Source: Capnocytophaga sp. (GTDB taxonomy: Bacteria > Bacteroidota > Bacteroidia > Flavobacteriales > Flavobacteriaceae). From it: a DNA stretch of 64,000 nt. The stretch's first letter is position 1; each line of letters starts with the position of its first letter. This document shows, piece by piece, positions 1-64,000 of this stretch. The notes under the pieces were generated by a model, which ran no database searches, was not told the origin of the DNA, and saw only the letters and a program-made list of their open reading frames with translations. A program made the position numbers and the translations under genes. The stretch covers positions 1 through 64,000 of the forward strand of contig NZ_JAUNKD010000002.1 of NCBI RefSeq assembly GCF_030532915.1, given 5' to 3'.

Positions 1-312
1 AATTCCCCCTTTGAAAAGTGTGAGCGAAAGCGAGAAAGTGATGAGAGAAATGTGATTAAAAAAAAAAACACATCCTCCGCCCTTTCCCGCGTATCCTGCT
101 TTCACAGCATCCTCCAATAAGGAATATTTTGTAAAATGACAATTTAAGGTGAGTTAGCTATAAACTTAAAAATACCTTTTCAATTATAAAGGACAACAAC
201 GAGCTTAACTCAAAGTTAAACCCGTTGTCGCCTATTTTTTTTTTTAAGTGTGCGCAAACTAAGCTGTAACAGAGGAAAAGAAAACTTATGAAAGTCTCTT
301 GCTTCAAATAAT
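1..312. other. Gene-free left edge of the window
   Basis: No convincing reading frame is seen on either strand. The stretch holds a hairpin followed by a long T run at about 195-246, and otherwise A+T-rich sequence. It lies downstream of the ATPase remnant on the minus strand and may include debris of the rearrangement that destroyed that gene, but no inverted-repeat end or target duplication is recognisable. Confidence 0.6.
195..246 (+). terminator. Hairpin plus T-run, terminator-like
   Basis: The arms ACAACG/CGTTGT and TTAAC/GTTAA form a hairpin that is followed on the plus strand by a run of more than ten T. The reverse strand has a matching A run, so it could also act on transcripts of the ATPase remnant. 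No plus-strand gene is visible to its left within the window. Confidence 0.5.
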
Positions 313-1452
313 TTATTTCTTTGAAACAACTCTAACTATCTCCCCTGTCCAAAGAACACTACTGGTAGAGGCGATGATGATTCCCCAATCCATAATACTT
401 AATGGTACAACACTAAACATTTTTCCTCCAAAAGAGGTTATCAATATTTGTCCTACGATAATTACCAAGGCTATTACTAAAAAATTTATGCTTTTTCGTA
501 AATTTATAAAGGCTGTTTTGCTCGTATGGTAAGCCTTTGCATTAAACATATTCCAAAATTGAAGCATTACAAAGACAGAGAAAAACAATGACAATTCATA
601 TTCTGACAATCTTCCTTCCACAGAAGTAAAGTTAAAGAAATTGCTTAAATAATCTTGAAATGAAAAATGAGATAATGATGTTACTTCGATATGTTTAAAA
701 TATTGAATCAATCCGTAAAGGAGAACAACAAATAAACCTCCTACTCCGAAGATGCTCTTTGCCATAGGTTTAGAAATAATATTGGCATTGGTGGCTCTGG
801 GTTTCTCATTCATTACTTCTTTGCTTGGAGGCAATGAAGCTAATGCCAATGCCGCAAATGTATCTATTATCAAATTTACCCACAACATTTGTGTAACTGT
901 TAAAGGTGATTCTGTTCCTAAAAATGCTCCTATCAATACGATAATACAAGCCGCCACATTTATCGTCATTTGGAAAAGAATAAATCGTTGTATGTTCAAA
1001 TATAGTGAACGCCCCACATTACTGCTTTTCCTATGCTTGAAAAAGAATTGTCTAAAATCGTAATATCGCTGGCTTCTTTTGCTACGGAAGTTCCATCACC
1101 CATTGAAAGCCCTACTTGTGCTGCTTTCAAAGCCGGAGCGTCATTTGTTCCGTCGCCTGTAACTGCCACTACTTCACCTTTTTGTTGTAACAAGCTCACT
1201 AAACGAGCTTTATCGATCGGTCTGGCTCTGGATACTATCCTTATTTTATCTATTTTTTCTTTTAAGGCTACATCAGACAGAGCCTCAAATTCAGCTCCTG
1301 TGATATGATTTTCTTCATTACAGTTGATATCCCACAAACCGATTTGTCGAGCGATTTCTTTCGCTGTTCCGGGAGTGTCTCCAGTTACGATTTTTACTTG
1401 TATTCCTGCTTCTAAACATTCCTCAATGGCTTGGGGAACATCGACACCCTAT
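313..1452 (-). pseudogene. Calcium-transporting P-type ATPase remnant (5'-truncated, frameshifted)
   Basis: This is the C-terminal part of a cation-transporting P-type ATPase, nearest the Ca2+ (PMCA/SERCA-like) group. The upstream segment (about 996-1452) carries the end of the P-domain, with a VKIVTGD-type motif and the hinge motif TGDGTNDAPALKAAQ. The downstream segment (313-1017) carries six membrane spans ending in VSKK. The two segments lie in different frames. They would join as AVMWGRSLYL if the G run near 1015-1018 had five G instead of four, so a one-base deletion explains the break. The frame also meets a stop just upstream of about 1452, where homology ends. The phosphorylation motif DKTGT, the actuator domain and the first membrane spans are missing, so the gene cannot be functional even if the frameshift were a sequencing error. 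Confidence 0.85.
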
Positions 1453-1539
1453 TTTAACATAAGCTAAACAACAAATCAAAACATAGTTATGTTTTACTAT
1501 ACACCGCAACGATTTATTTCATAAAATTTCTAAAAATAA

Positions 1540-1569
1540 AAAACTCCGAATGACTGCATTCGGAGTTTT
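1540..1569 (-). terminator. Terminator of the phosphodiesterase gene
   Basis: The inverted repeat CTCCGAATG / CATTCGGAG has a four-base loop and is flanked by A and T runs. It lies just past the stop of the phosphodiesterase gene and should end its minus-strand transcript. Confidence 0.85.
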
Positions 1570-1583
1570 ATTATTAGTAAATC

Positions 1584-2846
1584 TTATTTTAAAACAGGTT
1601 GCAACACGTGTTCTTTTCCGTCAATTTCAGCAGGCGGATTAACCCCTAATATATTTGTAATCAGCGGATATACATTTATATTTTCAAACGATTTCAGTTT
1701 GTAGCCTTCTTTTATGTTATGTCCGAAAGCGTAGAAAATTCCGCCCATATCAGGCGTGGTGTACGGGTCATAACCGTGCGTCCCCCATTTGTTGGTTTTC
1801 TTCGCCGTCGGGTGGTTTTTATTGGGTATCATATAATACGGATGCTCACAAATCAGGAAAATATCACCAATGCGTTCATCTTTATTGTAATGCCAATGTG
1901 CGGGCGTTTCATTTCGGTAATACAACGACACGCGTGGCGCTAATTTTGATTGAACATAATCATAAATCTCGTTGATTTTTTCAGGATTTTTAACATAAAT
2001 ATGTCCGTGCATTCCGTTGTTTACAAACTTTGCTTTATCTTTCAGATAATCAGCCACTTCTTCGATATATACGAGATTTTCGTCATTCGATTCCATTTCG
2101 GTCATTCCGTGGTCGGAAACAACGATGGTTGTGATGGGCAAGTTCGTTTTTTTTACCTTTTCGATGATTATCCCTAACAATCGGTCGGCTTCCTGCACGG
2201 TTTCTTTTAGTTTTTCGGAATTAGGTCCTGAATGATGTCCTTCGGTATCGACCAACGAAAAATAAAGCGTTATAAAACGCGGACGCTGACTTTTAGGCAT
2301 TCCAAACCAACGCATTACCTGATTGATACGCTCTTCATCAGGCACTTTTTCATCGTATTTGTAATAATAGGTTGGGAATTCGCCTTGAATGGGCGCTTCC
2401 GAGCCCACCCAGAAGTACGAAGCCGTTTTCATTCCGTGTTTTTGCAACCACTGCCACAGCGGATATCCTTTGTAGTACGAAGCATCTTCTACCTTGCTTC
2501 TGTCGCCAATGGTATAAAAAGCATCTTTTTCCTTCACGTAGAATTTATTATCGACCAACCCGTGATTTCCGGCATACATTCCCGTGATGATGGAATAATG
2601 ATTCGGGAACGTTTTGCTCGGGAAGGACGAAAGCATCATTTCGGCGGAAGCTCCTTCTTTTACCAATTTCTTAAAATTGAGTAAGTTATATTTTTCTGCA
2701 TAATCGTGCCTGAATCCGTCAAACGACACCAAAAGCACATAATTTTCAGTAGCATCACCAACCGCCGTTTTTTGCGTTGTACAGCCCACAAGAAGCAAAA
2801 CAAGCAAAAAAAGTGCCCTTTTCTGATTTTTAATAAATTGATTCAT
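1584..2846 (-). CDS. Lipoprotein nucleotide pyrophosphatase/phosphodiesterase (alkaline phosphatase superfamily)
   Basis: The product is a 420-residue member of the type I phosphodiesterase / nucleotide pyrophosphatase family. It has a lipoprotein signal ending LLLVGC, with Cys22 as the lipidation site, so it should be anchored in an envelope membrane. Two-zinc site motifs are visible: SFDGF (Asp43), the nucleophile region PSKTFPNHYS (Thr79), VSDHGM near residue 243, HGHIYV, and GTHGYDP near residue 358. The family cleaves phosphodiester or pyrophosphate bonds of nucleotides and related compounds; the substrate here is unknown. It lies 65 bp downstream of the TonB-dependent receptor on the same strand, but a hairpin at 2861-2892 separates them, so co-transcription would need read-through. 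A role in releasing phosphate or nucleosides at the cell surface is inference. Confidence 0.88.
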   Translation of the reverse strand: MNQFIKNQKRALFLLVLLLVGCTTQKTAVGDATENYVLLVSFDGFRHDYAEKYNLLNFKKLVKEGASAEMMLSSFPSKTFPNHYSIITGMYAGNHGLVDNKFYVKEKDAFYTIGDRSKVEDASYYKGYPLWQWLQKHGMKTASYFWVGSEAPIQGEFPTYYYKYDEKVPDEERINQVMRWFGMPKSQRPRFITLYFSLVDTEGHHSGPNSEKLKETVQEADRLLGIIIEKVKKTNLPITTIVVSDHGMTEMESNDENLVYIEEVADYLKDKAKFVNNGMHGHIYVKNPEKINEIYDYVQSKLAPRVSLYYRNETPAHWHYNKDERIGDIFLICEHPYYMIPNKNHPTAKKTNKWGTHGYDPYTTPDMGGIFYAFGHNIKEGYKLKSFENINVYPLITNILGVNPPAEIDGKEHVLQPVLK

Positions 2847-2860
2847 AATTGTATATCTTA

Positions 2861-2892
2861 AAAAAAGCCACCTTTTAAAAAGTGGCTTTTTA
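2861..2892 (-). terminator. Terminator after the TonB-dependent receptor
   Basis: The inverted repeat AAAAGCCAC / GTGGCTTTT has A and T runs on its two flanks. It ends the receptor transcript and sits only about 15 bp before the start codon of the next gene, so it may act as a partial attenuator rather than a full stop. Confidence 0.75.
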
Positions 2893-2911
2893 GGTTATTA
2901 ATCTATTTTTT

Positions 2912-5842
2912 TTAGAATGTATATCGCAAACCAACATTCCAAGTGCGTCCTGCACCAAAATACACACGGTTTGAGGTATCAACACCTTTGTAAAGATTGT
3001 TACTTTGATAAGTATCAAACTGTTGTTGTGCCGTTCCTTTGGCAGCATCATCTTTAAAATCAGCTAACGTTTTTGCGTGCTTATTGTCGTACGATTCTGC
3101 TATGTAGTGTGTATCCAACAGGTTATCAACTCCGGCAGAAATTGTAAGCGCTTGTTTTTCTTTGAAACGCAATTTATATGAAACATTCAAGTCAAACAAA
3201 TTGTAATTAGGCAAACGTAAAGCTCCTTTATCGGCAGCGGCTTGCGTTGTAAAATCAGTTACATTCAAATTAGCGTACAAGTTGCTAACATAACGCCAGT
3301 CTGCATTGATATTCAAACCTTCCAAGGGTGTTACGGTAGCTCCCAATGAAACGGTTTGCTGTGCCGAATCGCCTACTTTTACTTTATCCAAAAACAATGT
3401 GATTGATTCTGCTCCTCCCGAAGTAACTACATTCCCTTGATTGTCAATCAATTCATTACTTTCGTTAAACAAACTTCCTTCTGCATTTCCTTCATAAAAC
3501 CAATCTCCTAATGAATATGAACCTCTGAATTTCAAATAGTCAGTAACGGTTACATTTGCCTCCAACTCAACCCCTTGGTGAATTTCCACAACACCAAGTA
3601 CATTAGCATACGCACGAATTGTTTGACCGGCAGCATTGGTTACATCATTGCTTTTTCGTACAAAACGGTCTTTCCAAGAAGTTCTATAAACGTTTAAATT
3701 TACGTTAGCAATGCTTGATTTAAAACCATATCCTGCTTCCATTCCAAAAATTTTCTCGTTAGTCAGGTTCGGATTTGAGAAGTTTCTGTTGTTTGGATAA
3801 ACCGCATTAAGGAACGGTTGTTTTGAGTAATATCCAACATTGGCAAAAACATTGTGTTGCTCATTAATGTTATAATTCACACCTCCTTTGATATTGTAAC
3901 CCAAAATATCTTTAAATCCTGTTTTTCGTTCCATTACGGTTGCCGGATTTCCTTTAACGGCTTCGGTTCCGGGTTTTAAGAATTCATCAATTCGTTGGAA
4001 ACCTTGCAGAGAAGATGAACCTTGAACGAAAGCAGAGAAATTATCATCGGAATATTCCAATTGAGCAAAAAGTCCCATCCAACGTACCTCGCCATCATTA
4101 CTATATGTTATGCGTTCTTCGATAGGAGCTATTTTTCCACCGAAAGGATTGTAATTTGGTTTATCACTCATCACAGCTGATACGTTATTAGGCGCAGAAA
4201 GATTTTTGTTTGAAGTATCTCTGTAAGAAGAAGCTCCCCAAAGGTCAGTAAGTACTTGATAGTGGTATCCGTAGTAGTATCTTCCGTCAAGACCAATATT
4301 TACGGTGAAGTTTTTGTCAATTTTGTGATTAAAATTGGTCAGAAACCCATACCAGTCGTGAGAGTTTACACTGGCTCTGCGAGCAAAACCCTCTGAAACT
4401 GAATGCTGTTTATTATCTGGATCGGTTACTGTACGTCTTGAATTAACATTACCGGCTTCTGCTTTTTGTTCAATTTTGTAATCCGGACGAATATCTTCTC
4501 CTTTATTGTATTTTTCAACAGCGTCAAAATCAATAAGCCCGTCTGAATTTCTTATACTTGTTAATCTGACTGTTCTTGGGCTGTACTTACCCGTTTTTCT
4601 ATCTTGATTAAATTCACCTGACCAAGCTGAACCCGTATCCCCTGTTCCAAAACCTCGCCCAAGTGAAGCATAAACCACTGTGCTTAAAGCTGATTGTTCA
4701 GTTATATTCCAATCCCAGTTAAGCATCATTACCGGTTTGTGGTAGGCATTACGGCGATTTGAATAGGCTTCTCCGTTAAGATACCCCCAATCTGAATTGT
4801 ATCGTCTGTTAGGCTTATCCATTGTACCGCCATATTTTATGGCATCGGCAATTGATACAGACGAAGAACGTTGGTCGTGCCACTGCGGAGCGCCCGTTAT
4901 CATAAACTGCAAACTATGTTTTTCAGAAGGCGCATATCCCAAAGCAAAATAGTAATTATATCCTTCAAATCGGGTTCCGTCAGCATATTTTTGACCTGAA
5001 CTACGGCTAAACAATACAGAAGACGACCAACCGCTTTGGCTCTTTCCTGTGTTGTAGGACACCAAGCCTTTGTACTCGTGATTTCCTCCGTTATTTCCGT
5101 AACCTGCATAAATTGTTCCGCCTTGTGCCATTTCCGAAGCACGCGTCACCACGTTTATGGTTCCGCCCACTGAGGCAATCGCCAACTTTGAAGCTCCCAA
5201 ACCGCGTTGTACCTGCATAGCCGAAGTAACGTCAGAAATACCCGCCCAGTTGCTCCAATATACTTTCCCGTTTTCCATATCGTTCACGGGCATTCCGTTA
5301 ACCATCACAGCGATATTTTCATTGGCAAACCCACGAATGTTAATTTTAGAATCCCCGAAACCGCCACCGCCTTTGGTTGCGTAGACTGACGGGGTTCGGT
5401 TCAAAATTTCAGGAAATTCTTTCGTTCCCAATCGCTCAACAATTTCGCTGGCTTTAATGGTTGAAACCGCCACAGGCGTTTTGCGTTCTTGTGCAATATC
5501 CAAAAGTGCACTTCCCGTTACGATTACCTCATCCAAGGCTTGGGCATCGGGTTGCAAAACCACTCTAACACTCGCCTTTCCTGCTGAAAGCGTGTAGTTT
5601 AGTTTTTGAGTTACAAAACCCACGTACGAAACTTCGAGTATTCCCGTATTGGAAGACACTTGCAAGGAAAACTTCCCGTCCATATCGGTCGAGACCCCTT
5701 TCGATGTACCTTTTACCACCACACTTGCCCCCGGAAGCGGTACGTTCAACTCTCCGTCAATGATTGTTCCCGTAACAACTCCCTGAGCGTAAGTCATTGA
5801 AGTTAATAAAATCAAAGCTAAATTTAAAACCCAGTTTTTCAT
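2912..5842 (-). CDS. TonB-dependent outer-membrane receptor with carboxypeptidase-regulatory-like N-domain
   Basis: The 976-residue start chosen here is the ATG that opens a clear signal peptide (MKNWVLNLALILLTSMTYAQ); the frame extends 12 codons further upstream but without signal character. After the signal come a CarboxypepD_reg-like domain (about residues 20-105, GTIIDGELNVPLPGASVVVKG), a TonB-box/linker (LDEVIVTG), the plug (about 120-235, with NIRGFANENIAVMVNGMPVND) and a beta-barrel ending in Phe (GLRYTF). The family imports large or scarce ligands such as siderophores, cobalamin or glycans using TonB energy; the ligand cannot be told from sequence. There is no SusD-like partner next to it, which argues against a glycan SusCD pair. 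The tonB gene at 54.8-55.5 kb could energise it. Confidence 0.93.
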   Translation of the reverse strand: MKNWVLNLALILLTSMTYAQGVVTGTIIDGELNVPLPGASVVVKGTSKGVSTDMDGKFSLQVSSNTGILEVSYVGFVTQKLNYTLSAGKASVRVVLQPDAQALDEVIVTGSALLDIAQERKTPVAVSTIKASEIVERLGTKEFPEILNRTPSVYATKGGGGFGDSKINIRGFANENIAVMVNGMPVNDMENGKVYWSNWAGISDVTSAMQVQRGLGASKLAIASVGGTINVVTRASEMAQGGTIYAGYGNNGGNHEYKGLVSYNTGKSQSGWSSSVLFSRSSGQKYADGTRFEGYNYYFALGYAPSEKHSLQFMITGAPQWHDQRSSSVSIADAIKYGGTMDKPNRRYNSDWGYLNGEAYSNRRNAYHKPVMMLNWDWNITEQSALSTVVYASLGRGFGTGDTGSAWSGEFNQDRKTGKYSPRTVRLTSIRNSDGLIDFDAVEKYNKGEDIRPDYKIEQKAEAGNVNSRRTVTDPDNKQHSVSEGFARRASVNSHDWYGFLTNFNHKIDKNFTVNIGLDGRYYYGYHYQVLTDLWGASSYRDTSNKNLSAPNNVSAVMSDKPNYNPFGGKIAPIEERITYSNDGEVRWMGLFAQLEYSDDNFSAFVQGSSSLQGFQRIDEFLKPGTEAVKGNPATVMERKTGFKDILGYNIKGGVNYNINEQHNVFANVGYYSKQPFLNAVYPNNRNFSNPNLTNEKIFGMEAGYGFKSSIANVNLNVYRTSWKDRFVRKSNDVTNAAGQTIRAYANVLGVVEIHQGVELEANVTVTDYLKFRGSYSLGDWFYEGNAEGSLFNESNELIDNQGNVVTSGGAESITLFLDKVKVGDSAQQTVSLGATVTPLEGLNINADWRYVSNLYANLNVTDFTTQAAADKGALRLPNYNLFDLNVSYKLRFKEKQALTISAGVDNLLDTHYIAESYDNKHAKTLADFKDDAAKGTAQQQFDTYQSNNLYKGVDTSNRVYFGAGRTWNVGLRYTF

Positions 5843-6061
5843 TTTAGTAATATAAATAGTTAGTTTTTGAGCGTACAAAGTTGCGTATTTTAAAAGAAAT
5901 ATTTGTTAAGTAAATGTTAATGTTTTGACTTTCTAAATAAATCGCAACACTTTTAAGTATAAAGCATTAGAGTTTTCACAAGCAACCGGCAATTTATTAA
6001 GAATTTCTCATTTTTTTAACAAAAAAGCTATTTTATTATTTTCGAGCAAAAAAAATGACTT

Positions 6062-7126
6062 TCATTTCAAAAAACGAATAAACACAGGCTTGGGAAGACG
6101 CAATTCATTTTTCAACCGCAACAAACCATCTTTTTGAATTTCAAATACTTGAACAGCATTTTCATCTCGTGAAGCCACAAGCATATGCTTTCCGTCGGGG
6201 GTTATCGCAAAATTTCGGGGGTGCTTTTTGGTGGATTGATAGCCCACTTTTTTCAATTTTCCTGATTTTTGAATTGAAAAAATAGCAATTCCGTCATTTA
6301 CCAACCGATTGGAAGCGTACAAAAACTTCCCGTCGGGACTGACATGAATGTCGGCTGCTCCTTGTCCGTCTCGAAATTCGTCCGTCGCAACAGATTGTAT
6401 TTCAGTAATTTTATTATTTTTATAGCTGAAAACAGAAATTTTTCGGGATAATTCCCCCAAAACGTACAAAAATTTCCCATTCGAGGAAAACACAAAATGA
6501 CGCGGTCCCGTGCCTTTCCCTAACGACACCTCCTCATTCTGAACCCGTTGTAACTTTCTATCTTTCAACTGAAAAGAATATATTTTATCCGCACCCAAAT
6601 CCGTAGCTAAAATTCGCTTTTTATCGGGTGAAAACTGCACGGAATGCAAATGCGAATGTTTTTCAAAAGCGATATTTTGCGAAATTTCTGACAGATTTCC
6701 GTCTTCCGCCACCGAAAAAACCGAAATATTTCCTCCCGTATAATTCGCCGTTATAACATTTTTATTATCAGCATCATACATAATATAACACGGTGCTCCG
6801 CCAAACGTATTTTGGTGATTTACAGGCTGTATTTTTCCTTCTTTTTTATCCAACGAAAAAGAAAACACCTCGCTATCGTTTTGGTCGTTTTCACTTACCG
6901 AGAAAAGAAATTTTTCATCAGAAGACAACGCCATATACGACGGATTTTTCACAAAAACGGACGTTACTTTTTCAAACGTATCGAATTCATTATCAGTCTC
7001 ATACAAATAAATCCCATCACTGCCCGAATCGGTATAAGTACCTACCAAAAACTGAATGTTTTTTCCATTTTGAGCCGACGAAATCAACGCAAAAAACAGT
7101 GCGATTATAACAAAAATTTTCTTCAT
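6062..7126 (-). CDS. Secreted lactonase-family beta-propeller (6-phosphogluconolactonase-like)
   Basis: The product has 354 residues with a Sec signal peptide (MKKIFVIIALFFALISSAQ). The rest shows repeated beta-propeller blades with motifs such as SPDGKFLYASNR, SSNGKFLYVLG and TPDGKHMLVASRD, and GPRHFVFS, all typical of the Lactonase family (cycloisomerase 2 / YbhE-like, seven blades). YbhE hydrolyses 6-phosphogluconolactone in the cytoplasm; this copy is exported, so its substrate is probably different and is unknown. The terminator of the sdh operon lies directly upstream, so it is transcribed separately. No catalytic assignment is attempted. Confidence 0.85.
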   Translation of the reverse strand: MKKIFVIIALFFALISSAQNGKNIQFLVGTYTDSGSDGIYLYETDNEFDTFEKVTSVFVKNPSYMALSSDEKFLFSVSENDQNDSEVFSFSLDKKEGKIQPVNHQNTFGGAPCYIMYDADNKNVITANYTGGNISVFSVAEDGNLSEISQNIAFEKHSHLHSVQFSPDKKRILATDLGADKIYSFQLKDRKLQRVQNEEVSLGKGTGPRHFVFSSNGKFLYVLGELSRKISVFSYKNNKITEIQSVATDEFRDGQGAADIHVSPDGKFLYASNRLVNDGIAIFSIQKSGKLKKVGYQSTKKHPRNFAITPDGKHMLVASRDENAVQVFEIQKDGLLRLKNELRLPKPVFIRFLK

Positions 7127-7141
7127 ATTGATAAAACAAAA

Positions 7142-7181
7142 AACCGAAAGCCAAGCTCTTTTTCCGTCTCAACTTTCGGTT
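7142..7181 (-). terminator. Terminator of the sdh operon
   Basis: The arms AACCGAAAG / CTTTCGGTT are separated by about 22 bases and followed on the minus strand by a T-rich tail. It sits about 20 bp after the sdhB stop and about 16 bp before the lactonase start. Confidence 0.75.
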
Positions 7182-7203
7182 CTATAAAATTATAACTGTT
7201 TAA

Positions 7204-7947
7204 CTATCTGCAACTTGCTTTCAAATACTCGCGGTTCATACGTGCGATGTTTTCCAAGGAAATTCCTTTGGGGCATTCCACCTCGCAAGCTCCCGTGTTG
7301 GTACAGTTTCCGAAGCCTTCCAAATCCATTTGGTGCACCATATTCATCACACGGTCGGCAGCCTCCACGCGCCCTTGCGGAAGTAACGCAAACTGAGATA
7401 CTTTCGCCGCTACGAACAACATCGCCGACGAGTTTTTACACGTAGCCACGCAAGCCCCGCACCCGATGCACGAAGCAGCGTCCATTGAGCGATCGGCATC
7501 GTATTTCGGAATCGGAATGGCATTGGCATCTTGCGTATTTCCTGATGTGTTCACCGAAATGTACCCGCCTGCCTGTTGGATACGTTCAAAAGCGGTTCTG
7601 TCCACAATCAAATCCTTAATCACGGGGAAAGCCGTTGCTCTCCACGGTTCAATGGTGATGGTGTCGCCGTCTTTAAACATACGCATATGCAACTGACAGG
7701 TAGTAATCCCGCGGTCAGGCCCGTGAGCTTCCCCGTTGATGAAAAGCGAACACATTCCACAGATTCCCTCGCGGCAATCGTGGTCAAAAGCCACCGGCTC
7801 CTCGCCTTTGGCTACCAATTCCTCGTTAAGTATGTCCATCATTTCCAAGAACGACATATGCTCGGAAATATCGGTTACTTTATATTCTACCATTCGACCC
7901 TTGTCGCTGGCGTTTTTCTGTCTCCAAATTTTTAATGTTAAATTCAT
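7204..7947 (-). CDS. sdhB: Succinate dehydrogenase/fumarate reductase iron-sulfur subunit
   Basis: This 247-residue protein carries electrons between the flavoprotein and the membrane cytochrome of complex II. The [2Fe-2S] ligands are Cys58, Cys63, Cys66 and Cys84. Two further cluster motifs follow: [11 protein letters not shown] (Cys160, 163, 166, 170) and [11 protein letters not shown] (Cys215, 221, 225), with CPKGI after the last. All expected ligands are present, and the length fits the Bacteroidota/epsilon-type enzymes with cytochrome b558. In most relatives sdhB follows sdhA directly; here a four-helix-bundle gene and about 510 bp separate them. The terminator at 7142-7181 ends the operon. 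Confidence 0.96.
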
Positions 7948-8002
7948 TGTACTTAGGGTTTAGGGAGATTAGGAAGTAAGAATGATTAGATATATAGAAT
8001 TT

Positions 8003-8338
8003 TCAGTTTTTTTGATTGCTTTGGGTATTATCTTTGGATTTCATTTTAAAAATCATAGAACCTATCATTTTTCCTATTTCAGAAATGAGTTCTTCTATAT
8101 GACTATCGGATACGAAATCCAATCCTTTTGCAATATATATTTGTGTTTCCAATTCAAAAAGAGAGCCTCGTGCTATTCTTAAAAAGTTTAAACAACTTCT
8201 CAAAGAACCTCGTCCCCAACCCTCTGCTATGTTTGAAGGAATGGAAACTGCACTTCGGCGAATTTGACTTGTTAGTCCAAATTTTTCTTCCTCCGGAAAT
8301 AAGCGAGTTACTTCATACACTCTTTTGACTAAATCCAT
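8003..8338 (-). CDS. Four-helix-bundle (23S rRNA intervening-sequence-type) protein inside the sdh operon
   Basis: The 111 residues match the small S23/IVP family (TIGR02436), with the hallmark segment RRSAVSIPSNIAEGWGRGS. The family was first met in intervening sequences of 23S rRNA genes and includes the Avd accessory protein of diversity-generating retroelements; no cellular role is established for solitary copies. Homology continues upstream of this ATG: the same frame encodes SKVTSYKELIVWKKS, which is the usual family N-terminus. That segment is preceded by an ATG at 8389-8387 with a GGAGG motif 13 bases before it, but the second codon is TAA. So either the gene now starts at 8338, missing about 15 residues of helix 1, or it is disabled by a nonsense codon. 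Confidence 0.7.
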   Translation of the reverse strand: MDLVKRVYEVTRLFPEEEKFGLTSQIRRSAVSIPSNIAEGWGRGSLRSCLNFLRIARGSLFELETQIYIAKGLDFVSDSHIEELISEIGKMIGSMIFKMKSKDNTQSNQKN

Positions 8339-8411
8339 TGATTTTTTCCAAACTATTAATTCTTTATATGACGTAACTTTACTTTACATTGTTACAAGCC
8401 TACCTCCTTTT

Positions 8412-8446
8412 ATCGTTCTATTTTTCTAATCGTTCTATTTTTTCTA
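8412..8446. repeat. Two tandem copies of a 17-18 bp unit before the four-helix-bundle gene
   Basis: ATCGTTCTATTTTTCTA is followed immediately by the same unit with one extra T. The pair lies between the sdhA stop and the four-helix-bundle gene and may mark the edge of the inserted segment. Confidence 0.8.
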
Positions 8447-8459
8447 TTCCTTCTTTCTC

Positions 8460-10490
8460 CTATTTATAACTACGTTGTGCTAATTTTATATCTTTAAACT
8501 CTAATTCTTCTTTGTGCATAATTTCCTCACTTGGGTTGTAAGTACATTTCACCTCGTTCGGATTTCCTGTGTACTCCCAAGCGGCTACGTAAGCATAGTT
8601 TTCATCATCACGAAGCGCCTCACCATCAGGAGTTTGGTACTCTTCACGGAAATGCCCGCCACACGATTCATTACGCTCCAAAGCATCTTTGGCAAAAAGC
8701 TCGCCAAGCTCCAAGAAGTCGGCTACACGTCCTGCTTTTTCAAGCTCGGTATTCATTCCCGTAAGCTCACCCGGAACTTTTACGTTCTTCCAGAAATCTT
8801 CACGGATTTCACGAATTTCCTGAATCGCCTCTTTCAAACCTTGTGCGTTACGTGCCATTCCTACTTTATCCCACATCACTTTTCCGAGTTTTTTGTGGTA
8901 ATAATCAACGGAATTCGTTCCTTTATTATTAATGAAGAACGCCAAACGCTCTTTCACAACACGCTCTGCTTCTGCAAATTCGGGTAAGTCGGTTGAGATT
9001 TTACCCGTACGAATGTCCGCCGCCAAATAATCCCCGATGGTGTACGGAAGTACGAAATATCCGTCCGCCAAACCTTGCATCAGCGCCGAAGCTCCCAAGC
9101 GGTTAGCTCCGTGGTCAGAGAAGTTCGCCTCACCGATACAGTAACAACCGGGTATTGTGGTCATTAGGTTATAATCTACCCAAATTCCGCCCATTGTGTA
9201 GTGCGTTGCAGGATAAATCATCATCGGTGTTTTATACGGATTTTCATCAACGATTTTTTCATACATTTGGAAAAGGTTTCCGTATTTCGCCTCAACGATT
9301 TTCTCGCCTCGTTTGATGATTTCCTCTTTGGAAGGATTTTCAATTCCGTGGATTTTACACTGCTCTTTTCCGTAACGCTCAATGGCGGAAGAAAAGTCAA
9401 GGTAAACCGCTTCACCTGTGGCATTTACGCCGTATCCGGCATCGCAACGTTCTTTGGCGGCACGCGAAGCAATATCACGCGGAGCCAAGTTCCCGAAAGC
9501 GGGATAACGTCTTTCCAAGTAGTAATCGCGGTCTTCTTCGGCAATTTCGGTAGGTTTTTTACGCCCTTCGCGGATGGCGTGAACGTCTTCCATTTTCTTC
9601 GGAACCCAAATACGCCCGTCGTTACGAAGCGATTCGGACATCAAAGTCAATTTCGATTGATAGTCGCCCGAACGCGGAATACAAGTCGGGTGGATTTGCG
9701 TAAAACACGGATTGGCGAAGAAAGCCCCGCGTTTGTGCGTTTTCCAAGCTGCCGTTCCGTTACAGCCCATCGCATTGGTAGAGAGGAAGTAAACGTTTCC
9801 GTAACCGCCCGTTGCAATTACCACAGCGTGAGCCGAATGACGCTCGATAGCCCCCGTTACCAAATCGCGAGCGATGATACCGCGTGCTTTTCCGTCCACG
9901 ATAACGATGTCCAACATTTCGTGACGGTTGTACATATCTATCTTACCGCGAGCGATCTGTCGGTTCATCGCCGAATACGCCCCGAGCAAAAGCTGTTGCC
10001 CTGTTTGCCCTTTCGCATAGAAAGTACGAGAAACTTGCGTACCCCCGAACGAACGGTTGTCCAACAATCCGCCGTAATCACGAGCCAACGGAACTCCCTG
10101 AGCCACACACTGGTCGATGATATTGGCTGAAACTTCCGCCAAGCGATATACGTTTGCCTCACGAGCTCGGAAGTCGCCTCCTTTTACGGTGTCGTAGAAC
10201 AATCGGTAACTTGAATCACCGTCGCCCATATAGTTTTTGGCAGCGTTGATACCTCCTTGTGCTGCGATGGAGTGTGCCCTACGTGGCGAATCTTGATAAG
10301 CAAACGCCTTTACGTTGTAGCCCAATTCAGCCAACGTTGCTGCTGCCGAACCACCGGCAAGCCCCGTTCCCACCACGATAACGTCGATGTTACGTTTGTT
10401 GGCGGGGTTCACCAAATTGATTTTATTTTTATGTTTCGTCCATTTGTCCGCTATTGGACCTTCCGGAATTTTAGAATCTAATTTCTTCAT
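8460..10490 (-). CDS. sdhA: Succinate dehydrogenase/fumarate reductase flavoprotein subunit
   Basis: This 676-residue catalytic subunit interconverts succinate and fumarate. The FAD-binding motif [16 protein letters not shown] spans about residues 41-56, and the segment [11 protein letters not shown] follows, with His73 the expected covalent FAD attachment site. The active-site region [15 protein letters not shown] and the motif [12 protein letters not shown] are intact. The length fits the long Bacteroidota type. It lies 6 bp downstream of sdhC, so the two are certainly co-transcribed. In anaerobic or capnophilic Bacteroidota this enzyme commonly works as a fumarate reductase; the direction of the reaction cannot be read from the sequence. 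Confidence 0.97.
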
Positions 10491-10496
10491 ACTTTC

Positions 10497-11198
10497 TTAT
10501 GCATTACAGGTTGCCCCACAGTTATTAATAAAATGGAAAAGAGCCACAAGGATAAATCCACCGCAAATCACGATAGAGTAGATTTTTCCGCAACGGCTGA
10601 TGAACTTCTTGCGCTTGTCGTCTTTAAGTCCGACAGATTGGAACGAAGACTGAAATCCGTGAATCAGGTGGAGATACAGGAATACGAAACTCAATACGTA
10701 CACCGCTACCCGAAACGGATTGCTCATCGCTACGATAAGGTCGGTGTAGTAACGGAAGCCTCCGTCAGTTGCCAATCCCGACATATCGCCGTTTACGTAC
10801 TTCACGGTCATCTCGTGTACCCAAAAGTCTTTCAGGTGGAAAAGCAAGAACAATAGGATAACCGCCCCGCTGATAATCATATTTCGGGACATCCAAGTGG
10901 AGTTCGCTCCCCCGTTGTAACGAGCATACGCATTGGCTCCGCGTGCTTTTCGGTTTTGGATTTCCAAAACAAAACCCATCACGAAGTGGAAGATAACTCC
11001 CAGCATCAGAATGGGTTGCATTAAGCCTTGAACAATCGGGTTGGTTCCCATAAAATGTGATAATTGGTTGAACAAATCGGCACTAAAAACCGATGTGAGG
11101 TTCACAGCCAAGTGTATCACCAAAAAGACAATCAAGAAAAGTGCCGATAATGCCATCGCCACCTTTCGAGCAATAGATGTTTTGAATAGTGCTGCCAT
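10497..11198 (-). CDS. sdhC: Succinate dehydrogenase/fumarate reductase cytochrome b subunit
   Basis: The 233-residue integral membrane subunit anchors complex II and passes electrons to or from the quinone pool. Five hydrophobic spans are visible (about residues 14-36, 60-82, 108-128, 155-178 and 202-226). Histidines in or beside the spans (for example in VIHLAVN, IFHFVMG, FHLKDFW, LHLIHGF and LFHFINN) are candidate haem b ligands. This is the TIGR02046-type single-subunit b558 anchor, which fits the absence of sdhD. It is the first gene of the operon, behind a promoter at 11230-11261. Confidence 0.94.
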   Translation of the reverse strand: MAALFKTSIARKVAMALSALFLIVFLVIHLAVNLTSVFSADLFNQLSHFMGTNPIVQGLMQPILMLGVIFHFVMGFVLEIQNRKARGANAYARYNGGANSTWMSRNMIISGAVILLFLLFHLKDFWVHEMTVKYVNGDMSGLATDGGFRYYTDLIVAMSNPFRVAVYVLSFVFLYLHLIHGFQSSFQSVGLKDDKRKKFISRCGKIYSIVICGGFILVALFHFINNCGATCNA

Positions 11199-11229
11199 TA
11201 TGTTAGTTAATTATTACTTAAATTTCTCA

Positions 11230-11261
11230 CAAAATTACGTGTTTTTTAACTGTTAAACAAC
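11230..11261 (-). promoter_or_regulatory. Bacteroidota-type promoter of the sdhCAB operon
   Basis: On the minus strand GTTG is followed after 20 bases by TAATTTTG, a full match to the TAnnTTTG -7 box. The sdhC start codon lies about 30 bp downstream. Confidence 0.65.
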
Positions 11262-11456
11262 AAAAAACGACTTTTTACCCCTAATTTATAATCAGTATAA
11301 TTTAAGTAAACGTGTAAGCATCAGTAAATAAAGTGTTTTTGATTCTTTTTGCCATATAACACTCATTGCATCCTACCTTTTTTAAGAAACATTCAATTCA
11401 TTGAAATGCAAAATAAGTATGTTTTGGCGAAATTAAACAGCTTGTTCAAAATAACA

Positions 11457-11500
11457 AAACCGACAAAATTCTGCCACAAACGGCAAAACCTTGTCGGTTT
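11457..11500 (-). terminator. Terminator after the MbnP-like gene
   Basis: The arms AAACCGACAA / TTGTCGGTTT enclose an inner GCC/GGC pairing. It sits about 25 bp past the stop of the MbnP-like gene. Confidence 0.75.
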
Positions 11501-11524
11501 ACAAGTCTATTTTAGTTGATGAAA

Positions 11525-12367
11525 TTAATATATCGAAGCCACTTTAAAAAGTCCCATAGCCATATTTTCTTTTATTTTCGGGTAAAGACTTGTGTTTGTA
11601 TCGCTTTGCTGAGCGTTTTGCTCGGTTAATTGAATTTTATTTTTCCCACCAAAAATACTGCTGGCATTAACGTCAAAACGGATATTTTTCACTTTTTCAT
11701 CAGCAATAATTAATGTTTGTGACGAGTAGTCTTGCAAATCTGTTGCGAAATCTCTTGTGAAAATCATTGAGTCATCAACCATTCCCGAAAGCTTGCTTGT
11801 CAGGTGAAAACCAAACGGATGCGTATCAGCAGGCGTGCCGTTCTCTGCCCAAGTACCTTCAAAATTGGTGTGCTTGTAGCCTCTTTCCCAAGCCCAAGCC
11901 ATACCGGCTTTTTGAGCAGCACTCCAAAAAGCGGATTGTTTGCCTTGCCCCAACTTCCAAGCCTCGTTTGAAATTCCCAAACGGAACTTGATTTTTGTAT
12001 ACTCACCAAAGGGGATTCTCTCCAAAGTAACGGATGGCGGCGCTTGCTTTCCTTGTTGAATCACCAAAAAAGCACCTTTATCAGGATTGGTGTGATGGTA
12101 CGAAACTTCCTCACCGTTTGCCTTAATCAACGTTATGTCGCTGATGATATACGAAAATCGTTTAAATTGAAGTTTTTGCGCGTGCGGAGGCGGCATCGTG
12201 TATTCACCATCAAGGTCAAGTGGCGCATCTTGATAATTGTGCTGAAATTCAAGTTTCACACTCCCCGTTTGTACGGGCGCCGGCATTGGCTTAGGCTCGT
12301 CTTTTTTACAGGAAACCACTGCCGTTACCACAAAAATAGCCAATAAGGATCGTTTAATATGCTTCAT
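11525..12367 (-). CDS. MbnP-family lipoprotein
   Basis: The product has 280 residues with a lipoprotein signal (LLAIFVVTAVVSC) and a Lys/Pro-rich spacer. The body matches the MbnP domain: SVKLEFQHNYQDAPLDL, the motif FKRFSYIISDITL, the W-rich segment QKAGMAWAWERGYK, and HPFGFHLTSKL. MbnP proteins were defined as periplasmic partners of methanobactin or of MbnH-type dihaem peroxidases and are linked to copper. In Bacteroidota the gene often sits beside a cytochrome c peroxidase or a TonB receptor. Here it stands alone between terminators, so a copper role is only suggested by the family. A TACTTTTG box (12461-12468, minus strand) may be its -7 element. Confidence 0.8.
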   Translation of the reverse strand: MKHIKRSLLAIFVVTAVVSCKKDEPKPMPAPVQTGSVKLEFQHNYQDAPLDLDGEYTMPPPHAQKLQFKRFSYIISDITLIKANGEEVSYHHTNPDKGAFLVIQQGKQAPPSVTLERIPFGEYTKIKFRLGISNEAWKLGQGKQSAFWSAAQKAGMAWAWERGYKHTNFEGTWAENGTPADTHPFGFHLTSKLSGMVDDSMIFTRDFATDLQDYSSQTLIIADEKVKNIRFDVNASSIFGGKNKIQLTEQNAQQSDTNTSLYPKIKENMAMGLFKVASIY

Positions 12368-12730
12368 TTTTTTCTATTTTATTTATTTGTTTATAACAAC
12401 TTACACGGCTTAATCCACAAAAGGATACATATAGATTACCGCAAAGCTCATTTTAGAGGGCAAAAGTAAGCCTTATTTTTTGAATCGTGAAATTATTTTC
12501 TTTTTTTTAACAATCAGTCGTAAAATTCCGTAAAGTAAAAGATATTTTATATTTTTGCAAAGTTTTGCAGGGCGATTTAACCTTATGTTTTTCTAAAATA
12601 TTTTAAACAACCCCAACAGAAAAAACGCAACAACAGCACCAATCACCCTGCCGACGTAACAAAAAGGCAATTGCCGTTACACCATATACTATATATACGT
12701 AAAAATATTTAACTTGTAACCTTATATAAA
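12368..12730. other. Divergent intergenic region before cysS
   Basis: The region separates the MbnP-like gene (minus) from cysS (plus). It holds single perfect TAnnTTTG boxes for each direction (minus 12461-12468; plus 12550-12557) without a good upstream TTTG. It also holds a dyad at 12656-12680: GTAAC, then the palindrome GGCAATTGCC, then GTTAC. The dyad is about 50 bp before cysS and could be an operator or a leader hairpin. No coding potential is seen. Confidence 0.5.
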
Positions 12731-14200
12731 ATGCAAGCACTAAAAATATACAACTCCCTAACGAGGGAAAAAGAAACCTTTACGCCTTTGAAAGACGGAC
12801 ACGTCGGGATGTACGTCTGTGGGCCGACCGTTTACAGCAACGTCCATTTAGGGAATTGCCGAACCTTTATGTCGTTCGACCTGATTTTCCGTTACTTAAA
12901 ACACATCGGCTATAAGGTTCGTTACGTGCGGAACATCACCGATGCGGGACACCTAACGGACGATGGCGACATAAATAACGACCGTTTCGTGAAACAATCC
13001 CGATTGGAAAAGTTAGAGCCGATGGAAATCGTACAGAAATATACGGTTGATTTTCACAAAGTGCTCGAACTCTTCAACACCCTGCCTCCGACCATCGAAC
13101 CCACCGCAACGGGGCATATCCTCGAACAAATCCAACTGACCGAAAAACTCATCAAAGACGGTTTTGCCTACGAAAGTAACGGCTCGGTGTATTTCGACGT
13201 GCAGGCATACAACCAACGCGGACTGAATTACGGAGCGCTTTCACGCAGAAATATAGACGAACTGCTTGCCAACACGCGCGACTTGGACGGGCAGAGCGAA
13301 AAACGCAATCCGCAGGACTTTGCCCTCTGGAAGAATGCCTCACCCGCCCATATTATGCGATGGGCTTCGCCGTGGGGAGAGGGTTTCCCGGGCTGGCACT
13401 TGGAGTGTACCGCAATGAGCACCAAATATTTAGGCGAGCAGTTTGACATTCACGGAGGCGGAATGGATTTGAAATTCCCACATCACGAATGCGAAATCGC
13501 GCAGGGCAAGGCGGCTAACGGTACAGCCCCCGTTCGTTATTGGATGCACGCCAATATGCTGACTATGAATGGGCAACGAATGAGCAAATCCACCGGAAAT
13601 TACATATTACCAATGCAGCTTATCTTGGGCAAAAACGACTTTTTTGAGAAACCCTTTAAGCCGTCGGTGGTGCGATTCTGCTTTATGCAAGCCCATTACC
13701 GCAGCGTTTTGGACATTTCCAACGAGGCGATGATCGCCGCTGAAAAGGGCTTTAACCGACTTATGGAGGCGGGGAAAATCCTTTCGTCCTTGCCTGTTTC
13801 AAAAAACACCTCGTTTGACGTGCAAAACTGGCAGGAGCAATGTTATCAGGCGATGAACGACGATTTCAACAGCCCTATACTCATTGCCCAACTCTTTGAG
13901 GCTGTTCGCGTTATCAACTTAGTCAAAGACGGAAAAGAGACACTGACCCAAGCCGACCTCCACACGCTTCAAACCACTTTCAATGCCTTTGTGTTTGACG
14001 TACTCGGACTGAAAGACGAGCAACAAACCACCGAAAACAACGACAAACTCGACGGTGTGATGCAACTCCTCATACAAATGCGAATGGAAGCTCGTGCCAA
14101 TAAGGACTGGGCTTTGTCTGACAAAATCCGTGATGCACTTTCTGCCATCGGCATTCAACTCAAAGACGGAAAAGACGGAACCACGTATAGTTTGGAGTAG
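12731..14200 (+). CDS. cysS: Cysteine--tRNA ligase
   Basis: This 489-residue class I aminoacyl-tRNA synthetase charges tRNA-Cys. Visible motifs are [16 protein letters not shown] near residue 27 (HIGH-type signature VHLGN; Cys30 a zinc ligand), [10 protein letters not shown] and the following HHECEIAQ (remaining zinc ligands), and QRMSKSTGN (KMSKS loop) near residue 278. The DALR-like helical region and a C-terminal extension follow. The length fits the Bacteroidota enzyme. The gene is monocistronic: a terminator follows at 14272-14307. Confidence 0.97.
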
Positions 14201-14271
14201 AAAATCCGTATCTTTCGGGAAAATCAACAACCCAAAATCCGTATAAGTTACATTGTTTTACCATTTTGAAG

Positions 14272-14307
14272 AGTACGAGTTTCAGATTCGTGCTTTTCTT
14301 TTTTTTT
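14272..14307 (+). terminator. Terminator of cysS
   Basis: The stem AGTACGA / TCGTGCT (one G-T pair) is followed by a T-rich tail of about 14 bases. Confidence 0.8.
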
Positions 14308-14436
14308 AGGCAAACACCATAACAAATCCAAGCCCACACAATAACCTCCCTCCTACACCACTAACCTTTGCAACGAACCTCCCTGCCGGTTAAAACAAAC
14401 ATTAAAAAACTTTTTTGTAATAAAAAGCACAAAATA

Positions 14437-14468
14437 TTTGCTTTTTAGAAATATCCTTCATACCTTTG
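14437..14468 (+). promoter_or_regulatory. Bacteroidota promoter of the HU-HIG gene
   Basis: TTTG at 14437-14440 is followed after exactly 20 bases by TACCTTTG at 14461-14468, a full match to TTTG-N20-TAnnTTTG. Transcription should begin near 14473-14476, giving an unusually long leader of about 178 nt that contains a hairpin and the 22-bp repeat array. Confidence 0.75.
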
Positions 14469-14476
14469 GCAGGTGA

Positions 14477-14504
14477 TTGGTTCGTTTCTTTATTGACGAA
14501 CCAA
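14477..14504 (+). promoter_or_regulatory. Perfect 9-bp stem-loop at the predicted 5' end of the HU-HIG leader
   Basis: TTGGTTCGT (14477-14485) is exactly complementary to ACGAACCAA (14496-14504), with a 10-base loop. It begins within a few bases of the predicted start of transcription, so the mRNA would open with a hairpin. Such 5' stems commonly protect transcripts from 5'-end-dependent decay; a protein-binding dyad is the other possibility. Confidence 0.65.
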
Positions 14505-14614
14505 AAACTCATACGTTGGGACTTGCAAAATGATACGTCGCATTTTTGAAAACGGAACGTCGCATTTCACAAAATGATACGTCGCATTTTTGAAATTCAA
14601 ACGTGTGGTTATAG
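14505..14614. repeat. Array of five ACGT-centred boxes at exactly 22-bp spacing
   Basis: ACGT occurs at 14513, 14535, 14557, 14579 and 14601, each exactly 22 bp from the next. Units two and four are identical over at least 22 bases and unit three is close, sharing ACGTCGCATTT; the first and last are degenerate. The array fills the leader between the 5' hairpin and the HU-HIG start codon. The sequence is seen directly; a regulatory role is inference. Confidence 0.85.
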
Positions 14615-14652
14615 TTAAAAATAAGTATTAATTTTTTAAAACATCTTGTGTT

Positions 14653-15033
14653 ATGCCTGTAAAATTTAAAGCTGTTCAGAAGCAAAATCCGCAGAAACGC
14701 ACTGAACCCGCCAAGTGGTATCCGCACGCCATCGGTGATGGCGAAACAAATCTGCAAGACCTTGCCGATTATGCATCGTCTGTTTCAACCGTGTCAAAAG
14801 GAGATATTTTGGCAGTGCTTGAAACCGTTTTGACCAAAGTAAGTGCTGACCTCTCAGAAGGGCGCATCGTGCGCGTGGGTGAGTACTTTACCTTACAGAT
14901 GGGGCTTACGGGGCTTCCGTCTGAAAAAGAAGAAGAAGTTAATTCAAGTAAAGTGAAGAGTTGCCATATTCTCTTTCGCCCCGGAAAGATGTTAAGCAAT
15001 ATGATTAAGCTGGCGACCTTCAAGAAATTGTAA
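14653..15033 (+). CDS. HU-family (HU-HIG type) DNA-binding protein
   Basis: The 126 residues match the Bacteroidota-specific HU-HIG branch of the HU/IHF family: MPVKFKAVQKQNPQ..., the segment TVSKGDILAVLETVL, and VRVGEYFTLQMG with a basic C-terminal part (KSCHILFRPGKML). Canonical HU is about 90 residues; the longer N-terminus is typical of this branch. Such proteins bind DNA with little sequence preference and are common in Bacteroidota, often in many copies per genome. The gene has its own promoter (14437-14468), a repeat-bearing leader and two successive terminators, so it is an isolated unit. Phased 22-bp arrays lie on both sides of it, which may mean that its product binds phased DNA or controls itself. 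Confidence 0.85.
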   Translation: MPVKFKAVQKQNPQKRTEPAKWYPHAIGDGETNLQDLADYASSVSTVSKGDILAVLETVLTKVSADLSEGRIVRVGEYFTLQMGLTGLPSEKEEEVNSSKVKSCHILFRPGKMLSNMIKLATFKKL

Positions 15034-15050
15034 AACAAACCGTTTAACCT

Positions 15051-15077
15051 CCGCCCCTCACACGGGCGGATTTTTTA
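15051..15077 (+). terminator. First terminator after the HU-HIG gene
   Basis: The stem CCGCCC / GGGCGG is followed by ATTTTTT. It lies 18 bp after the stop codon. Confidence 0.9.
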
Positions 15078-15084
15078 TTTAAAA

Positions 15085-15121
15085 AAACCTTTGCCAAAGT
15101 TCAGCACTTTCGCAAAGGTTT
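15085..15121 (+). terminator. Second terminator / palindromic repeat of the TTTGCCAAAG family
   Basis: The perfect arms AAACCTTTGC / GCAAAGGTTT have an inner AAAGT/ACTTT pairing and are followed by Ts. The core resembles the palindromes at 37203, 54377 and 54710. Confidence 0.8.
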
Positions 15122-15146
15122 TTTGTACGTTTCTATTAAAGAAATT

Positions 15147-15278
15147 GTTTGAGGTAGTTTGATGTCTGTTTTGATATGGTTTGATAGATTGTTTGAGGTA
15201 ATTTGAAAGTTTGTTTTAGTTTGTTTGATGAATGGTTTGAGGTATTTTGATGAATGTTTTGAGGTGGTTTGAAAAATT
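15147..15278. repeat. Three 44-bp tandem units built of TTTGA pentamers spaced 10 and 12 bp
   Basis: TTTGA occurs at 15148, 15158, 15170, 15180, 15192, 15202, 15224, 15236, 15246, 15258 and 15268, with a one-base variant (TTTTA) at 15214. The spacing alternates 10 and 12 bp throughout, giving 22-bp half units and exact 44-bp units at 15147, 15191 and 15235. The array lies between the terminators of the HU-HIG gene and the convergent membrane-protein gene. Confidence 0.88.
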
Positions 15279-15393
15279 GCTAAAAAGGTTGAGTTTGTTT
15301 GTAATGGTTAAAATCATAAAAAATACGTCCCCATAAATGAAATTAAATGTATTATAAACGATAAAAACAATAGCATTTTTTAATATTGCAACA

Positions 15394-15816
15394 TCAGGAA
15401 ATGACTTCTATACGGGGGTTTATACGCTTTAAGTCGGCAATAAATACCTCTTTGTCAAGGGGAGACAGCATTACCGAATCATATCGATTATAAAAAATCT
15501 CAATCCGGTCAAATGAAGTTACCAGTGGCGTATTCAAAATCGATTTAGTTTTTTCTATCTTTCGGATAGAATGAATATCGATTTCCTTCTTGTAAAAACA
15601 CCCTATTCGCCCGATGAATTTATCGCCATCTATCTGATATTTAACACTAAAAGCACCTATCAGCATCAATATCAGCACGATTATTACTGCAATAAGCGAC
15701 GTCAAAATCACCGCAACAGTAGGTATGCTCCACACTACAATTCCGACAGAAAACAAGGTAAACAACAGCCCGATTGCCATACTCCAACGGTCAATTTTAG
15801 GTTTATACTCGGTCAT
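15394..15816 (-). CDS. Small membrane protein with a bacterial PH-like domain
   Basis: The product has 140 residues. Two membrane spans (about 12-32 and 34-56) form an N-terminal hairpin. The C-terminal half (about 60-138) resembles the bacterial PH-like family bPH_4: YQIDGDKFIGRIGCFYKKEIDI, the segment SIRKIEKTKSIL, and DRIEIFYNRYDSVMLSPLDKEVFI. The function of this family is unknown. The stop lies close to the TTTGA array. It follows the HI0933-type flavoprotein gene by 12 bp, so the two probably share a transcript. Confidence 0.75.
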   Translation of the reverse strand: MTEYKPKIDRWSMAIGLLFTLFSVGIVVWSIPTVAVILTSLIAVIIVLILMLIGAFSVKYQIDGDKFIGRIGCFYKKEIDIHSIRKIEKTKSILNTPLVTSFDRIEIFYNRYDSVMLSPLDKEVFIADLKRINPRIEVIS

Positions 15817-15827
15817 TTTTCATAAAT

Positions 15828-17081
15828 TTACGGGTTTAAAAGCGTGGTTTCGGCTATGGTTTCAGCAATAATATACGCGCCTGTCCAGGCATTCTGAAAG
15901 TTAAATCCACCAGTTACGGCATCAACATCGATGACTTCACCTGCCAGAAATAAATCACTAAACAGCTTGCTTTCAAAGGTTTTGAAGTTTATTTCACTCA
16001 AAGCAACCCCGCCGGCTGTTACGAATTCTTCTTTAAAAACAGACTTTCCGTCAATGCGAAATTCGCAAACTGTCAGCTCCTTTGCCAAAGCTCGCAATTG
16101 GGCTTTGTTAAGTTCTGCCCACACTTGGTTGGGGTTAACCCCTGCCCTTTCCAAAAGCCGTACCCACAATCGCTTCGGAAGATTATAAAGCGCTGTGTTT
16201 TGCACCCCTTTGCGTGGTTGTTCTTGCTTGGTTTGTTGCAGTAACACAAAGGCTTCTTCTTGGTTAAGCACCCCGTCGGAATCTGCTAACCAATTGATTA
16301 GCAAACAACATTGATAGGAACGTTCTGCCAAAACGCGCGCTGCAAATGCCGAAAGTTTCAAGATGGCAGGCCCGCTAAACCCCCAATGTGTGATGAGAAG
16401 TGGTGCGAGGTTTTTCAGCTTTAAGGCGTTTCCGTCCGTATCAGCAAGCGAGGCTTCTGCCCAAGCAACACTTACCCCTGCCAAGTTTTCGATAAACGGG
16501 TCAGCCGTATTAAAGGTAAAAAGGGACGGAACCGGCGGTACTATCGTATGCCCTAACTTAGCTAAAAGTTGCCATATTTTAGGGTTACTGCCCGTGGCGA
16601 TAACCAGCTTTTTGGTTGTAAATACGGAAGATTGGGTAAAAACCTCCCAATATTCAGTGTGCTTTTTAAGGTTGGTTGCGTTTTGTTCGCGCAGGATTTG
16701 AATGTTATGCTGCTTGGCTTTTGACAGAAAGCAACTGATAATACTCTCGGAAGTGTTTGATTGTGGGAAGACACGCCCGTCATCTTCCACTTTGAGCGGC
16801 ACGCCCCGATTTTCAAACCACTCCATCACATCACCACACATAAAGCGGTGGAAGGGACTGAGAAGTTCCTTTTCACCCCGCGGATAGTTCCTGACCAATT
16901 GCTTGGGCAGATACTCGGCGTGGGTTAGGTTGCACCTGCCGCCTCCCGAAATTCGCACTTTTGAAAGTACCTCTTTGCCCTTTTCAAGCAAGGCAATTTT
17001 CAGTCGCGGATTTTTCTCTGCGCAGTTTATTGCCGTGAAAAAGCCCGCTGCACCTGCGCCAATAATCAATACATCAAACAT
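15828..17081 (-). CDS. HI0933/YhiN-type FAD-dependent oxidoreductase
   Basis: The product has 417 residues. The N-terminal Rossmann motif is VLIIGAGAAGFFTAINCA, followed by the family signature KVRISGGGRCNLTH near residue 42, and a C-terminal FAD motif ending AGEVIDVDAVTGGFNFQNAWTG. This is the HI0933 family (YhiN of E. coli), a flavoprotein of unresolved substrate. All nucleotide-binding motifs are intact and the length is normal. It begins about 45 bp after the terminator of the ferredoxin gene and runs into the small PH-domain gene with a 12-bp gap. Confidence 0.9.
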   Translation of the reverse strand: MFDVLIIGAGAAGFFTAINCAEKNPRLKIALLEKGKEVLSKVRISGGGRCNLTHAEYLPKQLVRNYPRGEKELLSPFHRFMCGDVMEWFENRGVPLKVEDDGRVFPQSNTSESIISCFLSKAKQHNIQILREQNATNLKKHTEYWEVFTQSSVFTTKKLVIATGSNPKIWQLLAKLGHTIVPPVPSLFTFNTADPFIENLAGVSVAWAEASLADTDGNALKLKNLAPLLITHWGFSGPAILKLSAFAARVLAERSYQCCLLINWLADSDGVLNQEEAFVLLQQTKQEQPRKGVQNTALYNLPKRLWVRLLERAGVNPNQVWAELNKAQLRALAKELTVCEFRIDGKSVFKEEFVTAGGVALSEINFKTFESKLFSDLFLAGEVIDVDAVTGGFNFQNAWTGAYIIAETIAETTLLNP

Positions 17082-17126
17082 AAAAGTAGCGTTATTTTTT
17101 AATGGTTACACCTTATTATATATATA

Positions 17127-17164
17127 AAAGTCGGGAACGTTCCTTGACGGAAGTCCCCGACTTT
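17127..17164 (-). terminator. Terminator after the ferredoxin gene
   Basis: The arms AAAGTCGGG / CCCGACTTT surround an inner palindrome (GGAACGTTCC on the minus strand), and the minus-strand tail is A+T-rich. It separates the ferredoxin transcript from the flavoprotein gene. Confidence 0.8.
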
Positions 17165-17213
17165 GGTTCGTTTTCTCAAAATCATTTACGTGAGCGCAAC
17201 GCCCGACTGCCTG

Positions 17214-17543
17214 TTACGGATAGGGTGCCAGCGTAACTTCAAGCCCGTCAATTTCGGCAGTGATTGGGATTTGGCACCCCAATCGGCTGTTTTCTTGCAC
17301 GTGATACGCCTCGAAAAGCATTGCCTCCTCCTCATCGGATTTCTCGGGTAGCACTACGTTATTTTGCACATAGCACTGACAAGAGGCGCACATTGCCATT
17401 CCGCCACACACGCCTATCTCGCCGTCTTGGGCAATTTCATAGGCGCGCATCACTTCCATCAGCGTCATATTCATATCGGTCGGAGCTTGCAGTTCAAACA
17501 AGTTCCCCTCACGGTCTGTTATTTTCAGTGTAATGTCATTCAT
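17214..17543 (-). CDS. Adrenodoxin-type [2Fe-2S] ferredoxin
   Basis: The product has 109 residues. The cluster ligands are Cys46, Cys52 and Cys55 in GVCGGMAMCASCQCYV and Cys90 in RLGCQIPI, the vertebrate/adrenodoxin-like arrangement. It is cytoplasmic and carries single electrons. The stop of the upstream YD-repeat gene is 2 bp away, and the TrxR-like ferredoxin-NADP reductase is the next gene beyond it, so the reductase is the natural electron donor. The final acceptor is not visible in this window. Confidence 0.92.
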   Translation of the reverse strand: MNDITLKITDREGNLFELQAPTDMNMTLMEVMRAYEIAQDGEIGVCGGMAMCASCQCYVQNNVVLPEKSDEEEAMLFEAYHVQENSRLGCQIPITAEIDGLEVTLAPYP

Positions 17544-17545
17544 TA

Positions 17546-18649
17546 TTAATAATATTGAATTTTACGAACGCGTAGTTTGGTTGGCACGCCTTGCTCGTAC
17601 AACACGGCTTCTTTCCAATTGCCTTTGGCGTCGAAGGTATATTTGTATTGGTGGTTAAAAGCGGGGGTTCGGTGTGTTTTGAGCAAGCCGTTTTTGTCAA
17701 AGACTTTCTTGGAGAGCACCTCGCCCCTTTCCGATTTGATGATTTCGGTTTTGCCCATCGTTCCGTACAACGTGTTGAGTTGGTGATAGAAGCTGGGGTC
17801 GTCTTTGGCTGTACAGACCGTTTCAATCAACCGACCGTTTTTGTCGTACGTATAGGTACAGACGGTTTCCTTTTTTTCTTCGTTCAAGTACGTGGCTTTG
17901 ACCAGTTTATTTTGCCGATTGTACTCTTTTTCAATCCGTAAGAACACGTTGTGTTCAGGAAATGACTCTTCGGAAAAGGTAATTTTCTTAGCCGAATTGT
18001 ACTGAAACTGCTCTTGTTTGGTGTATTTCTCTTGTACCCTATCCGAAGGCAGTGCCTTTGAACCCGCGTGATGCGACGCCTCATTTACCGGCTGAAAAAA
18101 GCTCGCTTCTTTGCGCCGCGCGATGCAATTACCGAGTTTGTCATATTCAAAAGCTATAGTTTCAAGCATCTGATTGCCTTCGTATTCCTCTATTTTTACC
18201 AAACGCTTTTTACCGTCATAGGAATATTTCTTGTGCGTAATGAAGTCTCCGTCCGACACACGAAAGCAAGTCTGACTTTTCACAAGTCGCCCCCCGAAGT
18301 CATACGTGAAGTCAGCCGTACCGAAAGGTTTTCCTTCGGCATAGTAGGTTGTAACATTTGTGTTTTTGCCGTTTTTGTCAAATTCATACGAAATATTGGT
18401 AAGCGAATGTTTGGGTTTGTCTTTTTGCATTGTCCAATCTTCCATAAACGGCATTGTGTTGAAGCGTTTCCCACCGATGGTTTTATCGCCTTTTGCGTTG
18501 GCTTCCAAATAATACGAGTAATCCTCAACCTTTTTCACCTTTCCTTTAATGGATAAGTTTTTGGGATTGATGGTATCAGTCTGGGCTTGTAGTGTAACCA
18601 CATTCATCATCAACAGCGCAAAAAGTAAGCGCCAGTTGTTCACGTTCAT
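17546..18649 (-). CDS. Secreted protein with YD (RHS-like) repeats
   Basis: The start chosen is the ATG opening the signal peptide MNVNNWRLLFALLMMNVVTLQAQ, four codons inside the longest frame; the product has 367 residues. The mature part carries at least six degenerate YD-type repeats, such as YSYDGKKRLVKIEEYEGN, FEYDKLGNCIARR, YTYDKNGRLIETVC and DKNGLLKTHR, and ends KYTFDAKGNWKEAVLY. YD repeats build hollow beta shells in RHS/Tc toxins, but short secreted copies without toxin domains are common in Bacteroidota and have no known role. It is wedged between the ferredoxin and ferredoxin-reductase genes, which splits an expected functional pair. Confidence 0.78.
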   Translation of the reverse strand: MNVNNWRLLFALLMMNVVTLQAQTDTINPKNLSIKGKVKKVEDYSYYLEANAKGDKTIGGKRFNTMPFMEDWTMQKDKPKHSLTNISYEFDKNGKNTNVTTYYAEGKPFGTADFTYDFGGRLVKSQTCFRVSDGDFITHKKYSYDGKKRLVKIEEYEGNQMLETIAFEYDKLGNCIARRKEASFFQPVNEASHHAGSKALPSDRVQEKYTKQEQFQYNSAKKITFSEESFPEHNVFLRIEKEYNRQNKLVKATYLNEEKKETVCTYTYDKNGRLIETVCTAKDDPSFYHQLNTLYGTMGKTEIIKSERGEVLSKKVFDKNGLLKTHRTPAFNHQYKYTFDAKGNWKEAVLYEQGVPTKLRVRKIQYY

Positions 18650-18694
18650 CTTCTCTCTCATCTCTAAAAAAATTAAATTTATATGCTTTTATAA

Positions 18695-19747
18695 TTATTC
18701 TATGGATTTTACTACGGCTTTCTCGGCTTCTTTTCGGCTTCCGTCAAAACCATCAACGCCTGCCACGGTGGTGTATTTAAGCACGTATTTCTTATTCGGA
18801 TTCAGGCGATTGTAAATACTTTGGCACATTAGAGTAGCCTCGTGGAAGCCACACAAAATCAGTTTGAGCTTACCGGGATACGTATTGATATCGCCAATGG
18901 CATAAATACCTTCAATATTGGTCTGATAATCCAAAGCATTATTTACTTTGATGGCATTCTTTTCAATTTCAAGCCCCCAGTTGGCGATTGCTCCCAGTTT
19001 GGGCACTAATCCGAAGAGGGGAATAAAATAATCCGTCGGCAGGGTTTGTTTTTCTCCTTCTTTAACTAAGCTGATGCTTTCCACCTTGCCGTTTCCGCTA
19101 ATTTCAACCACTTCGGCAGGAGTGATTAAATTGATTTTACCCTCGTTTTTTAGTTTTTGCACTTTTTCTACCGAATCTAACGCCCCACGGAATTCATTAC
19201 GGCGATGCACTAAGGTAACGGATTTGGCTACATCGGTCAGGAAGATAGCCCAGTCAAGAGCCGAGTCGCCCCCACCGGCAATGACGATGTTTTTACCACG
19301 AAATTGCTCCGGATTTTTTACAAAATACTCCACCCCTTTTTCTTCATAGGCTTGCAGATTAGGAATTTCGGGTTTTCGGGGTTCAAACGTTCCTAATCCG
19401 CCGGCAATGGCAACGGCTTTGCCTTGAATTTTCGTTCCTTTATTTGTGGTAACGACAAAGGTAGTGTCGTTTATCTTCTCGATATGTTCGGCGGTTTCGG
19501 AAAGCGTGAATTCGGGCTGAAACTGTTTGATTTGCTCCATCAGGTTATTCACCAGTTCGCCCGCCCCAACACTCGGGTAGCCGGGAATATCAAAAATGGG
19601 CTTCTTCGGATAAAGTTCAGCCAATTGCCCCCCCGGTTGCGGGAGTGCATCAATCAGATGGCATTTGAGTTTAAGCAATCCGGCTTCAAATACGGCAAAA
19701 AGCCCCGTAGGCCCTGCCCCAATGATGATAATATCAGTTTGTTTCAT
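18695..19747 (-). CDS. Ferredoxin--NADP+ reductase, thioredoxin-reductase-like
   Basis: The product has 350 residues with two nucleotide-binding domains: FAD motif IIIIGAGPTGLFAVFEAGL (residues 5-23), the segment PQPGGQLAELYPKKPIFDIPGYP, and NAD(P)H motif IVIAGGGDSALDWA near residue 150. The C-terminal part holds IYAIGDINTYPGKLKLILCGFHEA. The redox-active CxxC of thioredoxin reductase is absent, which places it in the TrxR-like FNR group (YumC type). It exchanges electrons between NADPH and ferredoxin; the [2Fe-2S] ferredoxin gene downstream is the likely partner. The CvpA gene lies 36 bp upstream, so one transcript probably covers 20260 to 17214. Confidence 0.9.
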   Translation of the reverse strand: MKQTDIIIIGAGPTGLFAVFEAGLLKLKCHLIDALPQPGGQLAELYPKKPIFDIPGYPSVGAGELVNNLMEQIKQFQPEFTLSETAEHIEKINDTTFVVTTNKGTKIQGKAVAIAGGLGTFEPRKPEIPNLQAYEEKGVEYFVKNPEQFRGKNIVIAGGGDSALDWAIFLTDVAKSVTLVHRRNEFRGALDSVEKVQKLKNEGKINLITPAEVVEISGNGKVESISLVKEGEKQTLPTDYFIPLFGLVPKLGAIANWGLEIEKNAIKVNNALDYQTNIEGIYAIGDINTYPGKLKLILCGFHEATLMCQSIYNRLNPNKKYVLKYTTVAGVDGFDGSRKEAEKAVVKSIE

Positions 19748-19783
19748 TCGTGTTATTTTCTTATTTTTTTTATTATTTCTATT

Positions 19784-20260
19784 TTAAAAAACATTGCCGT
19801 ACACCCAACCGCCAATAGTTTTAACCGGCTGATACAAAAACGATTGCCCTATTACATCTTGCGGAAGCCAACGGAATGTCTGTGAGGTTCTTTCAAGAAA
19901 CAAAAGCATCGACCCGACAATAACCGCCGCTTTTAACACCCCAAAAATACCGCCACAAAGCCGGTTGAAAAAGCCAAGCGAAACCGATTCCATCATTTTG
20001 GTAATCATTTTTGCCAGTAACATAACCGCTACCATTATTAAAATCAACGTGAAAGCAAATGAGATGACTTCCACCCCCGATTTGTCAAGCGACACATACT
20101 TATTGAGCAAATCAGCCACATAAAACGAAAAGTGAATAGCGCCGTAAATCCCTAATACAATGGCAAGTAAAGAAGCTAATTCAATGATTAAGCCCCGCCA
20201 AAAACCGCGTACTAAACCGAATCCTAAAAAAAGTAGCAGAATAATATCTATTGTGGTCAT
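19784..20260 (-). CDS. CvpA family membrane protein
   Basis: The product has 158 residues with four predicted spans and the CvpA signature near the N-terminus (IDIILLLFLGFGLVRGFWRGLIIELASLLAIVLG, residues 4-37). The family was named for colicin V production in E. coli and is linked to envelope integrity; its molecular role is unsettled. It leads the group CvpA, FNR, YD-repeat protein, ferredoxin. A perfect -7 box (TATATTTG, minus strand 20338-20345) lies about 80 bp upstream, without an obvious upstream TTTG. Confidence 0.85.
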   Translation of the reverse strand: MTTIDIILLLFLGFGLVRGFWRGLIIELASLLAIVLGIYGAIHFSFYVADLLNKYVSLDKSGVEVISFAFTLILIMVAVMLLAKMITKMMESVSLGFFNRLCGGIFGVLKAAVIVGSMLLFLERTSQTFRWLPQDVIGQSFLYQPVKTIGGWVYGNVF

Positions 20261-20514
20261 TCGTATATTTTATCGTAATGATGTTGTGATTTTTACCTTA
20301 AAATTTTGTTAAAAAGCAAAACAAACATATTAAGGGACAAATATATAACTTTTTTTGCTATTTTTGTACCTGTCAGACAAATAAATACACAACAATCTGT
20401 TTATTTATCGCACAAACCATCATTAAACACTAAAAATCAACACTTTATACAAAAATTGTTTTTTAGGTTTGAAAAAGATTTTTTAAGATTTTAAGAACGA
20501 AAAAATGTTGAATT

Positions 20515-21207
20515 ATGATTTTTTCAGATTTATTTTCAGTAATTTACCCTCATTATTGCCTCAATTGCGGATGTATTTTGGGGCGTAATGAATCGTTCTT
20601 GTGTTTTGCGTGCCGAGGTAACCTACCCGAAACAACCTTACATCTGCAAAAAGAAAACCGAATCATAAAACGATTTTATGGGCAATGCGATTTAACCTGT
20701 GCCACAGCCCTTTTCTATTTTCATAAAAACAGTGCCGTACAGCATTTAATCCACGAACTGAAATACAAAGGCAAAGAAGAAATCGGGCAATGGTTAGGAA
20801 AATGGCTGGGCGAAAAAATCAAAACCGTAAACGAATTTCAAAAAACAGACGTTGTAATTCCGGTTCCTTTACATAAAGAAAAGTTAAAAAAACGAGGATA
20901 CAACCAAGTTGCCCGTTTTGCGCAAGAATTGGCTCGAATTTTGCAGGCAACCTATCTTGATGACGTACTTATCAAAATTAAAACCAATTCAACCCAAACG
21001 AAAAAAGACGTATGGAGGCGGTTTAATGACAGTAAAAACATTTTTTCCATACAAAATCAAAAAAAAATTGAAAATAAAAACATTTTGCTGGTTGATGATA
21101 TAATTACCACAGGTTCAACCATTGAGAGCTGTTACAACCAACTAACAAAAGCCCCAAACACAAAAATAGGCATTGCTTCAATGGCATATTCTTTGCTTAA
21201 CCATTAA
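20515..21207 (+). CDS. comF: ComF family phosphoribosyltransferase-like protein
   Basis: The product has 230 residues. The N-terminus bears a zinc-finger motif (CLNCGCILG...CFACRG, four Cys). The C-terminus has the type I phosphoribosyltransferase PRPP loop NILLVDDIITTGSTI near residue 190, preceded by the family segment PVPLHKEKLKKRGYNQ. ComF proteins are required for uptake or handling of transforming DNA in competent bacteria and act in the cytoplasm. A perfect plus-strand -7 box (TATTTTTG, 20359-20366) lies about 150 bp upstream. The gene is divergent from cvpA. Confidence 0.9.
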   Translation: MIFSDLFSVIYPHYCLNCGCILGRNESFLCFACRGNLPETTLHLQKENRIIKRFYGQCDLTCATALFYFHKNSAVQHLIHELKYKGKEEIGQWLGKWLGEKIKTVNEFQKTDVVIPVPLHKEKLKKRGYNQVARFAQELARILQATYLDDVLIKIKTNSTQTKKDVWRRFNDSKNIFSIQNQKKIENKNILLVDDIITTGSTIESCYNQLTKAPNTKIGIASMAYSLLNH

Positions 21208-21276
21208 ACCTTTTATCTGTGGAAGCGTCTAACCAAGTAACAAAATAATAATTTATAAATTTTAAAATTCAAACAG

Positions 21277-21474
21277 ATGAAAAACACTTTAAAGTTAGTC
21301 ACAGCAGCGTTCTGTATGTTCGTATTTAGTTCTAATGTTCAAGCAATTACCTTAGACCAAGAAGTTAAAGTTGAACAAAGTGAACCAAAGCAAGAAAAAA
21401 AATGTTGTAAATCAAAAAAATCTTGTAACAAAGACAAAAAATCTTGCAGTAAAGATAAAGGAGATAAAATGTAA
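21277..21474 (+). CDS. Small exported Cys/Lys-rich peptide
   Basis: The product has 65 residues. A clear signal peptide (MKNTLKLVTAAFCMFVFSSNVQA) would leave a mature chain of about 42 residues. The mature part begins acidic and ends as a Lys/Asp-rich tail with four cysteines in the pattern KKCCKSKKSC...KSCSKDKGDK. I do not recognise a named family; similar short Cys/Lys tails occur in Flavobacteriia. Metal binding or disulfide-mediated surface attachment are possible, neither shown. It has its own terminator at 21495-21522 and follows comF by 69 bp. Confidence 0.75.
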   Translation: MKNTLKLVTAAFCMFVFSSNVQAITLDQEVKVEQSEPKQEKKCCKSKKSCNKDKKSCSKDKGDKM

Positions 21475-21494
21475 TTTTTCTTGTTTGTAAATGT

Positions 21495-21522
21495 AAAAAC
21501 TCGGCGTAAAGTCGAGTTTTTT
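21495..21522 (+). terminator. Terminator of the Cys/Lys-rich peptide gene
   Basis: The stem AAAACTCG / CGAGTTTT is followed by TT. It lies 20 bp past the stop codon. Confidence 0.85.
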
Positions 21523-21613
21523 GTTTGTAATTAACCCTCTTTTATGTTTTCTGTCGTATATTTGCAGGTTGAAAAAATACAACTAAAAATCCCTTATTTC
21601 AAATTTAATATCC

Positions 21614-24600
21614 GTGAAAACGTTACTAAACCTATTTGCTGAAAACAAACTTTATGACAAGCTACTCACTTCAATCAAAACCAATAAACAACTATCTATC
21701 AGTGGTTTAACAGGTTCAGCTTTATCGTTTGCCATTGCCAGTATTTTTCAATCTGCTCGGCGAAACCTGTTTGTAATGCTTTCCGATAAGGAGGAAGCCG
21801 CTTATTTTTTGAACGATTTGGAGGGTTTGCTCGGCGATGAAAACGTAGTTTTCTTTCCCGATAGTTATCGTCGTCCGTATCAAATTGAGGACACCGACAA
21901 CGCCAACGTATTGCTGCGTGCCGAAGTGCTGAACCGATTAGGCTCATCCGCAAAGCCTTTGGTGGTCGTTACCTATCCCGAAGCTCTTTTTGAAAAAGTT
22001 ATCACACGCAAACAGTTAGAAAAGAACACGTTAAAAATGAAAAAAGGCGATTCGCTCACCTTGGACTTCCTCAACGAAATGCTTTTCGCTTATCATTTCA
22101 ACCGAACCGATTTCGTAACCGAACCCGGCGAATTTTCCGTGCGGGGCGGAATCGTCGATGTGTTTTCCTTCTCAAACAACGAACCGTATCGGATTGAGTT
22201 TTTCGGCAATGAGATTGACAGCATTCGGTGTTTTGACGTTGAAAGTCAGCTTTCTACCAAACAACTTTCGCAAATTACCATCATTCCGAATGTGGAAAAC
22301 AAGGAAGTGGAGGAAGTCCGCCAATCCATTTTGGAATATATTTCCGCAGAAACGCTCATTATCGCCAAAGATATAGACGGATTTCAACCAAAAATCGATA
22401 AATTATTCCAAAAATCGGAAGAAATTCATCAAAAACTTTCGCAGGAAGTCAAACATCTTCCGCCGCAAATGCTTTTCTGCCAAAGCGACGAACTTTTACG
22501 GCAATTCAGCGGATTTCAAACGATTTTCACGGGCGTAAATTCCGTTTTTCCTGCCGAAAACATTGCGTTTCACACTTCACCCCAGCCGTCTTTCAACAAA
22601 CAATTCGAGCTGTTAATCAGTTATTTAAACGAAAAATACGAAGAAGGCTACACTAATTATATTATCTGCTCTACCGAGCAACAGGCAAAGCGTTTTGACG
22701 ATATTTTCGGCGAGATAGAACAAAAAGTGCATTACCAAACCGCCATCTTGTCGCTCCACAGCGGATTTTCGGATAACGACAACAAAATCAACCTATTTAC
22801 CGACCATCAGATTTTTGAGCGGTATCATAAATTCCACCTAAAAAACGGATATGCCAAAAAGCAAGCCATCACACTAAAAGAACTCACGCAACTCACTGTG
22901 GGCGATTACGTTACGCATATCGACCACGGTATCGGGAAGTTCGCAGGCTTGCAAAAAATCGAGGTGGAAGGCAAAATGCAGGAAGCCATCAAACTCATCT
23001 ACGGCGACCGCGACGTGCTGTTTGTCAGCATTCATTCCCTGCACAAAATCACGAAATACAACGGCAAAGACGGCAAACCGCCCAAGATTTACAAACTCGG
23101 CTCCAATGCGTGGAAAGCCCTGAAACAGAAAACGAAAGCCCGCGTTAAAGAAATCGCCTTCAACCTCATTCAGCTTTACGCCAAACGCAAGGAAGCCAGC
23201 GGTTTTGCCTTCGCTCACGACAGTTATTTACAGAACGAATTGGAAGCTTCGTTTTTGTACGAAGACACGCCCGACCAAAGCAAAGCCACTGCCGAGGTCA
23301 AAGCCGATATGGAAAGCCCCAAACCGATGGACAGGCTCGTGTGTGGCGACGTTGGTTTCGGGAAGACGGAAGTTGCCATTCGTGCCGCTTTCAAGGCGGT
23401 CGATAACGGCAAACAAGTGGCGGTGCTTGTACCGACAACCATTCTGGCGTTCCAACATTATCAGACGTTTAGCCAACGAATGAAAGATTTCCCCGTTCGG
23501 GTGGATTATCTGAATCGCTTCCGCACGGCGAAGGAAAAGAAAGCCATTTTGGACGAACTCGCCAAAGGATCGCTCGACATCATCATCGGTACGCATCAAA
23601 TCGTAAATGAAAGCGTGAAACACAAGGATTTAGGGCTTTTAATCGTTGATGAAGAACAGAAATTCGGCGTGGGCGTAAAAGACAAACTCAAAACGCTGAA
23701 AGAAAACCTTGACGTACTGACACTTACGGCAACGCCCATTCCGCGTACGTTGCAATTCAGCTTGATGGCGGCTCGCGACCTTTCCGTTATAAATACGCCT
23801 CCGCCAAATCGTTATCCGATTGATAGCCAAGTAATTCATTTTAACGAAGAAATAATCCGCGATGCCGTGGCATATGAAATTCAGCGGGGCGGACAAGTAT
23901 TTTTCATCAATAATCGGGTGGAAAACATTCGCGAAGTGGCAGGAATGCTGCAAAGGCTCGTTCCCGATGCCAGAATCGCTGTCGGACACGGGCAAATGGA
24001 CGGCAAAAAACTCGAAGAAACGATGCTTGCCTTTATGGACGGGGCGTACGACGTTTTGGTTGCCACGACCATCATCGAAAGCGGGTTGGACGTGCCCAAT
24101 GCCAACACCATATTTATTAACAACGCCCATAATTTCGGGCTTTCCGACCTGCACCAAATGCGTGGGCGTGTGGGGAGAAGCAACAAAAAAGCCTTCTGTT
24201 ATTTCATCACGCCTCCGTTTGTGGCGATGAGCGACGATGCCCGCAAACGCATTCAGGCGATTGCTCAATTTTCCGATTTGGGAAGCGGATTTAACATTGC
24301 GATGAAAGACCTCGAAATACGCGGGGCGGGCGACCTGCTCGGCGGTGAACAAAGCGGATTTATTAACGAAATCGGGTTTGAAACCTATCAGAAAATTTTG
24401 CAGGAAGCCATCGTAGAGCTGAAAGAAAACGAGTTTGCCGACCTCTATCAAACCAAAGAAGAAGACAAATCCTACCTTACTGACACCCAAATTGATAGCG
24501 ATTTTGAGCTTCTGTTCCCCGACACCTACGTAAATCGGGTGGCGGAACGTTTAAATCTTTATAACGAGCTGAGTAACATCACTTCGGAAGCACAATTGGC

Positions 24601-24943
24601 GATTTACGAAAGAAATTTGATTGACCGTTTCGGGCAGTTGCCTCCGCAGGCGGTGGATTTGTTAGGAAGCGTACGCCTGAAATGGATTGCCACCAAAATG
24701 GGCATCGAAAAATTGGTGATGAAAAACGGCAAAATGACGGGTTATTTTATTTCCGACCAAGAAAGTCCGTTTTATCAAAGTCCGCGGTTTTATAAAATCT
24801 TGCAATTCGTGCAACGCCACCCCGACCGATGCAAAATGCAGGAAAAAGAAACCCGCAACGGACTGCGACTACTGCTTCACTTCGAGCGAGTTACCAGCGT
24901 AAATCAAGCACTGAAACTAATGCAATTGGTTGCAAATGAATAA
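21614..24943 (+). CDS. mfd: Transcription-repair coupling factor
   Basis: The product has 1109 residues and a GTG start (GTG AAA ACG), which gives the expected N-terminus MKTLLNLFAENK. Domains in order are the UvrB-like N-terminal region (about 1-340), the RNA-polymerase-interacting CarD-like domain (VGDYVTHIDHGIGKFAGL, near residue 430), a superfamily 2 translocase with Walker A CGDVGFGKTEVA at about 576 and the DEEQ box at about 678, motif TATPIPRTLQFSLMAARDLS, the QMRGRVGRS motif, and the C-terminal regulatory TRCF domain. Mfd releases RNA polymerase stalled at DNA lesions and recruits UvrA. It is slightly shorter than E. coli Mfd (1148), as usual for Bacteroidota. Confidence 0.97.
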   Translation: MKTLLNLFAENKLYDKLLTSIKTNKQLSISGLTGSALSFAIASIFQSARRNLFVMLSDKEEAAYFLNDLEGLLGDENVVFFPDSYRRPYQIEDTDNANVLLRAEVLNRLGSSAKPLVVVTYPEALFEKVITRKQLEKNTLKMKKGDSLTLDFLNEMLFAYHFNRTDFVTEPGEFSVRGGIVDVFSFSNNEPYRIEFFGNEIDSIRCFDVESQLSTKQLSQITIIPNVENKEVEEVRQSILEYISAETLIIAKDIDGFQPKIDKLFQKSEEIHQKLSQEVKHLPPQMLFCQSDELLRQFSGFQTIFTGVNSVFPAENIAFHTSPQPSFNKQFELLISYLNEKYEEGYTNYIICSTEQQAKRFDDIFGEIEQKVHYQTAILSLHSGFSDNDNKINLFTDHQIFERYHKFHLKNGYAKKQAITLKELTQLTVGDYVTHIDHGIGKFAGLQKIEVEGKMQEAIKLIYGDRDVLFVSIHSLHKITKYNGKDGKPPKIYKLGSNAWKALKQKTKARVKEIAFNLIQLYAKRKEASGFAFAHDSYLQNELEASFLYEDTPDQSKATAEVKADMESPKPMDRLVCGDVGFGKTEVAIRAAFKAVDNGKQVAVLVPTTILAFQHYQTFSQRMKDFPVRVDYLNRFRTAKEKKAILDELAKGSLDIIIGTHQIVNESVKHKDLGLLIVDEEQKFGVGVKDKLKTLKENLDVLTLTATPIPRTLQFSLMAARDLSVINTPPPNRYPIDSQVIHFNEEIIRDAVAYEIQRGGQVFFINNRVENIREVAGMLQRLVPDARIAVGHGQMDGKKLEETMLAFMDGAYDVLVATTIIESGLDVPNANTIFINNAHNFGLSDLHQMRGRVGRSNKKAFCYFITPPFVAMSDDARKRIQAIAQFSDLGSGFNIAMKDLEIRGAGDLLGGEQSGFINEIGFETYQKILQEAIVELKENEFADLYQTKEEDKSYLTDTQIDSDFELLFPDTYVNRVAERLNLYNELSNITSEAQLAIYERNLIDRFGQLPPQAVDLLGSVRLKWIATKMGIEKLVMKNGKMTGYFISDQESPFYQSPRFYKILQFVQRHPDRCKMQEKETRNGLRLLLHFERVTSVNQALKLMQLVANE

Positions 24944-25081
24944 ATTTTATTAGTGAACAATATGCAATTGAAAGTGAACATTTTTCTTTAAGTAGTATTA
25001 CATAAAAACAATAAAACACCTAGTTTTCAATCTGTTGTAAGCAATCATAACTTTTTATATCTTTATCAAAAAACAAAACCT

Positions 25082-25387
25082 ATGTATATTTATAATTTAA
25101 CTTTCGTAATTGACAATCAACTTCACAATCAATGGCTTGAATGGTTTGAAAAAGAATATCTCCCAAGCCTTAAAACTTCAAAACTGGTCAGTCAGGTAAG
25201 GGTTTTTAAAGTTCTAACCACTCAACCCGAGCCTACATACGCCATACACCACCAAACGGAATCGCCACAGCAGCTTCTTAGCTTTACACAAGAGGATATT
25301 CCGCGGGTACAAAGCAGGTGTTTTCAGTTATTTGGAGACAAAGTACTTACATTTGGCACACAACTGAAAGAAGTTTCGCTAAAATAA
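25082..25387 (+). CDS. DUF4286 family protein
   Basis: The product is a 101-residue cytoplasmic protein of the DUF4286 family: MYIYNLTFVIDNQLHNQWLEW..., with a ferredoxin-like alternation of strands and helices (FEKEYLPSLKTSKLVSQVRVFKVL). No function is known. In Bacteroidota the gene often sits next to rsmA, as here (53 bp upstream of it), which suggests co-expression with ribosome maturation. Confidence 0.85.
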   Translation: MYIYNLTFVIDNQLHNQWLEWFEKEYLPSLKTSKLVSQVRVFKVLTTQPEPTYAIHHQTESPQQLLSFTQEDIPRVQSRCFQLFGDKVLTFGTQLKEVSLK

Positions 25388-25440
25388 ATCGAACTCAATA
25401 AAATAAATATAAAACCACATCATAAAAATAACAAACCGCT

Positions 25441-26211
25441 ATGGAAACCGTAAAAGCTAAAAAATATCTGGGGCAACATTTCTTAAAAGACCTTAATATT
25501 GCTCAAAAAATAGCCGAGACCCTCTCACTTTCCGGATATAGTAAGGTGTTAGAAATCGGTCCCGGAATGGGCGTACTCACTCAATTTCTGTTACGAAAAG
25601 AAACTGAAACGCACGTCATTGAAATTGATAAAGAATCGGTTGGGTATTTGCAAAAAAACTTCCCGAGTTTGCAAAACCGAATCATTAGCGGTGATTTTTT
25701 AAAGTTCGACATTCTGTCATACTTCCAAAGTGAGCCTTTCGCCGTGATTGGTAACTTTCCGTACAATATTTCTTCGCAAATCGTATTCAGAACCTTAGAA
25801 TTACGCGATTATATTCCCGAATTTAGCGGTATGTTTCAAAAAGAAGTAGCCGAACGCATCTGTGAAAAACCCGGAACCAAAACATACGGCATCCTTTCTG
25901 TGCTGACACAAGCCTTTTATGAAGCAGAATACCTGTTCACCGTGTCAGAAAACGTGTTTAATCCGCCGCCAAAAGTAAAAAGTGGCGTGTTACGACTGCA
26001 AAGAAAAGAAAATTACCGCCTTGACTGCGATGAAAAAAAGTTTTTTTCCGTTGTAAAAACTGCATTTAATCAAAGAAGAAAAACGCTTCGTAACAGCTTG
26101 AAACAATACTTGACTAACGAAGAAACAAAACAGCATAAAATCTTTGACAAGCGTCCTGAACAACTATCGTGGCAAGATTTTATCCATATCACCCAGATGA
26201 TAAGTGAATAG
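25441..26211 (+). CDS. rsmA: 16S rRNA (adenine(1518)-N6/adenine(1519)-N6)-dimethyltransferase
   Basis: The 256-residue KsgA/RsmA methylates two adjacent adenines near the 3' end of 16S rRNA, a late checkpoint of 30S assembly. Visible motifs are the N-terminal [11 protein letters not shown], the SAM-binding [12 protein letters not shown], and the catalytic GNFPYNISS (the NLPY motif with Phe in place of Leu, a known variant). The C-terminal helical domain is complete. It is followed by the 21-bp repeat array and a strong terminator rather than by the mgtE gene that often follows it in relatives. Confidence 0.96.
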
Positions 26212-26218
26212 AAATACT

Positions 26219-26449
26219 CAAAAAAGACATTTTACTAAGCAAAAACACATACAAACCAAGCAAAAAAGACACTTTATCAAACGATAATCCATCAGAAATA
26301 AATAAAAAAGATGTGGTATTACACAAAAAAGACATTAAAATAAATAAAAATCCATTGGCAGTATCGAAAAAATACAATTAATTTCTTAAAAATATATTCG
26401 TATTACCAAAAAAGGAATAGTAACTATTTAAAAAAATACACCTAATTTA
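26219..26449. repeat. Eleven A-tract units in strict 21-bp register
   Basis: Starting 8 bp after the rsmA stop, units begin at 26219, 26240, 26261, 26282, 26303, 26324, 26345, 26366, 26387, 26408 and 26429, every 21 bp. Ten of the eleven open with a run of five to seven A (the unit at 26282 is the degenerate one). The best conserved share CAAAAAAGACA. A-tracts phased at twice the helical repeat are expected to curve DNA. The sequence is seen directly; the curvature is inference from known A-tract behaviour. Confidence 0.85.
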
Positions 26450-26489
26450 ATAAAATCCTTTATATTTTTTCTTTTAGAGCAAAATTATA

Positions 26490-26532
26490 AGAAGTGCTGA
26501 ATATCTATTTATATTCAGCACTTCTTTCTTTT
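26490..26532 (+). terminator. Terminator of the DUF4286-rsmA transcript
   Basis: A perfect 15-bp stem (arms 26490-26504 and 26511-26525, core AGAAGTGCTGAATAT) with a 6-base loop is followed by TTCTTTTT. It lies about 280 bp after rsmA, beyond the repeat array, so the array would be transcribed if this is the operon's terminator. Confidence 0.9.
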
Positions 26533-26600
26533 TATTAAAAAATTTCAACTGAAAAATAATCTACACTTTTTCTTCAAAAAATAAAATTTTTGAAGAAAAA

Positions 26601-26632
26601 TTTGCTTTGTATTATTTTATTACGTACTTTTA
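26601..26632 (+). promoter_or_regulatory. Promoter of the 216-residue helical-protein gene
   Basis: TTTG at 26601-26604 is followed after 20 bases by TACTTTTA, one mismatch from TAnnTTTG. The start codon is about 60 bp downstream. Confidence 0.5.
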
Positions 26633-26692
26633 CCGCGTGAAAATTTTTCAAGAATAAAATAAAATTAGTAACAACCCTAAAAATACGTAATT

Positions 26693-27343
26693 ATGGTAAA
26701 AAAAATGAACTTCAAACAAGAACATTATACGGCAGTAGCTGACTTTATTGCTGTTAGTTTTGAGAGAGATTTAGCCGATTTTTCCAAAACATTCAAAACA
26801 ATGAATGAATCATATTTAGAAACCTTTAAACAAGCAATTGAAGTAGCTAAAAATTCGGTTGCACCAACAGAATTGGTTGTAAAACGAAAGCAAACAACAA
26901 AAAATCTGCACGAAAAAGCAAAAGAATTAAGTGATATTCTTGTATTTTTGAAAAAATATGCACAACGAGCATCAGTTGATGCACCTAAATTACAAGAAAC
27001 AATTACCTATCTGAAGACAAAGAATATAGAAGGTGCTATAAAATCATTGCGTGATATACTTCCGTACTTCATTAGCATTCAAGAATCGTTGGTTGATATG
27101 CCTGAAAACTTTTTAGATAAAATACCACCGCTTGTTACTGCTATTGAAGGACTTAATACAGAACAAAACAAATATACGAATGAAGTAAAAAAGATGAGTA
27201 ATGAGCGAAAACCCATTTATAAAAACCTTTATAAGTATATAAGTGAAATTGCAGATGCCGGTAAAATAATTTACAAAGACAGTTATAAAAAGTCAGAGTA
27301 CACGATTTCAAAGTTACTTGCACGTGTTCAAAGCAAAGTGTAA
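26693..27343 (+). CDS. Unknown all-helical cytoplasmic protein
   Basis: The product has 216 residues (or 212 from the second ATG). I do not recognise a named family. The sequence is almost entirely amphipathic helix, with no signal peptide or membrane span and few prolines, and is lysine-rich (KRKQTTKNLHEKAKELSDILVFL...). Its size and its middle segment (helix, then FL..Y, then a helix) loosely resemble the DUF6261-like protein at 37311-37976. It has its own promoter and is isolated from rsmA by a terminator. It lies between rsmA and mgtE, which are usually close neighbours in Flavobacteriia, so it looks inserted. The phased A-tract array lies just upstream. Base composition is A+T-richer than neighbouring housekeeping genes. 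Confidence 0.75.
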   Translation: MVKKMNFKQEHYTAVADFIAVSFERDLADFSKTFKTMNESYLETFKQAIEVAKNSVAPTELVVKRKQTTKNLHEKAKELSDILVFLKKYAQRASVDAPKLQETITYLKTKNIEGAIKSLRDILPYFISIQESLVDMPENFLDKIPPLVTAIEGLNTEQNKYTNEVKKMSNERKPIYKNLYKYISEIADAGKIIYKDSYKKSEYTISKLLARVQSKV

Positions 27344-27519
27344 AAAAGTAGTCATAACACTTTATAAATCTTCCTTTCAGAAGAAATAAATATAATAAAA
27401 TAGATTTTTATTAGCATATAAATAATAAAAATCAGCATATTAATGCTTTCTATTATTCTTTAAAATAGGAATAGAAATAGATATACTATTAAAACCATTC
27501 AATTAAACTAACAGACCGT

Positions 27520-28875
27520 ATGGCAACATTTAAACTCACAGATGAACTTATCGAGCAGATTAAATTATTAATCAATGAGGAGCGAAACAAGGAATTGGAG
27601 TCGCTTTTAAATGATATGCACTACGCTGATATTGCAGAGATTATACACGAATTGCATATCAAAGAGGCGATTTATATTATCCGACTGCTCGATACGGAAA
27701 AGACATCAGACGTTATTACGGAGTTAGATGAAGATTTCAGGGACAAAATCCTTGAAAATATGTCCGCAAAAGAGATTGCCGATGAGTTAATAGAGCTTGA
27801 CACGGACGATGCAGTAGATATTATCTCAGAACTTCCTGAAAAACGGAAGACAGAGGTCATTTCATATATCGAAGACGTCGAGCACGCTAAGGATATCGTT
27901 GATTTACTTCGGTATGATGACGATACGGCAGGGGGATTGATGGCAAAAGAATTGGTACGGGTCAATGAGAATTGGAATGTATTAAAATGCGTAAAGGAAA
28001 TGCGCGAACAAGCTGAATTTGTGAAGCGTGTACATTCTATTTACGTTGTTGATGATAATGATGTATTAAAAGGGCGTTTATCACTGAAAGATTTACTAAC
28101 AACATCAACGCGTTCAAATATCAAAGACATCTATATACCAAAGGTAGATTACGTTTATGTAAACGATACAGCGGAAGATGTAGCCCGAATAATGGCAAAA
28201 TATGACTTAGAGGCGATTCCGGTAGTCGATGAGATGAAACGGTTAGTCGGACGAATTACTATTGATGACATAGTGGACGTTATTAAGGAAGAAGCAGAGA
28301 AAGATTACCAATTAGCAGCCGGTATTACCAATGATGTAGAAGCCGATGACAGTATATGGAAGCTAACGAAAGCACGACTGCCGTGGTTACTTATCGGAAT
28401 GTTCGGCGGATTGGGAGCAGCAAGTATTATTAATGGATTTCAAGGTGCTATGGAACGATTTCCGGTGCTTTTGATATTCATACCACTCATTCAAGCAACA
28501 GCAGGAAACGTTGGGGTGCAGTCATCAGCCATTGTGGTTCAAGGACTTGCTAATGATTCCATCGATGGAGAAATATGGAGCCGGTTGTTCAAAGAATTCC
28601 TTTTGGGTTTAATAAACGGACTTGCTATTGCCGGTGTAGTGATTCTTGTTAGTCATTTTGCCTTCCAAACCAGTTATTTAATCAGCCTGACTGTAGCAAT
28701 AGCCTTAGTTACCGTGATTATCAATGCCGCAGTTATCGGAACATTCATTCCTATTTTTTTACATAAACGAGGTGTTGACCCGGCGGTTGCCACAGGTCCA
28801 TTTATCACTACAAGTAATGATGTATTAGGAATTCTGATTTACTTTTCAATTGCAAAAATTGTATTAGGATTTTAA
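27520..28875 (+). CDS. mgtE: MgtE magnesium transporter
   Basis: The product has 451 residues. The N-terminal superhelical domain (about 1-125) is rich in Asp/Glu pairs and holds the repeats DIAEIIHEL and DAVDIISELPE. Two CBS domains follow (about 130-255, with motif VYVVDD and IPVVDEMKRLVGRITIDDIVDV). Five membrane spans occupy 285-450, with the pore segments IPLIQATAGNVGVQSSA and the final helix FITTSNDVLGILIYF. MgtE is a Mg2+-gated Mg2+ channel of the inner membrane; bound Mg2+ at the N/CBS interface closes it. All conserved parts are intact. Confidence 0.95.
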   Translation: MATFKLTDELIEQIKLLINEERNKELESLLNDMHYADIAEIIHELHIKEAIYIIRLLDTEKTSDVITELDEDFRDKILENMSAKEIADELIELDTDDAVDIISELPEKRKTEVISYIEDVEHAKDIVDLLRYDDDTAGGLMAKELVRVNENWNVLKCVKEMREQAEFVKRVHSIYVVDDNDVLKGRLSLKDLLTTSTRSNIKDIYIPKVDYVYVNDTAEDVARIMAKYDLEAIPVVDEMKRLVGRITIDDIVDVIKEEAEKDYQLAAGITNDVEADDSIWKLTKARLPWLLIGMFGGLGAASIINGFQGAMERFPVLLIFIPLIQATAGNVGVQSSAIVVQGLANDSIDGEIWSRLFKEFLLGLINGLAIAGVVILVSHFAFQTSYLISLTVAIALVTVIINAAVIGTFIPIFLHKRGVDPAVATGPFITTSNDVLGILIYFSIAKIVLGF

Positions 28876-30957
<2,082 letters not shown>

Positions 30958-31025
30958 TGCGATTTTCTGTTTTTTCAGAAATACACCATTTAATTAATAA
31001 ATACAAAATAAATTCAACAAGATAA

Positions 31026-32897
31026 ATGGAAGAAAAAAAAATAGACTTTAAAACCATTTTGGGATTTGTCCTTATTTTTGGGCTACTGATGTGGGTGATG
31101 TACAACAACCAACCAACACCCGAAGAACTGGCAAAGCAAAAAGCTGAAAGAGAACGCGTTGAAGCTGAAAAAGCGAAACAAAATACAACCATCGCAACGC
31201 AAAATACAACTACTTTTCAAAACATTCCGACTGACTCGGTGGCGTTGGCAAATTATAAATCATCGTTAGGTGCGTTTGCCTATTCGGCGAGTTTGCCTTC
31301 TGCCAAAGACGAAGTTACCGTTTTGGAAAACAAAGACATTAAGCTGACAATCAGCAATAAAGGAGGAAAAATTCAAGAAGTTTTCCTAAAAGAATTCAAA
31401 ACCTACGACAAAAAATCGTTATTTTTGATTAAAGACCAAAACGCTTCTTTTTCGTTGAATTTCACCACTTCACAAAATCAAAATCTGAATACGAAAGATT
31501 TATATTTTCAGCCGTCAGTTTCAGAAAATGGCGGAAATAAAATGGTTTCAATGAAACTCAAAACTTCTGAAAATCAGTATTTAGAATATGTTTACACGCT
31601 TCCTTCCGAAGGCTATATGCTTGATTTTGTAGTGCGTTCGCAAGGATTTTCAAACGTGCTTGATACCTCAAAATCAATTACGTTGGATTGGGGACTCAAA
31701 GCCCGCCGAATGGAAAAAAGTGTTACGTACGAAAATCGATATACGCAATTAACCGCTATGTATGAGGGCGATAAGGTAAACCGAATGAGCGAAGGAGGCG
31801 ATGATGATGAAGAAAATACCAACGTGAAATGGGTGGCTTTCAAGCAACATTTGTTTTCTTCTATTTTGATTTCGGACAAACCTTTTGAAAACGGAAAATT
31901 CACTTCCAAAAATTTGGTGAAAGACGAAGGAAAAGAAGTGAAATTCACCAAAGAATATTTAGCTCAAATCCCGATTGCGGCGAAAGGTGGCGACATTAAC
32001 GAATCGTTACATTTATATTTCGGACCAAGTGATTATCAAGTTCTTAAAAAATACGAACAATATAATTTAACGGATTTAATTCCGCTGGGTTGGGGCATAT
32101 TCGGCTGGTTGAACAAATGGTTGTTTATTCCGTTGTTTGATTTTCTGTCGAGTTATTTCTCTATCGGGCTGTGTATCATCTTGATGACTATCATCGTTCG
32201 GGTGTTGCTTTCGCCGATGGTTTACAAATCGTACATTTCACAGGCAAAAATGAAAGTTTTACGCCCCGAAATCAACGAAATTAACGAAAAATACAAAGAA
32301 CCAATGAAACGCCAGCAAGAAACAATGGAGCTGTACCGCAAAGCCGGCGTAAGTCCGCTAAGTGGTTGTGTTCCAGCGCTGTTACAATTACCCGTTTTCT
32401 TGGCGTTATTTAATTTCTTCCCGACGGAATTCGGTTTGCGACAAAAAGCCTTCCTTTGGGCAGACGACCTTTCATCGTACGATGCGGTTTTTGAACTTCC
32501 GTTCTCGATTCCGTTTTACGGCAGTCATTTTAGTTTGTTTCCGTTCTTGGCATCGGTAGCGATTTTGATTTATTCACTAATGACAATGTCACAAACGATG
32601 CAGCAGCAGCAACCGGGAATGCCCAATATGAAGTTTTTGATTTACCTCTCGCCCATAATGATGTTGTTCTTCTTTAACAATTATGCCAGCGGACTGAGTT
32701 TATATTATTTCGTATCAAACTTACTGACTATCTTTATTATGTTGGCTATCAAGCATTGGATTATTGACGAGAAAAAAATCCACGCACAGATTGAGGAAAA
32801 CAAGAAAAAACCTAAAAAAGAGAGTAATTTTCAGCGAAAAATGCGTGAAATGATGGAACAAGCCGAAGCACAACGCAAGGCGCAACAAAAACGCTAA
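31026..32897 (+). CDS. yidC: Membrane protein insertase YidC
   Basis: The product has 623 residues. It has an N-terminal span (about 8-27), a large periplasmic beta-domain (about 90-345), then the conserved 60KD_IMP membrane core (about 355-590) with SPMVYKSYISQAKMKVLRPEI, the segment GVSPLSGCVPALLQLPVFLALFN and YLSPIMMLFFFNNYASGLSLYYFVSNLL. The tail is strongly basic and glutamine-rich, as in Bacteroidota YidC. It inserts inner-membrane proteins alone or with SecYEG. It ends the pyrG-yidC transcript at the terminator 32910-32990. Confidence 0.97.
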   Translation: MEEKKIDFKTILGFVLIFGLLMWVMYNNQPTPEELAKQKAERERVEAEKAKQNTTIATQNTTTFQNIPTDSVALANYKSSLGAFAYSASLPSAKDEVTVLENKDIKLTISNKGGKIQEVFLKEFKTYDKKSLFLIKDQNASFSLNFTTSQNQNLNTKDLYFQPSVSENGGNKMVSMKLKTSENQYLEYVYTLPSEGYMLDFVVRSQGFSNVLDTSKSITLDWGLKARRMEKSVTYENRYTQLTAMYEGDKVNRMSEGGDDDEENTNVKWVAFKQHLFSSILISDKPFENGKFTSKNLVKDEGKEVKFTKEYLAQIPIAAKGGDINESLHLYFGPSDYQVLKKYEQYNLTDLIPLGWGIFGWLNKWLFIPLFDFLSSYFSIGLCIILMTIIVRVLLSPMVYKSYISQAKMKVLRPEINEINEKYKEPMKRQQETMELYRKAGVSPLSGCVPALLQLPVFLALFNFFPTEFGLRQKAFLWADDLSSYDAVFELPFSIPFYGSHFSLFPFLASVAILIYSLMTMSQTMQQQQPGMPNMKFLIYLSPIMMLFFFNNYASGLSLYYFVSNLLTIFIMLAIKHWIIDEKKIHAQIEENKKKPKKESNFQRKMREMMEQAEAQRKAQQKR

Positions 32898-32909
32898 TTG
32901 AAAATACAT

Positions 32910-32990
32910 AAAACGCCGGTTGATTAACACAAAAAGTGGTGGAAGCTAATAGTTTAACCAATTCAAATGTTTATCAACCGGCGTTTTTCC
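32910..32990 (+). terminator. Long-loop terminator of pyrG-yidC
   Basis: The 14-base arms AAACGCCGGTTGAT (32911-32924) and ATCAACCGGCGTTT (32973-32986) are perfectly complementary across a 48-base loop and followed by Ts. Confidence 0.8.
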
Positions 32991-33084
32991 TTTAATCTAT
33001 ACAATGTTGTTTAAAAACTACTTTTAAGTGATTTATAATAAGAAGGATTAATATCAAAAAATCATTTGCAATTAAACAAAAAAT

Positions 33085-33120
33085 AAATCGCCCCGCAAGA
33101 AAATTCTTGCGGGGCGATTT
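33085..33120. terminator. Strong bidirectional terminator
   Basis: A 17-bp perfect stem (33085-33101 with 33104-33120, core CGCCCCGCAAGAA) with a 2-base gap at the loop and flanking A/T runs lies between convergent yidC and the POT transporter. It ends the transporter transcript on the minus strand and backs up the yidC terminator. Confidence 0.92.
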
Positions 33121-33142
33121 ATTATATGTAAAAGAATTAAAA

Positions 33143-35050
33143 TTACTTCACGCCGTGCATCCAACGGGTGATGAATGGACCCATTAGGAACAAAACAATC
33201 CCGCAACCAATGGCAATAAAACCTAACATCGTGAAGACAGACAATCCCTTATTGAGTGATTCTCCTTTAATTACGTTTGCAACAGATACACTTGCCGATT
33301 TTTCAACTAAATTCTCATAGTCGGCAAATGTAGCCACTTCCGTATTAACCTCGCTTCCTTTGAAAGAAAGAAATTCTTGCGTGGCAGACTTAATCATCTT
33401 CTGCTTTTTGATTCCGCTGTAACTTTCAGCTTCATCCAACGCCTCTTTTATCGTAACTACCGACTTGGCATATTGTTTCTGAGGATTTTTCTTATTAATC
33501 TCGTTAATAAAATTGTCTGACACTAAAACAGTTTCCACAGATTGACCTTCAAGCATTGTTTTAAATTCGTTTTCAGATAAAACAGCCTTCAAATCACTAT
33601 CAATATCCGAATTTTGGAATGCATCGCTCTCTACAATTGTCTTTTCGTTCACCGTAGTGAGTTTTGAGATATGTTTTCCGCCTTGATGCGCGATGGAAGA
33701 GGATAAAAACCAGATTCCCATCATAAAAGCCACCATATGTTTTGGTGAAAGTTTGGTTACTAATGACAAACCTACGGGTGAAAGCGTTAATTCCCCAAGC
33801 GTATGTAATAAATACAAGAAAACCATAAATAAAGCAGGCACCATTCCTAATTTTGCATAGCCGCCGCCGAATTTAAGCACCAAGAAACCAAGCCCTAGCA
33901 AAAGCAAACCTGTTCCAAACTTGTACGGAGCAGCCGGCTCTTTGTTGAGATTTGATAACTTTATCCATATCCAAGAAAAAACAGGCGCGAAAAGCATTAT
34001 AAACAACGGGTTAAATGATTGAAAGAAAGTTGTTTTTATTCCAACCCCGAAGATTGTTTTATCAACGTTGCGTGCAGTGAATAGATTCAGTGCCGAACCA
34101 GCCAACTCAAAGAACGTCCAGAATATCGTGGTGAACAACAAAAGGATTACAACCACCCAAATACGTTGTTTGGCAACCAATTCCATTTTACCGGCTTGGA
34201 ATAATAAATATCCGATGATGATAACAGCCAAACCGCCCAACATATAATCCACAACATCGTTATATTGAATTAAAATCCACGAAATAATCACTAAGGCAAC
34301 GATGGCTGCATACGGAAGCACGCTGTTAGGCACGCCGCTAACCACATTTTTAACCGGTTTTTCATCGGGGGTTAATCCCACATTCTCAAAAATAGTTGTT
34401 TTACTGGCAAAGAAGAATATAATGTAGCCCAGTAACATCCCTACACCGGCTGCTAAGAATCCATATTGCCAACCTTCATTCTCCCCAATAGCGCCACAGG
34501 TTAAAGGAGCCAAGAATGCACCCATATTTATCCCCATATAGAATAAAGTGAACGCCCCGTCACGTCGTTTGTCGCCGTCGGCATAAAAACGACCAATCAT
34601 TGAAGAGATATTCGGTTTGAAAAAACCATTTCCGACAACCAATAAAGCCAATCCGATGAAGAAAGTAGTTTGATTGTTCATAAATAAAGTAAATTGCCCC
34701 GCTGCCATTAGTATAGCACCGATAACAATGGCCTTTCTAAACCCGATTAACTTATCGGCGAAGTATCCGCCAAGTATTGGCGTTAAGTAAACTAATGCAC
34801 CGTAGGCTCCGTAAATTCCAAAAGCCTTGGCATCATCAAACTGGAAGCCCCCATCAACCAAATTGGCGGTCATATACAATATAAGTAACGCCCGCATACC
34901 GTAGTAACTGAAACGTTCCCACAGTTCCACCATAAAAAGTGTAAAAAGAGCTTTGGGATGTATTTTACGGTTCGAGAAAATAACAAACCCGACCCACAAC
35001 GCGACTCCAAGCCACGCTATTAACATTAATTTGTAATCTGGATTTAACAT
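33143..35050 (-). CDS. POT family proton-coupled oligopeptide transporter (with large soluble insert)
   Basis: This 635-residue MFS protein of the POT/PTR family imports di- and tripeptides with protons. Signatures seen are LWERFSYYGMRALLILYM near the start (ExxERFxYY-type motif), GGYFADKLIGFRKAIVIGA, the PTR2 segment GNGFFKPNISSMIGRFY, FTLFYMGINMGAFLAPLTCGAIGE, and LGELTLSPVGLSLVTKLSP. About 135 mostly hydrophilic residues (roughly 460-595) are inserted between the last two membrane spans; this loop is not part of the core fold. It follows the 67-residue gene by 23 bp and is one of two POT genes here. Confidence 0.92.
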   Translation of the reverse strand: MLNPDYKLMLIAWLGVALWVGFVIFSNRKIHPKALFTLFMVELWERFSYYGMRALLILYMTANLVDGGFQFDDAKAFGIYGAYGALVYLTPILGGYFADKLIGFRKAIVIGAILMAAGQFTLFMNNQTTFFIGLALLVVGNGFFKPNISSMIGRFYADGDKRRDGAFTLFYMGINMGAFLAPLTCGAIGENEGWQYGFLAAGVGMLLGYIIFFFASKTTIFENVGLTPDEKPVKNVVSGVPNSVLPYAAIVALVIISWILIQYNDVVDYMLGGLAVIIIGYLLFQAGKMELVAKQRIWVVVILLLFTTIFWTFFELAGSALNLFTARNVDKTIFGVGIKTTFFQSFNPLFIMLFAPVFSWIWIKLSNLNKEPAAPYKFGTGLLLLGLGFLVLKFGGGYAKLGMVPALFMVFLYLLHTLGELTLSPVGLSLVTKLSPKHMVAFMMGIWFLSSSIAHQGGKHISKLTTVNEKTIVESDAFQNSDIDSDLKAVLSENEFKTMLEGQSVETVLVSDNFINEINKKNPQKQYAKSVVTIKEALDEAESYSGIKKQKMIKSATQEFLSFKGSEVNTEVATFADYENLVEKSASVSVANVIKGESLNKGLSVFTMLGFIAIGCGIVLFLMGPFITRWMHGVK

Positions 35051-35073
35051 ATAGTACTTAGTATTAATTTAAT

Positions 35074-35277
35074 TTATTTTTGAATTGAATTCCTTTTGTC
35101 GTGTAATAATTGTTTTATTTCAGGAGTTTTAAGTATGACAACCTTATCATCACGCATCACAACGAGCTTACCGTTATTTTTAATTTTTTCTTTTAACAAA
35201 CGTACGTAAGCAAGTTCCAATCCCTTTTGAATTTTGGTTTTCATTTCCTGAAAATGGGTGTTTTGCTCATTCATCAT
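35074..35277 (-). CDS. Small conserved hypothetical protein between the two POT genes
   Basis: The product has 67 residues. There is no signal or membrane span. An N-terminal helix (HFQEMKTKIQKGLELAYVRLLKEKIKNNG) is followed by a short beta segment (KLVVMRDDKVVILKTPEIKQLL). Similar short proteins occur widely in Flavobacteriia without a known role. The 23-bp gap to the downstream POT gene suggests a shared transcript. It is retained because the helix-plus-strand pattern and the position look real, not because a family was identified. Confidence 0.7.
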   Translation of the reverse strand: MMNEQNTHFQEMKTKIQKGLELAYVRLLKEKIKNNGKLVVMRDDKVVILKTPEIKQLLHDKRNSIQK

Positions 35278-35387
35278 TATACAATTTTAAATTATTGAAT
35301 TTATCAATATCATTTACTTTTAATTTCCCTTCACTACTTTCAGCAAGAAGACAAGGTTCAGCATATGAATTATCAAAAATCAAAGCA

Positions 35388-35408
35388 CTATTTACTATGG
35401 GTAAATAG
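35388..35408. promoter_or_regulatory. Perfect 8-bp inverted repeat between the POT genes
   Basis: CTATTTAC and GTAAATAG are separated by 5 bases. It has no T-run, so an operator or processing site is more likely than a terminator. It lies about 110 bp upstream of the small-protein gene and about 70 bp past the stop of the second POT gene. Confidence 0.4.
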
Positions 35409-35479
35409 ATTTTAAACAGATTTTGTATATTTTCGTGATACTAAAATAAAAACCCCATAAAAATCACCTATAAAAACTA

Positions 35480-37141
35480 CTATTTTACGCCTTTTTCTTT
35501 TAAAGCTCGGTTGAGCGACTTCAAAATGGCTAAACCTATCAGCGTTGCTACTAACAACAGACCACAATTCACCCAAAAGAAGTACGATTTATGCTCATAT
35601 CCGTACCACATACCCGCAAGCACGCCCGAGAGTTTGTTGCCTATCGCCGTGGAAAGGAAAAAACCGCCCATCATCAGTGCCGTAATGCGTGGAGGCGATA
35701 ACTTCGATACGAGAGACAATCCCATTGGCGACAAACAAAGTTCCCCCACCGTGATAACACCGTAAGCAGCCACCAACCATAATGCCGAAGCCTTGACCAT
35801 TCCGTTATCCGAAGCATATACAGCTGCTACCATCACCAAACAGCTTAAAGCGGAGATAAACATACCCAATACAATCTTCGCGGGAGTTGTCGGCTCCTTA
35901 TCTTTCCTGCGTAAGAACATAAAAAAGCCTACTACAAGCGGTGTTAAAACAATTACCCAAAACGGATTAATTGATTGGAACAATTCCGGATTGTATAAAA
36001 ACACTTTTTCGGTTGGATTTGCCTCCAACATAGCCTTTTGCTCCTGCGGAATATTTCTAAAATAGATGTCTTTACCTATTTCCTTCTGTGGTTTGCCTGC
36101 TTCGTCCTTCATTATTCTGTATTCCGAATCATAAAGCGTTGTTTCCTTGTCCTGATAATCCTTTACTTCCACGAGGTAAATACTTTCCATCGGTTTTTCA
36201 ATCGATGCAGGCACGCTTCGGTCGGTATAGTACTTCGCCCAAGTGGTTAGCACCGTGCCATTTTGTTTAAATACCGCCCAGAACATCAAACTCACGGCGA
36301 AAATAGCCAACAATGCCCCGATAGGTCTTTTGTCGGTTGAACTTGCCCGCACATAGAGCGAAACGTAAAAGAAAATCACCGGAACACAAGCAAATATAAA
36401 GGCATCAGTGCTATCGCTTCCAAAAATATTGCCTTCAATCACCCAACCAATTGCCCCCATAACAACAGCAGGTAAAAATACCTTCACAAGAACCGAAGTT
36501 ATGGTTGTATCGCCTTGCTGTACGGGTTTTAAAACATTTGCGTGCAAAATGTGCTTACGCCCCATCGTAAAGATAAACAATCCTAAAAACATTCCGATAC
36601 CTGCGGTTATGAATGCTTCACTCCACCCGAATTTGTTACGCATAAAGGCAGCAATGATATTGCATACAAAAGCGCCAATGTTTATTCCCATATAAAAGAT
36701 ATTGTATCCGGCATCTTTGTTATCACGATAAGGCTCTTCCGAATATAAATTCCCCAGTAGGGTAGATATACTCGGCTTGAAAAACCCATTTCCTATGATA
36801 ATTAAACCCATTGAGGCATAAAACAACGGAAGTTCCTTAAAAACTCCTAACCCTATGTATCCGAGCCCCATCAATGCACCACCGATATAAATTGCTTTGA
36901 CATATCCTAAAATCCTATCGGCTAAAAATCCGCCTAAAAAGGGTGTTAAGTACGTAAGTGCAATGAACGTTCCGAAAATATCATACGCATTTTTATCGTC
37001 AATTTCCAACCCCCCCGTTAATTTGGGGTCAATCATATACAATACAAAGATTCCGAGCATTAAATAATACCCGAATCGCTCCCACATTTCCGTGAAAAAG
37101 AGATAAAATAACCCCTTGGGATGTTTTCTGTTATCTGTCAT
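35480..37141 (-). CDS. POT family proton-coupled oligopeptide transporter
   Basis: This 553-residue second POT/PTR transporter has the same core signatures as its neighbour: FTEMWERFGYYLMLGIFVLYM, GGFLADRILGYVKAIYIGG, GNGFFKPSISTLLGNLY and VGELCLSPMGLSLVSKLSP. A hydrophilic insert of about 95 residues (roughly 315-410) breaks the middle of the protein. The two transporters are diverged, so they are probably not a recent duplication. Together with the S9 peptidase nearby they fit a peptide-scavenging lifestyle. Confidence 0.92.
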   Translation of the reverse strand: MTDNRKHPKGLFYLFFTEMWERFGYYLMLGIFVLYMIDPKLTGGLEIDDKNAYDIFGTFIALTYLTPFLGGFLADRILGYVKAIYIGGALMGLGYIGLGVFKELPLFYASMGLIIIGNGFFKPSISTLLGNLYSEEPYRDNKDAGYNIFYMGINIGAFVCNIIAAFMRNKFGWSEAFITAGIGMFLGLFIFTMGRKHILHANVLKPVQQGDTTITSVLVKVFLPAVVMGAIGWVIEGNIFGSDSTDAFIFACVPVIFFYVSLYVRASSTDKRPIGALLAIFAVSLMFWAVFKQNGTVLTTWAKYYTDRSVPASIEKPMESIYLVEVKDYQDKETTLYDSEYRIMKDEAGKPQKEIGKDIYFRNIPQEQKAMLEANPTEKVFLYNPELFQSINPFWVIVLTPLVVGFFMFLRRKDKEPTTPAKIVLGMFISALSCLVMVAAVYASDNGMVKASALWLVAAYGVITVGELCLSPMGLSLVSKLSPPRITALMMGGFFLSTAIGNKLSGVLAGMWYGYEHKSYFFWVNCGLLLVATLIGLAILKSLNRALKEKGVK

Positions 37142-37202
37142 AGTATGTAATATTTATTAGTTATTTAGTTATCAGCTGTTTTTCAAAGCATTTTACCCGC
37201 TG

Positions 37203-37235
37203 AACTTTGACAAAGTTTTAAACTTTGTCAAAGTT
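37203..37235. repeat. Palindrome of the AACTTTGNCAAAG family
   Basis: The perfect arms AACTTTGACAAAGTT / AACTTTGTCAAAGTT flank a 3-base centre. It lies between the DUF6261-like gene and the POT gene, both on the minus strand. Related palindromes occur at 15085, 54377 and 54710. There is no T-run, so it is listed as a repeat. Confidence 0.7.
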
Positions 37236-37310
37236 ATCAGGTAAACATTTTAAAATAGTAAATTTTTAAATATAAAACAGCTTTTTTCTATCAAACACGA
37301 TACATATTCT

Positions 37311-37976
37311 TTAACCTTTGGCAGCTTTTACAAATTCATTCAGGTTGTTGTACAAAGAAACCCACGCATCTGCATCAAACATCAGCGTGACAAGGTCTAA
37401 AAAGCGACGTAAATCACGCTCCAATTCCTTGCGTTGCTTTGTTGCGGAGGTTTTTTCACGAAGTTCAGCATTGGCTTGCGCTTGCTGGTTGAAATGCATC
37501 TTAAACTCTTCGTGTTTTACCTTCATTGTTTCAAAAGCAGTTTCAAGCGCCAAGTTTTTTATGTACTCTTGGTTCTCAGCGGACGAAAGTGCTTCAATGA
37601 GTTTCCCTAACTGGATGGTTTGTTCAGCATACGAAAGCTGATCTTGTTTCAAACCAAACAATTTAAACTGCTCGTAGAGCGCAACAGCATCATTATAGTT
37701 CGGAACAGATGAAACACGCGTGTAACCTGATAAAAACACCTTCATATCAGAAAAAGCTTTGTCGCGTTCTTTATTAGCTTGCGCCACAGTTTTTCCCTTT
37801 CCGCTGAATGCTTGTTTAGATACCGAAGGGTAATACTTTTCATACGAAGCTTCTAATTTAGTCATAAACAAATGTCTTTTCGCTTCGTTAATGTCTGATT
37901 TCTTTACAGCCTCAATAATTCGTTCGGCAAGGGCTGCTAAATCCTTTGTTGATAATTTTCTGTAATTTAATCTCAT
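37311..37976 (-). CDS. DUF6261-like helical protein
   Basis: The product has 221 residues and is cytoplasmic and entirely helical. The start MRLNYRKLSTKDLAALAERIIEAVKKSD and the body with KVFLSGYTRVSSVP fit DUF6261, a Bacteroidota family of unknown function often present in several copies; the assignment is from memory of the pattern, not a search. A charged coiled-coil-like segment (ELREKTSATKQRKELERDLRRFL) lies near the end. It resembles the 216-residue protein at 26693 in size and helix arrangement. The 42-bp repeat array starts about 70 bp upstream of its start codon and a palindrome lies downstream. Confidence 0.75.
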   Translation of the reverse strand: MRLNYRKLSTKDLAALAERIIEAVKKSDINEAKRHLFMTKLEASYEKYYPSVSKQAFSGKGKTVAQANKERDKAFSDMKVFLSGYTRVSSVPNYNDAVALYEQFKLFGLKQDQLSYAEQTIQLGKLIEALSSAENQEYIKNLALETAFETMKVKHEEFKMHFNQQAQANAELREKTSATKQRKELERDLRRFLDLVTLMFDADAWVSLYNNLNEFVKAAKG

Positions 37977-38047
37977 ATTTTATATGTTTTTAGTTTAGAA
38001 ATTAATTACTTATAGTTTGTTTAATATTTGTTTCCCTATTTTAATTG

Positions 38048-38341
38048 TTTCGCTCAATGTAATTAGTTTGTTTTACTAAATTTAACCAATAACATCAAGT
38101 GAATTCTGTTTATATTATAACTTTAAAATTATTTCATCTTGTGAAGTAAATTTAAAATCTAAAAATAAACTTATTTCATTTACTGCAATCAGCTTGATTT
38201 GTTAATTTAAATTTATTTCGTCAAGTGCAATGGGTTTATTTTATTATTTTAAAACAATTGCATCGTACGTAATTTGTTTAATTCGTAATTTTATAAAAAT
38301 ACACTTGCTGATTTTAGCTAAAATCATAAAATTACATTACA
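38048..38341. repeat. Seven 42-bp tandem units (two 21-bp halves)
   Basis: Units start at 38048, 38090, 38132, 38174, 38216, 38258 and 38300. The first half of each unit reads near TTTCRTCAAGTGCAAT; the second half is almost pure A/T (near TATTTTATTATTTTAAA). The register is kept without insertion over all seven, though the last unit is weak. A further partial match to the first half (ACTGCAATCGGTTGATTT) occurs out of register near 38362. Confidence 0.85.
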
Positions 38342-38497
38342 GAACTTAAAAAAGTACATACACTGCAATCGGTTGATTTTGGTTGTACTCTAAATTTTTT
38401 CCAAAGGTATAAAAAAAATATTGTTTTACGCAAGAAAAAATGAATATTTTTTTATTTGCATCTTATTTTTCTGTTTTTTTTTATAATCTCCACACTG

Positions 38498-38567
38498 GTA
38501 GGGGCGTATTGCATACGTCCGCTAAAGTATTTCATCGGTGTTTAGGGCGTATACAATACGCCCCTAC
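38498..38567. repeat. REP-like inverted repeat with GTAGGGGCGTATTG ends
   Basis: GTAGGGGCGTATTGCATACG (38498-38517) is largely mirrored by CGTATACAATACGCCCCTAC (38548-38567), giving a long imperfect hairpin with about 30 bases between the arms. Short palindromic elements of this look are dispersed in many bacterial genomes. It is not associated with a gene of its own. Confidence 0.75.
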
Positions 38568-38606
38568 GTTAATTACGTTGTATTGCTTCAAAATATTGAT
38601 AATTTT

Positions 38607-40763
38607 TTAAAGCTTTTCCAACAGATAATCCGTCATCTTTTGATAAAGTTGCAATCTTGTGTAACCACCGTAAATACCGTGGTCTTTATCCGGATATATC
38701 AGCCAGTCAAAACGTTTGTTTAGATGAACGAGTTGGTTAATCAGCACCATAGCGTTTTGAACGTGCACGTTGTCATCGGCTGTTCCGTGAATGAGTAAAT
38801 AGTTTCCTTTCAGTTTTTTAGCGTGTGTGATAGGCGAATTATTGTCATAGCCCGACGGGTTTTCTTGCGGGGTTTGCATAAAGCGTTCCGTGTAAATGGT
38901 GTCGTAAAATCGCCACGAAGTTACCGGAGCTACCGCGATGGCTGTTTTAAAAATGTCGCCGGCTTGAAAAATACAGTTGGAGGACATAAATCCGCCAAAG
39001 CTCCAACCCCAAATCCCGACGCGATTTGCATCAATATACGGATAAGAAGCCAACAATTTGGCTGTATCGATTTGGTCTTGTACTTCGTATTTTCCCAATT
39101 CCTTGTAAGTACATTTTTTGAAGTCGTTGCCTTTGTAACCCGTTCCGCGACCGTCCACACAAGCCACGATATAGCCTTGTTGCACCAAGTGCATATGCCA
39201 GAAATCATTACTGTTAAGCCACGCATTCTTAACTTCTTGTGAACCCGGTCCTGAATATTGATACATCAACAGCGGATATTGTTTCTTCGGGTCAAAATCA
39301 GTCGGTTTTATCAGGTAAGTGTTTAATTTTTCGCCATTTATACTGAGTTCCAGAAATTCTTTTTTAGGAATATCGTAAGCGGAAATACGTTTGATGTAAG
39401 CCGAATTATTTACAATGTCTTTTACTTCTTTTCCGCTGCTGCTTTCGTTCAGCGTATAGTGAGGCGGTTTGTTTACGCTCGAAAATTGATTAATATATAA
39501 AGTGTAATCCGGACTGAACGTAGCGTTATTGGTTCCCACATTAACGGAAAGCTGTTTTTTGTTCTTGCCGCTGAGCAAAATGCTGTAAACGCCCCGATTG
39601 ATTGAGCCGTTTTCGGTAGATTGATAGAAAATGCGTCCGCTTCGGGGGTCGTGTCCGTAAAATTGGGTTACTTCCCACTTGCCCTGCGTGATTTGTTTCT
39701 TTAATTTGCAGTTTTTATCATAATGATAGATGTGATTAAATCCGTCCTTTTCAGAAGTAAATAGAAAACTGTTGTCACTGAGGAACCTAAGATTATCGGA
39801 AACATCCACATAAGTGTTGCTTTTTTCATTTAAAACGGATTTAAACGAAAAATTTCGGGCATCGACCAAAATCAAGTTAAAATCATTTTGATGTCGGTTG
39901 AGGGTTTGCACACTAAGGAAGTTGGCATCGTTAGTCCATTGAAGGCGAGGAATATAGTATGCACCGATACCTATTTCACGCTGCTGATTTAAAGCCACGT
40001 CATACAAATGAAGGGAAACCTCGGCATTTTTTTCGCCCGCCTTAGGATATTTAAACACCTGCTGCTGCGGATACAATTCATTTGCGTAAATATCCATTGA
40101 AAATTCAGGGACGTCTTTTTCGTTGAACCGCAAGAAAGCGAGTTTTGTTCCGTCGGCATTCCAATCGAAGGCACGCACAAAACTAAATTCCTCTTCGTAA
40201 ACCCAATCGGTGATTCCGTTAATGATTTCATTGCGTTTTCCGTCAGAAGTAATCTGAATTTCATTGCCATCTTCCAGCGAATAAATATACAGATTGTTCT
40301 GATAACCAAATGCAATTCGTTTTCCGTCAGGCGAGAAGACGGGTTCTTGTATTTTTTTGTTGCTAACTTTTCGCAGCTGATTGGTTGTAATGTTATACAC
40401 GAAATAATCGGCTAAAAATGACCTTCTGTAAATCGATTCGCTTCGTGTGGCAATTAAAATTTGGTTTTCTGTTTTGTCAAACGTATAGCTGTGAATTTGC
40501 GCCACTTCGGGGAATTGATTTGCGTCAAAAAGTGTTTTAATTTTTTGCAAAGTAGCAAAATCATACACCCCGATTTGCTTCCCCGATGCCTCCACTACTG
40601 TATATCGGTTGGTGTTTTTCATCGCCGAGAGGTGTGTCATTCGCTCCGGATAAAAAGTTCCGCTCGCCCAGATGTCTTCCAAAGAAATCGGTTTGTTTTG
40701 TGCCTTTACGCCCGCCAAATAAACCGATAAAAAAAGTAAAATATAATAAACTTTGTTTCTCAT
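38607..40763 (-). CDS. S9 family peptidase (dipeptidyl-peptidase IV type)
   Basis: The product has 718 residues with a signal peptide (MRNKVYYILLFLSVYLAGVKAQ). The N-terminal beta-propeller (about 50-480) carries the EE motif region WVYEEEFSFVRAFDWNADG that binds the free amino terminus of substrates in DPP-IV. The alpha/beta-hydrolase domain has the nucleophile GIWGWSFGGFMSS (Ser near 587), Asp in HGTADDNVH and His in DKDHGIYGG. It removes dipeptides from N-termini, usually Xaa-Pro or related, in the periplasm or at the surface. Products would feed the POT transporters encoded nearby. Confidence 0.93.
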   Translation of the reverse strand: MRNKVYYILLFLSVYLAGVKAQNKPISLEDIWASGTFYPERMTHLSAMKNTNRYTVVEASGKQIGVYDFATLQKIKTLFDANQFPEVAQIHSYTFDKTENQILIATRSESIYRRSFLADYFVYNITTNQLRKVSNKKIQEPVFSPDGKRIAFGYQNNLYIYSLEDGNEIQITSDGKRNEIINGITDWVYEEEFSFVRAFDWNADGTKLAFLRFNEKDVPEFSMDIYANELYPQQQVFKYPKAGEKNAEVSLHLYDVALNQQREIGIGAYYIPRLQWTNDANFLSVQTLNRHQNDFNLILVDARNFSFKSVLNEKSNTYVDVSDNLRFLSDNSFLFTSEKDGFNHIYHYDKNCKLKKQITQGKWEVTQFYGHDPRSGRIFYQSTENGSINRGVYSILLSGKNKKQLSVNVGTNNATFSPDYTLYINQFSSVNKPPHYTLNESSSGKEVKDIVNNSAYIKRISAYDIPKKEFLELSINGEKLNTYLIKPTDFDPKKQYPLLMYQYSGPGSQEVKNAWLNSNDFWHMHLVQQGYIVACVDGRGTGYKGNDFKKCTYKELGKYEVQDQIDTAKLLASYPYIDANRVGIWGWSFGGFMSSNCIFQAGDIFKTAIAVAPVTSWRFYDTIYTERFMQTPQENPSGYDNNSPITHAKKLKGNYLLIHGTADDNVHVQNAMVLINQLVHLNKRFDWLIYPDKDHGIYGGYTRLQLYQKMTDYLLEKL

Positions 40764-40991
40764 TTTAGTTTACATTAACAATTTCAGTGGTCAATAATAC
40801 TAATTTTTTTAATTCCGTTCTAATTTTTTTCGTTATAAATATAACATAATTCATACTTATCACTGAAATACAATCGTTTATAAATTGTTAAAGAAAGTAA
40901 AAAAATATTTTGATTTTTTTAGCATTTCGCTTTTATAAAAAACGTATCTTTGTGGCTTCGGAAAACGTCAAATCAAAATAATAATCATTAT

Positions 40992-41741
40992 ATGAGAAAA
41001 AAAATTGTTGCAGGAAATTGGAAAATGAACAATGACCTGAAAAAATCAACGGAATTAATTTCCGATTTGTTGAAAAAATTACCACAAACGCAAGCCGAAG
41101 TGATGGTTGCTCCCACTTTTGTGAATCTTATCCCCGCAGTGGAAGCCGCCAAAGGAAGCGCCGTTGAAGTGATTGCTCAAAATATGCACTTTGCTGAAAA
41201 TGGGGCTTATACGGGCGAAATTTCGGCTGAAATGTTGCAATCAATCGGCGTGAAAACCGTTATTTTGGGGCATTCCGAGCGTCGTGCTTATTTCAACGAA
41301 ACGGATGAATCGCTTGCCAAAAAAGCGGATACGGCCTTGAAACACAATATCCGAATGGTGTTCTGTATCGGAGAAGAATTGGCAGACAGAAAAGCCAACA
41401 ATCACTTCAAAGTAGTTGAAAATCAGATTAAAAATGGATTGTTCCATTTGCCTGCCGATGCGTGGAAAAACATCGTTTTGGCCTACGAACCCGTTTGGGC
41501 AATCGGAACGGGCGAAACGGCTTCTCCCGAGCAGGCACAAGAAATGCACGCTTTTATCCGCAAAACGCTTGCTGATAAATACGGAAATGACGTAGCTAAC
41601 AGTGTATCAATTCTTTACGGAGGAAGCGTAAAACCCGATAACGCCAAAGAAATCTTCGCAAAAGCCGATGTTGATGGCGGACTTATCGGAGGAGCATCAC
41701 TCAAAGCAGACGATTTTATCGCAATTATTAACGGAATTTAA
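40992..41741 (+). CDS. tpiA: Triosephosphate isomerase
   Basis: This 249-residue glycolytic enzyme interconverts DHAP and glyceraldehyde-3-phosphate. The start is the ATG giving MRKKIVAGNWKMN; the longer frame adds 14 codons without homology. Motifs seen are GNWKMN (Lys), ILGHSERR (catalytic His), the catalytic Glu in AYEPVWAIGTG, and YGGSVKPDN. A perfect -7 box TATCTTTG lies at 40945-40952. The last 17 bases of the gene, including its stop, are repeated 97 bp downstream. Confidence 0.97.
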   Translation: MRKKIVAGNWKMNNDLKKSTELISDLLKKLPQTQAEVMVAPTFVNLIPAVEAAKGSAVEVIAQNMHFAENGAYTGEISAEMLQSIGVKTVILGHSERRAYFNETDESLAKKADTALKHNIRMVFCIGEELADRKANNHFKVVENQIKNGLFHLPADAWKNIVLAYEPVWAIGTGETASPEQAQEMHAFIRKTLADKYGNDVANSVSILYGGSVKPDNAKEIFAKADVDGGLIGGASLKADDFIAIINGI

Positions 41742-41908
41742 TATTTTAGGGAATAGGGAATAGTGATTAGGCAATAGTTTATCCTGTTGCCTATTTCTTA
41801 ATTTTGTGCTAAAAATTACAGTTATTAACGGAATTTAATTGTTTTAGGGAATAGTGATTAGGCAATAGTTTATTGTTGCCTACTGCCTATTGCCTATTGC
41901 CTAACTTT
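41725..41908. repeat. 97-bp-offset duplication with TAGGCAATAG/TTGCCTA inverted motifs
   Basis: TTATTAACGGAATTTAA (end of tpiA) recurs at 41822, and the following TTTTAGGGAATAG...ATTAGGCAATAGTTTA also recurs, both offset 97 bp. Between and after them TAGGCAATAG and its complement CTATTGCCTA occur repeatedly (for example 41766-41777 and 41881-41904), so several hairpins can form. The second copy abuts the hemE start. Confidence 0.85.
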
Positions 41909-42931
41909 ATGTTAAAAAACGATTTATTTTTAAGAGCCTTAAATGGCGAGGTGGTTGAGCGTCCGCCGGTGTGGATGATGCGTCAGGCGGGGCGTTATTT
42001 GCCCGAATTCAGAGCTTTACGCGACAAATACGACTTTTTTACGCGCTGCCGAGTGCCTGAACTGGCAGCGGAAATTACTGTGCAACCCATTGATATTGTG
42101 GGGACTGATGCGGCTATTTTATTTTCGGACATATTGGTAGTTCCGCAGGCGATGAACATCGAAGTGGAAATGAAATCGGGTGTGGGGCCGTGGCTTCCCA
42201 ATCCGATTCGTTCTACCAAAGATGTTGAAAATGTGATAGTTCCTGACATTCACGAAACGCTGGGCTACGTAATGGACGGCATCAAACTTACCAAAGAAAT
42301 GCTTGCCAATCGCGTTCCGCTTATCGGGTTTGCAGGTTCGCCGTGGACGATTTTCTGTTATGCGGTGGAAGGCAAAGGTTCGCGTGACTTCAACATTGCC
42401 AAGGAGTTATGCTTTACCGACCCGCAAACCGCACACCGATTGTTGCAAAAAATCACGGACACGACCATTTTATATCTGAAAGAAAAAGTAAAAGTAGGCG
42501 TTAATGCCGTTCAGATTTTCGACAGCTGGGGCGGTGTGCTTTCACCTGTTGATTATCAGGAGTTTTCGTGGAAATACATCAACCAAATTGTGGAAGCCTT
42601 GGCTCCGCTTACCAAGGTGATTGTCTTCGGGAAAGGCTGCTGGTTCGCACTGCCCGAAATGGCGAAATCCAAAGCCTCAGCGTTGGGTGTGGATTGGACT
42701 TGCACGCCGCAAATAGCCCGCGAACTCACGGGAGGAAAAATCACGCTACAAGGAAATTTCGACCCTTCGCGATTGCTTTCCCCACCCTCGGAAATCAAAA
42801 AAATGGTACACGAAATGATTGACAATTTCGGCAAAGACCGATACGTGGTGAATTTAGGTCACGGAATTTTGCCCAATATTCCTGTTGAAAATGCGAAAGC
42901 CTTTGTGGAGGCGGTGAAATCGTATCGATGA
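41909..42931 (+). CDS. hemE: Uroporphyrinogen decarboxylase
   Basis: The product has 340 residues from the ATG giving [11 protein letters not shown]; an upstream ATG in the same frame lies in repeat DNA and would add [12 protein letters not shown], which has no family support. The signature [18 protein letters not shown] and [16 protein letters not shown] are present, and the C-terminus FVEAVKSYR is complete. The enzyme decarboxylates the four acetate side chains of uroporphyrinogen III in haem synthesis. The stop overlaps the start of the rRNA methyltransferase gene (ATGATGA), indicating translational coupling. Confidence 0.95.
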
Positions 42932-43731
42932 TGAAGGCAATTACCAGTGTGCAAAATCCGCTTGTTAAGCGATTGATGTTGTTGCGTGAAAAATCTCGAA
43001 ACCGCAAAAAAGAGGGCGTTTTTCTCATTGAAGGCATACGTGAAGTCGGGCTTGCCATTCAAGGAAATTATACTTTGGAAATGCTTCTTTTTCAGGAAGA
43101 TATTTTTTCGGAAGAAAAGACAAACGACTTACTTTCAGCTTACAAACAAAACGTGGAAACAGTGCGAATTTCAAAAGAAGTTTACGAAAAACTTTCTTAT
43201 CGCTCTTCCACCGAGGGGGTTATTGCCCTTGCCCAATCAAAATCGCACTTACTTGAAAATGTGAGTTTTAAATCAGAAAATCCATTGGTTTTAGTTGCCG
43301 AAGCTCCCGAAAAACCGGGCAATATCGGGGCTTTGTTACGTACGGCTGATGCGGCAGGCGTTGATGCAGTTTTGATTGCCAATCCTAAAACGGATTTGTA
43401 CAACCCAAATATTATCCGTTCAAGCGTGGGTTGCGTTTTTACCAATTCGGTGGGAATGGGAACGACTTCCGAAATAATTTCTTTTCTGAAAGAAAAAAAC
43501 ATAAAAATATACTGCGCGGCACTTTCCGCTTCAAAACCCTACACGGAAGCGACTTTTAAAGAGGCTTCGGCGATTGTGGTAGGTACGGAAGATGAGGGAC
43601 TTACGCAAGAATGGCTACAACATTCACATCAAAATATCATTATCCCGATGGAAGGCGTTATTGACTCGATGAACGTATCGGTTGCTGCCGCCGTTCTGAT
43701 TTTTGAAGCGAAACGCCAACGAAAGGAATGA
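42928..43731 (+). CDS. TrmH/SpoU-family RNA 2'-O-methyltransferase
   Basis: The product has 267 residues. An N-terminal RNA-binding domain (about 1-100, [32 protein letters not shown]) precedes the SPOUT methyltransferase domain with [21 protein letters not shown], the middle motif [11 protein letters not shown] and the final [24 protein letters not shown]. It methylates a ribose of 23S rRNA or a tRNA; the exact target is not certain. Two ATG codons in tandem at the start make the N-terminus ambiguous by one residue. It overlaps hemE by 4 bp. Confidence 0.9.
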
Positions 43732-43871
43732 TGTTTTTGTTTAGAGTTTAATTTATTATAGATGAAGTGAGTATAGATCATAAGGCTGAGCAAAATATTC
43801 TTTTTTGATATGTCATACTTTTTACATCGCTTTCTTTTTAGTTTTATTGTTTCAATAGGAAATAGATTTTT

Positions 43872-44429
43872 ATGAAGAAGGTATTTTTATGGTGTTTTGT
43901 GTTATTTTCATTGACTATCAAGGCACAAAAAGGGTTTTATGAAAGCATAGAAGTGGGTTTTGGTTCTAATTTTAGTAAAAACACCAATGTTATGACCGCC
44001 CTTGACCTGGATTTTATTGGGGGATATGAATTTTCTGAAAAATTCAGAATAGGAGCGGTATTGCCGGTTTCGTATATGGTTTTTAACGATGATCTCAATA
44101 TAAAACATAAAGGAGTTTCTGTTGGTTTGGGCTTCAACGCAAACGTATTGCTGTACTCAAACGAGGCTCTTTCGCTTCGGGCTGATGTAATTTTGAGTGT
44201 ATGTGATTTGAGTCCCTCAGCAAAATCCGACCCCGATTGGGTATTTTTTAGAGGGAAAGCAGGGCTTCAATGTTATTTTAATTCATTAGCTAACGGTAAG
44301 GTTCAACCTTTTATTAGTTTGGGAATGAGCTATTATTTTGATTCCCACGAATTGCCTGACAATAAATTCAAAGATTATCAATACATAATTCCGTTGATTG
44401 GAATTGGTATTAAGTCAAAATTCTTCTAA
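43872..44429 (+). CDS. Small outer-membrane beta-barrel-like protein
   Basis: The product has 185 residues with a signal peptide (MKKVFLWCFVLFSLTIKAQ). The mature chain shows alternating hydrophobic residues and glycine/aromatic pairs (IEVGFGSNF, FIGGYEFSEKFRIGAVLPVSYMVF, KGVSVGLGFNANVLLYS, QPFISLGMSYYF) and ends in Phe-Phe, typical of eight-stranded porin-like barrels. No specific function can be given. It stands alone downstream of the methyltransferase gene by about 140 bp. Confidence 0.75.
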   Translation: MKKVFLWCFVLFSLTIKAQKGFYESIEVGFGSNFSKNTNVMTALDLDFIGGYEFSEKFRIGAVLPVSYMVFNDDLNIKHKGVSVGLGFNANVLLYSNEALSLRADVILSVCDLSPSAKSDPDWVFFRGKAGLQCYFNSLANGKVQPFISLGMSYYFDSHELPDNKFKDYQYIIPLIGIGIKSKFF

Positions 44430-44435
44430 ATTAAA

Positions 44436-44546
44436 AAATAAGCTATCTGAAAAGTTTTTTTTGTGTTTTATCAAAATTATCTACTGAAAAGTTGTTTTTG
44501 TTTCGCTTAAAATAAGCCTGTTCGGATAGTTTAATTCTATTTTTTT
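44436..44546. repeat. Three degenerate 37-bp units
   Basis: AAATAAGC recurs at 44436 and 44510 (74 bp apart) and CTGAAAAGTT recurs at 44447 and 44484 (37 bp apart), giving three units of 37 bp with decreasing similarity. They follow the beta-barrel gene directly. Confidence 0.6.
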
Positions 44547-44606
44547 ACAAACTCAATCTTACCTTCTTATTATGAAAAATACATTTGGAACACGTATTTA
44601 TAAACT

Positions 44607-44630
44607 AAAAACTGCCATCAAAGCAGTTTT
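44607..44630 (-). terminator. Terminator of the pseudouridine synthase gene
   Basis: The stem AAAACTGC / GCAGTTTT with a T-run in each direction lies 6 bp past the minus-strand stop. Confidence 0.85.
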
Positions 44631-44635
44631 TTCTG

Positions 44636-45691
44636 TTATTTTATGTTTTTCAAATTGATGATTTCTTGTTGCGTAAGTCGTCGCCAATGCCCACGTGGCA
44701 AGTCTTTTTTAGTGAGTCCGGCAAAAACAACACGGTCTAACTTTTCTACATTGTAGCCCAAATGCTCAAAAATGCGACGCACAATGCGGTTTCGTCCGCT
44801 GTGAATTTTTATCCCGATTTCATTTTTAGGCTTGTCGTTCACGTAGCTGATTTCATCAACCTGAATGAAGCCGTCTTCCAATTCAATGCCTTCTTCAATT
44901 TTTAAAAAATCTCTGTATTCCAACTTTTTATCAAGAGCTACGTGATAAATTTTCCGTACGCCGTGAGTAGGGTGAGTGAGTTTTTTGGCAAGCTCGCCAT
45001 CGTTTGTAAACAACAATAATCCGGTTGTGGGGCGGTCTAAACGTCCGACGGGCAAAATGCGGGCATTCGTGGCGTTGGCAACCAAATCCATCACGGTTTT
45101 TCGTCCTTTTTCGTCGCTGGTGGTGGTGATAAATCCTTTTGGTTTGTTAAGTAAAATGTATTCTTTCTTTTCGGAAGAAAGCACTTTTCCATCGAATTTC
45201 ACAACATCGCCGGGTTTTACGCGATACCCCAAAGTGGTCATCACCTCGCCGTTTACTTCCACATTTCCGGCAGCAATATAGATATCAGCATTCCGACGCG
45301 AGCAAATTCCGGCATCGGCAATATATTTATTAAGACGAATTTCAGTAGCTTCCACTTTCGGAGTTTCGTCCGTATTGTAGAAATTCTTTTTAACAAACGG
45401 TTTTTTATAGTTATTACTTTTTGAGAAATTAGAATTGTATGTTTTTTTCTTTCCGGAATTCTCTTTGAAATTAGGGTTGTACGGCTTTTTGTAGGTGTTT
45501 GTTTCCGTTTTTTCGGAAGAAAAACGATTATCGGTATTTTTTCTAAAACCGCTCGTTTTCGGCTTGTTATACGAATTTTCAGAAGGGGCGTATTCCTTTT
45601 TTTTGTAATTACCGGTTGAATACGCTTTTTTCTTGTAGGTGTTGCGTTGCGAATTTGAATTTTCGCGGTCAGAATATTTTCTGTTTTCCAT
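44636..45691 (-). CDS. RsuA/RluB-family pseudouridine synthase with disordered N-terminal extension
   Basis: The product has 351 residues. Residues 1 to about 110 are low-complexity, rich in Asn, Lys, Tyr and Ser with repeats such as YKKPYNPNF and KKTYNSNFSKSNNYKKPF. An S4 RNA-binding domain follows (about 117-175, IRLNKYIADAGICSRRNAD), then the catalytic domain with GRLDRPTTGLLLFTNDG (the Asp in GRLD is the catalytic residue) and the RluB-like segment GIKIHSGRNRIVRRIFEHLGY. It isomerises a uridine in 23S (or 16S) rRNA. The basic extension resembles RNA-binding disordered tails found on homologues in Flavobacteriia. Confidence 0.9.
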   Translation of the reverse strand: MENRKYSDRENSNSQRNTYKKKAYSTGNYKKKEYAPSENSYNKPKTSGFRKNTDNRFSSEKTETNTYKKPYNPNFKENSGKKKTYNSNFSKSNNYKKPFVKKNFYNTDETPKVEATEIRLNKYIADAGICSRRNADIYIAAGNVEVNGEVMTTLGYRVKPGDVVKFDGKVLSSEKKEYILLNKPKGFITTTSDEKGRKTVMDLVANATNARILPVGRLDRPTTGLLLFTNDGELAKKLTHPTHGVRKIYHVALDKKLEYRDFLKIEEGIELEDGFIQVDEISYVNDKPKNEIGIKIHSGRNRIVRRIFEHLGYNVEKLDRVVFAGLTKKDLPRGHWRRLTQQEIINLKNIK

Positions 45692-45827
45692 AAATTTCTC
45701 TATTTGTTATTCTTATGCTTAAAAGCGCGTCCGTCATCTTACGAAGGTCGCAGTTGTAATCTTTCTAGTGGGCAAAGATACTATATTGAAACGACAAAAA
45801 CGGCTTTTTACAGAAAAAATAGAAAAA

Positions 45828-45861
45828 GAAATTGCCGATTTTATACAAAACCGACAATTTC
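45828..45861 (-). terminator. Terminator of the XRE-membrane regulator gene
   Basis: On the minus strand a 15-bp stem (arms 45847-45861 and 45828-45842, all paired with two G-T pairs) is followed by TTTTTC. It lies about 30 bp after the gene's stop. Confidence 0.88.
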
Positions 45862-45891
45862 AGTAAAATGAAACAAAATTTTCATCGTTTT

Positions 45892-46782
45892 TTATCTTAC
45901 ATAAGAAACTGATAACGATTGCCTTGCGTGTTTTTTCTGATACGACACAAATTTTATTATAACTCGTATCATAACATAAGACATCGAAATAATCCAATAG
46001 ATAGCCATTGCAATAAGTTCTACGGAAAATTTATTCATTAACAGCACCATAACAGGAATAAGAAGAAAAGGCACGATGTTATCAAAATTCAACTTTATGG
46101 GTTTTTCATCAAGTAATTTTTCAGCTCGTAAACCTTCAAGAATGTATTTTAAATCTTCCATTTTAAACACAATACACCTTTCTTTAATATGATTTCCTTC
46201 TCGGTAAGCGATTAAAAAATTGGCGTATCCCACTCCTGTTTTTTCCATTTTTGTCTCCACAATGTGCTGACGGTCAATGTAAGGAATTCCCCACGAAAAC
46301 GGAATCAAAAACTGAATCATTATTATCCATAATATGGTAAAAACCAACAGCAAAGCAGCAACGGTTTTCGCTTCCAAAAAGTAAAGCACAATGGTTAATA
46401 TTACCGATGAAAGTATGAAAATCATAAAAAATCCGAATGCCTCCATCAAATTCGCCACCGATGTTTTATAATTTTGTAATACATCTTTTTCTTTAATCGA
46501 TTTACTGATTATCAATTTATTATCAAATATATGTACAAATTCCCGAACACCTTTGAGCGTCCGCAAAGGTCGGCTATGCTGTTGTTTTTTGAGTTGCTCG
46601 TATGTCGTTCCTAAAATGCCCAAAATCCGTTTCAGCGTTTCTGCCGAAGGTGTGCGTTCAGCATTTTCTACCCGTTGCACCGTTCGTAATGACACGCCCG
46701 ATTGCGTAGCCAATTCTTCCTGTGAAAGGCATTTGATTTTTCTCAATTCTTTAATCTGTTGGGATAAAATTTCGATGTCCAT
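45892..46782 (-). CDS. XRE-type regulator fused to a membrane domain
   Basis: The product has 296 residues. Residues 5-60 form a Cro/C1-type helix-turn-helix (QQIKELRKIKCLSQEELA, GVSLRTVQRVENAERTPS). A linker leads to four membrane spans (about 112-132, 138-160, 230-248 and 252-275). Membrane-tethered XRE proteins are common in Bacteroidota; the signal they sense is unknown. It is transcribed toward the pseudouridine synthase but has its own terminator, and it lies next to the metalloprotease gene, 100 bp downstream of that gene's stop. Confidence 0.82.
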   Translation of the reverse strand: MDIEILSQQIKELRKIKCLSQEELATQSGVSLRTVQRVENAERTPSAETLKRILGILGTTYEQLKKQQHSRPLRTLKGVREFVHIFDNKLIISKSIKEKDVLQNYKTSVANLMEAFGFFMIFILSSVILTIVLYFLEAKTVAALLLVFTILWIIMIQFLIPFSWGIPYIDRQHIVETKMEKTGVGYANFLIAYREGNHIKERCIVFKMEDLKYILEGLRAEKLLDEKPIKLNFDNIVPFLLIPVMVLLMNKFSVELIAMAIYWIISMSYVMIRVIIKFVSYQKKHARQSLSVSYVR

Positions 46783-46883
46783 ACTTTTTTTCTACAAAAA
46801 TACGATACCAGCAACTTTTTTCACAGAATTGCGTTACGTCAATTTTATGACATTTTACTTTAAAAATGCCATAAAACTGAAAA

Positions 46884-49373
46884 TCACTTCGTTTCAAATA
46901 ATTTATCGATACGGGCGGCGATGTCTTTCAAATGGTTTTTGGTCATTGCATCTGCCGAAGCTGCCGAGCGTGCCATCGAACGGATTTGCGAAAGTTCGGC
47001 ACGAACCGCGGCTTTGATGTCCGACGTATGGGCATTGGCTCGCGTTCCTTTGTAATACGGACTGGCAGGAGCCGAAGGCAATGGTTTGGTTTCCAGTAGT
47101 ATATTCCCTAAAAGCTCTACGTGAGCCCGTTGCAAGTTTCGGCGGTAAGCGTCTATTTTTGAACCTGTTGTGAGTTCCGTCCAAACGCCTTTGCGAATGT
47201 CGTTCATCAGTTCGGTAATTTTGTAGGCTTTTTCTCCGTGAAGTGCCTCATTTTCAACCACTCGGTGTAATCGAGCAATATTCAACAAATGACTAAGCCC
47301 TGCCGATTGCGTGTTTTTGATTCGCTCCAAAGTTCCCTCATATTCAATACGTTTGATAATCGAAGGATTGATAAGCCAAGATGGCGTTTTAAAAACTTCA
47401 TTATTAAGGAATTGAACCGCACGTTTTTGAATTTCTTTCGGAACATACACATACACCTCGCCCGCTTGGTCAGTGGTTTTGTAATGCTCATAAACCCCTC
47501 CGACATTGGCAGCTACGTGTCCGATATACAGGCGATATTGCCCCAAAACTTGTGCGTAAAGGTCTTTCAAATCGTTGTAAGTTTCGCCCTCTTTGCTCGT
47601 CCATTTGATTAAATTCGGAACGATGCGTTTGAGGTTGGCAATTCCGTAAGTACTAGCTTTCATCGCATCATCGCCCAAATCTTCGGATTGCGAGCTGGGG
47701 TCTACAATGTGATTAACTTGCTGATGTCCAAATCGATAAAGCGGGTCGCCTGCATGTTTTAAAATCCACTGATTCAGAGTTTCTTTTTCTTCTTCGGCGG
47801 ATTTATCCAAAATCGGGCGGTATCCCCAAGCGATGGAGTATTTGTCATAAATCCCGATTTCGGGCATCAACGCCACGCCTTTGTCTTCGGGCTGAGCGAT
47901 GTAATTAAATCGGGCATAATCCATAATAGAAGGAGCAGTTCCGTGTTTTTTTGTGAACGATGCAGAACGCAGTGAATCAACAGGATAGGCGCTACTACTT
48001 CCCATATTGTGCGGTAATCCGAGGGTATGTCCCACTTCGTGCGAAGACACAAAACGAATGAGTCGCCCCATAATTTCCGTCTTAAATTCAGGCTTTTGCG
48101 CATCAGGATTGATGGCCGCCGTTTGCACAAAAAACCAATTGCGGAGCAGGGTCATCACATTATGATACCAATTGATGTTGGCATTGAGAATCTCGCCCGT
48201 ACGGGGGTCGCTGATGTGCGGACCGTTGGCGTTGGGTATGGGGGAAGCCAAGTAACGCACCACCGAATAACGCATATCATCCGGGTCCCAATCGGGGTCT
48301 TCCTCTTTGGTGGGCGGGTCTTTGGCAATGATGGCGTTCTTAAATCCGGCTTCCTCGAAGGCTTTTTGCCAGTCTTCAATGCCTTGTTTTATGTACGGAA
48401 TCCACTCTTTGGGTGTGGCTCTATCCACGTAATAAACGATGGGCTTTTTAGGCTCTACCAATTCGCCTCGTTTGAATTTTTCGATGTCTTCATCTTTGAC
48501 TTCCAACCGCCAACGGTCAAGGTACGTAACAGATTTTGTTTTCTGAACGGGAAGCCCATAGTCGGTTTGTTGGGAAGTGAACCAGCCTACGCGTTCGTCA
48601 AAATAACGGCGTTTCATCGGGTTTTCAGGAAGTAAAATCATTGAATTGTTGATTTCAAGCGTAATAATTCCGGCAATGCGACTGGTATGAGCGGGAGCCT
48701 CCGAAGCGTAATAGGTTTTGATACTGCGTACTTCCACATTTTTCGGGAAGGTTTTGATGCGTTCGATAAAACTGCGTTTCGGGTCGATACCGCCTACTTT
48801 GAACTGCTTGCGGTAACGTTCTGTCAATCCGAAGGGTTTTACGTCTTTGTCAAAAAGTTCGTTTATTTCGATAACGGAAGAAATGCTGTCTTTTCCACGC
48901 GTTTTGATGTCGAAACTTGCCAAAATCGGTTCTACGTTCGAATTGATAACGGCTTCGTAAATCGGAAGGCTATCGCTGGCAATCACACGATGCGACACCA
49001 TTCGCACCAAGATTTTTTTATCTTTTTTCTCCCATCGAATTACCTGATTGTTAGCTTCTTCACCGCCAAACCCGATACCCGAAGCCGTTTTTGAAATGCG
49101 GGTAACCATCAACATTTCTTTCCCTAAAAGCGAATCGGGGATTTGATAGAAAAACTTGTCATTCACTTGATGGAGCGTGAAAAGCCCCTGCGAGGTTTTT
49201 GCCGATTTCGGAATGATGGCATCGAAGCCTTTGGGTTTGGCGGCTTCGGCTTTTTTCTTTGCCTCCGCCTCCATTTGGGCTTTCTTCTTTTTACTTTTGA
49301 AGAGCTGTGCATTTGCTTCATTTACAGTAAAAAAGAAAGGCAAAGCCAATAGGTAGAATGTAAATTTACGCAT
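46884..49373 (-). CDS. Secreted zinc-dependent metalloprotease (DUF5117/DUF5118 type)
   Basis: The product has 829 residues from the ATG that opens a signal peptide (MRKFTFYLLALPFFFTVNEANAQ); the longer frame adds 144 unrelated codons overlapping the asnS upstream region. A lysine/alanine-rich linker follows. The zinc site HEVGHTLGLPHNMGSS (about residue 445) is a full HExxHxxGxxH metzincin motif. Flanking regions match DUF5118 and DUF5117, with which this Bacteroidota family is always built. It is probably periplasmic or surface-exposed and degrades proteins to peptides. A perfect -7 box (TACCTTTG, minus strand 49412-49419) lies about 40 bp upstream. Confidence 0.92.
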   Translation of the reverse strand: MRKFTFYLLALPFFFTVNEANAQLFKSKKKKAQMEAEAKKKAEAAKPKGFDAIIPKSAKTSQGLFTLHQVNDKFFYQIPDSLLGKEMLMVTRISKTASGIGFGGEEANNQVIRWEKKDKKILVRMVSHRVIASDSLPIYEAVINSNVEPILASFDIKTRGKDSISSVIEINELFDKDVKPFGLTERYRKQFKVGGIDPKRSFIERIKTFPKNVEVRSIKTYYASEAPAHTSRIAGIITLEINNSMILLPENPMKRRYFDERVGWFTSQQTDYGLPVQKTKSVTYLDRWRLEVKDEDIEKFKRGELVEPKKPIVYYVDRATPKEWIPYIKQGIEDWQKAFEEAGFKNAIIAKDPPTKEEDPDWDPDDMRYSVVRYLASPIPNANGPHISDPRTGEILNANINWYHNVMTLLRNWFFVQTAAINPDAQKPEFKTEIMGRLIRFVSSHEVGHTLGLPHNMGSSSAYPVDSLRSASFTKKHGTAPSIMDYARFNYIAQPEDKGVALMPEIGIYDKYSIAWGYRPILDKSAEEEKETLNQWILKHAGDPLYRFGHQQVNHIVDPSSQSEDLGDDAMKASTYGIANLKRIVPNLIKWTSKEGETYNDLKDLYAQVLGQYRLYIGHVAANVGGVYEHYKTTDQAGEVYVYVPKEIQKRAVQFLNNEVFKTPSWLINPSIIKRIEYEGTLERIKNTQSAGLSHLLNIARLHRVVENEALHGEKAYKITELMNDIRKGVWTELTTGSKIDAYRRNLQRAHVELLGNILLETKPLPSAPASPYYKGTRANAHTSDIKAAVRAELSQIRSMARSAASADAMTKNHLKDIAARIDKLFETK

Positions 49374-49557
49374 ATTAAATTGTTTATAAGTAACGAAAAT
49401 AAATTTTCCCGCAAAGGTAACGAAATTTTGGTTGATTTTCGGCGTAAAAAGCATAAAATTGAACAACAAAACGTGTTTTTCTGATTTCGTTTCAACAAAA
49501 ATTAGTATCTTTGCAAAACATTTCATTTTTCGACAGAAGAGAATAAAACGCAAATAT

Positions 49558-50988
49558 ATGTATATCAGCATAAAAGAAATATTAAACAAAGGAAAAATAG
49601 CGCAAGAAGTAACCTTAAAAGGCTGGGTTCGTACCTTCCGAAGCAACCGTTTCATTGCATTGAACGACGGTTCAACCATTGAAAACGTACAAATCGTTGT
49701 GGATTTCGAGAAAACGGACGAAGCCCTACTAAAACGCATCACCACCGGAGCCGCCCTTGAAGTGAAAGGCGTTGTTGTGGAAAGCCAAGGAAAAGGGCAA
49801 TCCATTGAAATTCAAGCAACGGAAGTGAACGTTTTGGGTGATTCCAATCCGGAAGAATATCCGATTCAGCCCAAAAAACACTCGTTTGAATTTTTGCGCG
49901 AAAATGCCCATCTGCGGGTGCGTACCAATGTTTTCGGGGCGATTATGCGGGTGCGGTCGGCATTGGCGTTTGCCATTCACGATTACTTCCAACAAAACGG
50001 ATTTTTCTACGTGAACACGCCTATCATCACCGGAAGCGATGCCGAAGGTGCCGGCGAAATGTTCCGCGTAACAACCTTAGATGCTAAAAATCCGCCACTT
50101 ACCGACGAAGGCAAAGTCGATTTCAAAAAAGATTTCTTCGGAAGAGAAACCAATTTGACCGTTTCGGGGCAGCTTGAAGGCGAAACCTTTGCGATGGCTT
50201 TGGGTAAAATTTATACGTTCGGACCTACGTTCCGTGCCGAAAATTCCAACACTTCACGTCACTTGGCTGAGTTTTGGATGATTGAACCCGAAGTGGCGTT
50301 CCTTGACCTTGACGGAAATATGGATTTGGCAGAAGATTTCATCAAATACGTGCTGAAATACACGCTTGAACGTTGCCGTGAAGACATTGATTTTTTGAAC
50401 AAACGCTTCTTGGAGGAAGAAAAAACCAAACCGCAAAACCAACGCAGTTCAATGTCGCTTATCGAGAAATTGGAGTTCGTCATCAACAACGACTTCAAAC
50501 GCGTGAGCTACACCGAAGCCATTGATATTCTGAAAAATTCAAACCATAATAAAAAGAAAAAATTCCAGTACCTTATCGACGAATGGGGGGCTGATTTACA
50601 AAGCGAACACGAGCGTTATTTGGTGGAAAAACACTTCCAATGTCCGGTGATTTTGTTCGATTATCCGGCGAAAATCAAAGCGTTTTATATGCGATTGAAC
50701 GAAGACGGAAAAACCGTTCGTGCGATGGACATTCTCTTCCCCGGCATTGGAGAAATCGTCGGCGGGTCGCAACGTGAGGAGCGTTACGAGGTGCTGGTTG
50801 AAAAAATCAAAGCGATGGGCATCGACGAGAAAGAACTTTGGTGGTACTTGGATTTACGCAAATTCGGAACGGCGGTACACAGCGGTTTCGGACTCGGATT
50901 TGAGCGCCTGGTGCTTTTCACTACCGGAATGACCAACATCCGCGACGTAATTCCATTCCCCAGAACACCGCAAAACGCGGAGTTTTAA
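49558..50988 (+). CDS. asnS: Asparagine--tRNA ligase
   Basis: This 476-residue class IIb synthetase starts at the ATG giving [17 protein letters not shown]; the frame runs 42 codons further upstream through A+T-rich leader. The OB-fold anticodon-binding domain (about 17-110) has [22 protein letters not shown]. The catalytic domain has motif 2 ([21 protein letters not shown]) and motif 3 ([15 protein letters not shown], then [12 protein letters not shown]). A perfect -7 box TATCTTTG lies at 49506-49513. The terminator at 51031-51072 ends the transcript. Confidence 0.97.
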
Positions 50989-51030
50989 CACTTAAATTTG
51001 AGGGTTATACAATTTGTTTTTTTATTTTTT

Positions 51031-51072
51031 TCTGTCCAAAGGAAAATTTCTTTCTTTGGGCAGATTTTTTTT
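51031..51072 (+). terminator. Terminator of asnS
   Basis: TCTGTCCAAAG pairs with CTTTGGGCAGA (one base bulged) and is followed by eight Ts. Confidence 0.85.
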
Positions 51073-51120
51073 ATGGCTCGTTTTTTACCGAGATTAGATA
51101 AAGACCGAAAATCACAAAAA

Positions 51121-51153
51121 AAACCTCGGTAAAGGTTTTTCTTTCCGAGGTTT
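51121..51153 (-). terminator. Terminator of the porin-like gene
   Basis: The arms AAACCTCGG / CCGAGGTTT flank a pyrimidine-rich loop, with T-runs on both strands. It lies 14 bp past the stop of the minus-strand gene and can also stop read-through from asnS. Confidence 0.85.
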
Positions 51154-51166
51154 TTTCATTTCAAAA

Positions 51167-51745
51167 CTAAAATTTTAAACCGACTCCTATTTGTATTTGT
51201 TGTGTTTTTGCTTCGGCTCCAAAGTCACTAATGTTGGCAAAGCCCCAAACATAACGCCCGTAAACGAAAAAGATTCCGAGATTTACTTCTGCGCCGGCAA
51301 CGAATGAAAAGTCCGGATTTTTAAAGAGTTTTTCTCCGTTTTGCCACAAGTTGTCGTTGCTGTTGGTTAAAATACCAAACTGCGGACCGGCAAGCAATGA
51401 AATAAATCCGTCGGGATTGTACTTCAACAGCACGGGCAGATTTAAGTAGTTCAGTTTCTTGCCCTTATTAAACTTATCATCCCAAACCGAAGCATACGAA
51501 TCACGGAAGGTGGTGTTGGTTTGGTCAAACAAAACCTCGCCCTGCAAAGCAAAATCATCTGACAGATTCACGCTTACAAAGCCGCCCAGTTGGTAGCCCA
51601 ATTTAAATTGCTTATCATAGGCAATTCCGTCAAGTTTACCCAAATTGGCTCCGGCTTTTACCCCCAAACTCACCTGCGAGTATCCGTCGGACGGAAACAG
51701 TAGTAGCCCCAGCATCGCTGCGAAAAATAAAATCGTTTTTTTCAT
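51167..51745 (-). CDS. Porin-like outer-membrane beta-barrel protein
   Basis: The product has 192 residues with a signal peptide (MKKTILFFAAMLGLLLFPSDGYSQ). The body matches the PorT-like/outer-membrane beta-barrel family: VSLGVKAGANLGKLDG, KLGYQLGGFVSVNLSDDFALQGEVLF, LLKYNPDGFISLLAGPQFGIL, and the terminal strand IQIGVGLKF. The family is widespread in Bacteroidota with diverse or unknown roles. It is monocistronic, about 70 bp upstream of the hybrid kinase stop, with the same orientation. Confidence 0.85.
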   Translation of the reverse strand: MKKTILFFAAMLGLLLFPSDGYSQVSLGVKAGANLGKLDGIAYDKQFKLGYQLGGFVSVNLSDDFALQGEVLFDQTNTTFRDSYASVWDDKFNKGKKLNYLNLPVLLKYNPDGFISLLAGPQFGILTNSNDNLWQNGEKLFKNPDFSFVAGAEVNLGIFFVYGRYVWGFANISDFGAEAKTQQIQIGVGLKF

Positions 51746-51814
51746 AATAAAACAAATTAAAATTTCAAAGTATGAAGCAATAACCGTACCAATTTTGACT
51801 GAAACCCTATTTTT

Positions 51815-54280
51815 TCACAATTTGCAATAGGCTTCAATGGCAGGTTTGCACTCTTGCACAAACAAATCTTCCAGTTCTTCAATTTTTAGAATGATTTCCA
51901 AAACACTTTCGGTTGAAATATGATTCAGGTGGTTTAAAACATCCACCTCGCGTCGGGCATTTATTTGTCCGAACATACTGAGCATTTTATGGGCTATGGC
52001 TCTGACCTCGTCGTTATTTCGGGTGGTGGCATAGAGTTTTAGCCGAGCGATATTATCTTGTGTTTCACTGATAAAACTCTGATACAAAGCGATGATTCCC
52101 TCTTTATCATCGCCCATAAATTGCTCCAACACCTCGGGCTGATATGCCGTGCTTTCGGTTGGGAGAGGCTCAACAACATCGGGGCTTACTTCAATTCGCG
52201 GAAAAAAAGTATTCAGTTTCTGATAGAATTGATGTGGCGAAAAAGGTTTCGACAAAATCCCTGAAAATCCGTTTTGAGTGTAAAAACTCTCAGGAACATC
52301 CTTCCTGCCGGTAATTGCCAACACCGGAATCGGGTTGTTTTTGTACTTCTCATTGAAAAGCGTAACAAAGTGAAAACCATTCATTTCCGGAAGCTGAATG
52401 TCAGTAATAACCATATCAAACTCCAACGAATTCATTTTCGAGAAAGCCTCCTTTCCGTTATTAAACGGAAAAACTTTGATGTTTTTCTGCTGTAAAAGTT
52501 CTTCAATCAGCCCCAAAATTGTGGCATCATCGTCAATGGCGAGAATGGTTATCTGCTCGGGCGCTTTTTCGGAAGTAACCTGCGGGGCGCTCACTTTCGG
52601 CGCTTCCGACACTTTTTCGGCAACAAACGTCAGCGTGAAGGTACTCCCCACATTTTCTTCACTCACAAGTGTAATGTTACCTTTGAGCAAGTGCGCCAGC
52701 TTTTGCGAAATGTGCAAGCCCAAGCCCGACCCGCCGTAACGTTTTGATACATCAAGGCTTGCCTGAGTAAACTCATCAAAAATATGCGCTTGATGCTCCT
52801 TTTTGATGCCGATGCCCGAGTCGGTAACCGCAATGACAATCTCATAGATTTTGTCCGAAATGGCTTTCGCGTGACTTTCTATGCAGATTTCACCCGCTTC
52901 GGTAAACTTAAACGCATTGGAAATCAAATTGTAAAGAATCTGCTTAATGCGATACGAATCATTTGAAAACTTACTTTGCTGCACCACTTCCGATGCCTCC
53001 ACACGTAGCGCGATGGGCTTGGCTTTATGAATAGACCGCACGTTATCGGTAACCTCGCGGATAATCTCGGCAATATTTAGCGGTACTTTTTCAACGCTGA
53101 CCTTCCCCGCTTCAAGTTTCGAGTAATCAAGCAGTTCGTCAACCAATTTCTGAATATATTCCGATGAATATTTAATGTGCGAGAGGTAATTCTTGCTCTT
53201 TTCGGTGATTTCCTGCTTGCCCAACAACTCGGAGTACCCGATGATGGAACTTAGCGGCGTGCGCAAATCGTGGCTCACCATCGAGACCAGTTGCTCGCGG
53301 CTTTTCAAAAGGCGGTTGCTTTTCAGGTTTGCCCGCTCCAATTCGTGTCGGTATTTTTGAATTTTCCAGAAGTCACGAACAATCACAAACGAAAAGAAAA
53401 TCGTAATAATAATGGCAAAAATATAGGAAATAATCAGGTAAGTCTTACTCTTTTCAAAAATAATGCGCCGTTCGCGATTAATTTCTTGTGAACTTGCCAA
53501 AAAATCGTCCTCAAAATTAGAGAGCAAGTCGTTGAGTTTCTCCGACATACGGTTGTCGTTATGCCACAGGGTTTGTATCTTTTCGTTTTGCTTGTACTCG
53601 TGTTTGAGTGTTTCTTTATGCACCCGATTGAGCAGGCGCAAGGCTTCCAGTACGGTTTCGTCAAACTTTGATTGACTGCGCGTTGGCGGAATTTTAATGT
53701 CTTTGTATCGGTTTAAAATCGACGGAATATCCGAGCGGTTTGCCTCTCTGACCGAATCCAAGCGCGGTTCGGTCTTCTCCTTTTCCTTGGCAGAAGCCAG
53801 ATTGTCATTCAGCAAAAAATAGCCCAATGAAGGCTCCAAACTCGAAAGTTTTTTGATGGCGTTGCGTATGATAATCGTTGAACTGTCATTACGCTGAATT
53901 TCTTTAAGCTCTTGCAGGTTTTTACTTTTGAGTTGCAACAAAATCTGCACGGAATCAATCATTTGCAAATGCTTGCTTGATGACACACTTTCGCGAAACT
54001 TGGCGATACTATCCTCCAAAATGCGGTTCTTTTCCAAAAAGAAACCAAGCGCCTGCTCGTCATCAGAACGAATGGCAATTTTTCCGGCACTTTCCGCTTC
54101 GTTAATAAGCGTAAGTATTTTATTGATTCGAAGCATTTTGCCGCGATTCATCTGATGAATTTCTTCCGAAGTGGTTAATTTCTGAATTTCCCCGTAGGTG
54201 ATAATGGCAACCGTTGCCGAAGTGAGTATCAACAAGGAATACCCCAAAATGATTTTTAATGTTATTTTCTGAGATTTCAT
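51815..54280 (-). CDS. Hybrid sensor histidine kinase with receiver and HPt domains
   Basis: The product has 821 residues. Architecture: membrane span (about 9-28), helical periplasmic sensor (about 30-275), second span (about 277-298), HisKA with VSHDLRTPLSS (His near 336), HATPase with SNAFKFTEAG and GGSGLGLHISQKL, receiver domain with TILAIDDDATI and MVITDIQLP (Asp near 625), and a C-terminal histidine phosphotransfer domain with AIAHKML (His near 763). It would run a His-Asp-His relay but no separate output regulator is encoded beside it. Its signal is unknown. A 42-bp repeat array begins about 140 bp upstream of the start. Confidence 0.93.
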   Translation of the reverse strand: MKSQKITLKIILGYSLLILTSATVAIITYGEIQKLTTSEEIHQMNRGKMLRINKILTLINEAESAGKIAIRSDDEQALGFFLEKNRILEDSIAKFRESVSSSKHLQMIDSVQILLQLKSKNLQELKEIQRNDSSTIIIRNAIKKLSSLEPSLGYFLLNDNLASAKEKEKTEPRLDSVREANRSDIPSILNRYKDIKIPPTRSQSKFDETVLEALRLLNRVHKETLKHEYKQNEKIQTLWHNDNRMSEKLNDLLSNFEDDFLASSQEINRERRIIFEKSKTYLIISYIFAIIITIFFSFVIVRDFWKIQKYRHELERANLKSNRLLKSREQLVSMVSHDLRTPLSSIIGYSELLGKQEITEKSKNYLSHIKYSSEYIQKLVDELLDYSKLEAGKVSVEKVPLNIAEIIREVTDNVRSIHKAKPIALRVEASEVVQQSKFSNDSYRIKQILYNLISNAFKFTEAGEICIESHAKAISDKIYEIVIAVTDSGIGIKKEHQAHIFDEFTQASLDVSKRYGGSGLGLHISQKLAHLLKGNITLVSEENVGSTFTLTFVAEKVSEAPKVSAPQVTSEKAPEQITILAIDDDATILGLIEELLQQKNIKVFPFNNGKEAFSKMNSLEFDMVITDIQLPEMNGFHFVTLFNEKYKNNPIPVLAITGRKDVPESFYTQNGFSGILSKPFSPHQFYQKLNTFFPRIEVSPDVVEPLPTESTAYQPEVLEQFMGDDKEGIIALYQSFISETQDNIARLKLYATTRNNDEVRAIAHKMLSMFGQINARREVDVLNHLNHISTESVLEIILKIEELEDLFVQECKPAIEAYCKL

Positions 54281-54376
54281 ACGCTTTAAAGAAAGAATAA
54301 ACGTTCATTCCACCGACAAAAATAAGGCTTTTTCACGAAAAACCGAAGCAAGCCCGCTAAATATTTCCGTTTGGGC

Positions 54377-54409
54377 ATCTTTGGCAGAGTTCAAAACTTT
54401 GCCAAAGAT
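54377..54409. repeat. Palindrome ATCTTTGGCA...TGCCAAAGAT, copy 1
   Basis: The arms ATCTTTGGCA and TGCCAAAGAT enclose GAGTTCAAAACTT. The same 29-base core recurs at 54710-54744. Confidence 0.85.
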
Positions 54410-54420
54410 TTCGTGCATCA

Positions 54421-54630
54421 TTTGAAGTTTTTTAGCCGTTTCTTTACGGAAAGAAACCGGAATCCTGAAATTCTTTCAACTTTCCACACGGAAATACATT
54501 AGAATTTCAGAATTCCGAATACTTTCTTATCAGAAAACACCTATCGTTTCAGAATTTTCATTACTTTTTACACAGAAAGAAGCCGAAATTTTGATTTTTT
54601 TACTATTTTTATTACACAAGAGCGAAATAT
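54421..54630. repeat. Degenerate 42-bp tandem array upstream of the hybrid kinase
   Basis: CRGAAA occurs at 54447, 54489, 54531 and 54573, and ACTTT at 54479, 54521 and 54563, all exactly 42 bp apart. The units at 54505 and 54547 share TTTCAGAATT and most other positions without gaps. Units at 54421 and 54589 are weaker. Confidence 0.7.
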
Positions 54631-54709
54631 TTCTTGTCGGTTATATTTATCTCCTGTATAACAGATAAAAATGTTTCGCCTCTATGGTATTGATTAATGA
54701 TAACACGCC

Positions 54710-54744
54710 AATCTTTGGCAGAGTTCAAAACTTTGCCAAAGGTT
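54710..54744. repeat. Palindrome AATCTTTGGCA...TGCCAAAGGTT, copy 2
   Basis: It is identical in its core to the palindrome at 54377-54409, differing only in the outer arm bases. It lies just before the tonB terminator. Confidence 0.85.
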
Positions 54745-54754
54745 GGGCAAAAAA

Positions 54755-54778
54755 AAGAACCTCAACATTGAGGTTCTT
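54755..54778 (-). terminator. Terminator of tonB
   Basis: The perfect 11-bp stem AAGAACCTCAA / TTGAGGTTCTT with a 2-base loop has A and T runs on its flanks, 11 bp past the tonB stop. Confidence 0.92.
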
Positions 54779-54788
54779 AATTTTATTT

Positions 54789-55511
54789 TTAATTGTTCAA
54801 TCTAAATACTATCGGATAAGAGAACATTACGGAAGTTGGTTTTCCGCGTTGTTTTCCGGGGATTAGTTTCGGTAGTTTTTCGATGATTCGGCGTGCCTCG
54901 GCTTCCAAAGACTTATCGGGTCCGCGAACCCCTACAATAGTTACTGAACCATCTTTGTTGATACGGAAACTCACGTTTACCCTTCCTTGGATTCCCATCT
55001 CTAATGCTGAAGGCGGGTAATTGAAATGTTTCTTCACGTGGTTATCCAAACTTTGTTTGAAGCATTTTTCTTGCTCTGCTTTTGACATATTTTTACACGC
55101 CTCAAACATCGGTTTATCTTCAATAATGGTAAAAGGAACATCTACCTCTTCTTCTTCTACCTCTACTTCTTTAATGTCAGCTACTTGAATAACTTCTTCT
55201 TTGGTCGTTTCAGTTGATTGGATAATTTCCTCTTTAATATCCTTTTCGTTATCCACAACTTCTACCTCAACAACAACAGCCGGCGGTGGTGGTGGCGGTG
55301 GTGGCATTTCGGGAGTTTCCATTACGATATCCTCCACGTCTTCATCTAAATTTTTGTCAACGTCAGACTTTCTATCGTCAACAATTTGTTTATCGTACGT
55401 TTTTGCTTCAAAGCCTGCATACGACAAGGCTGAAATTAAAGCAAAACCGATGGCAAAAAATAACCCGCTACTTTTGGTTAAATCTGCCTTTGGATTTTTT
55501 TTAGGTTGCAT
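54789..55511 (-). CDS. tonB: Energy transducer TonB
   Basis: The product has 240 residues. The N-terminal cytoplasmic/transmembrane anchor (about 15-34, GLFFAIGFALISALSYAGF) is followed by a periplasmic spacer with a polyproline tract (MPPPPPPPP-like, coded by near-perfect CCN triplets) and an acidic Glu/Val repeat. The C-terminal TonB domain (about 160-238) has YPPSALEMGIQGRVNVSFRINKDGSV and ends VMFSYPIVFRL. TonB carries proton-motive energy from ExbB/ExbD to outer-membrane receptors; exbB/exbD are not in this window. It is likely the last gene of the gcvH, VanZ-like, tonB cluster (32-bp gap). Confidence 0.93.
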   Translation of the reverse strand: MQPKKNPKADLTKSSGLFFAIGFALISALSYAGFEAKTYDKQIVDDRKSDVDKNLDEDVEDIVMETPEMPPPPPPPPAVVVEVEVVDNEKDIKEEIIQSTETTKEEVIQVADIKEVEVEEEEVDVPFTIIEDKPMFEACKNMSKAEQEKCFKQSLDNHVKKHFNYPPSALEMGIQGRVNVSFRINKDGSVTIVGVRGPDKSLEAEARRIIEKLPKLIPGKQRGKPTSVMFSYPIVFRLNN

Positions 55512-55543
55512 AACTTAAATCTTTTTAAAAGGTTATTAAACAT

Positions 55544-55936
55544 TCACTTAACATTAATTAAAAGCTTTTTATCAATGATTTTCACAAATAATAGAGCAAC
55601 AACCGTGCCAAAAGTGTTGAATAAAACATCTAAAAATTCGCCACTTCGTGTTGAAGTTGTTATTTTTTGCAACACTTCCAGTGAAATTCCTAACAAAAAA
55701 GCAGCAATAAATGAAAAAGTGTAAAAATAAACTACTTTTTTAACATATTTACATTCATATTTTAATGTTAAAAAAAACAAAATCGTGAACACAAAATAGA
55801 ACGTAAAATGTGCTAATTTATCTAAATGGGGTATGCGAGGCAAATCGCTAACCTCATTTGCCGGCATTAGGCTCAACGTTACTACAACGCCAAGCCATAG
55901 TACCAGCAAAATCGTAAATTTGTGTTTTTTAAGCAC
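55544..55936 (-). CDS. VanZ-like family membrane protein
   Basis: The product has 130 residues with four membrane spans (about 8-26, 45-62, 72-92 and 103-125). The VanZ-like pattern is visible in [29 protein letters not shown] and the GISLEVLQ segment. VanZ itself gives low teicoplanin resistance in enterococci, but small VanZ-like proteins in Bacteroidota have no shown role in resistance. Its start overlaps the end of gcvH by 8 bp, so translation is probably coupled; this pairing is common in Flavobacteriia. Confidence 0.85.
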
Positions 55937-56309
55937 CTATCAACTCTCTGTATTGTTCTACACTGAGCAGTGTATCTATTTCAGAGGCATCGCTGAACTT
56001 CACTTTAACCATCCAGCCGTCTCCGTAAGGGTCAGCGTTTACTTTTTCGGGGGCTTGCTCCAACGCCTCGTTAAAGGCTACGATTTCGCCGCTGAGAGGC
56101 AAGAACAAATCTGATACGGTCTTTACCGCTTCAACAGTTCCAAAAACTTCCTCTTTGTCAAGGGTTTCACCTTGTGTTTCAACCTCAACATAAACAATGT
56201 CACCCAACTCGCGTTGTGCAAAATCGGTAATACCTACAAAGGCAAACTCACCTTCGATACGCACCCATTCGTGGTCTTTTGTGTACTTTAATTCTGATGG
56301 AATATTCAT
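55929..56309 (-). CDS. gcvH: Glycine cleavage system H protein
   Basis: This 126-residue lipoyl carrier shuttles the aminomethyl group between the P and T proteins of glycine cleavage. The sequence [27 protein letters not shown] is typical. The lipoylation segment is [18 protein letters not shown], with the Lys near residue 64. Length and motifs are complete. gcvP and gcvT are not next to it. It heads the gcvH, VanZ-like, tonB cluster, about 170 bp downstream of the giant adhesin gene. Confidence 0.96.
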
Positions 56310-56411
56310 AATTTCTTACTACTTTTAAATAAAATCCAAAAGTATGTTTTTTTTTTGAAAGAAAAAAATTATCGGCAATGAATTTGTAAAAAAAATCTTA
56401 AAATTCATAAT

Positions 56412-56449
56412 AAAAAAACAAAAACCCGAGATGCAGTGCGCATCTCAGG
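56412..56449 (-). terminator. Terminator of the giant adhesin gene
   Basis: The stem CCCGAGATG / CATCTCAGG (one mismatch) with a 7-base loop is followed on the minus strand by GTTTTTGTTTTTTT. It lies 28 bp past the stop. Confidence 0.88.
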
Positions 56450-56476
56450 CTCTTGATTCTTTTTATAACACTTTGA

Positions 56477-59400
56477 TTATCTGAACAACGTAAAGTTTCC
56501 TATAAACTCACGACCATCATCACCTTCTCCGTTGAGTTTAACAAGATACCAATAGTCACCGGTTGGTAAATCACGTTGGTTGTACTTACCGTCCCATTTT
56601 TCACCTTGGCGTAATTTTGCCAAATGCCTTCCATATCGGTCGTAAATAAATATTTCGATATGTGGGTAGCTTCGTGTATTTTCCGGCGCCCAACCGTCGT
56701 TATTTCCGTCGCCGTTTGGCGTGAAATAATTCGGAATTCGGATATCGATAAACTCTTTCTCGATAGTCAATGTTCGTGTACAACCCAGTGCGTCAATTAC
56801 CATTACTTCAACTTGTTTGATTACACGTCCGTTGGCATCGGTACGACCCGGATCATTTGCTGAAACGTAGTACGTATCTCCGTCATCGCTCAATTTCCCG
56901 TTGAAGTAATACCTGTATGCCGGTTTTCCGCCACTTGCTTGTACCTTAATCTGATTCATTTGTCGCGGATCAGAGATATTCTGCAAGGTCAATGGTTGAT
57001 AATCTTCTACATCAAAGTACTGACTTACCGGAATGGTGTAACTGCACGAATTATAGAAAATGGTTATGTACTGATCACTTCCCACCGGCAAGTTTCTGAT
57101 AATTCCGACATTGCCGTTAAACTCGGTAAATCTGCGGGCATCCGCAATGTTTGTACTATTCAACGCGTAGAACACATTGGCTTGGTTGAACAACATACTG
57201 TCAAAGACCACTTCAAGATAATTTGACGGAATGCTCGTAGCACACTCATACCTTACTTCCAAATCATTAACAGGTTTCAAGTTTGGTGCAGCACCCACCA
57301 CCAAGGTGTGTGTTTGCGTACAAACGCCACCTGCATCACCGTACGTTAGGGTGTAACTTCCCGGTACCAATCCGGTACGGTTAATTACCTGACCGGCAGC
57401 CACTGCGTTGGCAGCATCTATTTGCTGACCTTGTGCATTGGTCAATACATAACTGTACGTTGGTCGTCCTCCTTTTATCTCAAAGGAAATTTGTCCGTCG
57501 TTGTCTCCGTAACAAGTTTCACTCACGGTGCTTGCATCCACAGAAAGCAAGGCAGGGTCGATGAATCTAAACTGCTCGGAAACAACACAACCCAATACAT
57601 TATCTCTAACCGTTACCGTATAGTTGTTTGGCGGTAGGTTTATAAATCGTCCTGTTGCTGCATCAAAGTTTCCTGCCATAGGCGTAATAGTATAAGTGTA
57701 ACTTGACGTTCCGCCCGTTACTTGGAAACTGATGATACCGTCATTGGCTCCGTGACAGGTAATCTCGGTTGTGGCTGTTACCACTGCAAGCGGACTGTAA
57801 TTAGGCATATTCACAGTAGTTTCCTTTACGCAACCACCTGAATGTGTAACGGTTATTGTATGTAACCCAGGTGTAACTCCGGTAAAGATGTTAGAGCGTT
57901 GTGGTGTTCCTCCATCAAGAACATAAGTTACTTGTGAAGCATACAACGGATTAACCGAAACTACAACACGATTTTCAATCACATTATTGTTAGAACATTG
58001 TGGTTGTGCCTCTGCACTTAATTGCAAATCAACACCCGGTTTAATTTGCGGTATGATTACATACGTTTCACAATCATTGGCATCTCTGACAAAAATCACG
58101 TGATTTTCACCAGCCGGCAAATTATCATAGAACAACTTACCTTGTACCCAATTGGCGGTATTGCTATTATCATTGAACGAAGTACGATACGGTGCAACAC
58201 CACCGGTGATTGTAATAGTTGCCGTTCCGTCTGCGCTACCCAAGCAGGTTTCATCGGTTGTTGAAACTAAGGTAACGTCAATTTTGGTGGCAGCCGTAAT
58301 CACGAACTGATGCTCAATGGTACAGCCGTTTTCGTCTTGCGCAATCACTACATAAGTACCCGGTTCAAACTTCTGATTTCGGATATATTCAGCCGTTACC
58401 ACTCGGTCTAATCGCGGTGAAATTGCGTATGTAATAGCACCTGTTCCGCCTGCGGCTTGCACATCAATGGTTCCGTCTTTTTTCTCAAAACAAGTTTCAT
58501 TAGTGCTTGTAGCCGTTGTAAATACAAGTGCCGGTGCTTCATCAATTACGATAGGTACTCGCGTGATATGCTCGCAATCATCACTTGTAACTTTCACATT
58601 GTACGTGCCTTTTGGCAAACCTCCGAACACGCCGTTTGTATTTGTTACCGGTGGCGCAAACGGATTTCGTGTGGCATCTAACAATTCATAGGTATAATCT
58701 CCTAAACCTCCGTAGGCTTCTGCTTTGATGGTAGCCGAGCTATCTCCATTACATTTCACATACGCCAAGGTTGTATCAATATTCAAGCCCAATGCTTCAA
58801 TCGGAAGGATAACAATGGTATTTGAAAGTCCTGACGGACAGTTATTACTATCCACCGCCGTGAAGACATACGTACCTGGACCCGCTTCGTACACTCCCGG
58901 TGCAGTTTGAACAATTGTTCCCGTTGATGACGGATCAACCGCAAAGACATACCCCGTACCTGAACCGCCTGTTCCCGTTAAGGTTATCTGAGCCTGTTGC
59001 AAGCAACTCAATCGGCGTGTAATAGCAGCCTCAACACGAACTTGTAGTGGTTCAACAATCTGAATATAAGCAGACTCGGCATCACAACCCCATCCGTCAA
59101 CTACTCGTACGGCATACTCTCCAGCTCCTAAACCGGTGAATGTCGGGCTGTCTTGCGCTCCGGATTCAATAATTCCGGAAGCCGTTTTGGTAAGCAATAT
59201 GTATTTGTAATTACCGCTTCCCGCACCTGCCGGCATAACGCTCGCCGTAATGCTTGCCGTTTTATCACCGAAGCAAGTCAAGTTAAGCGTACTTGGCGTG
59301 ATACCCACCACAATTGGTGTCGGGTTGCTTAACAATACATCTGCAAAGGCTTCACAACCTTCTTTATCTTTTACTTCAACTCTGTAATTTCCGGCATCCA

Positions 59401-62400
59401 AATTGGCGAATGTTACCACTGTTGCATAAGCTCCGTAAACAGGGTGAGGCGCTCCGTTTTTCAGTAATCGATACTGATAATCACCCCAACCGCCTTCGGC
59501 TTCTACATTGATAATGGCATCATTACCCTGACACGTTAGCGGATTGGCAAGTGTTGCCGATACCGTTAAGGCTGCCGTAGGTTTGGCAATATGTACCAAA
59601 GTTGAATTTATTGTACAGAAAGGCGTTGCCGTCTGTTTAACTTGCACCACATAATCACCTGCCGACAAGCCTGTTATGGTAGTTACTACCGGTGAACCGA
59701 ATACGGTTGCATTTGCCGTACCTGTTTTAGCAGGCGTTAAAGGTGTTAAGGTGGCAGCATCAAGCACTTCCCACGTATAACTTCCGATGTAATTTACCGT
59801 TTCAAGTTTTATCTCACCATCGGCTGACGTGAAGCACGAAACGTTTTTGTTTGGCGAAGCCGTTACTTTCATTTCTTCATACGGACGCACCTCGTAAACA
59901 ATTGTTGATGAACATTTGGTTACTAAATCGGTAACTTTAAACTCATACTGACCGGCTTTTGACAGTTTGAAATCAAACGTATTAACTCCGGCTGCCAATA
60001 CTTGGCTTGGCGGCGTAATCGTAGCACCTGTCATAGCCGTGGTTACATCAATTTGATAGCCGTTGTTAGCGCCACCGGTAACAGTAATACGTACCTCTTC
60101 ATCATTAGCACACGTAAGTGTCTTGATTGGGTCAGCTTTCACATCGGTAATTTTCGGTAGCGGATTAAGTTGAACCTGAGCTGTTGTTTGACAGCCATTG
60201 GTATCTCTCACCGTAATAGTGATATTTTGCACCGCTCCGGTATCAACTATGTTAAATATGCCTGTGGTGTCACTGAAGTCAACCCCGTCAATACTGTAAT
60301 GATACGGCGAAGTTCCACCTTGCGGCGTTGCCTGTACCACAGCCTGTTGCGATGTGTTAGAGGCATCACAAGCAAACTCAGTTACCACAGCTGCCGTTGC
60401 CGTCAGCACCGCAGGCTCTGTAATTGTTATGGTTTGAATAGCCTCACAACCACGTGCCGAAATCACTTTTACCTGATAAGCACCTGCTTTCAAATTATTG
60501 AAATGATGCGTTGCAGGTACGGTGGTTACCGTTTGTATTTGCGTTGTAAAGCCTACCACGGTACTTGTTACCTCAATTCGGTAATCAAGTTGTGTTTGTG
60601 TATTATCCAACGTGATGGCAAAACCTCCGTTATCACCTCCGTTACAACTTACGTTGGTTTGCGTATGCGTGAAGGCTACCGCAACGGTTGGTGTAAGCTC
60701 AAAGATTGCAGTTACCGGCGCACAACCTGTTGCCACGTCAGTAATTGTTACGTTGTACACGCCCGGAACGGTCAAGTTGGTAAACACAGGATTGTTGTTC
60801 TGCGTGATTGGCGCACCACCCGCAGGAGGCGTTACCACATAATTGATATTTCCTGAATTACCTCCTTGGTGTGTTATCGTAATGTCAGCACCCGTATGTG
60901 GCGTGGCAGTACAAGTGATTTCCTTATCAATCGTAACACTTGGATTGGTTATCGGCTGATAAAGCGTTGCCGAAACCGCAGAAGTTCCTTGACAACTCCA
61001 CGTATCGGTAACCTGTACGGTGTAAACTCCGGCTGATAAATTCGTAAATGTTGCCGAATTAGCAGCATCACCCGGCACAGGAGCACCATAAGGGGCACCG
61101 TCTTTTATCAATTGGAAGGTATAATTTTTACCTTCACCACCCGAAGCCGTAGCTTTGATAACGCCTGTTCCTTCGGTACAGTTTTGTGTATCGATAGTCA
61201 ATACAGGCACTATCGGCGCAGGATTCGCCAATACGATATTTTGTATCTCAAATACGCAACCTTCTTTATCCGTTACGGTTATTTTGTACGTATTTGGCGG
61301 TAAGTTTATAAACAACGGATTGGTTGTTTGCCCCACAGCGTTCGGGTCAGGTGTAATACTGTATTTGTAATCACCCCAGCCACCGGCTACGTTTATCACT
61401 TCAATTGTTCCGTCATTACCAGCACAAGTAATTGGTTTCACCGTATGATTTGCTGTAAGAGCCGCATCGGGTTCGGTAATGGTAAACGGATATTCTTTTG
61501 AACACTCAGGGAATGAAACCTGCGTCACACGCAAGATATGCGTTCCCGCTCCGATGTTTACGGTTATCGGTCCTGAACCGATTCTGTTTCCGGATACGGC
61601 AGGCGTGCCTACCACAACCCAATCATACTGACCTGCATAAGTAGCATCGTGAATGTTGAACACGGCACTTCCAGCGTCGCCTTTACATTTTGCAGGCGTT
61701 ACCACCGGTGGGTCAATCACGAAGGTATTCGGTTCTTTCACCACGTGGGTTACCGAAGTCATACAGCCGGTATCAATATGCCCTACCCAGAAGGTGTATG
61801 TACCCGGTGTAAGCCCTGTGAAGGTTCCTGTTGTAATCGTCCAAGTACTTGGTGCTGTCGTTGGTACGGTAGCACTTTGGATATATCGTATTTTCGGATT
61901 ATTAATACTTGCAACCGCTGTATTAACAGTAGTTACAGAAATATCAATATTCTCATTAACTTTACAAGACATATCCTGCGTTACCGTAATATCTACTTTT
62001 GTAATTGCGTCGAATTTATCAATGGTTCGGGTTATCGGCGCAATCGTTGTACAGCCGTTGGCGTCTGTTACATTGATAGTTACCGTACCACCGGTGTAGT
62101 CATTGGTTATTAACTGCGTTCCGTTTACGGTTTGTCCGTTATATGTAATGGTAAAGCTATACGGAGGTGTTCCGCCTGTTACTTTGGTTGGGTCGAGCGT
62201 TACCACAGCACTTTCAGGGGTGTTGCCCGAAGCGCAACCAAACTGTTTTACGGTTACGAAATCAGCGGCAACATTCACTGCATCAGGTTCACCTACCACA
62301 ACATTTGTAGTAGTTTGACAACCGTTGGTTGATAGCGCTGTAATCATATACGGACCTGCCACTAACCCTTCAAATCCTTTGATAGTTGGATTATACGGCG

Positions 62401-64000
62401 CTCCTGACGATATCGTGTAGGTAACCGCTGGAGCTCCCGTAGCGATTTCGTTTATCAGGATTTTTCCGTCAGATGCTCCGTTACAAGTTGCTGAAACGGT
62501 GCTTGCCGTAAAGGCAGGATACACCGGAGGTGCTACCGTTACCGTAAAGGTAAGCGGCGGACAAGCAGCAGCGCTTAGGTCTTTATCCCATAACTTGATG
62601 ACATAAGTTCCTTGTGTATTAGCGGTATAGTTGTAAGGCGTTGCAGGTAAATCTTGACGTGCAATCGTGCTCGCTCCTGAAACTTCATATTGGTATACAC
62701 CAGAACCTCCCTCGGCTTTGATTTCAATTACGGCTTCTTGCCCCGTAACACAACCTAACAATTTGGTCTGTTTTACTTCACCTTTTATTTTGGTAAGCAA
62801 CATAGTTGGTGTACTTACTGACTCACAGCCTGTTTGTACATCTTTTAATTTTACCTCATACTGAACCCCACCTGCAAGGTTGGTAAACGTATCGCTTGTT
62901 TGCCAAGCTCCCCACGTTCCACCTACTTGCCGGATGGCAAATTCGTACGTTCTGCCTGCCACAGGCGTATGTTCAGCCTTGATAGAAAGCGGTTCTTCAC
63001 AGCTGTTCGGCACTGCCTTAACCGCAGGAGCCGTTCTTTCTGAATCTATATTTACGCTTCCTAAAACTTTATCACAACCGTGTTGGTCTGTCATCTTTAT
63101 CTGAACAGAAATTGGTGATGCGGTTGTATTAAGATTATTTGAATTGATTTCAATAGTTGTATTGTTTGTTGTAATCGGAGCTACAAAAGCAGCACTTGTT
63201 AATTCAAAAGTATAGGTGCCGCCACCTCCGTGCGGATTTTGAATTTCAATCACGCCCGGAATTGTACAGGTAATACCTCGCTTTACGATTGGCGTACCTT
63301 GCAATTCGGTTTGTACATACATTTGCGTGTCAAGGCTTGCCCATTTACAAGCTGTTCCTTGCTCTTCAATTTCCATATAGTAAGTACCCACCGGCAAATT
63401 CGGAACGGCAATACGAATATCACCCGGTTTTGGAGGCATCGGGCTATTTCCGGTAAAGCCTGTTCCCGGAACCACATTACCCGTTGCTTTATCAATTACT
63501 TTCCAATCAAAATGAGTTGCTACCGATGTAGAGTTTGCCGATCTTTTCACTACAAAAGTAATAGTACCGTGAGTAGCACCGAAACAGATAGGTGTAACCT
63601 CTGCGTCCACTTTCATTGGCGGAACATACCCCTCATAAATATCTTTTTCATTTTGTTGGATACAACCCTTGCTATCTTTCACATAGAAGATATAAGTTCT
63701 TCCCGGAGTAAGACCCGTAAATCGATATTTATTGGTACTTCCCGGTACGTTTGATGAATGCCAAACCGTTGCCGGATTATGTGGGTCTTCCATCGTAAAG
63801 GTATAAGGTGGAATACCGCCCGTGGCCGTTACCTCAACGGTAAATCCGCCCGGTGTACACGTTCCTGTGAAACCTGTTATTAAGTCGGTTGCCACTGCCA
63901 ATTCACTAAGCGGGAATGGCACGGTGTAGCGCGGAAGTGTTGTTAAACAAATCACTCCCGAAGCCGTATCAACCACTCGAAGCGAAGGCGTGAACGTATC
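56477..64000 (-). CDS. Giant SprB-repeat surface protein, T9SS type B sorting signal (5' end outside window)
   Basis: The frame is open to the window edge, so the start is missing; 2507 codons are visible. It consists of about 25 tandem modules of 75-95 residues, each with a motif near TCxGxxDGxI followed by GG..PYxYxI, as in the SprB repeat family. Examples are SATCNGASDGKILI, PITCAGNDGTIEV, ETCYGDNDGQISF. The last 85 residues are the gliding-motility-associated C-terminal domain (NYFTPNGDGNND, IEIFIYDRYGRHLAKL, LPTGDYWYLV), the type B signal of the type IX secretion system. SprB of Flavobacterium johnsoniae is a surface adhesin moved along the cell for gliding. This protein is therefore a very large secreted, probably surface-attached adhesin. 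A role in motility is inference. Modules are diverged at DNA level. Confidence 0.93.
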   Translation of the reverse strand, partial: DTFTPSLRVVDTASGVICLTTLPRYTVPFPLSELAVATDLITGFTGTCTPGGFTVEVTATGGIPPYTFTMEDPHNPATVWHSSNVPGSTNKYRFTGLTPGRTYIFYVKDSKGCIQQNEKDIYEGYVPPMKVDAEVTPICFGATHGTITFVVKRSANSTSVATHFDWKVIDKATGNVVPGTGFTGNSPMPPKPGDIRIAVPNLPVGTYYMEIEEQGTACKWASLDTQMYVQTELQGTPIVKRGITCTIPGVIEIQNPHGGGGTYTFELTSAAFVAPITTNNTTIEINSNNLNTTASPISVQIKMTDQHGCDKVLGSVNIDSERTAPAVKAVPNSCEEPLSIKAEHTPVAGRTYEFAIRQVGGTWGAWQTSDTFTNLAGGVQYEVKLKDVQTGCESVSTPTMLLTKIKGEVKQTKLLGCVTGQEAVIEIKAEGGSGVYQYEVSGASTIARQDLPATPYNYTANTQGTYVIKLWDKDLSAAACPPLTFTVTVAPPVYPAFTASTVSATCNGASDGKILINEIATGAPAVTYTISSGAPYNPTIKGFEGLVAGPYMITALSTNGCQTTTNVVVGEPDAVNVAADFVTVKQFGCASGNTPESAVVTLDPTKVTGGTPPYSFTITYNGQTVNGTQLITNDYTGGTVTINVTDANGCTTIAPITRTIDKFDAITKVDITVTQDMSCKVNENIDISVTTVNTAVASINNPKIRYIQSATVPTTAPSTWTITTGTFTGLTPGTYTFWVGHIDTGCMTSVTHVVKEPNTFVIDPPVVTPAKCKGDAGSAVFNIHDATYAGQYDWVVVGTPAVSGNRIGSGPITVNIGAGTHILRVTQVSFPECSKEYPFTITEPDAALTANHTVKPITCAGNDGTIEVINVAGGWGDYKYSITPDPNAVGQTTNPLFINLPPNTYKITVTDKEGCVFEIQNIVLANPAPIVPVLTIDTQNCTEGTGVIKATASGGEGKNYTFQLIKDGAPYGAPVPGDAANSATFTNLSAGVYTVQVTDTWSCQGTSAVSATLYQPITNPSVTIDKEITCTATPHTGADITITHQGGNSGNINYVVTPPAGGAPITQNNNPVFTNLTVPGVYNVTITDVATGCAPVTAIFELTPTVAVAFTHTQTNVSCNGGDNGGFAITLDNTQTQLDYRIEVTSTVVGFTTQIQTVTTVPATHHFNNLKAGAYQVKVISARGCEAIQTITITEPAVLTATAAVVTEFACDASNTSQQAVVQATPQGGTSPYHYSIDGVDFSDTTGIFNIVDTGAVQNITITVRDTNGCQTTAQVQLNPLPKITDVKADPIKTLTCANDEEVRITVTGGANNGYQIDVTTAMTGATITPPSQVLAAGVNTFDFKLSKAGQYEFKVTDLVTKCSSTIVYEVRPYEEMKVTASPNKNVSCFTSADGEIKLETVNYIGSYTWEVLDAATLTPLTPAKTGTANATVFGSPVVTTITGLSAGDYVVQVKQTATPFCTINSTLVHIAKPTAALTVSATLANPLTCQGNDAIINVEAEGGWGDYQYRLLKNGAPHPVYGAYATVVTFANLDAGNYRVEVKDKEGCEAFADVLLSNPTPIVVGITPSTLNLTCFGDKTASITASVMPAGAGSGNYKYILLTKTASGIIESGAQDSPTFTGLGAGEYAVRVVDGWGCDAESAYIQIVEPLQVRVEAAITRRLSCLQQAQITLTGTGGSGTGYVFAVDPSSTGTIVQTAPGVYEAGPGTYVFTAVDSNNCPSGLSNTIVILPIEALGLNIDTTLAYVKCNGDSSATIKAEAYGGLGDYTYELLDATRNPFAPPVTNTNGVFGGLPKGTYNVKVTSDDCEHITRVPIVIDEAPALVFTTATSTNETCFEKKDGTIDVQAAGGTGAITYAISPRLDRVVTAEYIRNQKFEPGTYVVIAQDENGCTIEHQFVITAATKIDVTLVSTTDETCLGSADGTATITITGGVAPYRTSFNDNSNTANWVQGKLFYDNLPAGENHVIFVRDANDCETYVIIPQIKPGVDLQLSAEAQPQCSNNNVIENRVVVSVNPLYASQVTYVLDGGTPQRSNIFTGVTPGLHTITVTHSGGCVKETTVNMPNYSPLAVVTATTEITCHGANDGIISFQVTGGTSSYTYTITPMAGNFDAATGRFINLPPNNYTVTVRDNVLGCVVSEQFRFIDPALLSVDASTVSETCYGDNDGQISFEIKGGRPTYSYVLTNAQGQQIDAANAVAAGQVINRTGLVPGSYTLTYGDAGGVCTQTHTLVVGAAPNLKPVNDLEVRYECATSIPSNYLEVVFDSMLFNQANVFYALNSTNIADARRFTEFNGNVGIIRNLPVGSDQYITIFYNSCSYTIPVSQYFDVEDYQPLTLQNISDPRQMNQIKVQASGGKPAYRYYFNGKLSDDGDTYYVSANDPGRTDANGRVIKQVEVMVIDALGCTRTLTIEKEFIDIRIPNYFTPNGDGNNDGWAPENTRSYPHIEIFIYDRYGRHLAKLRQGEKWDGKYNQRDLPTGDYWYLVKLNGEGDDGREFIGNFTLFR

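What the first reader, a model, noticed from the sequence alone, without database searches (positions are those of the whole stretch)
14505..54630. A shared rule: intergenic arrays with helix-multiple periods but different sequences
Arrays at 14.5, 15.2, 26.2, 38.1 and 54.4 kb have periods of 22, 22/44, 21, 42 and 42 bp, all near two or four helical turns, although their units do not resemble each other. This is hard to explain by ordinary tandem duplication, which fixes sequence, not pitch. One hypothesis is that one nucleoid or architectural protein recognises phased, curved DNA and so shapes chromosome folding or gene expression. The HU-HIG protein encoded between two arrays is a candidate. 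An alternative is one replication-slippage mechanism favouring helical multiples.
Basis: inference. Interest (0 to 1): 0.75.

Follow-up and report, generated by a model that had tools for sequence, protein, structure and literature searches.

The report
Genes carrying helix-phased palindrome arrays
In Capnocytophaga and related bacteria, two families of poorly understood genes tend to sit beside their own row of evenly spaced DNA sites, often palindromic; the spacing (about two turns of the DNA helix) is shared from gene to gene while the letters differ, which suggests DNA-binding proteins that act on sites next to their own genes.

Summary
An unbiased lag scan finds the arrays at 14.5, 15.2, 26.2, 38.1 and 54.4 kb, each beyond 200 of 200 shuffles, at lags 22, 44, 42, 42 and 42. 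The rule belongs to particular genes, not to intergenic DNA in general. (1) DUF6261 genes (17 in this Capnocytophaga genome) have UPSTREAM arrays of period 41-43 in 88 of 114 loci, against 13 of 190 other genes; outside the genus 27 of 34. (2) Full-length HU-HIG genes have DOWNSTREAM arrays of period 22 in 16 of 21 loci of the genus, and 22 or 44 in 8 of 9 outside it, against 0 of 13 short HU genes. (3) The gene after the 26.2 kb array is another small helical protein; 7 of 12 relatives (itself included) have upstream 21/41/42/63 arrays. Many arrays are palindromic, with axes about 21 or 22 bp apart, without clear compensatory change or G-U excess, so the symmetry looks like DNA, not RNA. A-tract phasing was not found. 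Best reading: each gene's protein, or a partner, binds its own array as helically phased dimers, much as Rep proteins bind iterons. Arrays and linkage are shown; binding is inferred.

The parts
14505..14604 (+). 22-bp array, 4.5 units, quasi-palindromic (AAAATGATACGTCGCATTTT-like), just upstream of HU-HIG
14653..15033 (+). full-length HU-HIG gene (126 aa, pI 9.2)
   Evidence: Pfam PF18291 E=7.8e-24; pI
15143..15279 (+). 22/44/88-bp array, about 6 units, downstream of HU-HIG; this one is not palindromic (z -0.5)
26215..26435 (+). 21/42-bp array upstream of the 216-aa gene; symmetry not tested
26693..27343 (+). 216-aa basic helical protein ('D2' here), no Pfam hit below 0.001; relatives in 8 of 20 genomes of the genus
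37311..37976 (-). DUF6261 gene (221 aa, all-helical AlphaFold2 model, pLDDT 93)
   Evidence: Pfam PF19775 E=4.9e-16; model
38066..38300 (-). 42-bp array, 5.6 units, upstream of DUF6261, dyad-symmetric (z 4.6-5.0)
54439..54619 (+). 42-bp orphan array, dyad-symmetric (z 5.3); similar to an array upstream of DUF6261 in G009 (L061); no DUF6261 remnant found here
21385..21459 (+). weak 21-bp array (p=0.025) upstream of the Mfd-like gene; not symmetric (z -0.8)

Best explanation
The arrays are multi-site binding platforms in double-stranded DNA, each belonging to one neighbouring gene. Shown: DUF6261 genes are mostly preceded by, and full-length HU-HIG genes mostly followed by, rows of sites at a family-specific pitch (41-43 bp, often holding two dyads about 21 bp apart; 22 bp, often holding one dyad). 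Sequence is mostly locus-specific, and the architecture recurs across classes of the phylum. Inferred: the gene's own small protein binds each palindrome as a dimer. Two-turn spacing puts all dimers on one face of the helix so that they bind cooperatively, giving autoregulation and/or a nucleating nucleoprotein assembly. Selection then fixes pitch and symmetry while sequence drifts with the paralogue. Orphan arrays would be further targets or relics. HU-HIG is the stronger candidate binder because it is an HU-family protein; for DUF6261, binding is a guess from cis-linkage and charge.
For: Linkage, DUF6261 upstream: best period 41-43 in 77 of 101 loci (67 of 69 with score 18 or more) versus 13 of 190 other genes and 7 of 62 DUF6261 downstream regions; 27 of 34 outside the genus, of which 11 of 13 were fetched after the rule was fixed. 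Grouping loci that share upstream words leaves 104 groups, 79 with a representative at 41-43. HU-HIG downstream: period 22 in 16 of 21 tested (of 37 full-length matches), versus 2 of 21 upstream and 0 of 13 short HU genes; outside the genus 22 in 4 and 44 in 4 of 9, versus 0 of 11 short ones at 22 or 44. TRF, an independent method: 51 of the 62 DUF6261 regions with a hit at 40-44 or 82-86; 14 of the 14 HU-HIG regions with a hit at 22, 44 or 66; controls 3 and 12 of 46. Symmetry: over 78 arrays a second palindrome peak appears at exactly half a unit (+1.09 against about -0.1); HU-HIG arrays mean dyad z 3.06, 17 of 22 at 2 or more. DNA rather than RNA: no covariation in 20 arrays picked as palindromic, all outside the genus (890 versus 883.3 +/- 7.5, reached by 108 of 500), and G-T 96 versus A-C 131; no Rfam hit in 6 sources searched; promoter-like sites, found in 22 of 78, lie between array and start in 17. 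Cis candidate: neighbours are not conserved (149 proteins, 122 clusters), DUF6261 median pI 8.9. Trans sites: TTCYTGACGTCARGAA (up to 1 mismatch) occurs at 11 places in 6 clusters, 5 with copies exactly 22 bp apart; like units lie in the array beside HU-HIG gene L224 and as scattered copies beside L005.
Against: No binding data. DUF6261 has no PDB sequence or fold match and no recognised DNA-binding domain; 17 of 102 have pI below 6. Units within an array are often only about 60-70% alike, loose for a sequence-specific protein. Dyad symmetry is not significantly stronger in DUF6261 arrays than in 29 other arrays (mean z 2.9 versus 2.05, p=0.12); z of 3 or more is reached by 30 of 67 DUF6261 arrays and 12 of 22 HU-HIG arrays, and the 15.2 kb array has none. 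The second axis falls near half a unit in only 22 of 78 arrays. 26 of 114 DUF6261 loci do not have best period 41-43; L046 lacks the array that its orthologues L009 and L047 have. Of the 9 out-of-genus HU-HIG loci, the four with period 44 score only 12-18, and L235 gives 23; HU-HIG gene L005 has no 22-bp array by score. Over all 67 arrays covariation was slightly positive (2489 versus 2451.8 +/- 13.9), with the axis chosen on the same data. The promoter-site score was barely above shuffled (7.96 versus 7.71).
Confidence: 0.55

Rival explanations
1. RNA element: the arrays are transcribed hairpin repeats that guard or process the neighbouring protein, like the repeat antitoxins of type III toxin-antitoxin systems.
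For: Tandem repeats of similar length precede a small protein gene; some units look like hairpins (L058, L127, L190). In 10 of 67 arrays the end lies less than 60 bp from the start codon. G-T slightly exceeds A-C over 67 arrays (464 versus 406) and in HU-HIG arrays (73 versus 55).
Against: In the more palindromic sets G-T does not exceed A-C (169/183; 125/163; 96/131) and covariation is absent; no Rfam match in the 6 sources searched; HU-HIG arrays lie on the other side of their gene; promoter-like sites mostly lie after the array.
Confidence: 0.15
2. Geometry-only binding: an architectural protein (HU-HIG or another) reads spacing or DNA shape rather than sequence, so pitch is kept while letters drift, shaping the nucleoid.
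For: Units differ between most loci; orthologous arrays L009 and L047 keep period 43 at 67-70% DNA identity. Full-length HU-HIG occurs in 11 of 11 genomes with 2 or more DUF6261 and 0 of 9 with 1 or none.
Against: No A-tract phasing; a palindromic consensus in many arrays argues for sequence readout; two family-specific pitches rather than one. The co-occurrence may simply follow the genus tree.
Confidence: 0.2
3. Neutral tandem duplication that prefers helical multiples, or MITE-like repeats, lying by chance near these genes.
For: Other arrays with other periods exist in the genus; MITE-like duplications at 63 and 82-86 bp occur, also before some DUF6261 genes such as L020; P. gingivalis has 22, 23 and 41-nt repeats, some inside MITEs (PMC4596501, passages).
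Against: 88 of 114 versus 13 of 190 (Fisher p about 4e-38, orthologues not removed), 79 of 104 after grouping, one-sidedness, and recurrence across families and classes with mostly unrelated units.
Confidence: 0.05

Closest known systems
Plasmid iterons with a neighbouring rep gene (recalled, not tested against a reference here)
   Same: Tandem sites about 22 bp apart on one helical face, sequence specific to each replicon, beside the gene of the protein that binds them
   Different: Chromosomal, many mostly unrelated copies per genome; proteins are DUF6261 or HU-HIG, not Rep; many units palindromic; no origin function known
Partition centromeres such as parC/ParR (recalled)
   Same: Helically phased repeat array next to a small DNA-binding protein gene
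   Different: No conserved neighbour of any kind, hence no constant ParM/ParA-type partner; multi-copy
Type III toxin-antitoxin repeat RNAs (recalled)
   Same: Array of repeats of similar length before a small protein gene
   Different: No clear RNA signature; all-helical protein
P. gingivalis BrickBuilt (23 nt) and 464/PgRS (41 nt) repeats, PMC4596501 (passages read)
   Same: Bacteroidota; arrays with unit lengths 22, 23 and 41 nt, BrickBuilt intergenic
   Different: Described as dispersed, sequence-related MITE-like elements; no link to HU-HIG or DUF6261 in the passages read

Membership tests
Iteron-type arrays | Tandem repeats at about two helical turns beside a gene | tested here: met
Iteron-type arrays | Neighbouring gene encodes a Rep initiator | tested here: not met
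   Pfam gives DUF6261 and HU-HIG, not Rep, for the window genes
Iteron-type arrays | Cognate protein binds the repeats | not testable with these tools
   needs EMSA or ChIP
Type III toxin-antitoxin | Repeats act as structured RNA | tested here: not met
   no covariation and no G-U excess in 20 palindromic arrays; no Rfam hit in 6 sources; RNA itself not observed
Type III toxin-antitoxin | Toxin of the ToxN/CptN/TenpN families | tested here: not met
   no such hit: Pfam for the window DUF6261 gene, PADLOC and NCBIfam for 5 DUF6261 proteins and the 216-aa protein
Phased A-tract curved DNA | A-tracts at 10-11 bp intervals | tested here: not met
   67 DUF6261 arrays
DUF6261 (PF19775) | Pfam gathering score, window 37311-37976 | tested here: met
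   59.5 bits against cut-off 27
DUF6261 (PF19775) | Homology of window 26693-27343 to DUF6261 | tested here: inconclusive
   own HMM E=0.004; profile-profile probability 1%; no DUF6261 hit in Pfam for any of 11 members
HU-HIG (PF18291) | Full-length match, window 14653-15033 | tested here: met
   positions 1-125 of 125, 84.5 bits

The most novel reading that the evidence does not exclude
HU-HIG and DUF6261 are two halves of one previously unseen chromosome-organising system of Bacteroidota. Each paralogue nucleates a helically phased nucleoprotein filament on its own palindromic array (22 bp downstream for HU-HIG, 2 x 21 bp upstream for DUF6261). The genome thus carries dozens of mutually orthogonal, self-encoded anchor sites that are gained and lost as cassettes.
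Probability: 0.25. Interest if true: 0.92.

Novelty: new variant of a known kind. Interest (0 to 1): 0.8.

Why it matters
DUF6261 is listed by Pfam as of unknown function, and one held paper mentions it once (listing only). Linking it, and HU-HIG, to arrays whose pitch is kept while sequence mostly is not gives both families a direct, cheap test: does the protein bind its array, and does a half-turn insertion break it? If true, it shows how a paralogous family can keep many orthogonal DNA targets in one cell, and it adds a gene-linked source of nucleoid or regulatory architecture across a phylum.

Tried and rejected
Curved-DNA reading: rejected after no 10-11 bp A-tract series was found. RNA-hairpin reading: looked good on single units but failed the wobble and covariation tests in the palindromic sets (slightly positive). 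Defence reading: only weak PADLOC hits, E 0.001-0.01, in 3 of 6 proteins. Homology of the 216-aa protein to DUF6261: own HMM E=0.004, but profile-profile probability 1%, so not claimed; by eye its model has a similar helix order. Decayed DUF6261 beside orphan arrays: nothing better than E about 1 in a six-frame search of 8 regions. Mobile carriage, asked with one DUF6261 protein (L016): 2 of 72,556 plasmid records and 2 of 50,697 phage records matched; the two 'Bacteriophage sp.' records are unverified fecal scaffolds. Viral contigs: one scan with the L186 protein, no relative. Genes were called by ORF length, not by curated annotation.

Rows dropped before counts: 103 loci were given, 102 had an ORF by HMM and 101 had 200 bp or more upstream (L011 dropped). 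In one search, L197 counts as a miss only because a run of N was read as A. In one search, 24 of the 27 relatives' loci had a long enough upstream gap. HU-HIG: 21 of 37 matches with E<1e-20 were tested, and 9 of the 12 out-of-genus full-length matches (E<1e-18). L200 and L201 print the same array units. One search used 29 of the 30 HU-HIG loci (L222 left out). The dyad test covers the 22 of 30 loci with a 22-bp score of 12 or more; L223 scored period 22 but not, where a different ORF was taken. The 20 arrays were picked by me as palindromic. One search used 29 DUF6261 arrays (one, L056, of period 51) and 13 other arrays as queries.
Full report
What was checked. Every lag from 8 to 60 was scanned in the 27 testable intergenic gaps of the window against 200 dinucleotide shuffles. 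A sixth (21.4 kb, lag 21) reached p=0.025. In a sample of 464 kb from the 2.66-Mb genome, 30 of 146 gaps beat 100 shuffles over lags 8-120. Reading them separates degenerate arrays of period 21, 22, 42 or 43 from near-identical MITE-like duplications of 63 and 82-86 bp. Other genomes of the genus behave differently: G018 is dominated by 11 bp, G012 shows 11, 14, 21 and 41, G015 (no DUF6261) has mixed lags, and G003 (20 DUF6261 genes) gave 4 significant gaps of 44, none at 21, 22 or 42. So pitch is not a general law of intergenic DNA here.

Where it is. The two database hits to the L009 DUF6261 protein are Capnocytophaga felis and C. cynodegmi, with contig lengths equal to those of G009:C7 and G008:C24, so the genus is Capnocytophaga. 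The window species itself was not named.

The gene link, DUF6261. The genome has 17 DUF6261 genes. In 15 of 16 testable upstream gaps the best lag is 41-43 or 82-86; 9 of the 16 beat all 100 shuffles, and a few of these (for instance L020, 86 bp) are near-identical MITE-like duplications. With a fixed rule (best period 14-69 in the 500 bp before the start), 77 of 101 loci give 41-43, and 67 of the 69 with score 18 or more do (12 of 16 in the own genome). Upstream regions of 190 other genes in five genomes give 13; DUF6261 downstream regions give 7 of 62. Outside the genus 27 of 34 obey; of the 13 fetched after the rule was fixed 11 obey, including Riemerella anatipestifer (score 14) and Prevotella nigrescens records. 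After grouping loci with shared upstream words, 79 of 104 representatives obey. TRF, which allows indels, has a hit in 62 of 114 regions, 51 of them at 40-44 or 82-86; controls have 3 of 46 there. Among 67 arrays the periods are 41 (21), 42 (39) and 43 (7), with a median of 4.1 copies, ending a median of 150 bp before the start codon. In a BLAST of 29 DUF6261 arrays, units of different loci seldom match. The exceptions are orthologues (L009 with G009), three paralogues of one other genus (L113, L123, L127 with L058), one orphan array (L030) sharing the unit of L016, and two short AT-rich hits of 26-30 bp; of the 13 other arrays used as queries, the 54.4 kb one matched L061.

The gene link, HU-HIG. 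In 21 full-length HU-HIG loci of the genus (of 37 matches) the best period in the 500 bp AFTER the stop is 22 in 16, with 44 and 66 in two more; the other three (L005, L199, L222) have none. Upstream it is 21-22 in 2 of 21. Short core-HU genes give 0 of 13 on either side. Outside the genus, 9 full-length loci give 22 four times, 44 four times (scores 12-18) and 23 once; 11 short ones give no 22 or 44, but 21 twice and 66 twice at scores of 12 or less. TRF has a downstream hit in 14 of 29, all at 22, 44 or 66; upstream 2 of 29, one of them at 22. The window's HU-HIG gene has a 22-bp array on both sides. Across 20 Capnocytophaga genomes, full-length HU-HIG (E<1e-20) is present in 11 of 11 with two or more DUF6261 genes and in 0 of 9 with one or none (Fisher p 6e-6). 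No correction for the tree was made.

The gene link, 216-aa family. The protein after the 26.2 kb array has 12 matches in 8 of 20 genomes, itself included. Of these 12 loci, 6 have upstream arrays of 21, 42 or 63 with score 37 or more and one has 41; of the other five, one has a 25-bp array (score 19), three are weak and one has no upstream DNA. Its kinship to DUF6261 is not established.

Symmetry. Many DUF6261 units hold two palindromes half a unit apart, seen most easily in L193, L195, L196 and L198. Over 78 arrays, local palindromicity measured from the best axis has a single sharp second peak at exactly 0.50 of the unit, although the second-best axis itself falls near half a unit in only 22 of 78. 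Dyad z is 3 or more in 29-30 of 67 DUF6261 arrays. HU-HIG units often hold one palindrome (mean z 3.06 over 22 arrays), although the 15.2 kb array has none. Against this, 29 arrays beside other genes are also somewhat symmetric (mean z 2.05 versus 2.9, p=0.12). Some of these are probably the same kind: the four 41-42 bp ones score 5.3 (window 54.4 kb, confirmed), 5.6, 1.8 and 3.6.

DNA or RNA. In 20 arrays picked as palindromic, dealing the right-hand letters anew among units changes pairing little (890 versus 883.3 +/- 7.5, reached in 108 of 500), and G-T mispairs (96) do not exceed A-C (131). Over 67 arrays G-T/A-C is 464/406, in the 31 most symmetric of them 169/183, and at the best axes of 78 arrays 125/163; for HU-HIG it is 73/55. 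All-array covariation was slightly positive but selected on the same data. Consensus symmetry without compensation is what dimer-binding sites in duplex DNA would show. No Rfam family reached its gathering score in the window and five loci. Promoter-like sites (recalled consensus, last 300 bp only) were found in 22 of 78, 17 of them between array and start.

How it may work. Pitch and side depend on the gene family while sequence mostly depends on the locus, and no other neighbour is conserved. Both proteins are small; most DUF6261 are basic (72 of 102 with pI above 8, 17 below 6), and HU-HIG belongs to the HU family. The inferred mechanism is cooperative binding of dimers on one face of the helix, as with iterons (recalled). 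The palindrome TTCYTGACGTCARGAA, like units in the array beside HU-HIG gene L224 and scattered copies beside L005, recurs in 6 clusters of the genome, 5 of them with copies exactly 22 bp apart, with none for the reversed control pattern. That fits trans targets.

Protein models. AlphaFold2 gives confident all-helical models for DUF6261 (pLDDT 93.3) and the 216-aa protein (90.4). Foldseek finds no PDB match at E 0.001 or below for either.

Novelty. DUF6261 appears in one held paper, seen as a search listing only, on Streptococcus daptomycin resistance. HU-HIG appears in four listings; one, on a Bacteroides vulgatus strain, may name the gene and was not opened. Searches for repeat arrays in such genomes or beside such genes listed nothing that reports this link (listings, plus passages of two papers). 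One listing reports 7-bp intergenic direct repeats in Beggiatoaceae (PMC4679880) and one treats A-tract periodicity and nucleoid proteins (PMC3940949); neither was opened. The library lacks most subscription journals.

Noticed in passing
window 54377-54410 and 54711-54744; also 15086-15130: A 34-bp palindromic element (TTTGGCAGAGTTCAAAACTTTGCCAAAG) occurs as two 97% identical direct copies flanking the 54.4 kb array, with a related palindrome after the HU-HIG gene.
   Followed up: no
L031:6180-6318, L032:4791-6318, window 38502-38563: Dispersed MITE-like palindromes (GGGCGAATTGCAATTCGCCC and variants) cluster at 63- and 82-bp spacing.
   Followed up: no
L101-L106 (G018): A same-genus genome with one DUF6261 and no full-length HU-HIG has many intergenic regions with an 11-bp period (9 of 15 significant gaps).
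   Followed up: no
L057, L059 downstream of DUF6261; L108 in G012: Arrays of 14-bp period, a third pitch, occur downstream of two DUF6261 genes and elsewhere in G012.
   Followed up: no
G000:C6:98456-100454, C19:13878, C33:11518, C73:3210 and C73:90199: Clusters of the palindrome TTCYTGACGTCARGAA, five of six with copies exactly 22 bp apart: candidate trans targets of one HU-HIG paralogue.
   Followed up: partly
L186, L187: Short unverified fecal 'Bacteriophage sp.' scaffolds (4.2 and 6.3 kb) encode DUF6261; L186 has a weak 41-bp array before the gene.
   Followed up: partly
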